Shown here one piece after another: positions 1 through 54,188 of a stretch of DNA of 54,188 bases. Under the pieces are notes generated by a model. That model was not told the origin of the DNA, searched no databases, and saw nothing but the letters and a program-made list of their open reading frames with translations. The number at the start of each line of letters is the position of its first letter. Positions within the stretch are counted from its first letter, which is position 1. This DNA comes from Burkholderiales bacterium (GTDB taxonomy: Bacteria > Pseudomonadota > Gammaproteobacteria > Burkholderiales > Burkholderiaceae_C), in NCBI GenBank assembly GCA_028868875.1, contig JAGWTS010000002.1:1-54188 (forward strand). The letters are read 5' to 3'. The position numbers and the translations under genes were made by a program.

Positions 1-833
1 GCGAACTGCTGCGCCACCAGGCGCTGCACGTTCTTGGTCTGCCGCAACCGCAACAGGTAGGGCTGTTTGCGGCTCTCCAGCTCCAGCAGGATGCCTTCGT
101 TGCCGTAGCCGGAGTCGCCCCGCACCAGCGCCGGTCGGCGCTCTGCGAGTTCGTCCAGCAGCCGACCCAGCGCCGCCTTGGCGTGGCCGCTGGTGTGCTG
201 CTTGCCCGAGCTGAGCTGCACGTCCAGCACCAGGCGCAGGTTGCTCACCAGGAAGGTGTGCAGCACGTGGCTGGGCCGCATGGGCTTGCTCGGGTTGTAG
301 CCGATCTGCGCGCCTTCCTGCCGTCCGTACAGCGGCTTGATGCTGGCGTCGATGTCCAGCACCCAGGGGCGATCCAGCGCCTCGCGCACCGAGTGCATCA
401 GGCTCGGGCGCATCCAAGCCGCGCTGCTGGGCTCGTCGATGCGCTCCAGTGCTCGGCGCAGTGCATCCTCGCTGATCACTTTGGCCATGCCCAGGGCCTG
501 CGCCGCCAGCGCGTCCCCGCGCAGCGCGGTGATGTGCGCGTAACGCCGGTGCCCGGCCAGCAGCCCGAGCATCAGCGTGCCCAGCACGTCGCGCTTGTCC
601 GGGGCGTTGCCGCTGCGGTAACTCAGCGGGCACTCGGCCACCCAGCGCTCGAACACGCCCGTGGTGGCCAGGAACTCCGCGAAGAACACGAGCTGACCGT
701 GCGGCGTGGCCGTCGCACCCTCGTCCCAGCGCACGTGCATTCGCCCGCCCAGCGTGTCCACGATCTGCGGCTCGGACTGGTCATGACCAGCCCCTGGGCG
801 CGCCGCCAACGCCTTCCGTTTTGCCTCACCCAT
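1..833 (-). CDS. DDE transposase, 3' end cut by window edge
   Basis: Translation from ATG at 833 gives 277 codons with no stop before the window edge. It begins MGEAKRKALAARPGAG and contains VLDIDASIKPLYGRQEGA followed by GYNPSKPMRPSH, then LVRGDSGYGNEGIL. These are the usual first and second acidic catalytic segments of an RNase-H-fold DDE transposase. The DxD...GYNP..PSH arrangement resembles the IS1380 group, although the family assignment is from memory of motifs only. The third acidic residue would lie beyond the window. All larger plus-strand frames over this stretch are shadows. The gene is the only mobile-element gene in the window and its N-terminus looks intact. Confidence 0.8.
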   Translation of the reverse strand, partial: MGEAKRKALAARPGAGHDQSEPQIVDTLGGRMHVRWDEGATATPHGQLVFFAEFLATTGVFERWVAECPLSYRSGNAPDKRDVLGTLMLGLLAGHRRYAHITALRGDALAAQALGMAKVISEDALRRALERIDEPSSAAWMRPSLMHSVREALDRPWVLDIDASIKPLYGRQEGAQIGYNPSKPMRPSHVLHTFLVSNLRLVLDVQLSSGKQHTSGHAKAALGRLLDELAERRPALVRGDSGYGNEGILLELESRKQPYLLRLRQTKNVQRLVAQQF

Positions 834-916
834 CGGGTGAGTGTGCCGCGACACCGCAATGCCGCACCAGCGCTCGCTCAGCGACCGATCACTGGCGGGC
901 AACTGCCGGATTTAGG
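1..916 (-). mobile_element. Insertion sequence, partial (one end present, other end outside window)
   Basis: The element contains the transposase gene read leftward and an 83-bp leader. A plausible terminal inverted-repeat tip is the minus-strand sequence starting CCTAAATCCGGCAGTTG at 916, just outside the leader. The bases 917-920 (TTTA) could be part of a target duplication, but the other end is off the window so this cannot be tested. The tip abuts the stop codon of the neighbouring exonuclease gene (918-920), so the element landed at the extreme 3' end of that gene. Confidence 0.6.
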
Positions 917-917
917 T

Positions 918-1562
918 TTACACCATGCGCCGGGGCACGACCGCCCGGCCCGCGCCCTGGCGCAGCCAACGGTCGGTGCCGCCGCGCGCTGTGCGCTGCA
1001 GTTCACACATGCGTTCATGCGTCAGCGCAAGCCTGGCCGACCCGCGTTCTTGCAGATCGCGCTGCAGTTTCATCCACAACTGCGCGGCGGTCATCGCGTC
1101 GGCGAGCGCGCGGTGGGCGCGGCCGTTGTCGGGTAGCTGGTTCAGCGCCGCGAGCGTTCCCCGCTTGCGGTTCGGCGCCTGCGGATAGACGCGCCGCGCC
1201 AGCAGCATCGTGCACGCGAAGCGGTGCGCCGGGTCGGGTTCGCAGCCGGCCGCCGCTGCCTCGGCGAGCCAGAACGAACGGTCGAATGAGGCATTCTGCG
1301 CCACCGTCTGGCAACCGCGGGTGAAGGGCACGACCTCGCGAATCACCGCACGCGCCGGCGACGCCGCGGCGACCATCGCGTTGCTGATTCCTGTCAACGA
1401 TTCGATGAAAGGCGCGATCCAGGCGCCGGAGTTCATCAGGCTCTGGAATCGGCCAACGATCTCGCCTTCGCGCAACAGCACGGCAGCGATCTCGGTTGCG
1501 CGCGCGCCCTGGCCGGGCGCGATGCCGGTGGTTTCGAAGTCGATCACGGCCACGGTTTCCAT
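918..1562 (-). CDS. 3'-5' exonuclease, DnaQ/DEDDh family
   Basis: This 214-residue protein has the exonuclease I motif D8-F-E10 in VIDFETTG, the exonuclease II Asp in NASFD (D94), and the exonuclease III HRALAD segment (H150, D155). That makes it a DEDDh-type 3'-5' exonuclease, the fold of the polymerase III proofreading subunit and of RNase T/ExoX. It would act on 3' ends of nucleic acid in the cytoplasm. A start at 1562 places the catalytic motif at residue 8, as in relatives; an in-frame ATG 36 bases upstream is less likely. The C-terminal tail (RAVVPRRMV) ends exactly at the insertion-sequence tip, so the original C-terminus may have been slightly altered. The substrate is not predictable. 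Confidence 0.85.
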   Translation of the reverse strand: METVAVIDFETTGIAPGQGARATEIAAVLLREGEIVGRFQSLMNSGAWIAPFIESLTGISNAMVAAASPARAVIREVVPFTRGCQTVAQNASFDRSFWLAEAAAAGCEPDPAHRFACTMLLARRVYPQAPNRKRGTLAALNQLPDNGRAHRALADAMTAAQLWMKLQRDLQERGSARLALTHERMCELQRTARGGTDRWLRQGAGRAVVPRRMV

Positions 1563-1826
1563 CGCCGTCAGCCGCGCCCTGTTCGGCGCCCGGCGCATCC
1601 GTCTGCGCCTCGAGTTGTTCGGTCAGATCCATCCGTTGTCGATGGCCGGTACTGCAGCGGATGGCCGGGAAGGAGGCTCGAGAAGGCCACCGTCAACCGT
1701 CCTCGCGAATAGACGAAGCCGATGGCGCGGATGCCGGGTGCGCGCGCCAAATGCGCGAGATACTGCGGCGCTTCGCGTCGATGCCTCGTGGCCGGCAGCG
1801 CAGCAGCCGGACTTCAGGGGGTGGCC

Positions 1827-2918
1827 GTGATCGTCTTCGACGCCGCAAGCGTTGTCTATCCAGACCAGACCGTCGCGGTCGACCGGCTGAGCCTGACCGT
1901 GCCGAGCGGGCGCATCACCGTCTTTGTCGGACCCTCGGGCTGTGGCAAGACCACCTCGCTGCGCCTGATCAACAAGATGATCTTGCCGAGCTCCGGCCGC
2001 GTGCTCATCGACGGCGCCGACATCGCCTCCATCGACGCGGCCACCTTGCGCCGCGGCATCGGCTACGTCATCCAGCAGGTCGGCCTGTTCCCGCACCGCA
2101 GCGTGGTCGACAACGTCGCCACCGTGCCCGTTCTGCTGGGTGTCGGACGCCGGCAGGCGCGCAGCGCGGCGCTGGCGCTGCTCGAACGCGTCGGCCTCGA
2201 CCCGGCGCTGGCGAACCGCTATCCGCGCCAGTTGTCCGGGGGCCAGCAGCAGCGGGTCGGGGTGGCGCGCGCGCTGGCCGCCGATCCGCCGATCCTGCTG
2301 ATGGACGAACCGTTCAGCGCCGTCGACCCCGTGGTACGCCACCAGTTGCAGGACGACCTGCTGCGCCTGCAGGCCGACATCGGCAAGACCATCGTCTTCG
2401 TTACGCACGACATCGACGAGGCGCTGCGCCTGGGCGACGAGATTGCCGTGATGAGGGAGGGCGGGCATCTGGCCCAGCTCGCCGGCCCGGCCGAGCTGCT
2501 GGCCAACCCGGCCGACGACTTCGTCGCCGACTTCGTCGGACGGGACCGCGGCTACCGCGCGCTCGGCTTCGTCGAGGGCGCGCCGGAGATTCGCCCCGAA
2601 GCGACCGTCGACCTCGGCGCCAGCGCCGAAACCGCGCGCCGGATCGCGGCCGGCGCCCCGTGGCTGCTGGTGCTCGATGCCGCCCGCCGTCCGCTCGGCT
2701 GGGTCCGGCCCGAGCGCCTGGACCGCGCCGTCACCGCGGGCGACCTCAACCGTTCCGGAACGCTGGCCCGGGTCGACGGCTCGCTGCGCGCCTTGCTCGA
2801 CGCGGCCCTGTCCTCGCCCAGCCGACGCGGGGTCGTGGTCGACGCCCAGGGCGCGTTGGTGGGCTCGGTCAGCGCCAGCGGCGTGCTGGCCACCATCGAG
2901 GCGGGAGAGCGCGCGTGA
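1827..2918 (+). CDS. ABC transporter ATP-binding protein, osmoprotectant (OpuCA/YehX type)
   Basis: This cytoplasmic ATPase subunit powers uptake of a quaternary-amine-type osmoprotectant (betaine/choline class). Walker A is GPSGCGKTT (about residues 35-43), the signature LSGGQQQR about 136-143, Walker B ILLMDEP about 156-162, followed by the THD switch histidine. About 100 residues after the ATPase domain resemble a CBS-type regulatory region (WLLVLDAARRPLGWV; GVVVDAQGALVGSVS), as in OpuCA/OsmV proteins. The GTG at 1827 is chosen because AGGGGG lies 5-6 bases upstream and the protein then begins VIVFDAASVVYPD; the open frame extends 105 bases further upstream without a good site. It is the first gene of a four-gene transport operon. 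Substrate specificity is inferred from family only. Confidence 0.88.
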   Translation: MIVFDAASVVYPDQTVAVDRLSLTVPSGRITVFVGPSGCGKTTSLRLINKMILPSSGRVLIDGADIASIDAATLRRGIGYVIQQVGLFPHRSVVDNVATVPVLLGVGRRQARSAALALLERVGLDPALANRYPRQLSGGQQQRVGVARALAADPPILLMDEPFSAVDPVVRHQLQDDLLRLQADIGKTIVFVTHDIDEALRLGDEIAVMREGGHLAQLAGPAELLANPADDFVADFVGRDRGYRALGFVEGAPEIRPEATVDLGASAETARRIAAGAPWLLVLDAARRPLGWVRPERLDRAVTAGDLNRSGTLARVDGSLRALLDAALSSPSRRGVVVDAQGALVGSVSASGVLATIEAGERA

Positions 2919-3009
2919 GCCCGCAGGCATTGCCTTCGGGCTCATTCCCGCTCGGCGCAGGAATGGCGCGTGCCCGTGCCGAGCCGGCCGCAGGCCGCAG
3001 GCTGCACGC

Positions 3010-3651
3010 ATGATCGACTGGTTCGTGCACAACGCACCGCGCGTGGGAGCGCTCGCGCTGACTCACGCCTGGCTCGCGGCCTTGCCCCTCGTGCTGGGCC
3101 TGGCGATCGCACTGCCGCTCGGCTGGCTCGCGCACCGGCTGCCCCGGCTGCGGCTGGCCATCGTCTCGCTCGCGGGGGCGCTGTACACGGTGCCGTCGCT
3201 GGTGCTGTTCATCCTGCTGCCGCTGGTGCTGGGCACGCGCATCCTCGACCCCTTCAATGTCGTGGTCGCCATGACCCTCTACACCGTCGCGCTGCTGGTG
3301 CGCACCGTCGCCGACGGCCTGGCCTCGGTGCCCGAGGAGGTGCGCCAGGCCGCGCTCGCGATGGGCTTCGGCGCCTTCCGGCGCTGGGTCTCGGTCGAAC
3401 TGCCGCTGGCGCTGCCGGTGATCTCGGCCGGCCTGCGCGTGGCCGCGGTCAGCAACGTGTCGATCGTGAGCATTGCCGCGCTGATCGGCGTGGTGCAGCT
3501 CGGATCGCTCTTCACCGAGGGCTTCGCGCTGCTCGCCCTGCCGCCGATCGTCGTGGGCTCCATCGCCTGCGTGCTGCTGGCGTTCGTGTTCGACCTGGCG
3601 ATCATCGGCCTGACCCGGCTCGCGACGCCCTGGGCGCGAGGGCGCGCATGA
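3010..3651 (+). CDS. ABC transporter permease, osmoprotectant family (first)
   Basis: The 213-residue integral membrane protein has about five to six hydrophobic segments and the EAA-type loop PEEVRQAALAMGFGAF...VELPLALPVISAG that contacts the ATPase. It is the usual length for OpuCB/OpuCD and YehW/YehY permeases. The start ATG at 3010 (MIDWFVHNAPR) is preferred over longer in-frame starts that overlap the ATPase gene. It lies 91 bases after the ATPase and 58 bases before the second permease, so the genes are likely co-transcribed. It would form a heterodimeric channel with the next gene. Confidence 0.87.
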   Translation: MIDWFVHNAPRVGALALTHAWLAALPLVLGLAIALPLGWLAHRLPRLRLAIVSLAGALYTVPSLVLFILLPLVLGTRILDPFNVVVAMTLYTVALLVRTVADGLASVPEEVRQAALAMGFGAFRRWVSVELPLALPVISAGLRVAAVSNVSIVSIAALIGVVQLGSLFTEGFALLALPPIVVGSIACVLLAFVFDLAIIGLTRLATPWARGRA

Positions 3652-3709
3652 TCGCGCCGGGCCGTTTCCGAGCGCTCATCCTGGAGCGCGCAGCGCGAAG
3701 GATCGTGCG

Positions 3710-4393
3710 GTGACCGCCGTCTGGCAGTGGTTCGGCAGCGCCGCGAACTGGGCCGGCGACGACGGCATCTGGAACCGGCTCGGGCAGCACCTCGCGTATT
3801 CGGCCTTGTCCCTGCTGATCGCCGCGGCGATCGCGGTGCCGCTCGGCCTGTGGATCGGCCACAGCGGGCGCGGGCGCGTGCTGGCCGTCGGGCTCGTCAA
3901 CGGCGCCCGGGCGATCCCGAGCCTGGGCCTGCTGTTCATCTCGGTGCTGGTGCTGGCGCCGCGGATCAGCGGCGCGGACGCCTTCCTGATCCCCAGCATC
4001 CTGGTGCTGGTGGTGCTGGCCGCGCCGCCCCTGCTCGCCGGCACCTACGCCGGGGTCGCGCAGGTCGACCCGGCGGTGCGCGACGCCGGACGCGGCATGG
4101 GGCTCACGTCCTGGCAGGTGTTGTGGGAAATCGAGCTGCCTTGCGCGCTGCCTCTCGTCTTCGGCGGCCTGCGTTCGGCGGCGCTGCAGGTCGTGGCCAC
4201 CGCAACGATCGCGGCCACGGTCAGCGTCGGCGGGCTCGGGCGCTTCCTCATCGACGGCCTGGCCTATCGCGACTACACGATGATGGCCGGCGGCGCGATC
4301 CTCGTGGGCGCCCTGGCGATCGGGGTCGACGCCGCACTCGCCGGTGTCCAGCGCCTCGTGGTGTCCGAGGGGCTGCGGTCGAGGGCGTCGTGA
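3710..4393 (+). CDS. ABC transporter permease, osmoprotectant family (second)
   Basis: The 227-residue membrane protein has several transmembrane segments and a coupling loop (DPAVRDAGRGMGLTSWQVLWEIELPCALPLV) characteristic of binding-protein-dependent permeases. The start is GTG at 3710 (MTAVWQWFGSAANWAGD); an ATG at 3648 that overlaps the previous stop is out of frame. It pairs with the preceding permease. Two different permeases with one CBS-bearing ATPase is the arrangement of OpuC and YehZYXW systems. Confidence 0.87.
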   Translation: MTAVWQWFGSAANWAGDDGIWNRLGQHLAYSALSLLIAAAIAVPLGLWIGHSGRGRVLAVGLVNGARAIPSLGLLFISVLVLAPRISGADAFLIPSILVLVVLAAPPLLAGTYAGVAQVDPAVRDAGRGMGLTSWQVLWEIELPCALPLVFGGLRSAALQVVATATIAATVSVGGLGRFLIDGLAYRDYTMMAGGAILVGALAIGVDAALAGVQRLVVSEGLRSRAS

Positions 4394-4517
4394 GTGGGGT
4401 CGGCCTGGGTGGGCGCCGGCGTCGTGCCGTGTCGCAGCGTAGACTTTCCTGCACGGTGCCGCACCCCGCAGCGCACCGACCCCGTCGGCCCCCGGCCGGC
4501 TCGAACGAGGAAACCCG

Positions 4518-5417
4518 ATGACCCATCCGACGAGACGAGGCCTGTTGGCGGCCACCCTGGGCACTGGCCTCGCCCTGGCTGTGGCGACACGCAGCGCCCA
4601 TGCGAACCCGCCGCCCACGACGCTGATCGTCGGATCGGCCAACTTCCCCGAGAGCGTGCTGCTGGCGCAGATCTACGCCGACGCCCTGAAGGCCAAGGGG
4701 GTCGCGGTGAGCACCCGGCTCAACATCGCCAGCCGCGAGACCTACCTGGGGGCGCTGGCCGACGGTTCGATCGACCTCATCCCCGAATACACCGGCAACC
4801 TGGCGCGCTACTACGACAAGGCCGCCGACATCGCCGACCCCGCTGCCGCGTTGGCGGCGCTGAAGAAGGCCTTGCCAGCGGGCTTCACCGTTCTCGCGCC
4901 TTCGGCGGCGCAGGATTCCGATTCGATCTGCGTGGCCGCGGCGACGGCGAAGAAGTACGCGCTGGTCTCGATCGCCGACCTGGCCGGGCACGCGAAAGAC
5001 ATGGTCATCGGCGGCCCGCCGGAGTTCAAGCAGCGCGTCGACGGCCTTCCTGGCCTGCAGCGCGTCTACGGCCTCGTCTTCAAGTCGTTCCTGCCCTTCG
5101 ACTCGGCCAACTCGCTCACCGTCACGGCGCTGAAGAACGGCCAGGTGCAGGCCGCGAACCTGTACACCACCGATCCGCAGGTGGCCGCCAACGGTTTCGT
5201 GGCGCTGCAGGACCCCAAGCACCTGTTCGGCGCGCAGAACGTGATTCCGCTGATCCGCCGGGACCATCTCACCGACGCCATCGCCTCGATCCTCGACGCG
5301 GTCTCGGCCAAGCTCGACACCGCGACCCTGGCGGCCCTGGTCAAGAACGTGGTCATCGACAAGCAGGATGTCGCTGCGGTGGCCCGCGCCTTCCTCGCGA
5401 GCAAGGGCCTGTCCTAG
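4518..5417 (+). CDS. Osmoprotectant ABC transporter substrate-binding protein (OsmF/OpuCC type)
   Basis: This is the 299-residue periplasmic binding subunit of the transporter. The N-terminus has TRRGLLAATLGTGLALAVA ending in an AHA cleavage site; the RRGLL pattern is compatible with Tat export, although a Sec signal is also possible. The mature part contains VGSANFPESVLLAQIYADAL and IDLIPEYTGNLARYY, conserved around the ligand site of OpuAC/OpuCC-type proteins. It starts 124 bases after the second permease, a gap large enough for an internal promoter, though none is clear. It completes the uptake system. The ligand is inferred as a betaine/choline-like compound, without direct evidence. Confidence 0.88.
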   Translation: MTHPTRRGLLAATLGTGLALAVATRSAHANPPPTTLIVGSANFPESVLLAQIYADALKAKGVAVSTRLNIASRETYLGALADGSIDLIPEYTGNLARYYDKAADIADPAAALAALKKALPAGFTVLAPSAAQDSDSICVAAATAKKYALVSIADLAGHAKDMVIGGPPEFKQRVDGLPGLQRVYGLVFKSFLPFDSANSLTVTALKNGQVQAANLYTTDPQVAANGFVALQDPKHLFGAQNVIPLIRRDHLTDAIASILDAVSAKLDTATLAALVKNVVIDKQDVAAVARAFLASKGLS

Positions 5418-5500
5418 CCGACTGGCCGGCGCGCCGAGCCGCCTCACCCGGCCTTGCGAGCTTTCGCTTCGTGGCGATCGCGGGCAACCGGCCAGTCGGC
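5417..5500. repeat. 13-bp perfect inverted repeat between convergent genes
   Basis: The arms are GCCGACTGGCCGG at 5417-5429 and CCGGCCAGTCGGC at 5488-5500, separated by 58 bases. The first arm starts on the last base of the binding-protein stop codon. The next gene (HxlR type) converges from the right. It may be a bidirectional terminator with a long loop or the scar of a lost element. There is no U-tract. Confidence 0.6.
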
Positions 5501-5559
5501 AACCGAACGAGCCCCTTCAGGTCGGTTGGCCGCCCGCACGCGCTGCGGCGCGGGTCCGC

Positions 5560-5985
5560 TCAGGCGGCAACCGTTGTCCGCGCTCGCGCTGCCAGCACCC
5601 TGGGCAGGTTGACTTCGATCCAGTCGGCCAGGCCGCGCACACGCCGGGCGGCGTCGCGCCCCAGCGGCGTGAGCCGATATTCGACATGCGGCGGCACCAC
5701 ATCGTGGGCGATGCGCTCGACCAGGCCGTCGCCCTCGAGCCAGCGCAGCGTCTGCGCCAGCATGCGCTCGCTGACGCCGCCGATGGCGCGGCGCAGCTCG
5801 GCGAAGCGGTGCATGCGCGTCTCCAGAACGATCAGCACCAGCACGCCCCAGCGGCTCGTGACGTGCTTGAGCACCTCGCGCGACGGGCAAGCCGCGGCCA
5901 GCAGGTCACCGCGCGCGAGCTGGCTCGAGAGCGCGGGCGCGCGCGCGGGGTTGCGCCTGGCGCCCTTCTTGGTACTTACCTTCAT
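5560..5985 (-). CDS. HxlR-family winged-helix transcriptional regulator
   Basis: The 141-residue protein has the HxlR/YtfH hallmark CPSREVLKHVTSRWGVLVLIVLE with HRFAELRRAIGGVSERMLAQTLRWLE, ending in the wing region HVEYRLTPLGRDA. Cys33, in a position typical of redox- or electrophile-sensing members, is retained. It is divergent from a QorB-like quinone oxidoreductase gene, the classical arrangement in which an HxlR protein represses a quinone/aldehyde detoxification gene. Its start codon overlaps the intergenic direct repeats described separately, so autoregulation is likely. The signal is unknown. Confidence 0.88.
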   Translation of the reverse strand: MKVSTKKGARRNPARAPALSSQLARGDLLAAACPSREVLKHVTSRWGVLVLIVLETRMHRFAELRRAIGGVSERMLAQTLRWLEGDGLVERIAHDVVPPHVEYRLTPLGRDAARRVRGLADWIEVNLPRVLAARARTTVAA

Positions 5986-5997
5986 GTGCGTACTTAC
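5972..5997. promoter_or_regulatory. Candidate HxlR operator: two GTACTTAC direct repeats
   Basis: GTACTTAC occurs at 5972-5979 and again at 5990-5997, 18 bases apart (about two helical turns). The pair straddles the start codon of the HxlR gene and faces the divergent QorB-like gene. The distance and placement fit a dimeric HxlR protein binding on one face of the DNA. This is a pattern-based inference. Confidence 0.5.
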
Positions 5998-6059
5998 AAA
6001 AAGTGAGTGTTGATCGTACAGTGGCGCATCCTCTGCTTCAAGACTGCGAGAAGTCCACC

Positions 6060-6905
6060 ATGACCACTGCCATCACCGGCGCCAGCGGACAACTCGGCCG
6101 CCTCGTCGTCGCCCGCCTTCGAGACCAGGCACGCGCCGAGCCGCTCGTCGCACTCGTGCGCTCGCCGACCAAGGCCGCCGACCTCGGCATCACCGTGCGC
6201 GAGGCCGACTACGCGCGCCCGCAAACGCTGGACACCGCCGTGGCGGGCGTCGACACGCTGCTGCTGATTTCGTCGAGCGAAGTCGGGCAGCGCGCCGTGC
6301 AGCACCGCAACGTGATCGAGGCCGCGAAGCGCGCCAAGGTCAAGCGCATCGTCTACACCAGCCTGTTGCACGCCGACACCTCGACCTTGAGCCTGGCGGT
6401 GGAGCATCGCGACACCGAGAGCGCGCTGAAGGCATCCGGCATCGCGCACACGATCCTGCGCAACGGCTGGTATACGGAGAACTACACCGGATCGATCGCG
6501 GGCGCGCTTGCCGGCGGCGCCTTCATCGGCAGCGCCGGCGAAGGCCGGATCTCGTCGGCCGCACGCGCCGACTATGCCGAGGCGGCCGCGGCAGTTCTCA
6601 CGTCGGCGGGCCACGACGGCAAGACCTACGAGCTGGCCGGCGACGCGTCCTACACCCTGGGCGAACTGGCGGCCGAGATCTCGCGCCAGTGCGGCAAGAC
6701 GATTCCGTACAGGAACCTGCCCGAGGCCGACTATGCCGCTGCGTTGTCGGGCTTCGGCCTGCCCGTCGCGCTGGCGCAGGCGATTGCCGGCTGGGACTTC
6801 GGCGCCTCTCGAGGGGCGCTGTTCGACGACGGCCGGCAACTCTCCAGACTGATCGGGCGGCCGACCACGCCGCTGTCGAGCGTAGTGGCCGCCGCGCTCG
6901 GCTGA
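6060..6905 (+). CDS. NAD(P)H:quinone oxidoreductase / NmrA-type SDR (QorB-like)
   Basis: The 281-residue protein starts MTTAITGASGQLGRLVVARL, the TGxxGxxG dinucleotide-binding motif of extended/atypical SDRs. It contains VDTLLLISSSEVGQRAVQHRNVIEAAK, typical of QorB/YtfG quinone reductases. The enzyme would reduce quinones with NADPH in the cytoplasm, protecting against redox-cycling compounds. ATG 6060 is chosen because it places the Rossmann motif at residue 5-12; an in-frame ATG at 6003 would add a sequence without similarity. It is divergent from the HxlR regulator with about 75 bases between starts, the usual regulator-target pair. Confidence 0.87.
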   Translation: MTTAITGASGQLGRLVVARLRDQARAEPLVALVRSPTKAADLGITVREADYARPQTLDTAVAGVDTLLLISSSEVGQRAVQHRNVIEAAKRAKVKRIVYTSLLHADTSTLSLAVEHRDTESALKASGIAHTILRNGWYTENYTGSIAGALAGGAFIGSAGEGRISSAARADYAEAAAAVLTSAGHDGKTYELAGDASYTLGELAAEISRQCGKTIPYRNLPEADYAAALSGFGLPVALAQAIAGWDFGASRGALFDDGRQLSRLIGRPTTPLSSVVAAALG

Positions 6906-6957
6906 AATCAGGCCTGGCCTGGCGGTCCGCGTTGCGCCGTGCGGGGCCCGCACTTCT

Positions 6958-6986
6958 TTGGCGCTCATACCAAGGTCCGTTAGAAT
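6958..6986 (+). promoter_or_regulatory. Promoter and shared 21-bp operator of the ArsR-rhodanese gene
   Basis: A -35-like TTGGCG (6958-6963), a 17-base spacer and a -10 TAGAAT (6981-6986) precede the ATG at 6994, so the transcript would be nearly leaderless. The segment 6966-6986 is repeated with one mismatch, in opposite orientation, at 8353-8373 upstream of the DsrE gene. The element therefore covers the spacer and -10, a position suited to repression by the ArsR-type protein encoded downstream. Confidence 0.65.
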
Positions 6987-6993
6987 GTAGTGC

Positions 6994-7656
6994 ATGAACA
7001 ACCGCAGCCTCAAGGATCTCTTGTACGAACAGGTCGCCCGGGTGGGGAAGGCGCTGGCCAGCCCGAAGCGGCTCGAGATCCTGGAAATGCTCGCCCAGGG
7101 CGAGAAGGCCGTCGAGACGGTTGCGGGCGAGGTGGCCATCGACGTCAAGCTGGCCAGTGCCCACCTGAAGGCGCTGAAGGAAGCGCGGCTCGTCCAGGTG
7201 CGCCGCGACGGCAAGCGCATGATCTACCGCCTCAGCGGGACCGACGTCGCCCAGCTCGGCGTGACGCTGCGCCAAGTGGCCGAGGAACACCTGGTCGAGT
7301 TGCGGCTGGCCTTGCAGCAGATGATGGCCGAGCCGGATCGGCTGGCGCAGGTGGGGCGCAAGGAACTCCTGGCGCAGGCCAAGCGCGGCGAGGTCGTGGT
7401 GCTCGACGTGCGCCCGTCCGAGGAGTTCGACACCGCGCACCTGCCCTATGCGCGCTCGCTGCCGCTGTCCGAACTGGCGCATCGGCTGGCCGAGTTGCCG
7501 CGCGACGTGGAGATCGTGGCCTATTGCCGCGGCCCGTTCTGCCTGATGTCGGACGAAGCCGTGAAGCTGCTGCGCGAGCGCGGCTACCGCGCCCGCAAGA
7601 CCTTCGACGGCGTCAGCGAGTGGCGGGCCGCGGGCCTGCCCGTGAGCCGCCGATAA
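6994..7656 (+). CDS. ArsR-type HTH regulator fused to a rhodanese domain
   Basis: The 220-residue protein has an ArsR winged helix (about residues 1-100; SPKRLEILEMLAQ and ASAHLKALKEARLVQVRRDG) followed by a rhodanese-like domain (about 110-215). The rhodanese domain has the active-site loop YCRGPFCLMSDEAV and the DVRPSEEF motif. The HTH part contains no cysteine, so sensing probably relies on the two Cys of the CRGPFC loop. This suggests a persulfide/sulfane-sulfur or oxidant sensor, as in other ArsR-rhodanese fusions. It lies near a DsrE-family gene that shares its operator, which supports a sulfur-related role. The product probably represses both promoters. Confidence 0.88.
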   Translation: MNNRSLKDLLYEQVARVGKALASPKRLEILEMLAQGEKAVETVAGEVAIDVKLASAHLKALKEARLVQVRRDGKRMIYRLSGTDVAQLGVTLRQVAEEHLVELRLALQQMMAEPDRLAQVGRKELLAQAKRGEVVVLDVRPSEEFDTAHLPYARSLPLSELAHRLAELPRDVEIVAYCRGPFCLMSDEAVKLLRERGYRARKTFDGVSEWRAAGLPVSRR

Positions 7657-7692
7657 GGCCGGATGGCGCCCGTCGAGCCCGTGATGCCCTAA

Positions 7693-7914
7693 CTCGGTGT
7701 CATCGAGGGCTACTTCGGCCGGCCCTGGCGCCACGAGGACCGCAAGCAGGTGCCGACGCGCCCGAGTGAGCTGGGCTACTTCTGGTACCACCACGCGCCC
7801 AAGGCCGATGCCTTCTTGCGGCGGCGCCAACGCCATCCGCCGGCCGCGCTGGCCGAGTTGGCGGATCTCTTCGCGCATGGCCGCGGCCTGGGCCTGCGCG
7901 CGGGGTTGGGTTGC
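7693..7914 (+). pseudogene. Remnant of a GH84-like beta-N-acetylglucosaminidase
   Basis: Immediately after an in-frame TAA (7690-7692) the plus strand encodes LGVIEGYFGRPWRHEDR, then ELGYFWYHHAPKADAF, with the layout of the N-terminal catalytic motif of GH84/NagZ-like glucosaminidases (GVIEGFYGRPW ... YAPKDD). There is no start codon or ribosome site. The conserved KDD becomes KAD, and the similarity fades after about 70 codons where the convergent DsrE gene begins. It is a decayed 5' fragment of a lost gene. The family assignment is from motif recognition. Confidence 0.55.
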
Positions 7915-8265
7915 TCAGAACACGAGCAGCTTGTCGGCTTCGACGGTCCAGTCCGCCAGCTGCGCCAGCGTGCTGCGCCGCGCGCCTTCGATCAGCTCGT
8001 CCTCGCGCAGGCCGCGGGCGTCCATGCAGGTGCCGCAGAGGGCGACCTCGCCTTTGCGCAGCACCTTGCCCAGCATCAGCTGGAGGTTGTAGTAGCCCTC
8101 GGGCACCTTCTGGCCGCTCTTGGCGCAGGCCACGGCATCGGCCATCAGGAACAGGCGAACCTGCTGCCCCTCCTTGCCGGCCAGCGCCGCGGCCAGCCGC
8201 AGCGCGTTGTAGGCGCGCTCGTTCCCGTAGGGGGCTTCGTTGAGGATGAACAGCGTGCTCGCCAT
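7915..8265 (-). CDS. DsrE/DsrF-like family protein
   Basis: The 116-residue protein begins MASTLFILNEAPYGNERAYNALRLAAALA and has VRLFLMADAVACAKSGQ and VALCGTCMDARGL, the signature of DsrE/YchN-type small sulfurtransferase-fold proteins. Conserved Cys residues in the ALCGTC segment could carry a persulfide. Two ATGs are possible; that at 8265 has GGAG five bases upstream and is preferred to 8268. Its promoter region carries the same 21-bp element as the ArsR-rhodanese gene, so both are probably controlled by that regulator. A role in sulfur relay or sulfide stress is inferred. Confidence 0.85.
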   Translation of the reverse strand: MASTLFILNEAPYGNERAYNALRLAAALAGKEGQQVRLFLMADAVACAKSGQKVPEGYYNLQLMLGKVLRKGEVALCGTCMDARGLREDELIEGARRSTLAQLADWTVEADKLLVF

Positions 8266-8352
8266 CATGGCTCCAGGCTGGGGTTGTCGACTTCCGTTGC
8301 GCGCGCGCCCCGTTCGTGCAGAAGATCGTGAAACGGGCGATTCGTGATCTAT

Positions 8353-8373
8353 ATTCTAACGGACGTTGGTATG
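8353..8373 (-). promoter_or_regulatory. Second copy of the 21-bp ArsR-rhodanese operator
   Basis: On the minus strand this segment differs from 6966-6986 at one base and ends in the same TAGAAT -10-like hexamer, reading toward the DsrE gene. On the plus strand the right side also contains TATGAT (8370-8375), which could serve as the -10 of the divergent membrane operon starting near 8415. One site could thus control both directions. Confidence 0.6.
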
Positions 8374-8414
8374 ATAGCCATCCGATCCCCCTCCGGTTTC
8401 GTTGCGCCGGATCA

Positions 8415-9293
8415 ATGGAACGCTCCATGGACCTTCAGGCATTCGTCATCGCCCACGAGCCCGCCCTCCGGCTCGGCTTCTTCGTCGGCGTCTTCGCGCT
8501 GGTCGCGCTCGGGGAACTGGCGGCGCCGCGGCGCGCCCTCGTCGCGCCCAGGGCCCTGCGCTGGAGCAGCAACCTCGGCCTGGTGGTGCTCAACACGGTG
8601 CTGCTGCGGGCGTTGTTCCCGCTCGCGGCGGTGGGCATGGCGGCGTTCGCGGCAGACAGGGGCTGGGGGCTGCTGAACCATTTCGGGGTCCCCTTCGCCC
8701 TCGCCCTGCCGCTGGCCGTGGTCGCGCTGGACTTCGTGATCTGGCTCCAGCACGTGATGGTCCATGCCGTGCCGGCGCTGTGGCGGCTGCACCGGGTGCA
8801 CCACGCCGATCCGGACTACGACCTGACCACGGGCGCACGCTTGCACCCCCTCGAGATCCTGCTGTCGATGCTGATCAAGATCGCCGCCGTCGCGCTGCTC
8901 GGCCCGCCGCTGGTGGCGGTGGTGGTCTTCGAGGTGCTGCTCAATGCGACGGCGATGTTCAACCACGGCAACATCCGGCTGCCTGCGTCGCTCGACCGAG
9001 TGCTGCGCTGGGTCCTGGTGACGCCGGACATGCACCGCATCCACCATTCGGTCGAGGACGACGAGGCCAACTCCAACTTCGGCTTCAACCTGCCTTGGTG
9101 GGACCGCCTGCTCGGCACCTACCGCGAGCAGCCGCGCGCCGGCCACGACGCCCTCGTCATCGGCATCCACGGCCACACCGACTTGCGCGAAGTCGCGCGC
9201 CTGGACGGCATGCTGCTGCTGCCCTTGCGCGGCGCGGCGGGCGGCTACGCGATCAACGGGCGGCGCTGGGCGGGCGCGGAGAAGCGGCCATGA
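8415..9293 (+). CDS. Fatty acid hydroxylase / sterol desaturase superfamily membrane protein
   Basis: The 292-residue protein has four to five hydrophobic helices and the histidine boxes of the di-iron hydroxylase superfamily: HVMVH, HRVHH, FNHGN and HRIHHS. Members hydroxylate or desaturate lipids in the membrane. The start may be ATG 8415 or ATG 8427 (MDLQAFVIAHEPALR, with GGAA six bases upstream). It heads an operon with a VTT-type protein (ATGA overlap), a SHOCT protein and a periplasmic protein, and lies divergent to DsrE across the shared operator. The substrate is unknown. Confidence 0.85.
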   Translation: MERSMDLQAFVIAHEPALRLGFFVGVFALVALGELAAPRRALVAPRALRWSSNLGLVVLNTVLLRALFPLAAVGMAAFAADRGWGLLNHFGVPFALALPLAVVALDFVIWLQHVMVHAVPALWRLHRVHHADPDYDLTTGARLHPLEILLSMLIKIAAVALLGPPLVAVVVFEVLLNATAMFNHGNIRLPASLDRVLRWVLVTPDMHRIHHSVEDDEANSNFGFNLPWWDRLLGTYREQPRAGHDALVIGIHGHTDLREVARLDGMLLLPLRGAAGGYAINGRRWAGAEKRP

Positions 9294-9967
9294 GGAAGAA
9301 CGCACCGCGCTGGGCGCTGGCTCTGGCGCTGCTGGCCGCCATCGCAGCGGCGCTGCTCCACCGTGCACGCTTCGACGCCGCCGCGCTGCAAGCCGGGGTC
9401 CAGGCCGCCGGCGCCGCGGGGCCCTTGCTGTTCGTGGCGTTCTACGCCCTGGCGACGCTGCTGTTCCTGCCCGGGGCCGCGCTCACGCTGGCCGGCGGCG
9501 CCTTGTTCGGGCCCTGCTGGGGCGGCTTGTGGAGCCTGAGTGGCGCGACGGCGGGCGCCGCGCTGGCCTTCCTGATCGCGCGCTACCTGGGTGCCGACTG
9601 GGTTGCCCGGCGCGCCGGGCCGCGCCTGTCCGGGTTGATCGAAGGGGTCGCGTCCGAGGGCTGGCGCTTCGTCGCCTTCGTCCGGCTCGTGCCGCTGTTC
9701 CCGTTCAATCTGCTGAACTGCGCGCTGGGGCTGACCCGCATCGGATTCGCCGCCTACGTGCTGGCGAGCGGGGTCTTCATGCTGCCCGGCGCCTTCGCCT
9801 ACAGTTGGCTCGGCCACGCCGGGCGCGAGGCGCTGGCCGGCGGCAAGGGCCTGGTCGGCAATGTCATGATCGCCCTGGCCCTGCTGTCCGCCGTCGCCTT
9901 CCTGCCGCGCCTGGTGCGCAGGCTGCGCGCCAGCAGGCCCATCGAGGTCGGCGACCTGACGGGATGA
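9290..9967 (+). CDS. VTT/TVP38/TMEM64-family (DedA-like) membrane protein
   Basis: The 225-residue membrane protein contains the conserved VTT core: FYALATLLFLPGAALTLAGG, then GPCWGGLWSLSGATAGAALAFLIARYLG and FVRLVPLFPFNLLNCALGLTRI. The G-x-x-x-G/P pattern and FVRL-P-FPFN motif are diagnostic of the TVP38/DedA-like lipid scramblase or transporter superfamily. The start ATG overlaps the stop of the preceding gene (ATGA), implying translational coupling. It is probably an inner-membrane protein affecting lipid or membrane homeostasis; the precise role is unknown. Confidence 0.87.
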   Translation: MRKNAPRWALALALLAAIAAALLHRARFDAAALQAGVQAAGAAGPLLFVAFYALATLLFLPGAALTLAGGALFGPCWGGLWSLSGATAGAALAFLIARYLGADWVARRAGPRLSGLIEGVASEGWRFVAFVRLVPLFPFNLLNCALGLTRIGFAAYVLASGVFMLPGAFAYSWLGHAGREALAGGKGLVGNVMIALALLSAVAFLPRLVRRLRASRPIEVGDLTG

Positions 9968-9973
9968 AACGAG

Positions 9974-10222
9974 ATGCACATGTTCTACGGTGGCGGATGG
10001 TTCATGGGAGGCATGCACCTCCTGTGGTGGATCTTCTGGATCGGCGTCGTCCTGGCCTTCGCCTGGGCCTTGCGGGGACGATCGGGCGACGCGCCCGGCG
10101 CAGCGCGCGAGACGCCCCACGAACTGCTCAGGCGCCGGCTCGCCAACGGGGAGTGCACGCCGCAGGAGTACGAAAATCGCAAGGCGCTCCTGGACCGCGA
10201 CGGTCCACCCAAGGGGAGCTGA
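9974..10222 (+). CDS. SHOCT-domain small membrane protein
   Basis: The 82-residue protein has one N-terminal hydrophobic helix (MGGMHLLWWIFWIGVVLAFA) and a C-terminal SHOCT motif (ELLRRRLANGECTPQEYENRKALL). SHOCT modules are short C-terminal oligomerisation-type helices in many membrane proteins. It begins six bases after the VTT gene stop and is in the same operon. No specific function can be assigned. Confidence 0.85.
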   Translation: MHMFYGGGWFMGGMHLLWWIFWIGVVLAFAWALRGRSGDAPGAARETPHELLRRRLANGECTPQEYENRKALLDRDGPPKGS

Positions 10223-10276
10223 ACCTCGCCGCCTGCCGGTTCAACCCCTTCGATTCATCAACCCGACGTCCGCATC

Positions 10277-10792
10277 ATGAAGAAGTTCGTTCTCCCCTTG
10301 TCGCTGTCGATCGCCGCGCTCGCGCTGCCGGCGCATGCCGCCGATGCGCAGCGCCAGGCCGAGGTGGCCAGGCTCGGCGCCGACGTGATGCCCTTCAGCC
10401 TCGCGGCCACGACCCACATCTTCACCAAGTCGGCCCACGGAGGCGCGCAGCGCGTGGTCGCCAAGAACGCCCGCGACACCCGGCAGATCCGGCTCGTGCG
10501 CGAGCATCTGCGTCTCATGCGGGACCAGTTCCTGAAGGGGGACTATTCCGGGCCGACCCACATCCATGGCGCCGACATGCCCGGCCTGGCTGCGCTCGAG
10601 GCGGCCAAGCCCGGGCAAATGAGCATCGACTACCAGGACGTGAAGGCGGGCGCCGAACTCAGGTTCCGCAGCGCCGACCCCGAACTCGTGGCGGCGCTGC
10701 ACCAGTGGTTCGACGCCCAGCTCGCCGACCACGGCCACGACGCGATGGCCGGACCCATGCACCACGACCACGGCGCCATGATGATGAAGTGA
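10277..10792 (+). CDS. Periplasmic protein with His/Met-rich C-terminus, function unknown
   Basis: The 171-residue protein has a clear Sec signal peptide (MKKFVLPLSLSIAALALPAHA, cleavage after AHA). The mature part contains THIFTKSAHGGAQRVVAKN and GPTHIHGADMPG, and ends in a tail dense in His and Met (HGHDAMAGPMHHDHGAMMMK), suggesting metal (for example copper) binding in the periplasm. It is the last gene of the hydroxylase-VTT-SHOCT operon, 55 bases after the SHOCT gene. I do not recognise a characterised family. Confidence 0.75.
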   Translation: MKKFVLPLSLSIAALALPAHAADAQRQAEVARLGADVMPFSLAATTHIFTKSAHGGAQRVVAKNARDTRQIRLVREHLRLMRDQFLKGDYSGPTHIHGADMPGLAALEAAKPGQMSIDYQDVKAGAELRFRSADPELVAALHQWFDAQLADHGHDAMAGPMHHDHGAMMMK

Positions 10793-10864
10793 CGCGTGCC
10801 GGCTTTCGATGTCGCGGGGGACGAAAGCGCAGGGCCAACCCGGCGCACCCCGGCGGGCGGCGAG

Positions 10865-11626
10865 TCAGGCCGGCTCGCCCAGTCGCCTCAACGCCGATTG
10901 GCGACGGCCCTCGGCTTTCGCCGACTCGATCATGCTGGCACGAACGAACTCGATGTGAGCGCGCGCCGCCTCCGAGGCCTGGTTGGCGTCACGCGAGCGA
11001 ATCGCCTCCCAGATGGCCCGATGCTGCGAGCGGATCTGCTCCCACTCGTGGGGCTGGGTGTGAAGATGGACGAGGTTGCCCGAGACATGTCCGTGGACGA
11101 CGCGCAGCAGGCTCGCGGTGAGATGGCCGATCATGGCGTTGTGGGCGGCTTCCGCGATCGCCTGGTGAAAAGCCACGTCGGCATCGATATTGGATTTCAG
11201 GTCGTCGCTGTCATAGGTTGATTCGAGCGCCGCGAAGGCGGCGGCTAGCCGTTCGAGGTCGACATCGGTGGCGCGCTGCGCGGCCAGGTACGCCGACTGC
11301 CCTTCGAGCATGTGGCGGAACTCGAGCATGTCGCCTTGCAGCCCGGGATGGGTGTGCAGCATCTCCTGCCAGGAGTCGATGAAGGGCGCGTCCAGCCGGT
11401 CGGTCACGGTGGTTCCCACACCGTGCCGGGTCACGAGCAGGCCCTTGGAGACCAGCTTCTGGATGGCTTCGCGCAGGGCGGGGCGCGAGACGCCCAGTTC
11501 GGCGGCCAGGTCGCGCTCCGGCGCCAAGCGGTCCCCGGGCCTGAGCGAGCCCTCGAGGATGCGCGCTTCGAGCTGAAGCGCGATCGCGTCGGCGATCCGG
11601 GTCGGCGGTGGCAGGAATCCGGTCAT
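10865..11626 (-). CDS. lldR: FadR/GntR-family regulator with FCD domain, LldR-like
   Basis: This 253-residue protein has an N-terminal GntR winged helix (RIADAIALQLEARILEGSLRPGDRLAPERDLAAELGVSRPALREAI) and a C-terminal FCD domain. The FCD metal-ligand pattern is visible as DADVAFHQAIAEAAHN ... H-x-AIWEAI, with later His residues. Start ATG 11626 (MTGFLPPPTRIADAI) fits the family; the open frame extends 117 bases upstream into the operator region. It is divergent to D-lactate dehydrogenase and L-lactate permease genes, and FadR-type TGGT/ACCA palindromes lie between. It is most likely a lactate-responsive repressor. Confidence 0.85.
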   Translation of the reverse strand: MTGFLPPPTRIADAIALQLEARILEGSLRPGDRLAPERDLAAELGVSRPALREAIQKLVSKGLLVTRHGVGTTVTDRLDAPFIDSWQEMLHTHPGLQGDMLEFRHMLEGQSAYLAAQRATDVDLERLAAAFAALESTYDSDDLKSNIDADVAFHQAIAEAAHNAMIGHLTASLLRVVHGHVSGNLVHLHTQPHEWEQIRSQHRAIWEAIRSRDANQASEAARAHIEFVRASMIESAKAEGRRQSALRRLGEPA

Positions 11627-11639
11627 GCCTCGATTATGG

Positions 11640-11650
11640 TGGTCGGACCA
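11640..11650. promoter_or_regulatory. LldR/FadR-type operator O1
   Basis: TGGTCGGACCA is a perfect TGGT-N3-ACCA palindrome located 14 bases upstream of the regulator start codon. FadR-subfamily GntR proteins (FadR, PdhR, LldR) recognise this kind of core. It is suited to autoregulation. Confidence 0.65.
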
Positions 11651-11732
11651 GTTGCTGAGAATCGTATCAAACGAATCGGCAAGGGAAAAACAGCTTGACC
11701 TTCTCCTCGCGTTCATCATATATTTCCGTCCA

Positions 11733-11759
11733 TTAGTGGTCATACCACAGAACCACTAA
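11733..11759. promoter_or_regulatory. LldR/FadR-type operator O2 with nested inverted repeats
   Basis: GTGGTCATACCAC (11736-11748) is a TGGT-N3-ACCA palindrome. TTAGTGGT (11733-11740) is additionally repeated inverted as ACCACTAA (11752-11759), so two overlapping dimer registers are available. The pair O1/O2 brackets the divergent promoter region, about 90 bases apart, as in lldPRD-type systems where looping occurs. Confidence 0.65.
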
Positions 11760-11877
11760 ATCAAAACGCAGTGAGACAAGACATGAAGAACCATGTCCCC
11801 GGAACCCCTCTTCGCAGCCCGGCCCGCGCCGTCGCGCGCTCCCGGGCGGTGTTGGCTGCGGCCGCCGGGACGCGGCC

Positions 11878-14667
11878 ATGACCGCCCTGGCCGCGGCGCT
11901 CTCGGCCGTGCTTCCGGCGCGCCAGGTCATCGTCGACGCGCTGCGCCGCCTGGCCTACGGCAGCGACGCCAGCTTCTACCGCCTCACGCCCGAGGTCGTC
12001 GCCGTGGTCGAGAACGAGGCCGAGGTCCAGGCCGTGGTCGAGGTGTGCCGGCGCCTGGCCCGGCCGGTCACGTTCCGCGCCGCGGGCACCAGCCTTTCGG
12101 GGCAGGCGATCACGGACAGCGTGCTGGCGCTGATCGGAGAAGGCTTCGCGACCTGCGCCATCGCCCACGACGCGCAGAGCGTGCGCCTGGGCCCCGGCAT
12201 CATCGGCGGCGAGGTGAACGCCCGGCTCGCGCCCCGGGGCCGCAAGATCGGCCCCGACCCGGCCTCGATCAACGCCTGCAAGATCGGCGGCATCGCCGCC
12301 AACAACGCCTCCGGCATGTGCTGCGGCACGGCGCAGAACAGCTATCGAACCCTCGCCGGCCTGCGCGTCGTGCTCGCCGACGGCGCCGTGCTCGACACCG
12401 AGGACGCGGCCAGCGTCGAGCGCTTTCGCGCCAGCCACGCAGCGCTGCTCGAAACCCTGCGGCTGATGGGCGCCCAGACCCGCGCCGACGCGGCGCTGGC
12501 CGGGCGCATCCGCCGCAAGTACAAGATCAAGAACACGACCGGCTACAGCCTGAATGCGCTGGTCGATTTCGAGGACCCGGTCGAGATCCTCTCGCACCTG
12601 ATGATCGGCTCCGAGGGCACGCTGGGCTTCATCTCGAGCATCACCTACCGCACCGTCGCCGAGGAGGCGTTCAAGGCGAGCGCGCTCGTGTTCTTCCCGC
12701 ACGTTCGGGCGGCGTGCGAGGCCGCCATCCGGCTGCGGCCCGAGCCGGTGGCGGCGGTCGAACTGCTGGACCGCGCCGCCCTGCGCTCGGTGCAGGACCA
12801 GCCCGGCCTGCCGCCCGTCCTGCGCGAGCTGGGCGACGAAGCGGCCGCCTTGCTCGTGGAAGTGCGCGCCGACGCCGGCCCGCTCCTGCAGCAGCGCATC
12901 GAGCAGGTCCGGCTCGCGCTGGCCGGCATCCCGGTCGTGGCACCGCTCGCGTTCTCCAGCGATGCCGCGACCTGCGAGAGGTACTGGAAGGTCCGCAAGG
13001 GCACCTTCCCTTCGGTGGGCGCGATGCGCCGCACCGGAACCACGGTGATCATCGAGGATGTCGCGTTCCCGATCGAGTCGCTGGCGGCGGCGACGCTGGA
13101 CCTGCAGGCGCTGCTGAAGCGGCACGGCTACCACGAGGCCATCATCTTCGGCCACGCGCTCGAAGGCAACCTGCACTTCGTCTTCACGCAGGACTTCGGC
13201 GACGCGTCCGAGATCGACCGCTACGCCGGCTTCATGGACGAGGTCTGCCGCCTCGTCGTCGAGAAGTACGACGGCTCGCTCAAGGCCGAGCACGGCACCG
13301 GCCGCAACATGGCCCCCTTCGTCGAACTGGAGTGGGGGCGCCAGGCCACCGACTTGATGCGGCGCATCAAGGCCTTGTTCGACCCCGCCAACCTTCTCAA
13401 TCCGGGCGTGATCCTCAGCGCCGACCCGCAGGCGCACCTCGAGCACCTGAAGCCGATGCCGGCGGCCGAGGCGATCGTGGACCGCTGCATCGAATGCGGC
13501 TTCTGCGAGCCCCTGTGCCCTTCGCACCGCCTCACGCTGTCGCCGCGCCAGCGCATCGTCGCCTGGCGCGAACTCTCGCGCCGCGCCGCGGCGCAGGAGG
13601 ACCCGGGCACGGTGGCGGTCGACTTCGCCTACCAGGGGCTGGACACCTGCGCCGGCTGCGGCCTGTGCTCCACCGCCTGCCCGGTCGGCATCGACACCGG
13701 GGCCTTGACGCGGCTGCTGCGCGGCCGCGGGCTCGGCCGCATCGGGCATCGGGTCGGCCGGCTCGCGGCGGATCATTTCGCCGGCGTCGCGACGCTGTCG
13801 CGCCTGGGCCTGGCCGTCGGCCACGGCATCGAGAAAGTCACCGGGCCGCAGCGGCTCGCCCATCTCACGCGCGGCGCCTGGAAGACATCGATGCCGCGCG
13901 CCGGCAGCAAGCCGATTCCGCGCACCGGCGGCGGCGACCCGGTGGTCTATTTCCCGGCCTGCGCCGGGCGCATCTTCGGCCCCACGTCGGCCCAGGAGCC
14001 GGCGCTGCCGGACGTCGTCATCGAATTGCTGCTGCGCGCCGGCTACGCGCCGCGCCTGCCCGAGGGTTTCGAGAAACTGTGTTGCGGGCTGATGCTGGCC
14101 AGCAAGGGCATGGCCGAAGAGGCCGACGAGATGGCCGAGCGGGTGACCCAGGCCTTGCTGGCCGCGGCCGACGACGGAGCCGGCGGCTTGCTCCCGGTGA
14201 TCATGGACGCGAGTTCATGTGCCGTGCGCATGCACAAGCACCTGGCCGCGCAGGACAGCCGCCTGCGCCTGCTCGATTTCCACGAGTTCGCCCACGACGC
14301 GCTGCTACCGCGCTTGCGCCTGCGGCGCCGGCCGGGTCCGATCGCGCTGCACGTCAACTGCAGCGTGCGCCGCACGGCCAGCGACGCCAAGCTGCGCGCG
14401 CTGCTCGCTGCCTGCGCCGAAGAGGTCGTCGAGCCGGCCGGAGTCGCCTGCTGCGGCTTCGGCGGCGACCGCGGATTCGTCGTGCCCGAGCTCAACGCCC
14501 ACGCCCTGCGCAAGATCCACGCGGCCTTGCCGGCTGCCTGCCGCGAAGGCGTGTCGACGAACCGCACCTGCGAGATCGGCCTGGCCGAGGAAACCGGCCG
14601 GCCTTACCGCTCGGTCGCCTACCTGCTCGAGGAATGCAGCCGCGAGGCCCTTGCGCCCGGCTGCTGA
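11878..14667 (+). CDS. FAD/Fe-S D-lactate dehydrogenase (LldE / Dld-II type)
   Basis: The 929-residue protein combines a PCMH-type FAD-binding domain (TFRAAGTSLSGQAI, about 65-80; NNASGMCCG, about 142), a FAD-oxidase C-terminal domain (EHGTGRNMAPF), and two cysteine clusters, CIECGFCEPLCP (about 537) and CAGCGLCSTACPVG (about 591). Two CCG segments follow (CCGLM about 735, CCGFGGDRG about 858). It oxidises D-lactate and feeds electrons to the quinone pool at the membrane. The start at 11878 (MTALAAAL) is chosen by the FAD-domain register. It lies downstream of LldR-type operators and 49 bases before lldP. No L-lactate dehydrogenase (lldD) is present between them. Confidence 0.9.
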   Translation: MTALAAALSAVLPARQVIVDALRRLAYGSDASFYRLTPEVVAVVENEAEVQAVVEVCRRLARPVTFRAAGTSLSGQAITDSVLALIGEGFATCAIAHDAQSVRLGPGIIGGEVNARLAPRGRKIGPDPASINACKIGGIAANNASGMCCGTAQNSYRTLAGLRVVLADGAVLDTEDAASVERFRASHAALLETLRLMGAQTRADAALAGRIRRKYKIKNTTGYSLNALVDFEDPVEILSHLMIGSEGTLGFISSITYRTVAEEAFKASALVFFPHVRAACEAAIRLRPEPVAAVELLDRAALRSVQDQPGLPPVLRELGDEAAALLVEVRADAGPLLQQRIEQVRLALAGIPVVAPLAFSSDAATCERYWKVRKGTFPSVGAMRRTGTTVIIEDVAFPIESLAAATLDLQALLKRHGYHEAIIFGHALEGNLHFVFTQDFGDASEIDRYAGFMDEVCRLVVEKYDGSLKAEHGTGRNMAPFVELEWGRQATDLMRRIKALFDPANLLNPGVILSADPQAHLEHLKPMPAAEAIVDRCIECGFCEPLCPSHRLTLSPRQRIVAWRELSRRAAAQEDPGTVAVDFAYQGLDTCAGCGLCSTACPVGIDTGALTRLLRGRGLGRIGHRVGRLAADHFAGVATLSRLGLAVGHGIEKVTGPQRLAHLTRGAWKTSMPRAGSKPIPRTGGGDPVVYFPACAGRIFGPTSAQEPALPDVVIELLLRAGYAPRLPEGFEKLCCGLMLASKGMAEEADEMAERVTQALLAAADDGAGGLLPVIMDASSCAVRMHKHLAAQDSRLRLLDFHEFAHDALLPRLRLRRRPGPIALHVNCSVRRTASDAKLRALLAACAEEVVEPAGVACCGFGGDRGFVVPELNAHALRKIHAALPAACREGVSTNRTCEIGLAEETGRPYRSVAYLLEECSREALAPGC

Positions 14668-14716
14668 ATGCGCGCCCGCTTTTCCCCCGCCTGACCCCCC
14701 CTAGACCGGAGACTTC

Positions 14717-16360
14717 ATGAACCCTTCGACCGTCCTGCCTCCCGGCATCGAATTCGTCCAGCCGCTCACCCCGGTCGGCCATTCGCTGCTGCTCTCGTTC
14801 CTGGTTGCCGCCGTGCCGATCGTGATCGCGCTCGTCATGCTCGGCGTGCTGCGGCGCCCGGCCTGGCAGGCCTCGCTCGCCGGACTCGCCAGCGGCCTCG
14901 TGATCGCCATTGGCGTCTGGGGCATGCCCGCCGGCCTGGCCTTCGACTCGGTGGGCGCCGGCATGGCGCTCGCGCTGGTGCCGGTGATGTGGATCGTCTT
15001 CACGGCGCTGCTGCTCTACAACCTGGCCGTCAAGTCGGGGCGCTTCGAGCAGTTCCGCCAATGGATGCTCGACTACCTCCCCGACGACCGCCGCCTCGTG
15101 CTGCTCGTCGTCGCGTTCTCGTTCGGCTGCCTGCTCGAAGGCATCTCGGGCTTCGGCACGCCGATCGCGATCACGAGCGCGCTGCTCATCGGCCTCGGCT
15201 TCCCGGCCCTCGAGGCGCTGACCTATGCGCTGATCTTCAACACCGCCCCGGTGGCCTTCGGCGCGCTCGGCGTGCCGATCACGGTGCTCGGCGCCGTGAC
15301 CTCGCTGCCGGCCGACACGCTGGGCGCGATGGTCGGCCGCCAGCTGCCCTTCTTCGCCTTCATCCTGCCGTTCTACGTCGTCGGCATGTACGGCGGCCTG
15401 AAGTCGATCGGCAAGCTCTGGCCCGCGCTCCTGGTCTCGGGCGGCAGCTTCGCGCTCACGCAGTTCGCGACCTCCAACTACATCGGCTACCAGCTCACCG
15501 ACGTGCTGTCCTCGCTCGTCTCGCTCGTCGTCACCGTGGGCTTCCTGCAGGTCTGGAAACCGGCGCACGACCCGGCCTTCGCCGTCGTGCGCAGCCAGGC
15601 GGCGGGACGCGGCGCGGAGCGCGCCGGCTGGGGCGGCTGGATGCCCTGGGTCGTGGTCTCGGCGGTCGTGATCGTCTGGATCCACCTGCAGGTATTCCTG
15701 ATCGGCGACGTGAAGGTCCTGTGGCCGGGGCTGCACAACACCGTCTTCGTCAGCGCCTACAAGAAGCCTTATGCGGCGATCTGGGACTTCCAGCCCATGG
15801 GCACCGGCACCGCCATCCTGCTCGCCGGCCTGATCGTCGCGCTGTGGACGCGCACCGGCGTCGCCGACTACTTCGGCTGCGTGCGCAAGACCTGGATGCA
15901 GACCCGTATCGCCATCGGCACCGTGATGCTGATCGTCGGCCTGGCCTTCCTGCTGAACTACTCGGGCATGAGCTACACGCTGGGCATGGGCGTGGCCTCG
16001 ACCGGCGCGCTGTTCCCGTTCGTCTCGGCCTTCCTGGGCTGGATCGCGGTCTTTCTCTCGGGCAGCGACACCTCGGGCAATGCGCTCTTCGGCAACCTGC
16101 AGGTCGTGGCCGCGCACCAGCTCAACCTGAACCCGGTGCTGATGGCGGCGACCAATTCGTCGGGCGGCGTGATGGGCAAGATGATCTCGCCGCAGAACAT
16201 CGCCACCGGGGTCTCGACGACCGACCTCAAGGGCCAGGAAGGCCTGGTCTTCGCGCGCACCTTCTGGCACAGCGTCTTCCTCACCGTGCTGCTGGGGATA
16301 CTCGTCGTGCTCCAGCAAGGCGTGCTGTCCTGGATGATCCCGGCGCTGCCCGGCAAGTGA
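14717..16360 (+). CDS. lldP: L-lactate permease LldP
   Basis: The 547-residue polytopic membrane protein (about 12-14 segments) matches lactate permeases: EGISGFGTPIAITSALLIGLG, NTAPVAFGALGVPI, and the C-terminal GSDTSGNALFG and NSSGGVMGKMISPQN. It imports lactate (and probably glycolate) with protons. GGAG lies just upstream of the ATG. It is probably co-transcribed with D-lactate dehydrogenase and under the same LldR operators. A hairpin at 16399-16420 follows. Confidence 0.92.
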   Translation: MNPSTVLPPGIEFVQPLTPVGHSLLLSFLVAAVPIVIALVMLGVLRRPAWQASLAGLASGLVIAIGVWGMPAGLAFDSVGAGMALALVPVMWIVFTALLLYNLAVKSGRFEQFRQWMLDYLPDDRRLVLLVVAFSFGCLLEGISGFGTPIAITSALLIGLGFPALEALTYALIFNTAPVAFGALGVPITVLGAVTSLPADTLGAMVGRQLPFFAFILPFYVVGMYGGLKSIGKLWPALLVSGGSFALTQFATSNYIGYQLTDVLSSLVSLVVTVGFLQVWKPAHDPAFAVVRSQAAGRGAERAGWGGWMPWVVVSAVVIVWIHLQVFLIGDVKVLWPGLHNTVFVSAYKKPYAAIWDFQPMGTGTAILLAGLIVALWTRTGVADYFGCVRKTWMQTRIAIGTVMLIVGLAFLLNYSGMSYTLGMGVASTGALFPFVSAFLGWIAVFLSGSDTSGNALFGNLQVVAAHQLNLNPVLMAATNSSGGVMGKMISPQNIATGVSTTDLKGQEGLVFARTFWHSVFLTVLLGILVVLQQGVLSWMIPALPGK

Positions 16361-16398
16361 GGCCCGGCTGCGCATTGGTAAGCAGCAGGCGCGTTGCG

Positions 16399-16424
16399 CG
16401 AAGCCGGCATTCCGGCTTCGTTAT
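16399..16424 (+). terminator. Hairpin terminator after lldP
   Basis: A perfect 9-bp stem CGAAGCCGG / CCGGCTTCG with a CATT loop (16399-16420) is followed by TTAT. The U-run is short, but position and stem fit an intrinsic terminator of the lactate operon. Confidence 0.6.
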
Positions 16425-16493
16425 GCGCGTCAGCGAACCGATCTTCATGCGCAGATTTGGCATGGTCGAGCGCGATCCATTACGGGAAATCTC

Positions 16494-17099
16494 ATGCATC
16501 GAGCCATGCCGCGTTCCGGCATCGAATCGGGCGACGATGTCGAGCTCGACCAGATCGGCCAGAACATTGCGGCGGTCGAAGACTTCTACTTGCGCGAAGA
16601 AGGCAAGATGGGCGTCTCGCAGCGCTTTGTCGAATATGTCAGCGGCCTTGTCGGTCAGCCGCTGTTTCTCGGCCTCATCCTCGGCTTCGTCCTGGCCTGG
16701 ATGGTCGTGAACATCGCACTGCGCCTCCTGGGCCGACAGCCCTTCGACGCATTCCCGTTCCCCGAATTGCAGGGCCTCATCGGCTTGAGCGCCTTGCTGA
16801 CCGCGACCGTGGTGCTGAGCAAGCAGAACCGGCTCGCGAGGCTGGCCGAGCAGCGCGCCCACCTCGATCTGAAGGTGACGCTGCTCACCGAGCAGAAGGC
16901 GGCCAAGCTCATCGACTTGCTCGAAGAATTGCGGCGCGACCTGCCCAATGTGAAGGATCGCCACGATGGCGACGCGCTGGCCCTGCAGAAGGCGATGAAT
17001 CCCGGCCTGGTCCTCGCGGCGCTGGACCGGCAGGCCGATGCCGGGCCTCAAACGGCCGCGGCCCCGCCCCCGGGAGTCGAGAGTCCCCGGCGCGGCTGA
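16494..17099 (+). CDS. DUF1003-family membrane protein
   Basis: The 201-residue protein has the DUF1003 layout: a short N-terminal cytosolic part, two adjacent transmembrane helices (GLILGFVLAWMVVNIALR; LIGLSALLTATVVLS) followed by KQNRLARLAEQRAHLDLKVTLLTEQKAAKLIDLLEEL. The helical segment after the second helix is the most conserved part of the family. The function is unknown. It is the last gene before the stress island; its promoter region contains no copy of the island palindrome. Confidence 0.85.
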   Translation: MHRAMPRSGIESGDDVELDQIGQNIAAVEDFYLREEGKMGVSQRFVEYVSGLVGQPLFLGLILGFVLAWMVVNIALRLLGRQPFDAFPFPELQGLIGLSALLTATVVLSKQNRLARLAEQRAHLDLKVTLLTEQKAAKLIDLLEELRRDLPNVKDRHDGDALALQKAMNPGLVLAALDRQADAGPQTAAAPPPGVESPRRG

Positions 17100-17247
17100 T
17101 GCACGCGGTTCAGGGTCGATGCGCGCCGCGTCGCCGTCAGCCCGGGCAAGAGGCGGTCGTGATCCTTCTCGAGCGCCGCGCCGCATTCGCAGCTCCTCGA
17201 CTCGAATGCGAAGCGGCCGATCTGCAATCGGTGTCTGTTCCCGCAAT

Positions 17248-17290
17248 GTTCGCGAGCACACAGACTGCAGGCGAACCACAGGTCGAGAAT
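17248..17290 (+). promoter_or_regulatory. Crp/Fnr-type palindrome site Q with promoter
   Basis: GTTCG-CGAG-CACAC (17248-17261) is followed by AGAC and, at +37 from its left end, the -10-like GAGAAT (17285-17290). That places the palindrome centre at -42.5. The predicted start of transcription near 17297 is 29 bases before the lipoprotein start codon. It is a variant copy of the island motif. Confidence 0.5.
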
Positions 17291-17325
17291 GAAATGACAG
17301 TTACCACTCTAAAGGAGTGAAAGTC

Positions 17326-17544
17326 ATGAGCCGAATCCAATCCAAACTGATCCTGCTGGCCGGCATCGGCGCCGCCCTGGTCATGGCAGGCTGCGCCGAC
17401 ATGAACCGAAGCGATCGTGCAACGGCAACCGGCGCGGCCGTGGGCGGCGTGGCGGGAGCCATTCTCACCGACGGCAGTCCGGTCGGCGCCGTGGCCGGAG
17501 CCGTCGTCGGCGGTGTCGCCGGCAAGGAACTCCAGAAGCGCTGA
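17326..17544 (+). CDS. Small glycine-zipper lipoprotein
   Basis: The 72-residue protein begins MSRIQSKLILLAGIGAALVMAGC, a signal peptide with lipobox MAGC, followed by a glycine-zipper segment (GAAVGGVAGAILTDGSPVGAVAGAVVGGVAG). These are surface or outer-membrane lipoproteins of the OsmB/YMGG type, often stress-induced. AAGGAG eight bases before ATG 17326 decides that start over the GTG at 17317. An island palindrome lies upstream. Confidence 0.85.
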   Translation: MSRIQSKLILLAGIGAALVMAGCADMNRSDRATATGAAVGGVAGAILTDGSPVGAVAGAVVGGVAGKELQKR

Positions 17545-17608
17545 GGACCGAAGGGGCCGGCGGCCCCGCGCGAGGCGGCCGGCCTTGGGCTCATGGCTTC
17601 ACAAGCTC

Positions 17609-17735
17609 TCAGTTCAGGTGCATCGCCCCCGCGCCGAGCAGGCCCACGAGGCCGATGATGACGAGGTACAGGGCGACGATGTATTTGAGCCGCCGGGGCA
17701 TGGCCAAAGTGAGGATGCCTGCCAGGAGGCCGGTC
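17609..17735 (-). pseudogene. Truncated DUF3096-type small membrane protein
   Basis: Minus-strand reading gives LLAGILTLAMPRRLKYIVALYLVIIGLVGLL ending at TGA 17609-17611; split, this is LLAGILTLAMPRRL then KYIVALYLVIIGLVGLL. This corresponds to the body of DUF3096 proteins, but an in-frame TGA lies just upstream and no normal start with a ribosome site is present. A 30-residue product from ATG 17701 is possible. The N-terminal part has been lost or frameshifted. Confidence 0.55.
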
Positions 17736-17751
17736 CTTCATGGCCCGCTGG

Positions 17752-17793
17752 GTTCGCTGGCGAACAGACAGGTTCCCGACCGCGCCGCATCGT
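17752..17793 (+). promoter_or_regulatory. Crp/Fnr-type palindrome site A with promoter
   Basis: GTTCG-CTGG-CGAAC (17752-17765) is followed by AGAC and the hexamer CATCGT (17788-17793) at the -41.5 spacing. Transcription would start near 17800, 66 bases before the next gene. Confidence 0.5.
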
Positions 17794-17865
17794 GGGCCAC
17801 GACGCGCAGCCTGCGCGAGCGGTGCATGACCCCAGGAGCGTGATCCATGATTACTTGAGAGCGAC

Positions 17866-18147
17866 GTGCTCTGGGTGGAAGTGAACCCGCGCGCGGATCA
17901 CGTCGTCAACGTGCGCGTGCTCGCGCCCGTGGCCGACGTGGTGGATGCCCTGCACGACGGGGCTCGGGTGGTGGGTCTCTTCGCGCCGGGTCAGGGGGCG
18001 GTCTCCAGGGGCGACTTCCAGCTCGTCGGGCACGAAGACGGGCGCGAGTCGATCGGCTTCGACGCGCAGGCGCTGCAAGGCTGCGGGCTGCTGGACATGG
18101 TCGAACTCGACGCCGCGATGCCGAGCGCGGGCCGCGGGCGAATCTGA
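17866..18147 (+). CDS. Hypothetical protein, 93 residues
   Basis: The frame from GTG 17866 has almost uniformly G/C third positions (VNPRADHVVNVRVLAPV, then DGARVVGLFAPGQGAVSRG), arguing that it is coding rather than the overlapping minus frame. There is no signal peptide or transmembrane segment. I do not recognise the family. It follows island palindrome A and precedes a membrane hydroxylase-type gene. Confidence 0.55.
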   Translation: MLWVEVNPRADHVVNVRVLAPVADVVDALHDGARVVGLFAPGQGAVSRGDFQLVGHEDGRESIGFDAQALQGCGLLDMVELDAAMPSAGRGRI

Positions 18148-18215
18148 CAAGGTTCTCCCTTGCGCGCACGTCCCGCTCGCGCTCAGCTGCGGCGCTTCCT
18201 GCAGATCCGTCGTCC

Positions 18216-18258
18216 GTTCGATGGCGCACAGACAGGGCTTGCGCGTGACGCCTATGCT
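18216..18258 (+). promoter_or_regulatory. Crp/Fnr-type palindrome site B with promoter
   Basis: GTTCG-ATGG-CGCAC (18216-18229), then AGAC, then -10 TATGCT (18253-18258), one base further than the modal spacing (centre -42.5). Predicted start near 18265, 22 bases before ATG 18287. Confidence 0.65.
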
Positions 18259-18286
18259 GGCCAAGCATGCAGGAGCAGGGACGGGC

Positions 18287-18865
18287 ATGGGTTTTTTCAC
18301 TCTCGAACACAGCAAGGTCGTTTACTGGATGGATTTCGTCGTCTACGGCGGCGCCATCCTCGCCCTCGCGCTCTGGCTCGTCGCGGACGCGCCGCGCGAG
18401 CGCTGGCCGGTCCTGGCCGCCTGCGTGGCGGCGGGGCTTGCCTTGTGGACGCTGATCGAATACCTGCTGCACCGCTTCGTGCTGCATGGCGTGCAGCCCT
18501 TTCGCGGCTGGCACGCCGAGCATCACCGGCGCCCGGCGGCCTTGATCGGGCTGCCGACCTACATGAGCAGCGTTCTATTCGCGACGCTGGTGCTGGCACC
18601 GGCTTGGTGGATAGGCGGCGGCTGGTTCGCCCGCAGCCTGACCCTGGGCGTTCTGGCCGGCTACCTCGCCTTCGCGGTCATGCATCACGCCAGCCATCAT
18701 GTTCGCGCGGGTCCGGCGTGGCTGATCCGGCGCAAGCGCTGGCACGCGCTGCACCACGGCAGCACCGATCGCCCGCTCGGGTTCGGCGTGACGAGCGCCT
18801 TCTGGGATCACGTCTTCCGCAGTGGCGTGTCTGTCACGGCGGCCGACCGCAAAGGCCGACCCTGA
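18287..18865 (+). CDS. Fatty acid hydroxylase / sterol desaturase superfamily membrane protein
   Basis: The 192-residue protein has four hydrophobic helices and a full set of histidine boxes: HRFVLHG, HAEHH, HHASHH and HALHHGS. It resembles the short FA-hydroxylase group (fatty acid 2-hydroxylase/carotenoid hydroxylase fold), acting on membrane lipids with a di-iron centre. ATG 18287 has AGGG six bases upstream; an in-frame ATG at 18254 lies in the promoter. The preceding promoter carries the island palindrome, so stress control is likely. It is not closely related to the other hydroxylase-type gene at 8.4-9.3 kb. Confidence 0.82.
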   Translation: MGFFTLEHSKVVYWMDFVVYGGAILALALWLVADAPRERWPVLAACVAAGLALWTLIEYLLHRFVLHGVQPFRGWHAEHHRRPAALIGLPTYMSSVLFATLVLAPAWWIGGGWFARSLTLGVLAGYLAFAVMHHASHHVRAGPAWLIRRKRWHALHHGSTDRPLGFGVTSAFWDHVFRSGVSVTAADRKGRP

Positions 18866-18883
18866 CGCTCGGCGACATCGAAC

Positions 18884-20299
18884 TCAGCGCGGCCCGAGCA
18901 TCTTCTGCGGGTCGACCCAGCGGTCGAAGTCCGCCGCATCGAGCCCGCCCGCCGCCAGCGCCGCTTCGCGCAAGCTCGTTCCATGAACATGGGCGTGGTG
19001 GGCGATCATCGCGGCGCGGTCGTAGCCGATGTGGGGTGTCAACGCGGTCACGAGCATCAGCGAGCGGTTCAGCAGGTCCGAGGCGCGCTCGCGGTCGACC
19101 TCCAGGCCTTCGACGCAATGCGCCGAGAAGCTCGCCATCGCGTCGCCGAGCAGGCGCATGCTGTCGAGCACGTCGTAGGCGATCAAGGGCTTGTAGACGT
19201 TGAGCTCGAACTGGCCCTGGCTGGCGGCGATGCCGAGCGCCACGTCGTGCCCCAGCACCTGGGCGCAGACCATGGTCAGCGCCTCGACCTGGGTCGGGTT
19301 GACCTTGCCCGGCATGATGGAGCTGCCGGGTTCGTTCTCGGGCAGGCGCAATTCGCCGATGCCGGCGCGCGGGCCGCTGCCCATGAGCCGGATGTCGTTG
19401 GCGATCTTGGTCAACGCGATGGCCAGCATGCGCAGCGCGCCATGCCAGGCGACCAGGGCTTCGTGGCCGGCCATCGCCGCGAAGCGGTTGGCGGCCACCA
19501 CGAAGGGCTCTTCCAGGCGTTGCGAGAGCGCGGCGGCCACGCGGGCGCCGAAATCGGCGGTCGTATTCAGCCCGGTACCGACCGCGGTGCCGCCGATCGC
19601 GAGTGCGTGCAAGGCCGGCAAGGCCTGGCGCAGGGCGGACTCGGCCAGCGCCAGTTGCGCTTCGTAGCCGCCGAACTCCTGGCCGAAGGTGATCGGCGTG
19701 GCGTCCTGCAGGTGGGTGCGGGCGATCTTGATCGTGTCGGCAAAGGCGTGCGCCTTGTCGCCCAGCGCGGCGCGCAGGCGGCCGAGCGCGGCGAACAAGG
19801 GGCGGCTCTGCAACACCACCGCCACGTGCATCGCGCTCGGGAACACGTCGTTCGACGACTGGCCGAGGTTCACTTCGTCGTTTGCGTGGACGCGCCGGAG
19901 CTTGCCCAAGCCGCCGCCGAGCGCCTGCGAGGCGAGGCCGGCGATCACCTCGTTGGCGTTCATGTTGCTCTGGGTTCCGGAGCCGGTCTGCCACACCGAG
20001 AGCGGGAACTCGGCGTCGAACTCGCCGTCGGCGACGCGCGCCGCGGCGGCGGCGATGGCCTGCGCCTTGGCCGCGTCCAGCAGGCCGAGTTCGGCGTTGA
20101 CGAGGGCGGCGGCGCGCTTGATCTCGGCCAGCGCGTACACGATTTCCAGCGGCATGAGTTGGCCGCCGATGGCGAACAGGCGCCGGCTGCGTTCGGTCTG
20201 CGCCGCCCAGCGCGCGGAGGCCGGAACCTCGATGGGGCCGAAGCTGTCGGTCTCGGTGCGGGTGGCCGGCGCCGGGGCGTCGGGAGGGTCGCGGCTCAC
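18884..20299 (-). CDS. fumC: Class II fumarate hydratase
   Basis: The protein (471 residues from GTG 20299) carries TGSGTQSNMNANEV, SSNDVFPSAMHVA and the signature GSSIMPGKVNPTQ of the fumarase/aspartase superfamily, with overall FumC-like sequence. It hydrates fumarate to malate in the TCA cycle; the class II enzyme has no Fe-S cluster and is the oxidative-stress-resistant form. Homology begins near TRTETDSFGP. GTG 20299 overlaps the stop of a 21-codon leader ORF that has a strong ribosome site (described separately). The C-terminus lies 19 bases from the convergent hydroxylase gene. Confidence 0.93.
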   Translation of the reverse strand: MSRDPPDAPAPATRTETDSFGPIEVPASARWAAQTERSRRLFAIGGQLMPLEIVYALAEIKRAAALVNAELGLLDAAKAQAIAAAAARVADGEFDAEFPLSVWQTGSGTQSNMNANEVIAGLASQALGGGLGKLRRVHANDEVNLGQSSNDVFPSAMHVAVVLQSRPLFAALGRLRAALGDKAHAFADTIKIARTHLQDATPITFGQEFGGYEAQLALAESALRQALPALHALAIGGTAVGTGLNTTADFGARVAAALSQRLEEPFVVAANRFAAMAGHEALVAWHGALRMLAIALTKIANDIRLMGSGPRAGIGELRLPENEPGSSIMPGKVNPTQVEALTMVCAQVLGHDVALGIAASQGQFELNVYKPLIAYDVLDSMRLLGDAMASFSAHCVEGLEVDRERASDLLNRSLMLVTALTPHIGYDRAAMIAHHAHVHGTSLREAALAAGGLDAADFDRWVDPQKMLGPR

Positions 20300-20361
20300 G
20301 GTGCGTGCGCGGGATTTGCAGCGGCACGGCCCGACGCCGGGCAACGGATCGGGTGCTTCAT
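20296..20361 (-). CDS. Short leader ORF translationally coupled to fumC
   Basis: ATG 20361 has an excellent GGAGGG six bases upstream (20368-20373). The ORF encodes a 21-residue peptide (MKHPIRCPASGRAAANPAHA, then P). Its TGA overlaps the fumC GTG start (GTGA), while fumC itself has no ribosome site. Either the leader is translated and couples fumC initiation, or a frameshift separates the true fumC start from its body. Confidence 0.5.
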   Translation of the reverse strand: MKHPIRCPASGRAAANPAHAP

Positions 20362-20485
20362 TCGAATCCCTCCGAAGCGATTTGCAGAAGCCGTAGTTTC
20401 GTCAGGAACGAGTGCCGACACGGGACCCCGGGTCACTTTGGCGGTCGCGAGACCGGGTCGGCGCCAGCCTCGGCGCGGCGGGGCT

Positions 20486-20773
20486 CTAGGCGGCCGGCCT
20501 TGCGGCGACATCGGGGTCGCGCAGCATGACCGGCTCGATCGAGCCGCCCGCCACGCGGCGCTGCACCGCGGCCTCGATCTCGGCGGCATGGGCCTGGTAG
20601 GTCTGCAGCGGATCGTCGTCCGCGCGCTGGGGTTCGTAGCGGTAATGCAGGGTATGGCGGCCGATGCTGGCCCCCACCTCCTGGCCCTCGACCCGAACCC
20701 AGAAGCGAACCGAGTCCGAAGGCTCGTGAAAGAAGGCGACGGGCAGGTCGTGTTCGGCATTGGAATTGGGCAT
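20486..20773 (-). CDS. DUF1488-like small protein (copy 1)
   Basis: The 95-residue protein contains FFHEPSDSVRFWVRVEGQEV and GASIGRHTLHYRYEP, and then QTYQAHAAEIEAAVQRRV. It is clearly paralogous to the protein at 39742-40044. The layout matches DUF1488-like proteins, whose function is unknown. No Shine-Dalgarno precedes the ATG. The palindrome site C on its upstream side has AGAC on this strand, and the modal spacing would place the transcript start at 20774, adjacent to the ATG, consistent with leaderless translation. Confidence 0.75.
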   Translation of the reverse strand: MPNSNAEHDLPVAFFHEPSDSVRFWVRVEGQEVGASIGRHTLHYRYEPQRADDDPLQTYQAHAAEIEAAVQRRVAGGSIEPVMLRDPDVAARPAA

Positions 20774-20780
20774 CTGTTCA

Positions 20781-20850
20781 GTTTGAAGCCGCTGCGCGCG
20801 CAGCGTCTGTGCGTTGGCGCACCGATTGCTTCCGGCGACGGGCCTACGCT
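20781..20850. promoter_or_regulatory. Crp/Fnr-type palindrome site C between divergent genes
   Basis: Exact GTGCG-TTGG-CGCAC at 20809-20822. Rightward, -10 TACGCT (20845-20850) sits exactly at the -41.5 spacing, serving the DUF3309 gene. Leftward, AGAC flanks the palindrome and the same spacing reaches TCAAAC (20786-20781), ending at the start codon of the DUF1488-like gene. A bidirectional class II site is plausible. Confidence 0.7.
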
Positions 20851-20879
20851 GTTCACATGCCCGCCGCATCCGCGGCCCA

Positions 20880-20900
20880 GGGCCTTCGAACCGAAGGCCC
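20880..20900 (+). other. Perfect 9-bp hairpin in the DUF3309 leader
   Basis: GGGCCTTCG / CGAAGGCCC with loop AAC lies between the predicted transcript start (about 20857) and ATG 20925, ending 14 bases before the GGAG ribosome site. No U-tract follows, so it is more likely a stability or translation control element than a terminator. Confidence 0.55.
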
Positions 20901-20924
20901 TGGCCACCAGCACCGGAGAAGACA

Positions 20925-21083
20925 ATGACCCTCGGTACCATTCTCTTGATCGTTCTCGTGCTCATGCTGGTCGGCGCCTTCCCGAGCTGGCCACACAGCC
21001 GAAGCTGGGGTTACATGCCCAGCAGCGGGCTCGGGATCCTGGTGCTGGTCGTCGTCGTGCTCCTGCTGCTCGGGCGACTGTGA
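20925..21083 (+). CDS. DUF3309-family small membrane protein
   Basis: The 52-residue protein has two hydrophobic segments (TILLIVLVLMLVGAFP; LGILVLVVVVLLLLGRL) separated by the conserved WPHSRSWGYMPSSG, the hallmark of DUF3309. GGAG precedes ATG 20925 by seven bases. The upstream region has an island palindrome with a good -10 and a leader hairpin. The function is unknown; the family often sits among stress genes. Confidence 0.85.
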   Translation: MTLGTILLIVLVLMLVGAFPSWPHSRSWGYMPSSGLGILVLVVVVLLLLGRL

Positions 21084-21269
21084 ACGCGGCGCGAACGGCG
21101 GCTTCGCGCAGACCCGGCACGGCACGCCTGGCCTCGGTTCGGGAGACTGCGCCCTGAACGCACGCCAGCGCCGCCGGCGCTTGCTGGGCGGCGACCGCAA
21201 TGACGGCATCGCCCGCATGCAAAGCCAAGGCCTTGCTCGCGGCTGCCGGGATGCGCAGCCGCGTCGACC

Positions 21270-21635
21270 TCAGCGCATCAGGCGCGCGATCAGGGTCCCG
21301 AAAGCCACCGCGGCCAGCAGGGCGGTCAGAGGATTGCGGCGCACGGTGCAGCGCAGGTCATCTGCCCACTCGTCGCGCGCGCGGCGCATTTGGTCGACCT
21401 TGACCTGCACGGCCTGATTCGCACTGGCCACCGTGGCGTCGAGTTGCTCGAGTTGCGGTGCCGCGCTCGCGGCCATCCTGTCGATGCCTTCGTGGGCTCC
21501 CTGGGCTGCGCGCCGCATCAGGTCGCTGGCCAGCGGGGGCGGCGCTCGCGCCGGCAGCGGCGCGGCGGTGGCGTCCAGCGGTGCGCTGTCCGAGTCTCCC
21601 GTGCGCGGTGCAAGCGATTCGGTGGCTGGGGTCAT
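21270..21635 (-). CDS. DUF883/ElaB/YqjD-like membrane-anchored protein
   Basis: The 121-residue protein has a long amphipathic helical region (QLEQLDATVASANQAVQVKVDQMRR) followed by CTVRRNPLTALLAAVAFGTLIARLMR. The C-terminal RxNPLxALxxAxxxGxLxxxL anchor is characteristic of ElaB/YqjD/DUF883 proteins that tether ribosomes or other partners to the inner membrane in stationary phase. AAGGAG precedes the ATG. Only a degenerate trace of the island palindrome is upstream. Confidence 0.78.
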   Translation of the reverse strand: MTPATESLAPRTGDSDSAPLDATAAPLPARAPPPLASDLMRRAAQGAHEGIDRMAASAAPQLEQLDATVASANQAVQVKVDQMRRARDEWADDLRCTVRRNPLTALLAAVAFGTLIARLMR

Positions 21636-21853
21636 GCGGCTTCTCCTTCGATGGAAATGCGCTCGCCGCGGCTTCCTGTCCGCGGTGGGCCGGATTGATC
21701 AACGGGTGACCGTGCAGTCTCGGCGCCCGCCCGGCGGGCGTCGGTGCGATACCCCACCAAGCCGGAAGCGACTGCGGGCGTGAACGGGAAGCCCGGCTCA
21801 CAGATCGCGGACGCCGGCGCACGAAGCGGTCGAGCGATTGAGGGGCTGAGGGG

Positions 21854-23809
21854 TCAATGCCTGATGCTCGGCGTCGCGACACGCGGCTCGGGCGGCGTCC
21901 CGCCGCACGGGCTGCTCACGCCCGGGCCCGGGTCGACGAGGGGAATCAGCGCCAGCATCGGATTCAGCACGCCCAGCGCGAGCGCCCCGGCTCCCCGCGC
22001 CGCGATGCGGCCCTTGTCCAGTGTCACGGCCGGGTGTTCGAAGCTGCCGCTGATGTAGATCGGGCTGCGCAAGGCCACGACGCTGACTTCCCGCGTGCGC
22101 GGCACGATGGCGAGGTCGAGGGTTTCGCGTGCCAGATCGATCCGGCCGCTGCCGATCAAGGTGGTGACGGGGGTGTCGAGCGCGAGCGTGCGCGCGCGCA
22201 TCACGCCATTTGCGACATCGAAATCAGCCACGGCGCAGCGCAATGAGATCGTCCGGTCGCCGCCGAGCAACAGGCGCAAGATCTCCAGCAGGTGCAATCC
22301 GGCCTTTTCCATGAGCAGGCGGCTGATCCTGCCGTTGCGCGCGACGAGACGCACGCGGCCGTTCGCGCTGGCCAGCATGCGGCCCACGGACGGCCCGCGG
22401 CCCGAGAGTTCGACGTCGCCATCGAGGTGGCCGGGCGCGGCGCCGCTCGAGACCCAACGCGGCAGCAACTGGCCCGGATGCAGGCCGCGCAGGCTGGCCT
22501 TGACGCTGCCTTGCAGCGGGTCGGCCCGGCCGTCGAGCGTCACTCTCGCCTTCAGCATCCCGCCGGCAAGGCCCAGGTCCAGCGGGTCCAGCGTCAGCAA
22601 CCGGTTCTGCAGTCTCAGGCGCAGCTGCAGGTTCTCCAAGCCCGGCATGCGACCGCGCAGCAGGGTCTGCGCGCGCAGCGTGACATCGGCGTCCAAAGTG
22701 CCCCAGCGCAACGTGTCGAAGGGCAGGTCGGGCAATACCCGCCGGGGCGGTTCCACCGCGCCTGCCATCGCGCCTGCGGCAGGCGAGGGCACACGGGCGC
22801 CGATCGAGGGCGCCAGGTCTGCCGGATCGAGTCGACGCGAGACGAGTGCGCCGCCGAGCAGCGGCCGCGCGCCTTCGGTGTTCAACTGCAGCGACCCGGC
22901 GAGGTCGCTCTGGCCGAAGCGGCCCGCAAACGACTCGTAGCGCCAGATCGATCCGGTGTGCAGCAGCCGCCCGCTGCCGCTGTAGGCGGGGGTGGACGGC
23001 AGCGCGATGCCGACCAGCGGCACCAGCGATGCCAGGTTGTCGCCCTGCACATTCAGCTCGAGGTCGACCGCGGTGAAATGCAGCAGGCTCGTCACCGTGC
23101 CCGCTGCGCCGACGTGCGTGCGGCCCAGCGTTGCCGAGAGCCGCAATGGATAGGGAATCGATTCGTCGCGCCAGGACACGATGGCGCCGCCCGTGCCCTC
23201 GGCATGCAGGATGGCGCCGCGGAACACGCCCTGGGCGCCGAAGGCAAGGCGGCTCTCCGAGAGGCCGCCGGGGCTGGCGGCGGCCGACTCGAAGGTCGAC
23301 AAGCTGACCTGCACATCGGTGTGCTGCGCGCTGAAGACGTAGTGGACCTCGCCCCTGTCGAGCAGCAGCTGGCCGATCGGAATGCGCACGCCTTCGTCGG
23401 TCTGGGCGCGGTCCAGCAGCCAGGTCTTGCGGCCACCGCTGGCCTGCTCGAGGAAGATCCGGGCCTGGGTCAGGCGCACCTGCGGGAATGCCAGCTGGCC
23501 CGTCACGAGCCGGCGCAGGTCCACGGTGACCTCCACGGCATCCGCGCTCAGCATCTGCGGCGCTGCCGCCCAGGATGGGTTGGCGAAGCTCACGTCACGG
23601 GCATGGACGCGCGGTGCGGGCCAGTGCAGGTCGAGCTGAAGATCGCCGCCGATGCGCAATTCACGACCTGTCGCGCGCAAGGCGAGCGCCTGCAGCGGGG
23701 AGCGCGCCCAGTTCCAGCCGAACACGGCAATGCACAGCACGGCCAGGGCCGGTAGCGCCAGCAGGGTCAGCGCGGCTGCGGCCAGCCCGCGGTGGATGCT
23801 GGAACTCAT
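21854..23809 (-). CDS. AsmA-family protein
   Basis: The 651-residue protein has one N-terminal transmembrane helix (about residues 8-30) and then a long, beta-rich periplasmic body. It includes the AsmA N-terminal pattern (GRELRIGGDLQLDLHWPAPRV...NPSWA) and the C-terminal AsmA_2-type segment (DGDVELSGRGPSVGRMLASANGRVRL; ISGSFEHPAVTLDKGRIA). AsmA-like proteins bridge inner and outer membranes and move phospholipids. The start ATG at 23809 follows the family pattern. The gene lies within the stress island without an obvious palindrome of its own. Confidence 0.88.
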   Translation of the reverse strand: MSSSIHRGLAAAALTLLALPALAVLCIAVFGWNWARSPLQALALRATGRELRIGGDLQLDLHWPAPRVHARDVSFANPSWAAAPQMLSADAVEVTVDLRRLVTGQLAFPQVRLTQARIFLEQASGGRKTWLLDRAQTDEGVRIPIGQLLLDRGEVHYVFSAQHTDVQVSLSTFESAAASPGGLSESRLAFGAQGVFRGAILHAEGTGGAIVSWRDESIPYPLRLSATLGRTHVGAAGTVTSLLHFTAVDLELNVQGDNLASLVPLVGIALPSTPAYSGSGRLLHTGSIWRYESFAGRFGQSDLAGSLQLNTEGARPLLGGALVSRRLDPADLAPSIGARVPSPAAGAMAGAVEPPRRVLPDLPFDTLRWGTLDADVTLRAQTLLRGRMPGLENLQLRLRLQNRLLTLDPLDLGLAGGMLKARVTLDGRADPLQGSVKASLRGLHPGQLLPRWVSSGAAPGHLDGDVELSGRGPSVGRMLASANGRVRLVARNGRISRLLMEKAGLHLLEILRLLLGGDRTISLRCAVADFDVANGVMRARTLALDTPVTTLIGSGRIDLARETLDLAIVPRTREVSVVALRSPIYISGSFEHPAVTLDKGRIAARGAGALALGVLNPMLALIPLVDPGPGVSSPCGGTPPEPRVATPSIRH

Positions 23810-23900
23810 TCGTCGGCCCGGTCCGCGATCGCGGTGAGTGCGCCGGTCGATCGTCGACGGCGCCTCGACCGAAGGGCCTGCTGACGCAGGCCCTGCGCGA

Positions 23901-24083
23901 TCACTTGCGGCTGGCTTCCTTCACGGCTTGCGTGATGTCGCCGACGACCTTCTGGGCCTGGCCCTCGATCTGCTTGTTGATGCCTGCGACCTGCTGGGTT
24001 TTGCTCCCGACCACCTGGCCGGCCTTTTCCTGAACCTTGCCGGCTGCGTCTTTGATCGTGCCCTTGACTTGATCCTTGTTCAT
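23901..24083 (-). CDS. CsbD-family stress protein
   Basis: The 60-residue hydrophilic protein MNKDQVKGTIKDAAGKVQEK... matches CsbD: MNxDxxxGxxKxxxGKxxExxG. CsbD proteins accumulate in general stress and stationary phase; the biochemical role is unknown. An 81-92% G/C third position and ATG 24083 with GGAAC nearby support coding. The promoter with palindrome D lies about 100 bases upstream. Confidence 0.88.
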   Translation of the reverse strand: MNKDQVKGTIKDAAGKVQEKAGQVVGSKTQQVAGINKQIEGQAQKVVGDITQAVKEASRK

Positions 24084-24185
24084 GAATGTTCCTTGGGTGA
24101 ATGTCGTGAGAGTCCGGCCAGGCGCCAAGCGCACAACCGTTCGGATCGGTGGTCTGTTCGAGCTGACGCAGTACACCGCCGGCAG

Positions 24186-24228
24186 ACCATAGTTCGCTTC
24201 CCTGTCCCGAGTCTGTGCGACAACGAAC
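24186..24228 (-). promoter_or_regulatory. Crp/Fnr-type palindrome site D with promoter (CsbD gene)
   Basis: Plus-strand GTGCG-ACAA-CGAAC at 24215-24228. Read leftward, AGAC follows and TATGGT (24191-24186) lies at centre -42.5. The transcript would start near 24179, about 95 bases before the CsbD start codon. Confidence 0.65.
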
Positions 24229-24430
24229 GCTACGGCGGCAGCACGCCCGCGCCGCCTGCTTGTTCCGCAGGATCCGGTTGCGCCGGTTGCGGCCGAGGTC
24301 GCGCGCAGAAGACGCTCTGGCGTCCGATGCGTGCGAAAGCGCACCGACCGGCGACCGTGAAACGCGCACCGTGTCGATAGACGTGGCGGCCATCGAAGCC
24401 GCAGCAACTGAGTTCAATCAGACCCACAGA

Positions 24431-24715
24431 ATGGATGATTCTCTGCGTCGGAGATGGCGCCGTCTCGTTTTCGGCGCCCAGCGTGGTGAGTACGTGAATC
24501 ACTCGACAAATGCAAGTTCCTGCGCCACTCATTACGAATTGCGCTACACGAATCTGTTCAACGCGGGTCGCGGATATGTCTTTCCGTGCGACGCCACAGG
24601 GCATGTCGACATCGCCGGTCTCAGCGACCGATGCCGCGACAACTACCTGTATGCCCGCGTTGTCGTGGGCCATGAACTGTCGCTGCCGACCGTCGTGCTT
24701 GCCTGCCCGCACTGA
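24431..24715 (+). CDS. Hypothetical protein
   Basis: A 94-residue frame from ATG 24431 includes HYELRYTNLFNAGRGYVF, then LSDRCRDNYLYARVVVGHELSLP, which looks like a genuine conserved protein, although I cannot name the family. Third-position G/C is lower than in its neighbours (codons such as TCT, GTT, AAT), hinting at foreign origin or relaxed selection. The start is uncertain; GTG 24371 is an in-frame alternative. No ribosome site is evident. The preceding 24084-24430 holds only palindrome D and no other gene. Confidence 0.5.
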   Translation: MDDSLRRRWRRLVFGAQRGEYVNHSTNASSCATHYELRYTNLFNAGRGYVFPCDATGHVDIAGLSDRCRDNYLYARVVVGHELSLPTVVLACPH

Positions 24716-24722
24716 CCGTGTT

Positions 24723-25289
24723 TCAGCGCTCGATCCGGCTGATCTTGGTGCCTTCGATGCTCAGGCTGGCCATCAGGCCTTGCTGGTCGGTGACGAAGGC
24801 GTAGGCATCGTCCTTCAGCGTGGAGGTCGTGAGGTTCCTGGCGATGCCCTCGTTGACCACCACCACCGTCGGTCCGACGCCGAATTCCCAGCCTTTGGAT
24901 TTGGCGAGGTAATTCACGGCCTTGTCGCTCATGAGGAAGACGACATAGGCGTACGACTCGGCCCCGGCCTGCCAGCCCCAGGAAGCGGATACGGTGTTGT
25001 AGTAATCGGTGACGCGTGCGCCCTTCATGAGCACGCCCTCGCCGTAGCTGCCGCCGAACACCAGCCCGGCCTTGACGACCTTCGGAAAGACCAGGATGGC
25101 GCGGGCCCTGTGGGAGATCACCTCCGCGGTCGAATTCGCCTTGTACAGCGTCTGCAGCGCCTGCGCGGCGTCGCGGTCGAGATCCTCGGCCGTGGCCGCC
25201 TGCGCCGAGGCCTGGAGGCCCAGGGCCAGCGTGAATGCCGCCGCCGTTGCCAGCGCCAGTTTGTGGATGCCGCGTCTACTTTCGTTCAT
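24723..25289 (-). CDS. YSC84-related lipid-binding periplasmic protein
   Basis: The 188-residue protein has a Sec signal (LALATAAAFTLALGLQASAQA) and the YSC84/Ysc84-actin-binding-like domain: ISHRARAILVFPKVVKAGLVFGG, GEGVLMKGARVTDYYNTVSASWGWQAGA and DAYAFVTDQQGLMA. Bacterial members are periplasmic lipid-associated proteins. The start is ATG 25289. Upstream, palindrome P with a textbook -10 gives a leader of about 31 bases. Confidence 0.87.
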   Translation of the reverse strand: MNESRRGIHKLALATAAAFTLALGLQASAQAATAEDLDRDAAQALQTLYKANSTAEVISHRARAILVFPKVVKAGLVFGGSYGEGVLMKGARVTDYYNTVSASWGWQAGAESYAYVVFLMSDKAVNYLAKSKGWEFGVGPTVVVVNEGIARNLTTSTLKDDAYAFVTDQQGLMASLSIEGTKISRIER

Positions 25290-25326
25290 GATGAGGTCCT
25301 GGTGTCCGGCTCGCTGCCGAAGGTCG

Positions 25327-25368
25327 AGCTTAGGCAGGCCGCCTGATGCCGACGGTGCGCCAGCGCAC
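25327..25368 (-). promoter_or_regulatory. Crp/Fnr-type palindrome site P with promoter (YSC84 gene)
   Basis: Exact GTGCG-CCAG-CGCAC at 25355-25368. Read leftward, the 20-base spacer is followed by CC and TAAGCT (25332-25327), exactly the -41.5 geometry. The AGAC extension is absent here, so it is not required for the core pattern. Confidence 0.72.
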
Positions 25369-25447
25369 GCAGCGCGTGGCGCGCGTCGGGTGCAGCGACC
25401 CGCTCGAGCCCGGGGGGTCGGCGATTGCCGTCCTTCCGATGCCGGGC

Positions 25448-26254
25448 TCAGACTCGCGGTTCGCCCTGGCGGTTGACGGTGACGGTGGCGCCGGGTTCGT
25501 GGGTCATCTGAACGTGGTGTTCCTGGCCGCGGAAGGTGTAGGTCACGTCCCAGTAGGCGGGCGCAACGGGGCCGGCCACGTCGGCGCAGCGCTGCACGTC
25601 GCGGCTGCCTTCGCGATCTCTCTCGCGGCCGACGTTGGCGCCGAGCGCGGCGCCGCCGACCGCCCCGCCCACGGTGGCGACGCTGCGCCCCGTCCCGCCG
25701 CCGACCTGGTGGCCCAGGATGCCGCCGATTACGGCGCCGACGATGGCGCCCGGTACATTGGGCTGGCCGCGATCGTCGGTGGCCTGATCGCGTTCGACCC
25801 AGCAACGTCGCTGCGGCGTGGCGACCACGGCGTGCACCGTCAGGACATCGGCCTCGTACAGGCGCTCGTTGTCGCGGCGGCGGTCATCCTGGTCGACCAC
25901 CGGCATCGGGCCGTAGCGCTCGTCCTCGACGCGGGCGCCGGCGGCGACGCGGCGCACCGAAGAGACGCGGTCGTTCAGGCCCATCGCCGACAGGGACGCG
26001 TAGCTGCCCGGGCGCAGCACCACGCAGCGTCCGCCGTAGTTTGCGTCGGAGCAGATTTCCCAGCGGTCGCTCGTGACCACGGCCGACGACGCGCGGTCGT
26101 TGAACCCGTTGTCCGCGAGGTCGGCCAGCGCGCGTTCGGTGCTCAGGCTGAGGCCGCTGAACCCGTCGTTCTCGTAAAGCGTGACCTGGGCCGATGCGGG
26201 GCCCGCAAAGGCCAGCGCGGCGATCAGCAGCGTGGCGGGGGTGAATGACTTCAT
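25448..26254 (-). CDS. Beta/gamma-crystallin plus glycine-zipper (17 kDa antigen-like) exported protein
   Basis: The 268-residue protein has a signal peptide (cleavage near ASAQ), then a beta/gamma-crystallin motif pair (VTLYENDGFSGLSLS; YGGRCVVLRPGSYASLSAMGLNDRVSSVR). A glycine-zipper 2TM segment follows (GAIVGAVIGGILGHQVGGG) and a C-terminal domain with YWDVTYTFRGQEHHVQM. This combination is common in Burkholderiales outer-membrane or periplasmic stress proteins. Calcium or envelope binding is inferred only. It is divergent from the AI-2E-type gene across palindrome E. Confidence 0.82.
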   Translation of the reverse strand: MKSFTPATLLIAALAFAGPASAQVTLYENDGFSGLSLSTERALADLADNGFNDRASSAVVTSDRWEICSDANYGGRCVVLRPGSYASLSAMGLNDRVSSVRRVAAGARVEDERYGPMPVVDQDDRRRDNERLYEADVLTVHAVVATPQRRCWVERDQATDDRGQPNVPGAIVGAVIGGILGHQVGGGTGRSVATVGGAVGGAALGANVGRERDREGSRDVQRCADVAGPVAPAYWDVTYTFRGQEHHVQMTHEPGATVTVNRQGEPRV

Positions 26255-26306
26255 GGCGTTCTCCGGTTGAAGCGTGCCCGCCGCAACGGGCCAGCGCGAT
26301 TCGTGC

Positions 26307-26377
26307 AATGTGGGCCGACGCGCCGGCACGGGTCTGTGCGACAACGCACCGATGTGATGGCGCCAGGCGTCCAGGCT
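26307..26377. promoter_or_regulatory. Crp/Fnr-type palindrome site E between divergent genes
   Basis: Exact GTGCG-ACAA-CGCAC at 26336-26349, with AGAC on the left (minus-strand) side. Leftward the hexamer CACATT (26312-26307, centre -42.5) and rightward CAGGCT (26372-26377, centre -41.5) are available; both are weak but keep A2 and T6. It could serve the crystallin-like gene, the AI-2E-type gene, or both. Confidence 0.6.
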
Positions 26378-26419
26378 TGCGACTGCGCCGGAACCGGGCA
26401 TTGCTCGGGGCGAAGCACC

Positions 26420-27625
26420 ATGCAAGACGAAGCCCGCATCAACGACTCCGACGTCGACTCCGACTCCGCCCCTGAAGCGGCCGCCTGCGCGGCGCCCGCC
26501 CCGGTGCCCCTGGTGCCTTTGCACATGCCGCGCAGGCCGGTCGACGTGCGCAACGGCTCGGTCGCGCTCATCGCGCTGCTGGCTTCGGCCTACACCCTGC
26601 ACTGGGCCAGCGCGGTGTTCATCCCCTTGCTGCTGGGCGTGCTGTTCAGCTACGCGCTTTCCCCGCTGGTGGACGGCCTGCAGCGCTGGCGCGTGCCGCG
26701 CGCGCTCGGCGCCGGGTGCCTGTTGCTGTCCGTCCTGGGGGGCATCGGATTCACCGGCTATTCGCTGCTCGACGATGCCGCGGCGCTGATCGAATCGCTG
26801 CCTGCCGCAGCGCAGAAGCTGCGCGATTCGCTGCGTGCGCTGCCGGGGGCCCCCGAGGGCACCATCGGCAAGGTGCAGCGGGCGGCGGCGAAGCTCGAGC
26901 AGGCGGCCGAAGAGAGCGGGTCGGCGACGCCCGCGGCCGGCCGCGGGGTCACGCGGGTGCAGATCGAGCGCCGGCACTTCGACATCAAGGACTACCTGTG
27001 GAGCGGCACGCTCGGGTTGGCCGGCTTCGTCGGCCAGGCGACGATCGTCGGCTTCATCGCCTTCTTCCTCATGGCTTCGGGCGACAGCTTCCGGCGCAAG
27101 ATGGCGCGCATTGCCGGGCCGACCTTCAGCCGCAGGAAGATCACGATCCAGGCGCTCGACCAGATCACCGGGCAGATCCGGCGCTACCTGCTCGTGCAGG
27201 TCTTCACCGGGGTCGGGGTCGGTGCCGCCACCTGGCTCGCCTTTCGCTGGATCGGGCTCGAACACGCGGCCGTCTGGGGCGTCGCGGCGGCGGTGCTCAA
27301 CTTCGTGCCCTATCTCGGCGCGCTCGCGGTCAGCGGCGGCGCGGCGCTGGTCGGGTTTCTCCAGTTCGGCACGCTGGGGCAGGCGCTGACGGCCGGCTTC
27401 GCCTCGCTGGCCATCCATACGCTGTCGGGCCATCTCGTCGCGCCCTGGCTGACCAGCCGCGCCAGCCGCATGAACCCGGTCGCGATCTTCGTCGGCGTGC
27501 TGGCCTGGGGCTGGCTCTGGGGCGTCTGGGGCCTGCTGCTGGGGGCGCCGCTGCTGATGGTGATTAAGGCCGTGTGCGATCGCGTGGACGAGTGGTTGCC
27601 GGTGGGCGAGTTGCTCGGCGAGTAG
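26420..27625 (+). CDS. AI-2E/PerM-family transporter
   Basis: The 401-residue membrane protein has the AI-2E family architecture: two N-terminal helices, a long cytosolic or periplasmic insert, then GFIAFFLMASGDSFRRKMARI, ITGQIRRYLLVQVFTGVGVG, and the conserved VPYLGALAVSGGAALVGF and NPVAIFVGVLAWGWLWGVWGLLLGAPL. Family members include autoinducer-2 exporters and Na+/H+ antiporters; the substrate here cannot be named. ATG 26420 lies about 23 bases after the start predicted from palindrome E. It has a hydrophilic Asp-rich N-terminus. Confidence 0.87.
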   Translation: MQDEARINDSDVDSDSAPEAAACAAPAPVPLVPLHMPRRPVDVRNGSVALIALLASAYTLHWASAVFIPLLLGVLFSYALSPLVDGLQRWRVPRALGAGCLLLSVLGGIGFTGYSLLDDAAALIESLPAAAQKLRDSLRALPGAPEGTIGKVQRAAAKLEQAAEESGSATPAAGRGVTRVQIERRHFDIKDYLWSGTLGLAGFVGQATIVGFIAFFLMASGDSFRRKMARIAGPTFSRRKITIQALDQITGQIRRYLLVQVFTGVGVGAATWLAFRWIGLEHAAVWGVAAAVLNFVPYLGALAVSGGAALVGFLQFGTLGQALTAGFASLAIHTLSGHLVAPWLTSRASRMNPVAIFVGVLAWGWLWGVWGLLLGAPLLMVIKAVCDRVDEWLPVGELLGE

Positions 27626-27662
27626 CGACGGGGGCCCCCCAAGGCGCTCCGTCGCGGCGATG

Positions 27663-27704
27663 GTTCGCTGGCGCACAGACGCTGTCCGTGCCGCAACCTA
27701 CCTT
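27663..27704 (+). promoter_or_regulatory. Crp/Fnr-type palindrome site F with promoter
   Basis: GTTCG-CTGG-CGCAC (27663-27676), AGAC, then CC and -10 TACCTT (27699-27704) at the exact -41.5 spacing. Predicted start near 27711, 59 bases before ATG 27770. Confidence 0.7.
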
Positions 27705-27769
27705 GCCTCCCGGTGATGCCTGCTCGGCCCCATCGGCGCCGGACCGGGTATTCAAGCAGGAGAGAATGA

Positions 27770-28678
27770 ATGCGCAACCCTTTCGTCGTGTCGTGCCTGC
27801 TGCTCGGGCTGGCCGGTCCGGCCGCGGCCCAGCTCGGCGTGGCCATCAGCCTTCCCGGCGTGAGCATCGGGATCGACGTGCCGATCTACCCGGAGCTGGT
27901 CCGGGTGCCGGGCTACCCGGTGTACTACGCGCCGCGGCTGGCGGCCAACTACTTCTTCTACGACGGCATGTACTGGGTGCTGCAGGACGACGACTGGTAC
28001 GCCAGTGACTGGTACGACGGCCCCTGGAGCCGGGTGTCGGCGCAGGCGGTGCCGCTGTTCGTGCTGCGCATCCCCGTGCGCTACTTCCGCAGCCCGCCGG
28101 GGTACTTCCGCGGCTGGCAGGCCGATGCGGCGCCGCGCTGGGGCGAGCATTGGGGTCCGGCCTGGCAGCAGCGCCGCCGCGGCTGGGATCGGTGGGACCG
28201 CCAGCGCGTGCCGGCCGCGGCCCCGTTGCCTGCGTACCAGCGCCAATATCCCGCCGCCCGTTACCCGCAGGCCGAGCAGCAGCAGGCGATACGCAGCCAG
28301 AACTATCGCTACCAGCCGCACGAAGCGGTCGTCCGGCAGCATTTCCAGGAGGCGGCGCGCCAGCCGGCGCCGCAGCCGACGGCGCGCCCGCAGCCGATGC
28401 CGGCGCAACGCGCGCCCCGGGAAGCCGCGCCGCCGCAGCCCTCTCGCGAACCGAGGTCCGCGGCAGTGCAGGAGCCGCAGCAGCGTCAGGCGCCGGCGGT
28501 CGAGGAATCCAGGAAGCCGGCCCCGCCGCATGCGGCCGCTCGGCCGTCGCCGCCGCCCCAGGCCGCACGGCCGAAGGAGGCTCCACAAGGCAAGCCGCAG
28601 GCTCAGGAGCCCAAGCGCGGGCAGGGCCAGGCCGACGAGCGCGGCGGCGGCGCAGATCGCGGCCAGGAGCGCAAGTAG
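27770..28678 (+). CDS. Exported protein with aromatic N-terminal domain and Pro/Gln/Ala-rich tail, unknown function
   Basis: The 302-residue protein has a signal peptide (cleavage after GPAAAQ) and a compact aromatic domain (YPVYYAPRLAANYFFYDGMYW; WYASDWYDGPW). From about residue 150 a low-complexity tail rich in Pro, Gln, Ala and Arg follows. The YYAP...FFYDGxYW...WYxSxWYxGPW pattern recurs in uncharacterised proteobacterial envelope proteins. It is under palindrome F, so it joins the island regulon. The tail suggests a cell-wall-spanning or disordered region. Confidence 0.8.
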   Translation: MRNPFVVSCLLLGLAGPAAAQLGVAISLPGVSIGIDVPIYPELVRVPGYPVYYAPRLAANYFFYDGMYWVLQDDDWYASDWYDGPWSRVSAQAVPLFVLRIPVRYFRSPPGYFRGWQADAAPRWGEHWGPAWQQRRRGWDRWDRQRVPAAAPLPAYQRQYPAARYPQAEQQQAIRSQNYRYQPHEAVVRQHFQEAARQPAPQPTARPQPMPAQRAPREAAPPQPSREPRSAAVQEPQQRQAPAVEESRKPAPPHAAARPSPPPQAARPKEAPQGKPQAQEPKRGQGQADERGGGADRGQERK

Positions 28679-28761
28679 TCATTCGCGCCGGAGCGCACCG
28701 GTCCGGCTCCGGCGCGCCGTGCCGCGCCTTCGTGCGCAGTCGAGCCGCCTCCCGCCCATGA

Positions 28762-29337
28762 ATGCACCCCCGCCGCCCGCAGTCGATGCGGCGCCGACCG
28801 GTCTGGCTGGCCGCGGCGCTGGTGCTGCTGTGCGCGGCCGGGCTGTGGCTGGCCAGCCGGGCGGCGAAGGCCGCGCCCTGCTGCAGCACCCAGGCCGCCG
28901 CGCGCGGCGACCCGACGCTGACCGTCATCGCCAACGGCACCATCCAGCCCACGCGCACGATCAACATCGGCAGCGAGCTCTCGGGCACCGTGCTGAAGGT
29001 CAATGTCGACGTCAACGATTCGGTCAAGAAGGGCCAGGTGCTGGTCGAGCTCGATCCATCCAAGCTGCGCGACCAGGTGCTGCGCTCGCAGGCCACCCTG
29101 GCCGCGGCCCAGGCCAAGGTCCGGCAGACCGCGGCCACGATCGTCGAGGCGCAGGCCAACCTCGCCCGCCTGGAGGAAGTCTCCGCGCTCTCGGGCGGCA
29201 AGGTGCCGGCCCGGACCGGGCTCGACACCGCCCGTGCCACCGCGCTGCGGGCGGTGTGGGTCAGCGTACAGATGTGCGCCGACCGATCGCCAATCATGGC
29301 TGTCCATCCACCCTGTCATCGAAAGGACAGACCATGA
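28762..29337 (+). pseudogene. Truncated MacA-type periplasmic adaptor (membrane fusion protein)
   Basis: The frame encodes an N-terminal membrane anchor (WLAAALVLLCAAGLWLA), the biotinyl-lipoyl-like half (TLTVIANGTIQPTRTINIGS; ELSGTVLKVNVDVNDSVKKG) and the start of the helical hairpin (ARLEEVSALSGGKVPARTGLDTARATA). It then switches abruptly near 29250 to unrelated sequence and stops. About 200 residues normally following (second half of hairpin, lipoyl and beta-barrel domains) are missing, and no MacB-type ATPase/permease is nearby. The break lies exactly where palindrome G and the BON-gene promoter begin, so a deletion or insertion joined the two. The product would be non-functional. Confidence 0.75.
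29256..29297 (+). promoter_or_regulatory. Crp/Fnr-type palindrome site G (BON gene)
   Basis: Variant GTGGG-TCAG-CGTAC (29256-29269) followed by AGAT. The modal spacing reaches AATCAT (29292-29297). The same variant half-sites, with the same TCAG spacer, occur at site M. It lies inside the end of the broken adaptor gene, about 65 bases before the BON ATG. Confidence 0.5.
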
Positions 29338-29663
29338 AACTCCAACACGCCCTCGCCGTGCTCGTCCTCGGCGCCGCGGTGCTGCCGCTGGCCACGCGTG
29401 CCGCCGATTCCGACGCCGACCGCAGGCATCCGGCGGTCTACGTCAAGGACTCGGTCGTGACGACCAAGATCAAGACCAAGCTCGCCGCCGAGAAGATGAA
29501 CAGCCTGGCCAACATCACGGTCGACACCGAGCGTGGCGGCGCCGTGAAGCTGGGCGGGACGGCCCACCGGCAGGAGGACGCCGACCGCGCGCTCTCGATC
29601 GCGCGCGACACCGAAGGCGTCAAGTCGGTCTCGAGCACCATCGTCGTGAAGCAGGACGACTGA
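29334..29663 (+). CDS. BON-domain periplasmic protein
   Basis: The 109-residue protein has a signal peptide (cleavage near TRAAD) and one BON domain (SVVTTKIKTKLAAEKMNSLANITVDTERGGAVKLGGTAHRQEDADRALSIARDTEGVKSVSSTIVV, given here by its ends: SVVTTKIKTKL to SVSSTIVV). BON proteins such as OsmY bind membranes and are osmotic/stationary-phase induced. AAGGAC seven bases upstream supports ATG 29334. Palindrome G lies upstream, and the gene overlaps the last codon of the truncated adaptor frame. Confidence 0.87.
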   Translation: MKLQHALAVLVLGAAVLPLATRAADSDADRRHPAVYVKDSVVTTKIKTKLAAEKMNSLANITVDTERGGAVKLGGTAHRQEDADRALSIARDTEGVKSVSSTIVVKQDD

Positions 29664-29720
29664 CGCGGTGAAGTCCGCCGCAGCGCGCTGCGGCGGCGCG
29701 CTCGGGCGCGCTCGGGCGCG

Positions 29721-30119
29721 CTACGGCGAGCGCAGGCGCGCCAGCCGCAGGTGCAGCCAGGGCCCGCTGGGAACGGCGGCGCTGTCGCCGCACTTCACCT
29801 GGTAGGGCTGGCCGCTCAGGCTGCTGCGCGTGGCGGCGCGGTCGATGAACGCTTCGGTCGTGTCGACGAGACCGCGCAGCGCCAGGAACTCGTACTTGTC
29901 GCGCAGGTGCGACCGGGCATCCGACGCGCCGTACCACGTGCCGTTGCGATAGAACCGACAGCCCGAACTCTGCACGTACGTCAGCAGGGCGTCGACCTCG
30001 GTGCGCACGCTGGCGGCAGGCGCGGCTTGCGCCGCGCCGCTGCAGGTCACGGCGCCGAACAGGCTCATCGCGCCGAATGCGATCAGCGCGAATGCGGCGA
30101 GGCGCGGCCGGCGTGCCAT
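29721..30119 (-). CDS. DUF5329-type periplasmic protein
   Basis: The 132-residue protein has a signal peptide (LAAFALIAFGAMSLFGAV...AAQA) and a small domain containing VDALLTYVQSSGCRFYRNGTWY and ARSHLRDKYEFLALRGLV, characteristic of DUF5329. The ATG follows directly after the stop codon of the phospholipase-D-type gene (30120), so the two are coupled in an operon. The function is unknown. Confidence 0.8.
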   Translation of the reverse strand: MARRPRLAAFALIAFGAMSLFGAVTCSGAAQAAPAASVRTEVDALLTYVQSSGCRFYRNGTWYGASDARSHLRDKYEFLALRGLVDTTEAFIDRAATRSSLSGQPYQVKCGDSAAVPSGPWLHLRLARLRSP

Positions 30120-31709
30120 CTACAGCTCGGCGTCCAGAGCAAGCCGGGACAGCAGATCGACCTCGATCCGCCTGAGCGGGCTGTGCGAGGGCTCGACGTC
30201 GTACTCGACCGCGCGGCCGTCCTCCTGCGTGCGCCACACCAGGGTGGGCCGCCGGCCGGCGGCGCCCGGGCGCAGCGCCAGGGCGTAGGCATTGGCCGGC
30301 TGCACCATGGCGTCGAAGCGCGCCGCCACCTGCTGCGCGAGCTCCGGGCTGTCGATGATCAGGCCGATCTCGGTGTTCAGGTGCATCGAGCGCTGGTCGA
30401 AGTTCATCGAGCCGATGAAGAGCCGGGTCCGGTCCATGACGAAGAGCTTGGCGTGCAGCGAGTAGTTGCCGAAGCGGGACATCGCCGCGCTCTGGCCGCT
30501 GCCGCGTGCGCTGCCCGGCTTCGAGCGCAGCTCGTAGAGCTCGACGCCGTCGTCGAGCAGGGCCCGGCGGACCTTGACATAGCCCGATTGCGCCAGCAGC
30601 ACGGTCGCCGATTCGAGCGAATTCGTCAGCACGCGAACGCGCACCCCGCGGCGATGGAGGTCGTCGAACAGCTTCATCCCCTCCCGGCCTGGAATCAGGT
30701 AGGGCGTGATCATCAGCAGTTCGGACTGCACGGCGGCGGTGGCGACGGCGACGGGGCGGCGCATCAGCCGGCCCACCACCCAGCCCTTGTCGACGCCCTC
30801 CTTGAGCGGGCTGTCGCACACCAGCTGCGCATGCGCCCAGACGACGCGCAGCCGGCCGTCGAGCATGCCGGCCAGCGGCTCGCCGCTGGCCGCCCGGGTC
30901 GCGTAGCCGGCGCCGTCGGCCTTGAGGTCCTGGCGCTTGTCGGTGAGGGTGCGGCGGAAGTCCTCGAGCGCCACCCGGGCCGGCGCGCCGACGCCCAGCG
31001 CCTGGACCGGGATGGCGAGCGCGCTGTTCCAGTACTCGTCGAAGCTGGCGGACAGTTCGGTGACCATCGGCCCCTGGACGAAGACGTCGTCGTCGGCGAA
31101 CTGGCCGTCGGGGTCGACCTGGAAGTAGGCGTCGGCGACGTTGCGCCCGCCGATCAGCGCCACCGCGTTGTCGGCGACGAACAGCTTGTTGTGCATGCGG
31201 TGGTCGAGCCGCTCGGCGTTGAACGCGAATTCGAGGGCCCGCAGCGCGACCCGGTGGCCGCGGTAGGCGAAGGGGTTGAAGATGCGGATCTCGATCCGGG
31301 GGTGCGCGGCCAGCGTCGCCAGCTGTTCGTCGCCGACGGCGGTCTCGCCGTCGTCGAGCAGCAGGCGCACGCGCACGCCGCGATCGGCGGCGCGCAGCAC
31401 GGCGTCGGCCAGCAACTGTCCGGTCTCGTCGGCGCGCAGGATGAAGTACTGCAGGTCCAGGCTGCGCTCGGCCGCATTGGCCATCTCCAAGCGGGTCAGG
31501 AAGCCGTCGACGCCGACCGGCAGGATGCGAAAGCCGGAAGTCCCGGGGTGGGCCTGGGCCGCTCGGGCGACCTGTTGCCCCATGCGGGTCGTCTCGGCAT
31601 GGGAAAAGGCCTTCGACGCCTGCCGGGGATAGTCCGAGCCGGGCGGCAGGGTCGAGCAGCCGCCCAGGACGAAGGCGGCGAAGGCGAGCAGCAACAGCCG
31701 CAGGTTCAT
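30120..31709 (-). CDS. Phospholipase D-family lipoprotein (cardiolipin synthase ClsC/YmdC-like)
   Basis: The 529-residue protein begins MNLRLLLLAFAAFVLGGC, a lipoprotein signal with lipobox LGGC. It carries two HKD motifs: HNKLFVADNAVALIGGRN and HAKLFVMDRTRLFIGSMN. This is the pattern of ClsC-like cardiolipin synthases, which join phospholipids in the membrane. ATG 31709 is chosen because it starts the signal peptide; the frame extends upstream through the promoter. Palindrome H, with -10 TAGATT, drives this gene. It precedes a DUF5329 gene in the same operon. Divergent to a Crp/Fnr regulator. Confidence 0.87.
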   Translation of the reverse strand: MNLRLLLLAFAAFVLGGCSTLPPGSDYPRQASKAFSHAETTRMGQQVARAAQAHPGTSGFRILPVGVDGFLTRLEMANAAERSLDLQYFILRADETGQLLADAVLRAADRGVRVRLLLDDGETAVGDEQLATLAAHPRIEIRIFNPFAYRGHRVALRALEFAFNAERLDHRMHNKLFVADNAVALIGGRNVADAYFQVDPDGQFADDDVFVQGPMVTELSASFDEYWNSALAIPVQALGVGAPARVALEDFRRTLTDKRQDLKADGAGYATRAASGEPLAGMLDGRLRVVWAHAQLVCDSPLKEGVDKGWVVGRLMRRPVAVATAAVQSELLMITPYLIPGREGMKLFDDLHRRGVRVRVLTNSLESATVLLAQSGYVKVRRALLDDGVELYELRSKPGSARGSGQSAAMSRFGNYSLHAKLFVMDRTRLFIGSMNFDQRSMHLNTEIGLIIDSPELAQQVAARFDAMVQPANAYALALRPGAAGRRPTLVWRTQEDGRAVEYDVEPSHSPLRRIEVDLLSRLALDAEL

Positions 31710-31812
31710 CCTCGACGCTCCGCGGTGGCGCTCACGCGTTCGTCTCCTTGTACACGTCGACTCCTTGGAAATTTCGAGGGGCAACCGCTTTCGGGGTGCG
31801 ACCCCCCATGCC

Positions 31813-31854
31813 AATCTAGGCCGTCATGTCGACCCGATCTGTGCGCTGGCGCAC
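31813..31854 (-). promoter_or_regulatory. Crp/Fnr-type palindrome site H with promoter (PLD gene)
   Basis: Exact GTGCG-CTGG-CGCAC at 31841-31854. Read leftward: AGAT, then CC and -10 TAGATT (31818-31813), exactly the -41.5 geometry. Transcript start near 31806, about 97 bases before the PLD start codon. Confidence 0.72.
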
Positions 31855-31902
31855 CCGCGCTGCGTTGCGGCGCGCTGCCGGCGCCGCGATCGGGCCGCCT
31901 AT

Positions 31903-31945
31903 GTGTGCTGGCGCACGGCGCTGCCCCGGAGTCCGGGCGCAAACT
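31903..31945 (+). promoter_or_regulatory. Crp/Fnr-type palindrome site I upstream of the Crp/Fnr gene
   Basis: GTGTG-CTGG-CGCAC (31903-31916), one mismatch from consensus. A weak -10-like CAAACT (31940-31945) follows. It lies 62 bases after site H and 80 bases before the Crp/Fnr start codon, so it is a candidate autoregulatory site. Confidence 0.5.
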
Positions 31946-31995
31946 GCTGCGCAGCATCGCCCGGGCGCCGCGTCGCCCTCGCATCGGAGATCCGT

Positions 31996-32703
31996 TTGGC
32001 CGCAGCCCAGAACCAACTCATCGAGCGCCTGCCTCGCCTCGACCGCGAGCGCCTGCTGGCGCAGTGCGCCCGGGTGCCGCTGGTGCTGAGCGACGTGCTC
32101 TGCGACAAGGGCGAACCGGCACGCCACGCCTACTTTCCCACCGAAGGCTTCATTTCGCTGGTTCTGCAGCTCGATGACCACCCCAGCCTGGAAGTGGGCA
32201 TGGTCGGACGCGAAGGCATGGTCGGCGCGCCCCTGGTGCTCGGCGTGGCCGTCGCGCCGCTGCGCGCCCTGGTGCAAGGCGCGGGTGCGGCCTGGCGCAT
32301 CGCTGCCGCGCCCTTGCGTCGCGAAATGCTGCGCAGCCCGGCGCTGCAGCGCCGCCTCCAACGTTACGTCGGCGTGCTGATGGCGCAGATGGTGGGCTCG
32401 GCGGGCTGCCTGCGCTTTCACCTCATCGGCCCGCGCCTGGCGCGCTGGCTGCTGATGAGCCAGGACCGCGCGCACGCCGACCGCTTCCACGTCACCCACG
32501 AATTCCTCGCCTACATGCTGGGCGTGCGGCGGGTGGGCATCACGGTGGCGGCCGGGACCCTGCAGCGGCGCGGGCTGATCAGCTACCACCGCGGCGAGAT
32601 GACGGTGCTCGACCGTGCGGGCCTCGAACAGGCTGCCTGCAGCTGCTATGCGGCCGACCTGCAGGCCTATGCCGATCAGCTGCGGCCGGCGGCACTGAAG
32701 TGA
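31996..32703 (+). CDS. Crp/Fnr-family transcriptional regulator (first)
   Basis: The 235-residue protein has a cyclic-nucleotide-binding-like beta-roll (about 20-125; PTEGFISLVLQLDDHPSLEVGMVGREGMVG), a long dimerisation helix and a C-terminal winged helix (about 165-215; HEFLAYMLGVRRVGITVAAGTLQRRGLI). The recognition helix has the R of the CRP R-E-T motif, but Val replaces Glu. The cAMP-pocket Arg-Ser pair is not evident, so the ligand is unknown. TTG 31996 has GGAG six bases upstream and is the best start. Palindromes H and I lie upstream, suggesting autoregulation. It resembles the second Crp/Fnr protein at 36.6-37.4 kb. Confidence 0.85.
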   Translation: MAAAQNQLIERLPRLDRERLLAQCARVPLVLSDVLCDKGEPARHAYFPTEGFISLVLQLDDHPSLEVGMVGREGMVGAPLVLGVAVAPLRALVQGAGAAWRIAAAPLRREMLRSPALQRRLQRYVGVLMAQMVGSAGCLRFHLIGPRLARWLLMSQDRAHADRFHVTHEFLAYMLGVRRVGITVAAGTLQRRGLISYHRGEMTVLDRAGLEQAACSCYAADLQAYADQLRPAALK

Positions 32704-32720
32704 ACTTTCCCTCACGCTCG

Positions 32721-32763
32721 GTATGGCGGCGCACCGACGCGCGATCTCGACCGCGCGCAAGCT
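32721..32763 (+). promoter_or_regulatory. Crp/Fnr-type palindrome site J, weak
   Basis: GTATG-GCGG-CGCAC (32721-32734) starts 18 bases after the Crp/Fnr stop. A weak CAAGCT (32758-32763) lies at centre -42.5. It could drive the small ORF and the diguanylate cyclase downstream. No AGAC flank. Confidence 0.4.
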
Positions 32764-32798
32764 GAACGCCTCCACCACCCGCCTCGCGAAAGCCGACC

Positions 32799-32999
32799 AT
32801 GACCCGAACCGTTGCCGCCTCGATTCCCCCGGCCGATGTCTCTGGCCTGGCCAGGCAGGAAAGGGAATTCACCGCCGAAGGCTCGCCCCTGCCGGGACGG
32901 GCGGGCGCCGCCGTACCCTTGCAGCCGGGAGCGCCGGCCGCTGCAGCGGCCGCCGGACGCCGGACCCTGCACCTGCCCAGGCCTCGGACCGCGCGCTGA
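32799..32999 (+). CDS. Hypothetical small protein, 66 residues
   Basis: The ORF contains ADVSGLARQEREFTAEGSPLPG followed by an Ala/Pro-rich tail; its first part is hydrophilic and its end is low-complexity. Given by parts: ADVSGLARQEREF, TAEGSPLPGRAG. The REFTAEGSPxPG-like stretch seems familiar from small proteins near stress genes, but I cannot name a family. It lies between palindrome J and the diguanylate cyclase, with the stop 22 bases before that gene. No strong ribosome site. Confidence 0.45.
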   Translation: MTRTVAASIPPADVSGLARQEREFTAEGSPLPGRAGAAVPLQPGAPAAAAAAGRRTLHLPRPRTAR

Positions 33000-33021
33000 T
33001 CCGGGCCGGGAGCCTTGCGCC

Positions 33022-33852
33022 ATGAGTCCCGGCAGCCGCGCGACCGATCCCGCCCGTGCAAGCCCGGGCGCGCAGGATCTTGCGGCCGATGAGTGGGACC
33101 GTCGCTTCGACGCCGTGATGGTCCGCCTCGAGCAATCGGCCGCCGCCATGCCGGACCGGGGTGCGGCCGCCCCCGGCGTGGTTCAGGACTGCGTGCAGGC
33201 GTTGCGCCGGCTGCAAGCCAGCCTCGTGCACGGGCGCCGCCTGCACCTGGCCAGCGGGCGCGAGCTGCTCGAGACGCGCGCCGCGCTGGCCAGCGCCCGT
33301 CTCGAACTGGCGGGAACCCGGGCGGGCGAGCGCCGGGCGCGGCACCAGGCCCAGCACGACGAGCTCACCTCGCTGCCCAATCGCGGCTACTTCCGCGACC
33401 GGCTGGAGGATGCGTTGAACCCGGCCGACCGGCGTGCACCGGCCCTGGCCGTGCTGTTCCTCGATCTCGACGGCTTCAAGCCCATCAACGACCGCCACGG
33501 CCACGAGACGGGTGACGAACTGCTGCGCGTGGTGGCCCGGCGCCTGAGCGGATCGATCCGCGCCGGGGACATGGTCTGCCGCCTGGGTGGCGACGAGTTC
33601 GCCTGCATGCTGGCCGAACGGATGGACCGCGAGGAACTCGGCCACGTGGCCTCCAAGCTCTTCGACGCCGTGTCGGCTCCGCTCACGGTGGGCCCGCTGC
33701 AGTTCAACGTGCGCCCGAGCATCGGCATCGCCGTCTGCCCCGGCGACGGCGACACGGCCGCCGGGCTGCTCAAGCGGGCCGATGCCGCGATGTACCGCGC
33801 CAAGCGCAGGCAGATGGGCTACGCCTTCTTCGACCACCGCAGCGACGTCTGA
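33022..33852 (+). CDS. Diguanylate cyclase (GGDEF)
   Basis: The 276-residue cytoplasmic protein has an N-terminal helical region and a C-terminal GGDEF domain (about 105-275): DELTSLPNRGYF, FLDLDGFKPINDRHGHETGD, and active-site RLGGDEF (about 187). The inhibitory I-site RAGD lies five residues before GGDEF, as in PleD. It should make c-di-GMP from GTP with product inhibition. No transmembrane or PAS domain is present; input must come through the N-terminal helices. GGGAG precedes ATG 33022 by ten bases. It sits between a Crp/Fnr gene and a histidine-kinase operon. Confidence 0.9.
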   Translation: MSPGSRATDPARASPGAQDLAADEWDRRFDAVMVRLEQSAAAMPDRGAAAPGVVQDCVQALRRLQASLVHGRRLHLASGRELLETRAALASARLELAGTRAGERRARHQAQHDELTSLPNRGYFRDRLEDALNPADRRAPALAVLFLDLDGFKPINDRHGHETGDELLRVVARRLSGSIRAGDMVCRLGGDEFACMLAERMDREELGHVASKLFDAVSAPLTVGPLQFNVRPSIGIAVCPGDGDTAAGLLKRADAAMYRAKRRQMGYAFFDHRSDV

Positions 33853-33927
33853 GTGCCCCCCAGGGCCGGGCTGCGCCCAGCCCGCCCCGCGCGCGCATCC
33901 GACCCCCCTCGAACTGCCGGCGCTTCG

Positions 33928-33969
33928 GTGCGTCAGCGCACAGACGGGCGCCGTGCGTCCTGTCATCTT
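33928..33969 (+). promoter_or_regulatory. Crp/Fnr-type palindrome site K with promoter (kinase operon)
   Basis: Exact GTGCG-TCAG-CGCAC at 33928-33941, AGAC, and -10-like CATCTT (33964-33969) at the exact -41.5 spacing. Transcript start near 33976, 69 bases before the kinase start codon. It would place the kinase, REC-PAS and second Crp/Fnr genes under the island regulon. Confidence 0.68.
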
Positions 33970-34044
33970 GCGCCATGGCCCAGGGCCCGCCGGCGGCTTC
34001 GCGGCCGGCGCCCGCGGCCGCATTTCGAGTTGGAGACCTGGCCC

Positions 34045-35805
34045 ATGACCCGAGCTGGAAATGGCGCCTTCGCCTACGCCCCTGCAAGCCCCGCGGCGGA
34101 CGTCGTCGAAGTGCAGCGCCAGAAGGCGCTGATCAAGGCCGGAGCCCTGCAGAAGGCCATTCTCGAGAGCGCCAACTTCTCGAGCATCGCGACCGACGAG
34201 CGCGGCGTCATCCAGCTGTTCAACGTCGGCGCCGAGCGCATGCTCGGCTACCAGGCCGGCGACGTGATCAACCGCATCACGCCGGCGGACATCTCCGACC
34301 CGGCGGAGGTGGTGGCGCGGGCGCAGGCGCTCAGCATCGAGCTGGCCACGCCGATCACGCCGGGCTTCGAGGCGCTGGTGTTCAAGGCCTCGCGCGGCAT
34401 CGAGGACGTCTACGAGCTGACCTACATCCGCAAGGACGGCAGCCGACTCCCGGCCATCGTCTCGGTGACGGCCCTGCAGGACGCCGCCGACGCGATCATC
34501 GGCTACCTGCTGATCGGCACCGACAACACCGCGCGCAAGCTGGTCGAGGCCGAGCGCAGCCGCCTGGACCAGGTGCTCAAGCGCAGCCTGCGCGAACTCG
34601 AGAACGCCAAGGTGGCGGCCGAGCAGGCCAACCTGGCCAAGTCGGACTTCCTCTCCAGCATGAGCCACGAGCTGCGCTCGCCGCTCAACGCCATCCTCGG
34701 CTTCGCCCAGCTGATGGAGACCGGCGCGCCATCGCCCACGCCGGGCCAGAAGGACAGCATCGACCAGATCCTGCAGGCCGGCTGGTACCTGCTCGAGCTG
34801 ATCAACGAGATCCTCGACCTCGCGCTGATCGAGTCGGGCCGGCTTTCGCTGTCGCCCGAGCCGATGTCGCTGGCCGAGGTGCTGGGCGACTGCCAGGCGA
34901 TGATCGAGCCCCAGGCGCAAAAGAGCGGCATCCGGGTCGGCTTCCCGGATTTCGAGGACCCCTGGCTCGTCAAGGCCGACCGCACGCGGGTCAAGCAGGT
35001 GCTGATCAACCTGCTGTCCAACGCCATCAAGTACAACCGCGTCGGCGGCCGGGTGGACGTGCGCTGCGCGGCCGTGGCGCCCGGCCGGGTGAGGGTCAGC
35101 TTCCAGGACACCGGCGAAGGACTCTCCGAGAACAAGCTGGCGCAGCTGTTCCAGCCCTTCAACCGGCTCGGCCAGGAGGGCGGCGCGCAAGAGGGCACCG
35201 GCATCGGCCTGGTGGTCAGCAAGCGCCTGGTCGAGTTGATGGGGGGCGCCATCGGCGCCGAGAGCACGGTCGGCGTGGGCAGCCTGTTCTGGGTCGAGCT
35301 GGCTTCGACGGCGGCCCTGCAGCCCGTGGCCGCCGCGGCGGGGGTCTCGCCCGCTGCGCCCGCGCCGGCGCCTGCCGACACGCCGCAGCGCAGCCTGCTG
35401 TACGTCGAGGACAACCCGGCCAACCTGATGCTCGTCGAGCGCCTGCTCGCGCGCCGCAGCGACCTGCGCATGCTCAGCGCCCGCGACGGCCGCAGCGGCA
35501 TCGAGCTCGCCCGCCTGCACCAGCCCGACGTCATCCTGATGGACATCAACCTGCCGGGCATCAACGGCCTGACGGCGCTGCGCATCCTGACCGAGGACGG
35601 TCGCACCGCCGGCATCCCGGTGATCGCGCTCAGCGCGAACGCGATGCCGCGCGACATCGAGCGCGGCCTGCAGGCGGGATTCTTCCGCTACCTGACCAAG
35701 CCGATCAAGGTCGCCGAATTCATGGTCACGCTGGACGCGGCGCTCGTCCATGCGGCCGGGGCCGCCGATGGCGCCGCCCGCCAGCCCGAGGTCGTGCAGC
35801 CATGA
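34045..35805 (+). CDS. Cytoplasmic PAS hybrid histidine kinase with C-terminal receiver
   Basis: The 586-residue protein lacks transmembrane segments. Domains: PAS (about 45-170), HisKA with phospho-acceptor in MSHELRSPLN (about 206), HATPase_c (N box NLLSNAIKYN about 322; DTGEGLSENK; GTGIGLVVSK), and a receiver (about 450-575) with the phosphorylatable Asp in ILMDINLPG and TKPIK Lys. A soluble PAS kinase implies an intracellular redox, light or ligand signal. ATG 34045 follows palindrome K. The next gene starts inside its stop codon (ATGA), so the receiver protein downstream is co-expressed. Partner output is probably the REC-PAS protein or Crp/Fnr neighbours. Confidence 0.9.
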   Translation: MTRAGNGAFAYAPASPAADVVEVQRQKALIKAGALQKAILESANFSSIATDERGVIQLFNVGAERMLGYQAGDVINRITPADISDPAEVVARAQALSIELATPITPGFEALVFKASRGIEDVYELTYIRKDGSRLPAIVSVTALQDAADAIIGYLLIGTDNTARKLVEAERSRLDQVLKRSLRELENAKVAAEQANLAKSDFLSSMSHELRSPLNAILGFAQLMETGAPSPTPGQKDSIDQILQAGWYLLELINEILDLALIESGRLSLSPEPMSLAEVLGDCQAMIEPQAQKSGIRVGFPDFEDPWLVKADRTRVKQVLINLLSNAIKYNRVGGRVDVRCAAVAPGRVRVSFQDTGEGLSENKLAQLFQPFNRLGQEGGAQEGTGIGLVVSKRLVELMGGAIGAESTVGVGSLFWVELASTAALQPVAAAAGVSPAAPAPAPADTPQRSLLYVEDNPANLMLVERLLARRSDLRMLSARDGRSGIELARLHQPDVILMDINLPGINGLTALRILTEDGRTAGIPVIALSANAMPRDIERGLQAGFFRYLTKPIKVAEFMVTLDAALVHAAGAADGAARQPEVVQP

Positions 35806-36644
35806 AGCCCGGCGAACTGGACATCCTGGGCGCGCGCATCCTGATCGTCGACGACCAGAGCGCCAACGTGCGGCTGCTCGAGCGGCTGCTCAGCGACGCC
35901 GGCTACACCCGCGTGAGCTCGACGATGGATCCGCTGGAGGTCTGCGCGCTGCACCGCCGGCATGCCTTCGACCTCATCCTGCTCGACCTGCAGATGCCCG
36001 GCATGGACGGCTTCCAGGTGATGAACGGGCTCAAGACCAACGTCGACGACAGTTACCTGCCCGTGGTCGTGCTCACGGCCCAGCCCGGCCACAAGCTGCG
36101 CGCGCTGCAGGCGGGGGCGAAGGACTTCATCAGCAAGCCCTTCGATCTGGTCGAGGCCAGGACGCGCATCCACAACATGCTCGAGGTGCGGCTGCTGTAC
36201 CGCAAGCTCGAGGAACAGAACCAGCGGCTGGAGCAGCTGGTGCGCGAGCGCACGGCCGAGTTGCGAGAGAGCGAAGCCCGCTACCGCAGCCTGACCGAGC
36301 TGGCCTCGGACTGGTACTGGGAGCAGGACGAGAGCGGCAGCTTCACCAAGGTCTCGGGCCCGGTGATGGAGATGCTGGGGATCCGGGTCGACACGCTGGC
36401 GGGCACGGCCGGCGACGATTCGGCCAGCGGCTGGGACCCGCTCGAGCGCGAGACGCTGCGCGCCGCCATCGCGGCGCGCCAGCCGTTCCTGGACTTCCTC
36501 ATAAGCCGCACCGGCATCGACGGCGTGCGCGAACACTTCCGGGTCAGCGGCGAACCCATGTTCACCCAGTCGTGCCGCTTCGTGGGCTACCGCGGCGTCG
36601 GGGTGGAGGTCACCGCACCCGAGTCAGCGCCATGTCCGGCATGA
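35802..36644 (+). CDS. Response regulator with REC, coiled coil and PAS domain
   Basis: The 280-residue protein has an N-terminal receiver (ILIVDDQSANVRLLERLL; Asp in LILLDLQMPG; ISKPFD), a coiled coil (LYRKLEEQNQRLEQLVRERTAEL) and a C-terminal PAS domain (RYRSLTELASDWYWEQDESG to GYRGVGVEVT). There is no HTH, GGDEF or other output domain, so it must signal through protein contacts. ATGA overlaps both the kinase gene before and the Crp/Fnr gene after it, giving a translationally coupled trio. It may carry the phosphoryl group from the hybrid kinase toward the regulator. Confidence 0.85.
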   Translation: MKPGELDILGARILIVDDQSANVRLLERLLSDAGYTRVSSTMDPLEVCALHRRHAFDLILLDLQMPGMDGFQVMNGLKTNVDDSYLPVVVLTAQPGHKLRALQAGAKDFISKPFDLVEARTRIHNMLEVRLLYRKLEEQNQRLEQLVRERTAELRESEARYRSLTELASDWYWEQDESGSFTKVSGPVMEMLGIRVDTLAGTAGDDSASGWDPLERETLRAAIAARQPFLDFLISRTGIDGVREHFRVSGEPMFTQSCRFVGYRGVGVEVTAPESAPCPA

Positions 36645-37411
36645 ACAGGATGAGTCCGGCGATTTCGAGGCCCGCGCCGGATCCGCGCCAGAACCGGCTG
36701 CTCGCGGCACTGCCGCCGGCGGAGTTCGCGCCCCTGGCCGGGCACCTGCAGTGCGTGGCACTGCCTCTGGGCGAGATGCTCTACGAGCCGGGCCAGCAAC
36801 TGCAGCATGCCTACTTTCCAACCACCGCCGTGGTCTCGCTGCACTACGTCACCGAGTCCGGCGCATCGGCCGAGACGGCTGGAGTGGGCAACGAGGGCGT
36901 GGTCGGCATCTCGCTTTTCATGGGCGGGGATACGACGCCCAGCTCGGCCATGGTGCAGGCGGCTGGGCATGCCTGGCGCCTCGACCGCCACCGCCTGAAA
37001 CAGGCATTCGATGCCGGCGGGCTGTTGCAGCGCCTGCTGCTGCGCTACACGCAGGCGCTGCTGACGCAGATGTCGCAGACCGCGGCCTGCAACCGGCACC
37101 ACTCGGTGGAGCAGCAACTCAGCCGCTGGCTGCTGCTTGCCCTGGACCGCGCGCCCGAGCGCGAACTCGTGATCACCCAGGAACTGGTGGCGAACATGCT
37201 GGGCGTGCGCCGCGAGAGCGTCACCGAGGCCGCGGGCACGCTGCAGAAGATCGGCTGCATCCGCTACCGCCGGGGCCACATCGCGGTCGTCGACCGGGTC
37301 GGTCTCCAGACGCGGTCGTGCGAATGCTACGCCGTGGTCAAGAAGGAAATGGACCGGCTGCTCTCGGACTCGACGTGCGCACCGGAGCCCGAACTGGTCG
37401 GCTTCATCTGA
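36641..37411 (+). CDS. Crp/Fnr-family transcriptional regulator (second)
   Basis: The 256-residue protein has a cNMP-binding-type beta-roll (HAYFPTTAVVSLHYVTESGAS; VGNEGVVGISLFMGG) and a C-terminal winged helix with recognition helix MLGVRRESVTEAAGTLQK. The R-E-S-V-T segment keeps the Arg and Glu that read G and C in the CRP half-site. FNR-type iron-sulfur cysteines are absent at the N-terminus. ATG 36641 overlaps the previous stop (ATGA); ATG 36632 is an alternative. Co-transcription with a PAS kinase and REC-PAS protein suggests it belongs to the same signalling chain. It is the best candidate to bind the island palindromes. Confidence 0.87.
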   Translation: MNRMSPAISRPAPDPRQNRLLAALPPAEFAPLAGHLQCVALPLGEMLYEPGQQLQHAYFPTTAVVSLHYVTESGASAETAGVGNEGVVGISLFMGGDTTPSSAMVQAAGHAWRLDRHRLKQAFDAGGLLQRLLLRYTQALLTQMSQTAACNRHHSVEQQLSRWLLLALDRAPERELVITQELVANMLGVRRESVTEAAGTLQKIGCIRYRRGHIAVVDRVGLQTRSCECYAVVKKEMDRLLSDSTCAPEPELVGFI

Positions 37412-37508
37412 TTGACCACCGAATGGCTGCCGATCGGAGCGCGGAGATTGTCGCCCGCACGACCAGATCGACGCGGAAAAGGCAATCGGGATCGCCATCC
37501 CCCTTGCC

Positions 37509-38219
37509 GTGAATAGCAATTCCTGCCCCACTTGCCGGAACGTCATTGCCGCAGGCTCCATGTTCTGCAAAGCCTGCGCGGATGGCCGCGGTCGCGCGCA
37601 CAGCCGTGCGCTCACCGGCCAGCGCCACGGCCAGGTGCAGCGAGGCGGCTCACTGTGGCTGGACGATCTGACCCCCGATCACGGCCAGGCGCTGCAGGCG
37701 GGATCCGCAGCGACCCTCGTCGAGCAGGCGGCACTGCGAGCCGAGAGGCGCTCTGCCGTGCGCCATGCCCGCATGCGCGAAGCCGTGGCGGCGCGCCGCC
37801 ACGCCCCGGAGGTTCCCGAAGCGCTGGTCCTGGATGCGGACCCCTTCGCCCGCGACAAGCTTTGCGATCTGTTGCGCGAATTCGGCTTTGGCGTGCACGC
37901 TGCTTCGCGGGCGACACAGGCTTGCGTGCTCTTGCGTTCGCGGCAGTTTGCGGTTGCGTTCCTGGATGTTCGGCTCGACGGCGCTGACGCCGGCGCCGGA
38001 CTCGAACTCTGTGCAACGGCCCGCTTCGTCAGCGAAAGCCGCAACGCCCCGCCGCCGCACTTGATTCTTGTGACGCAAAGGCTCGGAGCGGTCGACCGCG
38101 TGCGAGCAGGACTCGCCAAGTTCGAAGAAATCGTCATCAAGCCCGTCACGCGCGGCGCAATTGCCGGCGCGCTGGATGGGCGCGGCATCGCACTGCCCTC
38201 CGACGCCCGCCGCTGCTGA
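37509..38219 (+). CDS. Zinc-ribbon plus receiver-domain protein
   Basis: The 236-residue protein begins with CPTCRNVIAAGSMFCKAC, a four-Cys zinc-ribbon-like knuckle, followed by a linker with basic helices and a receiver-type domain (about 105-225). The receiver has acidic LDAD, FLDVRLDG (phospho-Asp position), LVTQ and IKPV. No output domain is present. The start is GTG 37509. It follows the Crp/Fnr gene by 97 bases and is probably the last member of the signalling cluster. The zinc-ribbon/REC pairing is unusual. Confidence 0.75.
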   Translation: MNSNSCPTCRNVIAAGSMFCKACADGRGRAHSRALTGQRHGQVQRGGSLWLDDLTPDHGQALQAGSAATLVEQAALRAERRSAVRHARMREAVAARRHAPEVPEALVLDADPFARDKLCDLLREFGFGVHAASRATQACVLLRSRQFAVAFLDVRLDGADAGAGLELCATARFVSESRNAPPPHLILVTQRLGAVDRVRAGLAKFEEIVIKPVTRGAIAGALDGRGIALPSDARRC

Positions 38220-38424
38220 ATTCGAATGAATTCGAACCCTGACTGGCGGATGCGATGGCTCGGGCTGGGTGGAGTCTGCAATTCCTGCCGAGCGCGCCTG
38301 CCGGCGACCCGGCATCTTCACCTGCGCGCGCAAGCGCCCAAAACCGGCAGCCGGCTCGCGTTTCGGATCGCGCCCGCCGATCTCCAACAAGCGCATACTC
38401 TCTTTGTCTGAAAAGGTGAACTCG

Positions 38425-38646
38425 ATGATGGCGACCCAAGTTTTCAAGCATCATGAATACGACATGCAATGCGGTGCGCAGGCGGTGGACGGAGGCAAGT
38501 TCCAGCCCACGCTCGTGATTTCAAAAAACGTCTGGCCCACAAGGCCCCGGACGATTGCGGTTCGGCGCGGGAACTTTCTCACCCAGGAGGTGGCCATCGC
38601 CTCGGCGCAGGCCCAAGGGCTGGAATGGATCGCCGAGTACGGGTAG
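38425..38646 (+). CDS. Hypothetical small protein, 73 residues
   Basis: The ORF contains HHEYDMQCGAQAVDGGKFQP and TLVISKNVWPTRPRTIAVRRG, then EVAIASAQAQGLEWIAEYG. AAGGTGA lies upstream of ATG-ATG 38425. The pattern (short soluble protein ending in GxEWIxxYG) recurs in Burkholderiales as uncharacterised proteins. No palindrome is seen upstream; 38220-38424 contains only a GAATTCGAA direct repeat at its start. Confidence 0.65.
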   Translation: MMATQVFKHHEYDMQCGAQAVDGGKFQPTLVISKNVWPTRPRTIAVRRGNFLTQEVAIASAQAQGLEWIAEYG

Positions 38647-38751
38647 AGCGAGGGTCGTCGGGACAAGAAGATCGGCTTGGCGCAGGGCTTGCGGTAGGCA
38701 TCATTTCCACCGTATCGCCGATGCTGTCGGCCCATTTTCGAAATCGCCCAC

Positions 38752-39081
38752 ATGTTCCAGTTTCGCGTCACCGACACCTGCCTCGAGGCGCGCCTGGCAT
38801 CGCTCGAAGACGTTTCCCGGCAGCGCCACATCGTTCGCATGACCGCGGCGTTGCCTGAGATCGGCGCTGAACTCGAAGGGGCCGGGCCGGGCCTGGGCTT
38901 TCACATTCTTCTGGCTGTCGGAAGTGGCCGGCTGTATCGCGTCATATTCGAAGCCATCAATTGCAGCGAGCAGTATGCATTCGAGCGCATGCACGGGCCG
39001 CAGCGGTCGGCCAAGTTCCCGCGTCCCGTGCTGCCCCGGCAAATTCCCGCCGCTCTCACGAAGTCGCCGTCAGGCCTTTGA
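38752..39081 (+). CDS. Hypothetical protein, 109 residues
   Basis: The frame starts MFQFRVTDTCLEARLASLED and continues with GLGFHILLAVGSGRLYRVIFEA. Mixed third-position composition makes it less certain than its neighbours. No recognised domain, signal peptide or ribosome site. The following 39082-39378 (about 300 bases) contains no convincing gene; short minus-strand frames there lack starts or support. Confidence 0.45.
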   Translation: MFQFRVTDTCLEARLASLEDVSRQRHIVRMTAALPEIGAELEGAGPGLGFHILLAVGSGRLYRVIFEAINCSEQYAFERMHGPQRSAKFPRPVLPRQIPAALTKSPSGL

Positions 39082-39378
39082 CGCAACATTCCGCTGAAGC
39101 GTCGAGACCCTCGAGCCCCCTGATCGGGGAGGAACCTCGGCCAGGCGCCGACGGTTCAGCGCACCGCGCGCAGCGCCCGGCGGGGCGCAGGGCCGTGGAT
39201 CAGCAGGTGCAGTTGCGGTGGCGCATGCTGGATCAGACAGGCCAGCGCTTCATGGATCGCGGCATCGCGAATCGACCGGTAGTCGCTATGGGGTCAATGA
39301 AGCCGCAGCCCATGCAGATGATCTGGCCGGCCTCGCGTCGACTCGGCAGCGGCTCTCGAGGTCGGTTGTCTCCATCGG

Positions 39379-39579
39379 CTACTTCCGGTCGATCTGGATA
39401 TTTTCCTTGGACCCGCTGTTCGCGACCGAGATCATGAGTCCAACGCCCAGCAGTATGACAACGCCAATGACGATCCAAGCCGTGTCAATGCGTTGCAATA
39501 GTCCCAGCTTCCAGAGTGCACCCAGAATTCCGCCAATCAGGATCGCGAATCCGAGGAAATACATTCCTGCCCACTTCAT
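39379..39579 (-). CDS. Small two-helix membrane protein
   Basis: The 66-residue protein has two hydrophobic helices (YFLGFAILIGGILGALWKLG; AWIVIGVVILLGVGLMISV) and a short charged tail. AGGAG precedes ATG 39579 by six to seven bases. Palindrome L with -10 TAGCGT gives a predicted 32-base leader. It is unrelated by sequence to the DUF3309 protein but similar in size and context: a small stress-island membrane protein of unknown function. Confidence 0.8.
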   Translation of the reverse strand: MKWAGMYFLGFAILIGGILGALWKLGLLQRIDTAWIVIGVVILLGVGLMISVANSGSKENIQIDRK

Positions 39580-39617
39580 TGCGCAGCTCCTGTCATGCTC
39601 ACGAGCATGAAGCGTCC

Positions 39618-39659
39618 ACGCTATGCTTCAATGCCCGTGCAGTCTGTGCGCTGCCGCAC
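39618..39659 (-). promoter_or_regulatory. Crp/Fnr-type palindrome site L with promoter
   Basis: Exact GTGCG-CTGC-CGCAC at 39646-39659; read leftward, AGAC, 20-base spacer and -10 TAGCGT (39623-39618) at the exact -41.5 geometry. It drives the two-helix membrane protein; predicted start near 39611. Confidence 0.72.
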
Positions 39660-39694
39660 CCAGGTGCAGGAGCGTCTCGAAGCAGCTTCTCCTT

Positions 39695-39736
39695 GTGGGT
39701 CAGCGTACAGACACCCTTCTCGAATCGGGCCAGCCT
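39695..39736 (+). promoter_or_regulatory. Crp/Fnr-type palindrome site M (DUF1488-like copy 2)
   Basis: GTGGG-TCAG-CGTAC (39695-39708), AGAC, and CAGCCT (39731-39736) at the modal spacing. The predicted start falls at 39743, on the ATG at 39742, so the message would be leaderless, as predicted for the paralogue at 20773. Confidence 0.5.
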
Positions 39737-39741
39737 GGGCC

Positions 39742-40044
39742 ATGATCAGCAAACCGATCGATGTCGACACTCCGCAAGCGTTCTTCCACGAACCCTCTGG
39801 AACCGTTCGCTTCTGGGTGCTCGTGAAAGATCGATATGTAGGCGCCAGTATCGGGAAAAAGACCCTGCACTATCGCTACGAGCCTTCGCGCTTCGACGAC
39901 GACGCGTTGGCAACCTACCATGCGAACTCATCGGAGATCGATGCGGCGGTGTTGCGCCACTTGGCGGGTGGGTCCGGTTCACCGGTTCTGCTGCATGATC
40001 TGGACGTCCTGCACAAGCGCCCTCGGTTGATTGCCGGCCGCTGA
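39742..40044 (+). CDS. DUF1488-like small protein (copy 2)
   Basis: The 100-residue protein shares FFHEPSGTVRFWVLVKDRYV and GASIGKKTLHYRYEP with the protein at 20486-20773, so they are paralogues, both next to island palindromes. There is no ribosome site before ATG 39742, in line with a leaderless transcript. Function unknown. Confidence 0.75.
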   Translation: MISKPIDVDTPQAFFHEPSGTVRFWVLVKDRYVGASIGKKTLHYRYEPSRFDDDALATYHANSSEIDAAVLRHLAGGSGSPVLLHDLDVLHKRPRLIAGR

Positions 40045-40187
40045 TTGGACTCGCGAACCGCGGCCGATGGCGCGCACGGCAGCCGGTTGCCGTGCGGTGC
40101 GCGAAGGTTCCTCGGACCGCGGGGCCGGTCGTGCAAGGTCGCCCGTTCAAACGGGTCGGGCACGCAAGTCGAACCATGCACGGCTCA

Positions 40188-40229
40188 GTCTGTCGGCGCA
40201 CAGACGAATTTGCAAAAGATCGCCATAAA
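40188..40229 (+). promoter_or_regulatory. Crp/Fnr-type palindrome site N, half-degenerate
   Basis: The right half CGCAC (40197-40201) with AGAC is intact, while the left half is GTCTG (40188-40192). The AT-rich CATAAA (40224-40229) occupies the -10 spacing. Predicted start near 40236, 24 bases before ATG 40260. Confidence 0.45.
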
Positions 40230-40259
40230 CGCAACAAGCGCCTCTCGTGGGTGCTTGTG

Positions 40260-40637
40260 ATGGCGGAGTCCCCTCATGGCTTGGCCTCGGCCGTCACTCG
40301 CACAAGGGGGCGGTGGAGTTCTCGGGAGATCTCCTTGTTCACATTCCGTGCTTCCCATACTTTCAGCGAAAGCGCCTGGATCAATGCGTTTGCCGTGCAT
40401 GTTCTCCGTCTGCAATCAGAGATGCATATCGCGGAGGCAGTGGCCCTCGGCTGCGATGCGTGGAAGACATCCTTTGCCGCAGAGCCCGCCGCGGTCGCTG
40501 GGCAATTCGGCAAAGAAGGCTGCGAAGACATGCCCTCTCGGTGGCTCGGCCCCGAGTGCGGCGTACAGGAGACTCATGGGCGAGTTCAATCGCCCGGGGC
40601 CGAGGGTTGCATTCCGAAGGATCATCATGTTGCGTAA
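40260..40637 (+). CDS. Hypothetical protein, 125 residues
   Basis: A frame from ATG 40260 contains HTFSESAWINAFAVHVLRLQ and EMHIAEAVALGCDAWKTSF, a helical pattern (INAFAxHVLxLxxxMxIxEAVxLG) seen in small uncharacterised Burkholderiales proteins; the C-terminal third is less convincing. It overlaps the start of the next gene by 11 bases. Palindrome N is upstream. Confidence 0.5.
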   Translation: MAESPHGLASAVTRTRGRWSSREISLFTFRASHTFSESAWINAFAVHVLRLQSEMHIAEAVALGCDAWKTSFAAEPAAVAGQFGKEGCEDMPSRWLGPECGVQETHGRVQSPGAEGCIPKDHHVA

Positions 40638-40890
40638 AGCCAGGAATAATTTGCTCGATGGTGCAGCCGATTCTGCGCATGTCGCGCTCGAAGCCACGCA
40701 GCACGCGCTGACTGCGGCGCGCGACGGTTCGCTGCGGATATTGGCGCGCGTCAGCCGCACATCGGGCAGGGCGGCCGCGCACATCGGGGACAATCCCGTT
40801 TGGTCGGCGCTCACTGCGGCCGCCGCCGGCGCTGCGCTGGTCGCGGTGCTGACCCTGCTGACGCGGTGGCGCTCTCGACAAGGCAAATGA
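40627..40890 (+). CDS. DUF883/YqjD-like membrane-anchored small protein
   Basis: The 87-residue protein has a helical N-terminal part (NLLDGAADSAHVALEATQHAL), then AHIGDNPVWSALTAAAAGAAL and a C-terminal transmembrane helix ending RWRSRQGK. It resembles the ElaB/YqjD class. AAGGA precedes ATG 40627 by seven bases. Its stop overlaps the ATG of the metal-transporter-like gene (ATGA), so the two are coupled. Confidence 0.7.
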   Translation: MLRKARNNLLDGAADSAHVALEATQHALTAARDGSLRILARVSRTSGRAAAHIGDNPVWSALTAAAAGAALVAVLTLLTRWRSRQGK

Positions 40891-42203
40891 GGTCACCCGG
40901 CAACGAACGCAAGGCACGGCCGCACGCAAGGGCATGGGCGTCGCTTTGGCAGCGCATCGAGGACAACCCGCTCGCCCACGTCGGACCGGGACTGATCACC
41001 GGCGTGGCTGACGACGACCCGAGCGGCATAGCAACCTACTCGCAGGCGGGTGCCCAATTCGGATTGAACATGCTGTGGACGATGCCACTCATGTTTCCGC
41101 TGATGGCGGCGATTCAGTCGATTTGCGCGCGCATCGGTCGCGTCACCGGCAAGGGTCTGGCCGCCAACATCAAGGCGACGTTTCCACTGATCGTGCTTCA
41201 GGGCGTCGTGCTGTTGCTGCTGGTGGCGAATACGCTGAACATCGCTGCGGACGTGGCCGCAATGGGGGAAGTCGCCGAACTCGTGAGCGGAGTCAACCGA
41301 CACCTGCTGACCGCCTTCTTCGTCCTTGCCACCTTGGCGCTGCAGATACTGGTTCCCTACCACCGCTACGTCTCGTACTTGAAATGGTTGACCCTGTCGC
41401 TGCTCGCCTACGCCGCAGTCCTGTTCACGGTGCACGTGCCATGGGGCCAGGTGGCTCTGCGCACGGTGTGGCCGCATTTCACGCTGAACTCGAAATCGGC
41501 GGCGGTGATCGTAGCCATTTTCGGCACCACCATCAGTCCTTACCTGTTCTTCTGGCAGGCCTCGGAGGAGGTCGAGGACATGCAGGCCACGACGGGTGCG
41601 AAGCCGCTGCGGACGGACGCACACGCGGCGCCTGGCGAACTTCGACGCATCCGCTGGGACACCTGGAGCGGCATGCTCTACTCGGACCTCGCGGCCTATT
41701 TCATCATCCTGGCGACTGCCGTCACGCTCAATGTCTCCGGCGTCCATGACATCAACACGGCGGCACAGGCCGCCAGTGCGTTGCGCCCGCTGGCCGGCGA
41801 ATTGGCCTATATGCTTTTCGCGGTGGGGATCCTGGGCGTCGGCATGATCGGCGTGCCCGTGCTGGCGGGCTCCGCGGCGTACGCGATGGCCGAGGCCATG
41901 GGATGGAAGTGGGGACTGGAGCGCAAGGCCGGCGATGCGCGCGGCTTCTACGGTGTCATCGCCGTGAGCGTCCTGGTCGGCCTCGGGATTCAGTATTCAC
42001 CGATCAGTCCGATGAAGGCGTTGTTCTGGAGTGCCGTCATCAATGGCGTCGTCGCTGTCCCGTTGATGGCGGTGGTGATGGTTCTGGTGTCCAAGAAGTC
42101 GGTGATGGGCGCGTTTACGGCGCCGCTCGCGATCGCAGGACTTGGTTGGATCGCCACGGCGGTCATGGGTGTCGCCGCCCTTTGCATGCTCCTGCCAGGA
42201 TAG
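40887..42203 (+). CDS. Nramp-superfamily transporter of atypical (NRMT-like) type
   Basis: The 438-residue protein has about 11 transmembrane helices and the Nramp fold pattern: GPGLITGVADDDPSGIATYSQAGAQFG in helix 1 region (ADDDPSGIATYSQ) and GTTISPYLFFWQASEE in helix 6. Classical Mn2+/Fe2+ Nramps have DPGN in helix 1 and MPH in helix 6. Here DPSG and SPY replace them, losing the metal-selecting Met, as in Nramp-related Mg2+ transporters. Transport of a hard divalent ion such as Mg2+ is inferred. The start ATG overlaps the preceding stop. Interval 42204-42448 holds only palindrome O. Confidence 0.85.
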   Translation: MRSPGNERKARPHARAWASLWQRIEDNPLAHVGPGLITGVADDDPSGIATYSQAGAQFGLNMLWTMPLMFPLMAAIQSICARIGRVTGKGLAANIKATFPLIVLQGVVLLLLVANTLNIAADVAAMGEVAELVSGVNRHLLTAFFVLATLALQILVPYHRYVSYLKWLTLSLLAYAAVLFTVHVPWGQVALRTVWPHFTLNSKSAAVIVAIFGTTISPYLFFWQASEEVEDMQATTGAKPLRTDAHAAPGELRRIRWDTWSGMLYSDLAAYFIILATAVTLNVSGVHDINTAAQAASALRPLAGELAYMLFAVGILGVGMIGVPVLAGSAAYAMAEAMGWKWGLERKAGDARGFYGVIAVSVLVGLGIQYSPISPMKALFWSAVINGVVAVPLMAVVMVLVSKKSVMGAFTAPLAIAGLGWIATAVMGVAALCMLLPG

Positions 42204-42239
42204 CGGTCGCACGCTGCGCACCTGCTCCGATCGCGATTT

Positions 42240-42253
42240 GTATGCTGGCGCAC
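42240..42253. promoter_or_regulatory. Crp/Fnr-type palindrome site O, orphan
   Basis: GTATG-CTGG-CGCAC lies between two gene ends with no gene start in the right place on either strand. It may be a relic of a lost gene. No convincing -10 is present at the modal spacing. Confidence 0.35.
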
Positions 42254-42448
42254 GCCTTGCGGGCCATGCCCTGGTTGGGCAGCGGCCACCCGAGGTCGCC
42301 TGGCGTCGACGACCCTGATCGCCGCGCAGGCGCCGCGTCGAGATCTTCGAACAGTCGGGCGTTGCTTCCGGTCATGCGCGCGACCACGAAGGAACGGGCC
42401 CCGACCCGGCGGTCCAGGCCCGCGTGGTGGCAGGTTGCGGCGCAGCGC

Positions 42449-43000
42449 TCAGCCGCTGTGCCGCGTGACCCAGTCGACGTAGCGGGCCATCCAGTCGCGC
42501 AGCAGTCGATGGCCGGCGACTCCGAGCTTGCCTTCGGCTGGGAACAGGGCATCCGTGGCCTGCAGGAACACTTCGGGCTGACCGAGCGTGGGCATGTCCA
42601 GGCTCGCCAATACGTTGCGCAGGTGTTGCTGGGCCAGGGCGGTCCCCATGACTCCCTCGGACACACCGATGATGCCGGCCGGCTTTCCCGGCCAGGCACT
42701 TTGCCCGTAGGGCCGGGAGGCGTGGTCGATCGCGTTCTTCAACACGCCGGGAATGGATCGGTTGTATTCGGCCGTCACGAACAGCACGCCTTGGCTGTCT
42801 GCAATGGCCGCCTTCAGCCGCAGGACCGGGGCCGACTGCTTGTCGTCGTCGTCCTGGTTGTACAGGGGGAGGTCCGCAATGCCGAGCTGCTTGAAGCTGA
42901 AGGCAGGGGGAGCGAGCTTGGCGACGGCGTCCGCCAACCGCCGGTTGAACGACTCGCGCCGGAGACTTCCGACAAGGACGGCGATCTGGTGCTGGTTCAT
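42449..43000 (-). CDS. NADPH-dependent FMN reductase / quinone reductase (ChrR/YieF-like)
   Basis: The 183-residue flavodoxin-like protein begins MNQHQIAVLVGSLRRESFNRRLADAV, with the FMN phosphate-binding GSLRxxSxNxxL, then FVTAEYNRSIPGVLKNAIDHASRP, the family's conserved YNxSxPGxLKNxxDxxSR. Such enzymes reduce FMN, quinones, chromate or azo dyes with NADPH. AGGGAGC precedes ATG 43000. No palindrome is upstream. Downstream flank 42254-42448 has no gene. Confidence 0.9.
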   Translation of the reverse strand: MNQHQIAVLVGSLRRESFNRRLADAVAKLAPPAFSFKQLGIADLPLYNQDDDDKQSAPVLRLKAAIADSQGVLFVTAEYNRSIPGVLKNAIDHASRPYGQSAWPGKPAGIIGVSEGVMGTALAQQHLRNVLASLDMPTLGQPEVFLQATDALFPAEGKLGVAGHRLLRDWMARYVDWVTRHSG

Positions 43001-43034
43001 GGTGCTCCCTGGGGTGTTCGAAGCGAGGCGGTAC

Positions 43035-43196
43035 TCATGCCGGTCGCAGGGCGGCCGAGCCGTGGCCGGCGCTGCCGGCGCGGCGGCCGGGCGCCTCCGG
43101 CAGGCGCGGCGTCCTGCGCCGCAGGTATCGGGCCTGCAGGCAAAGCAGCGGCGGGAGCAACCGCAGCGGCAGAAGACGCTGCCAATCGGCACCCAA
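43035..43196 (-). pseudogene. 5' remnant of an SGNH/GDSL-type hydrolase
   Basis: Minus-strand frame from about 43196 reads WQRLLPLRLLPPLLCLQARY, LRRRTPRLPEAPGRRAGSAG and stops at 43035. This resembles the N-terminal anchor and linker (ARYLRRRTPRLPEAxGxRxG) of secreted SGNH hydrolases, but the GDS catalytic block never appears. No proper start codon is seen. The rest of 43197-43589 contains no recognisable gene. Confidence 0.45.
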
Positions 43197-43589
43197 TGGC
43201 GCACCGCATGGAGTCCAGCGCGTCCGGCTTGCTGCTTGCATGGCTGAGCCTCGTGAATCGGAAGTTGATGCCCCCGGGCAGCCGCTGGCGCCGCTGCGCT
43301 CGGGAGGGGGCGCAGCGCAGCCTGCGTGGAGAACGCACGGTAGGCGAAGTCCCCGGCCCGATCCGTGCGTTCGCGAACGGATTGCGGCGCCTCGCCCTGC
43401 GCCATGGGCGATGTGCGGCGCCTTGCTGACTGTGTCGGCAGCAATTCCCAGCCCCTTCCTGCGCGCGTTCGTGTCGGCGGGAAAGTGGTCCCGATGACCG
43501 GGAGCCGCTTGCAAGGGGCGCAGCAGTCGTGGCGGCGCCGGCACGCGCCGGATCCGGGATCCTGAACGCCCGCGGCGCGATCCGCCCCC

Positions 43590-43595
43590 TATACT
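43590..43595 (+). promoter_or_regulatory. -10-like TATACT upstream of the nucleotide cyclase gene
   Basis: TATACT lies 67 bases before ATG 43663. No clear -35 was found 16-18 bases upstream, so the promoter may need an activator. No island palindrome is present. Confidence 0.35.
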
Positions 43596-43662
43596 GTCTT
43601 GCACCGCACAAAGAATGCGGCGCGTTTCAATAGACCGACGAGGTTGGGAGCCGCCCGGTTTC

Positions 43663-46600
43663 ATGGACCTAGAAGCCGTCTTGAAGGCAGCGGTCGAGCT
43701 GCTCGAACGCCGACGCCGTGTCACCTGCCGCTGGCTGCAGCGTGAACTCGGCCTCGACGACGCCACGTTCGACGACCTGCGCGACGAATTGATCCTGGGC
43801 CAGCGCGTGGCGCGGGAAGTTGACGGCCAGGTGCTGGTCTGGGTCGAGCGCGAACAGTCCGCGCCGGCCGAGCGGCGCCAGCTCACGGTGATGTTCTGCG
43901 ACCTCGTCGGCTCGACGCGCCTGTCCGGCCGCCTCGACCCCGAGGACTGGCGCGACGTGATCCGCAGCTACCACGAGCAATGCGCGGCCGTGCTGCGACC
44001 CAGCGGCGGCCACATCGCGCAATACCTGGGCGACGGCCTGCTCGTCTACTTCGGCTACCCGAGCGCAAACGAGGACGATGCCGAACGCGCCGTGGGCGCC
44101 GGCCTCGCGATCGTGCAGGCCATCCGCCAGCTCAGCGCGCGCCTGGCTGCGCGCATCGGCAGCGGCCTCTCGGTGCGCGTGGGCATCCACACCGGGCTCG
44201 TCGTGATCGGCGGCGCCAGCGAGGGCGACGGCACCGAAACGCTCGCCCTGGGCGAGGCGCCCAACCTGGCGGCGCACATCCAGTCGCGTGCCGCGCCCGA
44301 CACCGTGCTCATCAGCCAGGCGACGCTCGGCCTGATTTCGGGCCGCTTCCTCACCGAGGACCTGGGGCCGCAAGTGCTCAAGGACCCGGCCTACCCGGTG
44401 CGCCTGGCGCAGGTGCTGGGCAAGCGGGGCGAACGCGTCGGCGCCCCGCGGGCCGCGCCGCGCCAGCGCCTGGTCGACCCGGCGGGCAGCATGGGGCGCC
44501 TCGGCCAGGCCTGGGAGGCTTCGCGCGAACGCGCCCAGGTGCTGCTGCTGCGCGGCGAGGCCGGGCTGGGCAAGACCCGGCTCGGCGAGGAGCTGTGCGA
44601 GATCGTGACCCAGGGCGGCGCGCGCGCGCGCGTGCTGCGCTGCTCGGGCTTCCACCGCCAGAGCGCGCTCCACCCGGTGGCGCAGCACCTGCTGCAGCGC
44701 GCCGGCGTCAACCCCGACGCACCGACCGAGGATGCCGCGCTGCGCGTGCAGGCGCTGATGGTGTCCGACGGCCTGGACGGCCTGGACGGCGAGGGCGGCG
44801 CGGCAGCGCTCGCCCTCATCGCGGCGCTGGTGGCGCCCGGATCGGCGGCGGCGGCCCCGGCGCGCGCGCTCGCGCCGGCGCAGCTCATGCAGTCCATGCA
44901 GGCCCTGCTGCTCGGCTGGCTCGATGCGATGGCGCGCCAGGGCCCGACCCTGGTGCTTTTCGAGGACTTGCACTGGGCCGATCCCTCGACGCTGGCGCTG
45001 CTCGGGCGCTTCGTCGCCGCCGGCCCGCCGCCGATGCTGCTGCTGCTCACGGCGCGGCCCGACTTCGACGCCCCAGCCCTGGCGCCGACCTCGGCGATCG
45101 AATTGCGGCGCCTGCCCGACGCGGCCATCCGCGAAGTCGTGGCGCAGGTCGGCGCGGCGCGCGCGCTGCCGAAGGCCCTCGTCGAGCGCATCGTCGAGAC
45201 CGCCGAGGGCGTCCCGTTGTACGCCGAGGAGATCACGCGCAGCGTGCTCGAATGCGCCGACGACACGCTCTCGATCGAGGTGCCGGCGAGCCTGCAGGGA
45301 TCGCTCACGGCACGCCTGGACCGCATGGGCCCGGCCAAGCTGCTGGCCCAGACCGCGGCGCTGCTCGGGCGCGAGTTCTCGTCCGACCTGCTCGGCGCGG
45401 TGAGCGAGCTGCCGCCATACGAGCTCGAGCGCACGCTGCAGCAGCTCACCGAGGGCGACATCCTGCTGCAGCTGGCGCAGACCGAGCCCCCGCGCTACGC
45501 CTTCCGGCACGCGCTGCTGCAGGCGGCGGCGGGCGAATCGCTGCTGCGCAGCGCGCGCCTGGCGCTGCACCGGCGCGTCGCCGACGTGCTGATCTCGCGC
45601 TTTGCCGGCACCGTGCAGGCCGAGCCCGAGACGCTGGCGCGCCACCTCAGCGAGGCCGGCGAGATGCGCCCGGCGATCCAGCAATGGCAGCGCGCCGGCG
45701 AGCACGCGCTGGCGCGCTCGGCCACCTCGGAAGCCCTGGCCCACCTGAGCCAGGGGCTGGACCTCGTGGCCGGGCTCGCCGCCGGCGCCGAGCGCGACGC
45801 GCTCGAGCTCGCGCTGCAGATTCCGCGCGCCAGCGCGCTGCGCGCCCTGCAAGGCGTGGCGGCACCGGCCACCGGCGCCGCCTACGAGCGCGCCTGCGGC
45901 CTGGCGAGCGAACTCGGCGACCGCGCGCGCCTGATCCCGGCCCTGAACGGGCTTTATTCCTACCGGCTGGTGGCGGGCCAGTGCGACGCGGCGCTGGCGC
46001 CGGCGCAACGCCTGCTCGACGTCGCGCAGGCCGGCGGCGACCGCCTGTTCGAGATGATCGGCCACCGCGCGGTCGGCGGCGTCGCGTTCCACCTCGGCGA
46101 CCTGGGCAGTGCGCGCACGCATCTGGAACGCGCCCTGGCGCTGTACGAGCCGGAGCAGCACGGGCCGCTGGCCTTCAGCTTCGGCATCGACCACAAGGTG
46201 GTGAGCGCGAACTTTCTCGCCCTCACGCTGCTGGTGCAGGGCGAGGTGGAGGCGGCGCGGGCGGTGCAGCGCAGCGGCCTCGAATGGGCCGAGGCGCTCG
46301 GTCACGACCACAGCACGGCGCAGGCGCTCGTCTTCGGCTGCCTGATGCATGTCGTCAATGAGGACTGGAACGCGGTGCCGGCGCTGGCCGAGCGCACGAT
46401 CGCACTCGGCCAGCGCCGCGGATTCCCGCTCATGGTGGGAGGCGGGCGCTTCCTGCTCGGTGCCGCGCGCGCCTTCGGCGGCGAGCCGCGGGAAGGCTTG
46501 CGCGTGATGGAAGAAGGCTCCGCACTCTGGTGGGGCACCGGAGCGCGCAACTACCGGCCGCTGGCCGAGATGCTGCATGCGCGCGCCCTCGCCTCGGTCG

Positions 46601-46824
46601 GCGAGGCCGGGCGTGCCGCGGCCCTGCTCGACGCCGCCTTTGCGGGCGTCGCCGCCACCGGCGAGCGCTGGATCGAGGCCGAACTCTGGCGCGCCCGCGC
46701 CGCGCTGGGCGGCGGGACGCAGGCCCGGGCCGACCTGGCCATGGCGCTCGCCACCGCGCGCCGCCAGGGCGCGGCGCTCTTCGCCTGGCGCGCCGAGCAG
46801 GCGGTGGGCCTGGCCTGCAGATAG
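43663..46824 (+). CDS. Class III nucleotide cyclase with ATPase and TPR regions
   Basis: The 1053-residue protein has a short N-terminal helical domain, a class III cyclase domain (about 75-255; metal-binding FCDLVGSTRLSG and GDGLLVYFG), an AAA/NB-ARC-type ATPase (GEAGLGKTR Walker A; LVLFEDLHWADP Walker B) and a long TPR-like C-terminus. It would make cAMP or cGMP in response to a signal sensed by the ATPase/TPR part. The segment PNLAAHIQSR has His where the transition-state Arg of NxAAR is expected, so activity may be altered. ATG 43663 (MDLEAVLKAAVELLE) fits the family; the frame is open 48 bases further upstream. Adjacent to the Crp/Fnr-rich island. Confidence 0.87.
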   Translation: MDLEAVLKAAVELLERRRRVTCRWLQRELGLDDATFDDLRDELILGQRVAREVDGQVLVWVEREQSAPAERRQLTVMFCDLVGSTRLSGRLDPEDWRDVIRSYHEQCAAVLRPSGGHIAQYLGDGLLVYFGYPSANEDDAERAVGAGLAIVQAIRQLSARLAARIGSGLSVRVGIHTGLVVIGGASEGDGTETLALGEAPNLAAHIQSRAAPDTVLISQATLGLISGRFLTEDLGPQVLKDPAYPVRLAQVLGKRGERVGAPRAAPRQRLVDPAGSMGRLGQAWEASRERAQVLLLRGEAGLGKTRLGEELCEIVTQGGARARVLRCSGFHRQSALHPVAQHLLQRAGVNPDAPTEDAALRVQALMVSDGLDGLDGEGGAAALALIAALVAPGSAAAAPARALAPAQLMQSMQALLLGWLDAMARQGPTLVLFEDLHWADPSTLALLGRFVAAGPPPMLLLLTARPDFDAPALAPTSAIELRRLPDAAIREVVAQVGAARALPKALVERIVETAEGVPLYAEEITRSVLECADDTLSIEVPASLQGSLTARLDRMGPAKLLAQTAALLGREFSSDLLGAVSELPPYELERTLQQLTEGDILLQLAQTEPPRYAFRHALLQAAAGESLLRSARLALHRRVADVLISRFAGTVQAEPETLARHLSEAGEMRPAIQQWQRAGEHALARSATSEALAHLSQGLDLVAGLAAGAERDALELALQIPRASALRALQGVAAPATGAAYERACGLASELGDRARLIPALNGLYSYRLVAGQCDAALAPAQRLLDVAQAGGDRLFEMIGHRAVGGVAFHLGDLGSARTHLERALALYEPEQHGPLAFSFGIDHKVVSANFLALTLLVQGEVEAARAVQRSGLEWAEALGHDHSTAQALVFGCLMHVVNEDWNAVPALAERTIALGQRRGFPLMVGGGRFLLGAARAFGGEPREGLRVMEEGSALWWGTGARNYRPLAEMLHARALASVGEAGRAAALLDAAFAGVAATGERWIEAELWRARAALGGGTQARADLAMALATARRQGAALFAWRAEQAVGLACR

Positions 46825-46880
46825 GCCGCCCATCGACGCCGATCAGGCGAAGGTCGGCACGCAGCCGCGCAGCCGCGCAG

Positions 46881-47052
46881 GCGGACAGGCGGACAGGCGG
46901 ACAGGCGGACAGGCGGACAAGCGAGCGGGCAAGCGGGCAGGCGAGCAGGCGGACAAGCGGACAAGCGGACAAGCGAGCGGGCAGGCGAGCAGGCGAGCGA
47001 GCAAGCGAGCAAGCGAGCAAGCGAGCAAGCGAGCAAGCGAGCAAGCGAGCGG
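46881..47052. repeat. 8-bp tandem repeat array (about 21 units)
   Basis: Units begin as GCGGACAG (five near-identical copies from 46881), pass through mixed GCAGGCGA / ACAAGCGG units, and end as seven copies of GCAAGCGA-type. Unit length stays 8, not a multiple of 3, and both flanking genes converge on it (cyclase stop 46824, flavoprotein stop 47100). Typical of slipped-strand-prone minisatellites; not a CRISPR, since there are no spacers. Confidence 0.9.
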
Positions 47053-47099
47053 GCCCGCTGGCCGGTCGAGGCCCGTGGACGCCCGCCGCCGCCGCCCGC

Positions 47100-48479
47100 T
47101 CAGCCCGCGCTGACGATCAGCCCTTGGCGCCACAGGTGCTGCCACAGCGAGCCCGCCAGCGCCTCGCCGCACAGCGCGCGCCAGCGCTCGAGCAAGGCCG
47201 GCAGCGGCGGCGTCGCGTCCAGCGGCTGCAGCCAGTCGCGCGCCGGCCGGCCGCACCAGAACGCGAAGGGCGCATCGAGCCCCGGGTGCACGAGCGCAGG
47301 GCTTGGCCGCACCCAGTCGCCGTCGAGAACCGGCTCGAGCTGCCAGCGCGCGAGCGGCGCGATGCACAGCCGAGCGTCCAGCGCCGGCCAGGAGCGCGGC
47401 GGCGGTGGAGGTGGCACCGCCGCGTCGTCGGCCGGGCCGGCGCGCGCGACCCAGAACGCCTCGTCGAAACGCGCCGCGGCGGCGCGGTAGAAGCCCGCCG
47501 CCAGCGCTTCGTGGCGGCGCGATGCGCGCAGCACCTGGTCGCGATGAAAGGTCCAGGCCCACGCCGCATCGGCGGGCCGCACGAGCGCGGTGTGCAGGCA
47601 GGCGGCGGCCTGCACGCCCTGGCGCAGCGCACAGGCCAGGCCTTGCGACGACAGCGGGTCGAGCGCGCAGGCCGCTTCGCCCACGCGCAGCAGGCCGCGC
47701 TCGTCGGCCGGCGTCGGGTGGCGGCGCGCGCTCGCGTCGCGGACCCGGAGCGGGCCCCGGCGCGCGTGGCGCAGCACGGGGTCCAGCAGGCCGGCGCGCG
47801 CGACGGCCTCGTCGTAGAACGCCGCGCGACCCGGGCCCCCGAGCGCGGCCATGCGCGCCGCATCGGCGAAGACGGCCACGCTGCAACGCCCGTCGGGCAG
47901 CGGCGCGGCCCAGACCCAGGCCTCGCGCAAGGCCTGGACGCGGCCGTGCCCGGCGCAGGCGTTGGCGCCCTGCCATTCGGCGCAGAGCGCCGCGGTCGGC
48001 GGCCTCAGGGCGGCGCCGGCGCGCCGGCCGCGCGCGTCGACGACCGCCTGCGCCTCGAGCGTCTCGCCGTCCGCGAGGCGCAAACGCCAGGCGCCCGCGT
48101 CGTGCTCGATCGACCGCACCGCCGCCGGCCGGCGCAAGCCGGCCCCCGCTGCCATGGCGGCTTCGCGCAGCAGCTCGTCCAAGCGCGCCCGCTCGACCTG
48201 GAAGCCGGCCGCGCCGCCGCCGTCGACCTCGCGCGCCGCGCCGTCCCATTCGACCAGGGAGCCGCGCGGGCGCAGGAAGCCGGCGGCCTCGACCGCCGCG
48301 CGCACGCCGAGCTGCTCGAGCCCCGGCAGGGCCGAAGGCGGCAGCGACTCGGCCGCCGGGGCGCGCCCGGGCCCGCCGCGCTCGACGAGCAGCACGCGGT
48401 GGCCCAGCTGCGCGAGGCGGATCGCCGCCGCGCTGCCGGCCGGGCCGGCGCCGACGACGCAGACTTCAGTTGAACGCAT
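47100..48479 (-). CDS. FAD-dependent monooxygenase of LodB/QhpG (tryptophan-modifying) type
   Basis: The 459-residue flavoprotein begins MRSTEVCVVGAGPAGSAAAI (FAD GxGxxG at about 9-14) and has the second FAD motif LLRVGEAACALDPLSSQGLA. This layout is shared by tryptophan halogenases, LodB and QhpG. LodB is needed to form cysteine tryptophylquinone (CTQ) in LodA, and QhpG hydroxylates the Trp precursor in quinohemoprotein amine dehydrogenase. It overlaps the radical SAM gene by 14 bases and is last in the operon, so a maturation role for the LodA-like proteins is inferred. No halogenase WxWxIP motif was found. Confidence 0.82.
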   Translation of the reverse strand: MRSTEVCVVGAGPAGSAAAIRLAQLGHRVLLVERGGPGRAPAAESLPPSALPGLEQLGVRAAVEAAGFLRPRGSLVEWDGAAREVDGGGAAGFQVERARLDELLREAAMAAGAGLRRPAAVRSIEHDAGAWRLRLADGETLEAQAVVDARGRRAGAALRPPTAALCAEWQGANACAGHGRVQALREAWVWAAPLPDGRCSVAVFADAARMAALGGPGRAAFYDEAVARAGLLDPVLRHARRGPLRVRDASARRHPTPADERGLLRVGEAACALDPLSSQGLACALRQGVQAAACLHTALVRPADAAWAWTFHRDQVLRASRRHEALAAGFYRAAAARFDEAFWVARAGPADDAAVPPPPPPRSWPALDARLCIAPLARWQLEPVLDGDWVRPSPALVHPGLDAPFAFWCGRPARDWLQPLDATPPLPALLERWRALCGEALAGSLWQHLWRQGLIVSAG

Positions 48480-49821
48480 CCGGCCGGGCGGCCGAGAGCC
48501 GCACGTAGGCGCCCAGGCAATGGTCGAGCCAGCCGCGGATGAAATCGCAGGCGACGCGGCCGCGGTTGAGCACCTCGTGGTGGCAGCCGCCGCCGCAGAG
48601 GTAGCGCGCCCAGCAGCTGCGGCAGGGCTCCTGGCGATCGACGTGGCGCGACTCGAGCCAGGCCGCGCGCGCCGCGTCGTCGAAGCCCTGCTGCACGCTG
48701 CCCATGGCGGCGCGCGGGTCGGCGACAAAGCGGTGGCAGGCGCTCGCCGCGCCGTCGGCGGCCACGCCGAGGTAGCCGGCGCCGGCACCGCAGGGCAGCG
48801 GGCGGTGCGTGCCGCGCTGCAGCTCCTGCATCGCGGCCAGCATGTTCGAGAACGGATAGGGCTCGCGCGCGAGCAGCCGGCGTTCGAACTCGCGCGCGCA
48901 GTCGATCATCTGGCCGAGCAGCGCCTGTAGGTCGGCCGCGTCCAGCGCCAGCGCGGGGTCGCGCGAGGTCAGGCTGGGCGCGAAGCCGACGCTGTGGAAT
49001 CCGAGCGCCATCAGGTGCTCGAGCGTCGCGCGCAGGTCGCGGTGGCGCGCCGTGACGGTGACGCGCGCGCTCGCCTGCAGGCTCGCCCGGCCGGCGCGCG
49101 CCGGGCTGCCCTGGCGCCGCAGCAAGGGAGTGAGCCGGCTCACGATGCGCTCGTAGCTGCCGCCGCCGCCGCGCGTCGGGCGCAAGGCGTCGTGCAGCTC
49201 GCGCTCGCCGTCGATGCTGACGGTGACGGCGAAGCCATGCTCGGCGAGGAATTCCGCGTCGTCCTCGATCAGCAGGGTCGCGTTCGTCGTCAGCGCCAGG
49301 CGCAGCGCCGTGCCGCGCCGTTCGGCGAGCGCCGAGGCGTGTTCGACGGCGCGGCGCAACACCTTGCGGTTCATCAAGGGCTCGCCGCCCAGGAAGGCCA
49401 GGCTGGCGCTGCCGCCTTCGCCTTCGAGCAGGCGCTCGACGGCCTGGCGCGCCACTTCCCAAGGCATTTGCTGCGCTTGCGCGCCGAAGCTGCCGCCGTC
49501 GGCATAGCAATAGCCGCAGCCGAGGTTGCAATGCTCGGAGACCGCGAGCGCGAGCGCGCGCACCGGCGGCGCCTGGAGCTCGGGACAGATGGCGGGCTCG
49601 CGATCCAGGCCGAACGAGGCCAGCAGTTCGCGCTCGGCCGCAGGCCCGCCGCGCTGCGCGGCTTCGAGCAGGCGCGCGCCGAAGCCTTCCGGCATGTCGT
49701 AGATGCGCGAGCCGTCGACGACCAGCGCATGCTCGGCCGCGCCGCTGCGAAAGGCATGCGCTTCGCGCGGCCCGGCGAGACGCCGCGCCAGGCTGGCGAC
49801 GGGGATGGTGGCGACGATCAC
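48466..49821 (-). CDS. Radical SAM/SPASM maturase (QhpD/PeaB-like)
   Basis: The 451-residue protein has the SAM-cluster motif CNLGCGYCY (Cys98, 102, 105), GGEPLMN, and a C-terminal SPASM region rich in Cys (PCGAGAGYLGV; ACHRF; CRSCWARYLCGGGCHHE; CDFIRGWLDHC) for auxiliary clusters. It resembles maturases that modify peptides or install thioether crosslinks, such as QhpD for quinohemoprotein amine dehydrogenase. GTG 49821 overlaps the stop of the LodA-like/ferritin gene (GTGA). Its presence beside LodA-like genes is unexpected, since LodA needs only LodB. Confidence 0.85.
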   Translation of the reverse strand: MIVATIPVASLARRLAGPREAHAFRSGAAEHALVVDGSRIYDMPEGFGARLLEAAQRGGPAAERELLASFGLDREPAICPELQAPPVRALALAVSEHCNLGCGYCYADGGSFGAQAQQMPWEVARQAVERLLEGEGGSASLAFLGGEPLMNRKVLRRAVEHASALAERRGTALRLALTTNATLLIEDDAEFLAEHGFAVTVSIDGERELHDALRPTRGGGGSYERIVSRLTPLLRRQGSPARAGRASLQASARVTVTARHRDLRATLEHLMALGFHSVGFAPSLTSRDPALALDAADLQALLGQMIDCAREFERRLLAREPYPFSNMLAAMQELQRGTHRPLPCGAGAGYLGVAADGAASACHRFVADPRAAMGSVQQGFDDAARAAWLESRHVDRQEPCRSCWARYLCGGGCHHEVLNRGRVACDFIRGWLDHCLGAYVRLSAARPDAFN

Positions 49822-51542
49822 CAGGCGTCGAAGAAAGGCACGCCGATGCCGCGAGCGCCCAGCGCCTCGGCCTCGACGCGCAGCCGGTCCATCGCGGCGC
49901 GGGCGAGCGTGATCGCGGCCTGCGCGGGCTCGAATTCGCGCCGCGCCTCGGCCGCGTAGGCCTCGCGCAAGGCCGCCGTCATCTCGCTGGTGGCGGCGAG
50001 CGCGGCCCGGGTTTCGTCCGCCGTGCCGACGCGCATCTCGCGCAGCACCGGCAGCCGGCCCGGCGCCCCGGCGTAGGCCTCGAAGGACTGGCGCACGGCG
50101 CGGAATCGCTCGTAGTGCTGGTCGCCGTCGCTGTCGATGCGCACCGCGAGTTCGTAGAGATCGCGCGGATAGGCTTCGAGCTTCAAGGTCGCGACGCAGC
50201 GGCCGTAGGCGTTGGCGAGCTGGCCCTCGGGGCGCTCGATGCGGATGTAGGCGTCGAGCGTCGCGAGATCGAGCACGGGCAGCGTGGACAGTTCGATGCC
50301 GCCCAGGTTCTGCGGGCCTTTCAGCGGGGTCAGCACCGGCGTGTAGTGCCGGCCTTTCGGATAAAGCCCGGCCTGGTCCAGGCCCCAGAGCAGCTGGTTG
50401 GCCCAGCGCAGATGGGTCATCTCGCCGACCGCGATCAGCGTGATCCACTGGCGCGCGGCGGTGAGGTCGGCGTGCATCGTCGGCCAGCGCCCGGGCGGCG
50501 CTTCTTCGGGCGTGTGCATCGAGAACAGGCCGTACAGGTATTGCAGCGCCAGCGTGAGCTCGAGCGGCGCGAGCCGCTGTTCGAGCTCGTCGATCATCTC
50601 GGCCGCGTTCGCGTAAGGCCGGGCGAGCGGCACCATCGCCGGCTCGTAGACGGCGCCGATCTCGCGCCCGCCGACGACGAAGGCCAGGTCCTGCCAGCGC
50701 CGGTTGATCTCGTAGTGGTCGAGCTGCGCGGGACGCGCCGCGGCGCGCGATGCGGGGGCGGCGACGGCGCCGGCCGGGCTGCGGTCGCGTCGCAGCCAGT
50801 CCAGCGGCGTCACCGCGGCGGTGGTGCCGGTGGGCGCGCCGTCGGGCAGGCTGGCGCCGCCGGCCTCGCCGATGACGACGTCGGGATGGTTCGAGGCCCA
50901 GTAGTAGCAGGCGCAGTCGCGGAAGTCGTGCTGCCAGGGGTTGCACATGCTTTGCGTCAGCTCGCCCGGCGCAAAGCTCGGGTCGATGACGCCGGCCGCG
51001 GTGGTGTAGCGGCGCCGGTAGCCCGCGAGCTCGACGACCGGCTTCGGGTCCGGCCCGTCGCGCTGGACGAGGGCGATCGACAACGGCTCGTCCAGCGCCA
51101 GGCAGCGCAGGAAGCGCCACAGCAGTTCGCCGTCGTAAGGCGTGCCGTCGGAGGCGTAGCAGGAGATGCGGTTGCCGCCCTGCTCGATCCAGTGCAGGTA
51201 CCAGCGGCCGTGGGCGAGCGCGATGCCGGTGGCGCCGGTGTAGGTGGCGAGCAGCTTCTGCACCCAGGGCGCTTCGCTGCGCTCGGGCAGCATCGGGTCG
51301 GCCAGGTAGTCGAGGTAGATGAGGCGGATGCCGGCCTGGTTGGGCAGGGCCTGCGGCAGCGGCGCCACCGGCGCGGTGACGACCTGGAACAGCAGGCCGG
51401 GGAAGAAGCGCCCGTCGAGGTTGCGCACGTCCATCTCGAGGCCGGGAAAGCAGTTGCCGACCCCCGATTCGAGGCGCGCGCTCGCCGGGTTGCCGAGCGC
51501 GGCGGCGCGCGCCGTGCGGTTGCGCGGAACCGGCTCATTCAT
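49818..51542 (-). CDS. LodA/GoxA-like C-terminal (CTQ motif) domain fused to a ferritin-like domain
   Basis: The 574-residue protein contains ESGVGNCFPGLEMDVRNLDG, then ELTQSMCNPWQHDFRDCACY followed by YWASNHPDVV (about 194-222). This corresponds to the LTxxMxxPWQxDFxxC ... WWPxxxPD region that holds the CTQ-forming Cys and Trp of LodA. Candidate residues are Cys210 and Trp215, with Cys200 and Cys212 nearby; in LodA the pair is about 65 residues apart, here 5. Residues about 310-510 resemble the VioB-type ferritin-like domain (LELTLALQYLYGLFSM; LIAVGEMTHLRWANQLLWGL) with a di-iron-type E...ExxH pattern. The gene overlaps the preceding one by 8 bases. Confidence 0.7.
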   Translation of the reverse strand: MNEPVPRNRTARAAALGNPASARLESGVGNCFPGLEMDVRNLDGRFFPGLLFQVVTAPVAPLPQALPNQAGIRLIYLDYLADPMLPERSEAPWVQKLLATYTGATGIALAHGRWYLHWIEQGGNRISCYASDGTPYDGELLWRFLRCLALDEPLSIALVQRDGPDPKPVVELAGYRRRYTTAAGVIDPSFAPGELTQSMCNPWQHDFRDCACYYWASNHPDVVIGEAGGASLPDGAPTGTTAAVTPLDWLRRDRSPAGAVAAPASRAAARPAQLDHYEINRRWQDLAFVVGGREIGAVYEPAMVPLARPYANAAEMIDELEQRLAPLELTLALQYLYGLFSMHTPEEAPPGRWPTMHADLTAARQWITLIAVGEMTHLRWANQLLWGLDQAGLYPKGRHYTPVLTPLKGPQNLGGIELSTLPVLDLATLDAYIRIERPEGQLANAYGRCVATLKLEAYPRDLYELAVRIDSDGDQHYERFRAVRQSFEAYAGAPGRLPVLREMRVGTADETRAALAATSEMTAALREAYAAEARREFEPAQAAITLARAAMDRLRVEAEALGARGIGVPFFDAW

Positions 51543-53184
51543 GGGGCGCTCCGGCGGCGAGCAGGTCGAGGAAGTCCATCATCATGCGGTGCTGGCGCCG
51601 CGTCAGCGACAGCGGCACGTAGTAGGCGTCGCGCATGTACGGCGGCATGCGCATGTCGTGCAGCAGGTCGCGCAGCACGCGCGGGTCGCGGAAGCGCGGG
51701 TCGGGCGTCGCGCCCGGCTGCTGCGCCCAGTCGGGCAGAAGCCCGAACGGCGGGCGCAGCAGGCGCCGCACATGCTCGTGGCGGCGGCGCAGGAAGTCGA
51801 TCAGCACCGCCTCTTCCATCAGCTGGGCGTGCACGAAAGGCACGGCCTCGCTGAAGCTCAGGCGGTCGCCGCGCGCGCTCACGCCCCAGACGCTTTCGCG
51901 CTGGCCGGGCGTGAGGTCGGCGATGCGGTCGGCCCAGGGCTTGTCGGCGCGCGTCATGCTCGCGCCGTCCGTCGCCGGCAGCCCCTGCGTGGGCACGGGG
52001 GTGCCGGCGATCTTGGCCGCGTTGTCCTGCAAGGCCTCGGTGCGCGCGGCGTCGACGTTGAGCGAGGCCGCGGTCTCGAAGACGCGGCGAAAGAGCTGCA
52101 CGACCTGCGACTTGACGCTCTCGAAAGTCTCGCGCGTCACCTCCACCGGCGGCGCGTCGCGGTCTTCGAGGTCGGCATCGATGCCGTAGAAAGGCCGGCG
52201 GTCGGGCGCGTACTGCGGCGGGCCGACGAAGACGCGCGCCGCGGCCGTGTAGCGGCTGCCGCGCCAGGCCACCGAGGCGGTGAGCACGGCATCGCAGGTG
52301 TCGTCGACGACGCCCCAGGCGCGGTTGTCGCCTTCGTCGGCGCCGTCGTAGCCGTCCTGCGGCTGCGGGTCTTCGAACAGGCCGTTGGTCATCGCGTAGC
52401 GCGAGAACGGCGTGTCGTCGTTCAGGATGCGGTTCTCGGGCTTGACGATCAGGTGGATGCGCCCGTCTTCCTTGTGCGAGAACTCGAGCGTGTCCAGCGG
52501 GCCCGTCACGGTCTGGCGGTCGGGGCCGTATGCGGCGCGCGGCGGGCCGTAGACCTCGCCCGCCGCGGGCGTGAAGCGCAGCCGCAGCTGCGAGAGGTCG
52601 ACCTCGGGGAAGCCGGCATCCGGCGCCGCCAGCGGCCGCATCCACTGCACCGAGCCGAGCGGGATCGGTCGCTCGGGCGAAACCAGCGGTGCCTGGCCCG
52701 AGGTATGGCGGCTGAAGGCGCGCAAGGCGTGCGGCGCATGGTCGTCGCCGGCGATCTCGACGCGCGCGGTGAAGCCGCAGGCGTCGTCGCCGGTGCGCCG
52801 GGCCGCCTTCAGGTTCGAGGCCGTGACCTCGACCGCGAAATGGCGCAGCGTGAGCTTCAACTCCTGCATCAGCGTCGCGTTCATCGGCGCTTCCTCGAGG
52901 CTGCCGTCGTCCGTGCGCTGCAGCCGCGCCCAGAGCTCGAAGAAGGGCGCGACCGGGCGGATGCGGCCGTCGTCTTCCTTGAAGCGAAGCTGGGTCGGCA
53001 GGGTGGGGCGCAGGCTGCCGTCGGCGCCGACCTCGAAGCTCAGCGCCGGCTCGATCACGGTCTGCGTGCCGCCCTGGGCCGTGCGGCCTTCGTGCCACTC
53101 GAAGCTGTCGAGCGGCACCGGGCTCGCGCCGACGCGCGCGATCGCCATCGGCGGGTTGAAGAAGAGCTCGACCAGCGATTTCAT
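51535..53184 (-). CDS. LodA-like N-terminal half protein
   Basis: The 549-residue protein begins with a LodA-like start, PPMAIARVGASPVPLDSF, followed by LRFKEDDGRIRPVAPFFELWA, which mirrors the VARLGNA... FKDAAGRIRRQGQPFKLF opening of LodA/GoxA. DGYDGADEGDNRAWG and ARVFVGPPQYAPD match the later GGAD...W and VVVGSPDFAPE blocks. The C-terminal part is unique (PYMRDAYYVPLSLTRRQH). It lacks the CTQ PWQxD segment, which is instead on the next gene. Start ATG 53184 overlaps the stop of the FAD oxidase. No signal peptide. Confidence 0.65.
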   Translation of the reverse strand: MKSLVELFFNPPMAIARVGASPVPLDSFEWHEGRTAQGGTQTVIEPALSFEVGADGSLRPTLPTQLRFKEDDGRIRPVAPFFELWARLQRTDDGSLEEAPMNATLMQELKLTLRHFAVEVTASNLKAARRTGDDACGFTARVEIAGDDHAPHALRAFSRHTSGQAPLVSPERPIPLGSVQWMRPLAAPDAGFPEVDLSQLRLRFTPAAGEVYGPPRAAYGPDRQTVTGPLDTLEFSHKEDGRIHLIVKPENRILNDDTPFSRYAMTNGLFEDPQPQDGYDGADEGDNRAWGVVDDTCDAVLTASVAWRGSRYTAAARVFVGPPQYAPDRRPFYGIDADLEDRDAPPVEVTRETFESVKSQVVQLFRRVFETAASLNVDAARTEALQDNAAKIAGTPVPTQGLPATDGASMTRADKPWADRIADLTPGQRESVWGVSARGDRLSFSEAVPFVHAQLMEEAVLIDFLRRRHEHVRRLLRPPFGLLPDWAQQPGATPDPRFRDPRVLRDLLHDMRMPPYMRDAYYVPLSLTRRQHRMMMDFLDLLAAGAPHE

Positions 53185-54188
53185 GATTTGGGGATCGGCT
53201 TCGGGCTCCAGGGCACGGGCACGATGCGCGCCCCCGGCGGCGGCTCCGGCCAGCGCTCGCCCGGCACCGGCGAGACGCTTTGCGCGTAGCGGAAGAAGTT
53301 CTCGGGGTCGGCCAGCCGCTTGATCGCGAGCAGGCGTGGGAACTGCTCGGCCCAGTAGCGCTCGCGCCAGTCGGCCTGGCTGCGGCGCGGGTAGTTCTGG
53401 TAGGACTCGCCGTTGCCCATCGGATCGATCAGCGCCATGAACTCGTCGAGATAGGACTCGATCTCGACGCGCTGCTCCTCGTTCATCCAGAAGACGTCGA
53501 CGAAGACGTCGAAATCGGCGTCGCGGTGGACGTAGGCGTTGGCATCGCGCGCCAGCCGGTTGATGGCGCCGCCGTAAGGCTCGATCGCGACCGCGGTCCA
53601 GGGGTTGGGGCTGGCGCGAAAGCGCTCGCAGATGCGCTTCCACTCGGCGAGCTTCAGCCGGCGCGCGACGAGGGTCGACTGCTTGTCCTCTCGCGCCAGA
53701 TCGGGGCAGGGCGGCACGTTGGTGAAGAGCCATTCGTCGAGCTCGACGTAGCTGCCCATGCGGTCGAGTTCGAGCGTGGCGCCGGTCTCGTCGATGAGCG
53801 GCTGCAGCAGCGCGAGCCCTTCGGCGCGCGGACCCCAGAAGGTGCCGCGCATCACCAGCACCGGCGTCTCGCCTTCGCGGATCAGCGCCGCCATGTAGCC
53901 GAGCTCGGGCGGCGCGCCGCTGGCCATGTAGCCGGCCTGCAGCGCGGCCAGGCCCGCGGGCGCCTTGTCCAGCGTCCAGCGCAGGCCGTAGCCCCAGAGG
54001 CGGCGCAGCGGTTGCAGCTCGTAGGTCACCTGCAGCAGGATGCCGAAGTTGTTGCCGGTGCCTCCGCGCAAGGCCCAGAAGAGCTCGGGATTGCAGTCGG
54101 CGGCGGCGCGCGCGATGCGGCCGTCGGCGAGCATCACCAGCATCTCGACCACGTTGTCGCAGTTCATGCCGAACAGGCGCGAGGTCAG
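53181..54188 (-). CDS. FAD-linked oxidase with BBE domain, 5' end outside window
   Basis: The visible 335 C-terminal residues include GMNCDNVVEMLVMLADGRI, WALRGGTGNNFGILLQVTYEL (PCMH-type FAD fold) and the berberine-bridge C-terminal block YQNYPRRSQADWRERYWAEQ, FPRLLAIKRLADPENFFRYAQSV. The family uses FAD, often bicovalently bound, to oxidise alcohols, sugars or amines with oxygen. Its stop overlaps the LodA-like gene start (ATGA), so it is the first visible gene of the operon; more genes may lie to the right. The substrate is unknown. Confidence 0.85.
   Translation of the reverse strand: MTSRLFGMNCDNVVEMLVMLADGRIARAAADCNPELFWALRGGTGNNFGILLQVTYELQPLRRLWGYGLRWTLDKAPAGLAALQAGYMASGAPPELGYMAALIREGETPVLVMRGTFWGPRAEGLALLQPLIDETGATLELDRMGSYVELDEWLFTNVPPCPDLAREDKQSTLVARRLKLAEWKRICERFRASPNPWTAVAIEPYGGAINRLARDANAYVHRDADFDVFVDVFWMNEEQRVEIESYLDEFMALIDPMGNGESYQNYPRRSQADWRERYWAEQFPRLLAIKRLADPENFFRYAQSVSPVPGERWPEPPPGARIVPVPWSPKPIPKS

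Follow-up and report, generated by a model that had tools for sequence, protein, structure and literature searches.

A recurrent TGTKCG palindrome with class II promoter spacing and its association with CxCY Crp/Fnr regulators in Burkholderiales

A stretch of 54,188 nucleotides from a Burkholderiales bacterium (contig JAGWTS010000002.1 of assembly GCA_028868875.1; hereafter the window) was analysed in this study, which revealed a stress-gene island with a recurrent 16-bp palindrome of the consensus TGTKCG-NYRN-CGMACA ahead of about twenty stress and envelope genes. These sites very probably represent class II operators of a Crp/Fnr activator, and the binder would most likely belong to the CxCY subfamily, above all to its Crp2 branch, because the palindrome travels with, and precedes, the genes of this subfamily in relatives. 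The original prediction of a common regulon is thus supported by recurrence across Burkholderiales and by association with one Crp/Fnr subfamily.

Sequences matching the predicted palindrome GTGCG-N4-CGCAC are present at all 17 positions listed earlier. The six copies described as exact (20809, 25355, 26336, 31841, 33928, and 39646) are so, whereas the eleven variants, said to differ by one to three bases, carry one or two mismatches. Two further exact copies had been missed, one intergenic (24331) and one inside the RR-PAS gene (36240), and the window contains eight exact copies against a mean of 0.57 in 100 shuffles (largest 3). No enrichment was found in the window when up to two mismatches were allowed (129 found vs 153 expected), so that weaker sites are credible only together with their flank and -10 element. 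The sites were thought to lie between genes, which holds for 16 of 17 by our own gene list, where intergenic DNA makes up 20% of 16494-43662; the site at 29256 falls in the terminal part of a truncated HlyD-type reading frame, directly before a BON gene. The copy at 42240 lies between two convergent genes without a promoter target; it is probably not an operator and was rejected.

Of the 34 flanks of the 17 listed sites, 17 carry a YANNNT hexamer 29.5 or 30.5 bp away from the centre of the palindrome (0.8 expected), and seven carry the stricter TANNNT at the same two adjacent offsets (about 0.05 expected). All but one of these 17 spaced -10 elements face a gene start at most 104 nt away. This spacing was overlooked in the first reading and lifts the weaker copies above chance. 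It is the class II CRP-type geometry, with the centre about 29.5 bp before the -10 element and hence about 41.5 bp before the predicted transcription start, in the window as well as in other genera. The CRP/FNR-type geometry proposed earlier is therefore upheld, as is the CRP-like span; the operator itself, TGTKCG-N4-CGMACA, differs from the CRP operator TGTGA-N6-TCACA by more than one changed letter. Of 155 oriented sites, 93.5% have a pyrimidine-purine step at the palindrome centre, a feature that played no part in their selection. A difference between Crp1 and Crp2 genomes in half-site letter 4 (G/T) was not seen (0.54/0.36 in 155 sites vs 0.55/0.42 in 33).

The predicted operators are described here in order along the window. 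An operator-like site at 16425..16438 (+; -10 CATGGT), unlisted earlier and very weak by the promoter model (E 1.7), precedes a DUF1003 gene (16494-17099). On the same strand follow 17248..17261, with a -10-like GAGAAT that departs from YANNNT, before a Gly-zipper gene (17326-17544); 17752..17765 (CATCGT) before an ORF (17866-18147); and 18216..18229 (TATGCT), located 29 nt ahead of a fatty acid hydroxylase gene (18287-18865). The site at 20809..20822 is two-sided, with TACGCT towards a DUF3309 gene (20925-21083, +) and CAAACT towards a DUF1488 gene (20486-20773, -). A possible operator at 21744..21757 (-; -10-like GAGACT) lies 81 nt ahead of an ORF (21270-21635); it scores 24.0 bits (E 2e-6) by the model and was outside both the earlier list and the training set. 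Next are 24215..24228 (-; TATGGT) before a CsbD gene (23901-24083), the newly found exact copy at 24331..24344 (+; CACCGT) before an ORF (24431-24715), and 25355..25368 (-; TAAGCT) before a Ysc84 gene (24723-25289). A second two-sided site, 26336..26349, carries CAGGCT towards an AI-2E-type transporter gene (26420-27625, +) and CACATT towards a crystallin/Gly-zipper gene (25448-26254, -). The operator at 27663..27676 (+; TACCTT) precedes a gene (27770-28678) whose product has no Pfam match and appears secreted by eye, and 29256..29269 (+), with AATCAT, again off YANNNT, overlaps the HlyD-type ORF end before the BON gene (29334-29663).

The central part of the island carries the regulators. The operator at 31841..31854 (-; TAGATT) precedes a phospholipase D-type gene (30120-31709), and 31903..31916 (+; CAAACT) precedes the Crp1 gene (31996..32703, +; PF13545), for which we chose a TTG start codon. 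The site at 32721..32734 (+; CAAGCT) is followed by a small ORF from about 32799 and a GGDEF gene (33022-33852), and 33928..33941 (+; CATCTT) by an overlapping run of hybrid kinase (34045-35805), RR-PAS (35802-36644), and Crp2 (36632..37411, +) genes, the last encoding a member of the branch regarded as the best candidate binder. Crp1 thus has a predicted operator of its own directly, and Crp2 via the kinase operon. Further along, 39646..39659 (-; TAGCGT, with a fitting CAGCTT also on the + side) precedes a small membrane protein gene (39379-39579), and 39695..39708 (+; CAGCCT) precedes a gene (39742-40044) that looks DUF1488-like by eye and for which no Pfam family was found. A weak operator at 40188..40201 (+), with CATAAA (off YANNNT) in the -10 place, stands before the 40627 ORF and MntH, and a possible one at 43365..43378 (-; TACCGT), outside the training set, lies 337 nt ahead of an FMN reductase gene (42449-43000). 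These predicted downstream genes fit the expectation of small stress, envelope, and signalling targets, to which the regulators themselves can now be added.

Two CxCY-subfamily Crp/Fnr proteins, Crp1 and Crp2, are encoded in the island, and a third paralog (Crp3) is found elsewhere in the genome. The two island proteins combine a cNMP-binding-like beta roll with a Crp-type winged HTH; PF13545 is above cut-off in both, whereas PF00027 reaches its cut-off in Crp2 and scores below it for Crp1. Crp1 has a helix-C Cys, the C-terminal CxCY, and the recognition helix LGVRRVGIT, and the corresponding helix of Crp2 (LGVRRESVT) keeps the Arg-Glu pair. The structure model of Crp2 (pLDDT 88) matches CRP, GlxR, and FNR in the PDB. 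Among 33 aligned members, Cys153, Cys230, and Cys232 are invariant, the C-terminal CxCY is present in all, and the N-terminal cysteine cluster that serves the 4Fe-4S centre of FNR/ANR is absent. In another set, a script detected no CxCY motif for L305, L308, and L185; the L185 entry is truncated, and that of L308 possibly comes from a different reading frame. None of the three paralogs of this genome matches an NCBIfam model.

The exact bare palindrome occurs 37 times in the 5.7-Mb genome against 18 for the reversed control, eight of the 37 being in this 54-kb contig, and was rejected as a genome-wide detector at twice the control. The extended promoter model is concentrated here: 19 of its 22 matches at E<0.01 fall in the window, two on contig C439, and one on contig C239. 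Training of this model (R1) used 18 oriented promoters from 16 of the 17 earlier-listed sites, with orientation aided by the -10 element; its scores in the window are circular because it was trained on, and oriented with the -10 elements of, window sites, and other genomes provide the real test. The predicted regulon is not limited to the proposed 25-kb island, as other contigs hold sites, for example near Crp3 and a katG-like gene.

In 80 named Burkholderiales loci, a de novo N6-N4-N6 search ranked TGTGCG first (27 vs 0.2), followed by TGTTCG (15 vs 0.21). Two other palindromes, CTGGCT-N7-AGCCAG (37 loci) and GGCGGT-N5-ACCGCC (17 loci), were rejected as further operators since they resemble conserved Crp1- and Crp2-type coding stretches (14 copies of each inspected); the search was therefore repeated with Crp genes masked, and returned TGTGCG (18 vs 0.15) and TGTTCG (8 vs 0.19). 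Strict palindromes number 74 in the named loci, compared with 21, 0, and 4 for three permuted half-site controls, and TANNNT stands at one offset in 33 of 148 flanks (about 0.6 per other offset). With Crp genes and 400 bp upstream left out, 39 palindromes remain, with TANNNT at the offset in nine (0.19 expected). The downstream set comprises 136 distinct proteins (coding score >5) from 155 oriented promoters, described by the first 25 of 43 Pfam families. Counting both strands, the model also gave 94 matches in 20 Crp neighbourhoods (341,885 bp), 19 of which had at least one, and not a single match in 20 control stretches (328,467 bp) drawn from these genomes; one neighbourhood was taken per genome, from genomes picked for having both sites and Crp genes, and further sites exist elsewhere in them.

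The CxCY family was found in 101 of 300 Burkholderiales genomes, often in several copies, whose numbers are lower bounds (at most nine and eight candidates per genome were scored). It is present in 61 of 77 site-positive and 40 of 223 site-negative genomes (Fisher 4e-22, a value overstated because related sequences are not independent; with at most 19 candidates scored per genome, survey counts are lower bounds). Three or more sites were found in 25 of the 101 genomes with the family and in 0 of the 199 without it, so that every genome this rich in sites encodes it. The sites could instead be class II operators of another Crp/Fnr protein, such as classical CRP, FNR, or DNR, with the CxCY proteins as mere neighbours or targets. 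This genome does hold further Crp-type HTH proteins (21 PF13545 matches, 13 over cut-off, of which three are the CxCY paralogs, and five PF00325 matches), and no family member was detected at E<=1e-25 in 16 of the 77 site-positive genomes. A second search at E<=1e-8 of four genomes that had sites and no member at this level showed a member in pieces in G034 (11 sites) and none in G035 (7 sites), G240 (1), and G124 (2). We nevertheless consider another binder unlikely: site number follows the CxCY family, whereas almost every member of the Burkholderiales should have FNR/CRP proteins of the ordinary kind, and sites precede some Crp2-type genes even in genomes without a model match.

Upstream of Crp2-type genes, a site with at most one mismatch lies within 300 bp in 60 of 77 cases in the named loci (shuffled 0.13%), in 9 of 20 in relatives' loci, and in 6 of 23 in genomes without a model match, the last set being 20 regions from 19 of the 40 genomes that encode the family and lack a model site. 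Shuffled controls for the Crp2 sets gave 0.1-0.6%, and random 300-bp windows of the same site-rich loci 4-6%. For Crp1-type genes, close upstream sites are less frequent, with 13 of 78 genes in the named loci and 1 of 10 in relatives (random windows 4.6% and 6.2%). Gene starts in the named-loci and upstream-site tests are match starts or script guesses, and named and relatives' loci partly overlap (judged by length, both sets share the contigs of AAP65 and AAP51). Among genomes with a Crp2-type protein only, 21 of 37 had no model match.

From these patterns we infer that a dimer of the CxCY activator would bind TGTKCG-NYRN-CGMACA centred at about -41.5 (sometimes -42.5), replace the -35 element, and recruit sigma-70 polymerase to a weak YANNNT -10 element by class II activation. 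The chief binders would be of the Crp2 branch (Crp2 and Crp3 here), and their sister Crp1 probably recognizes an identical or overlapping set of sites. Since the Crp1, Crp2, and Crp3 genes all stand behind such sites, the loop would be self-reinforcing. Predicted targets include CsbD, BON, Ysc84, DUF3309, DUF1488, DUF1003, Gly-zipper, and fatty acid hydroxylase genes, as well as transport, the GGDEF protein, and the hybrid kinase. The same proteins might use the sites for repression, or for a mixture of activation and repression, as an operator that overlaps a promoter or lies directly ahead of it may act in repression too, and two sites serve divergent genes. Repressor sites scatter more relative to the promoter than activator sites, whereas the centre-to-(-10) distance here is fixed and places the operator where the -35 box would be, as activation requires, which makes repression quite improbable. 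That GC-rich palindromes arose by chance or as hairpins and were patterned by reading bias can be dismissed for the whole set as barely conceivable, given that the unenriched two-mismatch palindrome, the twofold genome-wide excess, and the one permuted control with 21 matches are outweighed by the fixed -10 spacing, the unselected centre, the linkage, the conservation upstream of genes, and the rank reached de novo in other genera; single weak sites such as 42240 and 40188 may be chance.

Judging from the conservation of Cys153, Cys230, and Cys232, the activator may sense redox state, a metal, or NO, while the kinase operon and GGDEF gene could provide a phosphorelay or c-di-GMP input. The idea that CxCY proteins act as a master switch for general stress in Burkholderiales, sensing it via a new cysteine centre (helix-C Cys plus C-terminal CxC), is tentative and rather doubtful; if true, a self-reinforcing activator family would do what alternative sigma factors (RpoS and EcfG) do elsewhere. 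For the CxCY family, the operator, promoter architecture, and targets predicted here are open to joint testing, and one common regulator is predicted for many small stress genes that had been orphans (CsbD, BON, DUF3309, DUF1488, and DUF1003). Among the papers listed in the open-access literature, a scope with most subscription journals outside it, nothing was found on a TGTKCG operator or the CxCY family. Of two further papers, the portions available describe an FNR motif in one and do not mention Crp or Fnr in the other (PMC6446978; PMC5343134).

Similar to class II promoters of Escherichia coli CRP, the system described here combines the Crp fold, a 16-bp palindromic operator span, a TGTG half-site start, and a centre near -41.5, and Crp2 shares the Arg-Glu pair by which the CRP recognition helix contacts DNA. 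Different from CRP, the half-site continues with CG rather than A, the residues at cAMP positions (Glu72 and Arg82-Ser83) appear changed in a hand alignment to CRP, and an extra C-terminal helix carries CxCY. FNR sites are of the TTGAT type, and CxCY proteins lack the N-terminal cysteines of FNR/ANR. The cAMP-binding MtbCRP and GlxR are the top-ranked solved folds for Crp2 at about 20-24% identity, and GlxR is also best by sequence (4cyd, E 6.6e-5). Xanthomonas Clp (3iwz), another fold match, is c-di-GMP-responsive, as is Bcam1349 of Burkholderia cenocepacia; any c-di-GMP link here would be by gene content, through the GGDEF gene among the predicted targets. According to the portions available, the low-oxygen-activated (lxa) locus of B. 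cenocepacia likewise groups small stress genes, among them those for BON and DUF1488 proteins, in an island linked to a Crp/Fnr protein (PMC6127331; PMC3759415; PMC9104464), and differs in encoding six universal stress proteins (PMC6127331; PMC9104464) and in its suggested Anr-like regulator, BCAM0049, with 43% similarity to Anr (PMC6127331).

The window, one contig (C352) of the 571 that make up the 5.7-Mb source genome, contains eight exact copies of the palindrome GTGCG-N4-CGCAC against 0.57 expected, and the 17 positions of the original prediction proved right, with corrections. When up to two mismatches are allowed, the palindrome is not enriched in the window, so the case for these sites needs other grounds. 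In the flanks of the 17 sites, read outward both ways, the -10-like hexamer YANNNT occurs at offsets 22 and 23 past the 14-mer in 17 of 34 cases, compared with 0.8 predicted from a background rate of 0.0115, and its count at every other offset is at most two. The first base of the -10 lies 29.5 or 30.5 bp from the site centre, the distance found in CRP class II promoters, where the site is at -41.5.

Of the 17 sites, 15 have a -10-like hexamer at the expected place, aimed at a gene starting 6-104 nt further; these include the sites at 17248 (GAGAAT) and 29256 (AATCAT), whose hexamers do not fit YANNNT. The site at 40188 lacks a fitting hexamer, and that at 42240 has one with no target within 2.6 kb. 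The sites at 20809-20822 and 26336-26349 have a -10 at the class II distance on either side, and each of these operators may drive two divergent genes. Identical geometry was identified at three positions outside the original list (16425, 24331, and 43365), and a fourth (21744) shares it with a weaker hexamer. A sequence-only promoter model (R1) built from 18 oriented promoters at 16 of the 17 sites scores 21744, 24331, and 43365, none of them used in training, at E values from 2e-6 to 4e-4.

Across the whole source genome, R1 gives 55 matches at E<=10. Of the 22 matches at E<0.01, 19 fall in the window and, with one exception, are the training set of R1; contig C439 has two and contig C239 the remaining one. 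Contig C439 carries a second small cluster with several sites, containing katG, a disulfide-oxidoreductase-like protein, an outer-membrane protein, and a third Crp paralog, Crp3 (gene names read from translations); the Crp3 gene (L051:7291-8010) has a site with one mismatch 64 bp upstream. On C239 the site lies ahead of a long protein read as a GH94-type enzyme. Elsewhere, on one contig of genome G034 (C526), a Crp3-type gene is present only as pieces in different frames (L331, L334, and L336).

Recurrence in related genomes, to which the original prediction had looked for support, was found: R1 matches at E<=0.05 are present in 41 of 61 genomes (the source genome and 60 relatives), with as many as 30 per genome. 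In 20 genomes picked because they contain sites as well as Crp genes, the 20 Crp neighbourhoods (341,885 bp) were compared with 20 control stretches (328,467 bp). R1 matched 94 times at E<=0.3, counting both strands; every match fell in a neighbourhood, 19 of which had at least one, and the control stretches had none. R1 matches at E<=0.05 number 182 in 80 loci around Crp1, which come from Rubrivivax, Polaromonas, Variovorax, Rhizobacter, Paucibacter, Methylibium, and others. A de novo ranking of N6-N4-N6 palindromes in these loci, N runs aside, places TGTGCG first and TGTTCG second, and these top ranks persist with the Crp genes and 400 bp upstream masked. The strict form TGTKCG-N4-CGMACA has 74 copies there, compared with 21, 0, and 4 for three permuted half-site controls, and 93.5% of 155 sites have a pyrimidine-purine step at the central two bases, which were not used to select them.

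Two Crp/Fnr proteins encoded in the window, Crp1 (31996..32703, plus strand) and Crp2 (36632..37411, plus strand), belong with Crp3 to a family that we propose as the binder, and sites upstream of the regulator genes are the strongest evidence for this candidate. Among the 80 loci, 60 of 77 Crp2-type genes have a site of at most one mismatch inside 300 bp upstream; such close sites are much rarer for Crp1-type genes (13 of 78). Shuffled upstream sequence reaches one mismatch or better in 0.13% (Crp2-type) and 0.38% (Crp1-type) of cases, and random windows of these site-rich loci in 4-5%. In 20 family-containing regions from 19 genomes in which R1 had no match, six of 23 Crp2-type genes have an upstream site of at most one mismatch, four of them perfect. 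Genome G241 has one family member on one contig, with a perfect site 65 bp ahead of its gene and seven further R1 matches, mostly distant from it.

Across 300 genomes of the order Burkholderiales, whose related sequences make co-occurrence and site counts not independent, the family (a match to Crp1 or Crp2 at E<=1e-25) is present in 101 and sites (E<=0.01) in 77, the overlap being 61 genomes. The family occurs in all 25 genomes with at least three sites, and 16 of the 199 family-less genomes carry one or two. In these 16 of 77 site-positive genomes no member was detected at E<=1e-25, and for G035, G240, and G124 a search at E<=1e-8 was also empty. With cut-offs for strong Crp1 and Crp2 matches that we set at 1e-60 and 1e-75, sites are present in 36 of 37 genomes with both, 16 of 37 with Crp2-type only (an R1 match being absent in the other 21), one of two with Crp1-type only, and eight of 25 with weak matches only; Crp2-type proteins therefore seem to suffice on their own. 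Four large genomes of family f32 (G155, G194, G291, and G321) have a member, and R1 matches none of them.

In 33 aligned members, Cys153 and His157 (helix C), Arg193-Arg194, and Cys230 and Cys232 are invariant (Crp2 numbering); the last two form a CxCY motif that opens an additional C-terminal helix. A separate scan of family entries showed no CxCY in three of them (L305, L308, and L185), of which L185 is truncated and L308 may represent a different frame. In the alignment the residue after the second Arg is Glu in Crp2-type and Val in Crp1-type proteins; a Ser variant occurs in L348. The Crp2 structure model (pLDDT 88) matches MtbCRP, GlxR, and FNR, and NCBIfam models gave no match to the three paralogs. 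The conserved cysteines suggest that the family could sense redox state, metal, or NO.

Genes behind the window sites encode envelope and stress proteins (DUF1003, Gly-zipper, fatty acid hydroxylase, DUF1488, DUF3309, CsbD, Ysc84, and BON), and also a beta/gamma crystallin, an AI-2E-type transporter, phospholipase D, Crp1, a GGDEF protein, and a hybrid kinase with RR-PAS and Crp2. The 136 predicted proteins downstream of sites in the 80 loci include 64 HTH_Crp_2 proteins, a count inflated because the loci were picked for containing Crp1, together with eight GGDEF proteins, six histidine kinases, five BON proteins, three each of fatty acid hydroxylases, AMP-binding enzymes, and DUF4398, two each of DUF1003 and DUF3309, and single PLDc, FMN reductase, VIT1, and ferritin proteins. 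Many of the window's site-gene pairs thus recur in other genera.

Some further features of the region were observed. An HlyD-type membrane-fusion N-terminal fragment (28762-29337) stops where the BON promoter and operator start, as though promoter and gene had been inserted together as one cassette. A very short minus-strand frame (17612-17741), which we take to resemble DUF3096-type membrane peptides, possibly lacks an intact start. Adjoining the island, a large protein (43663-46824) combines an adenylate/guanylate cyclase domain with AAA/NACHT domains and has no listed site directly ahead.

Among the matches listed from open papers, there was no report of the operator TGTKCG-N4-CGMACA or of a CxCY protein family. 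The nearest known kind to the island appears to be the lxa locus of B. cenocepacia (PMC3759415, PMC9104464), for which an ANR-like regulator has been suggested (PMC6127331).
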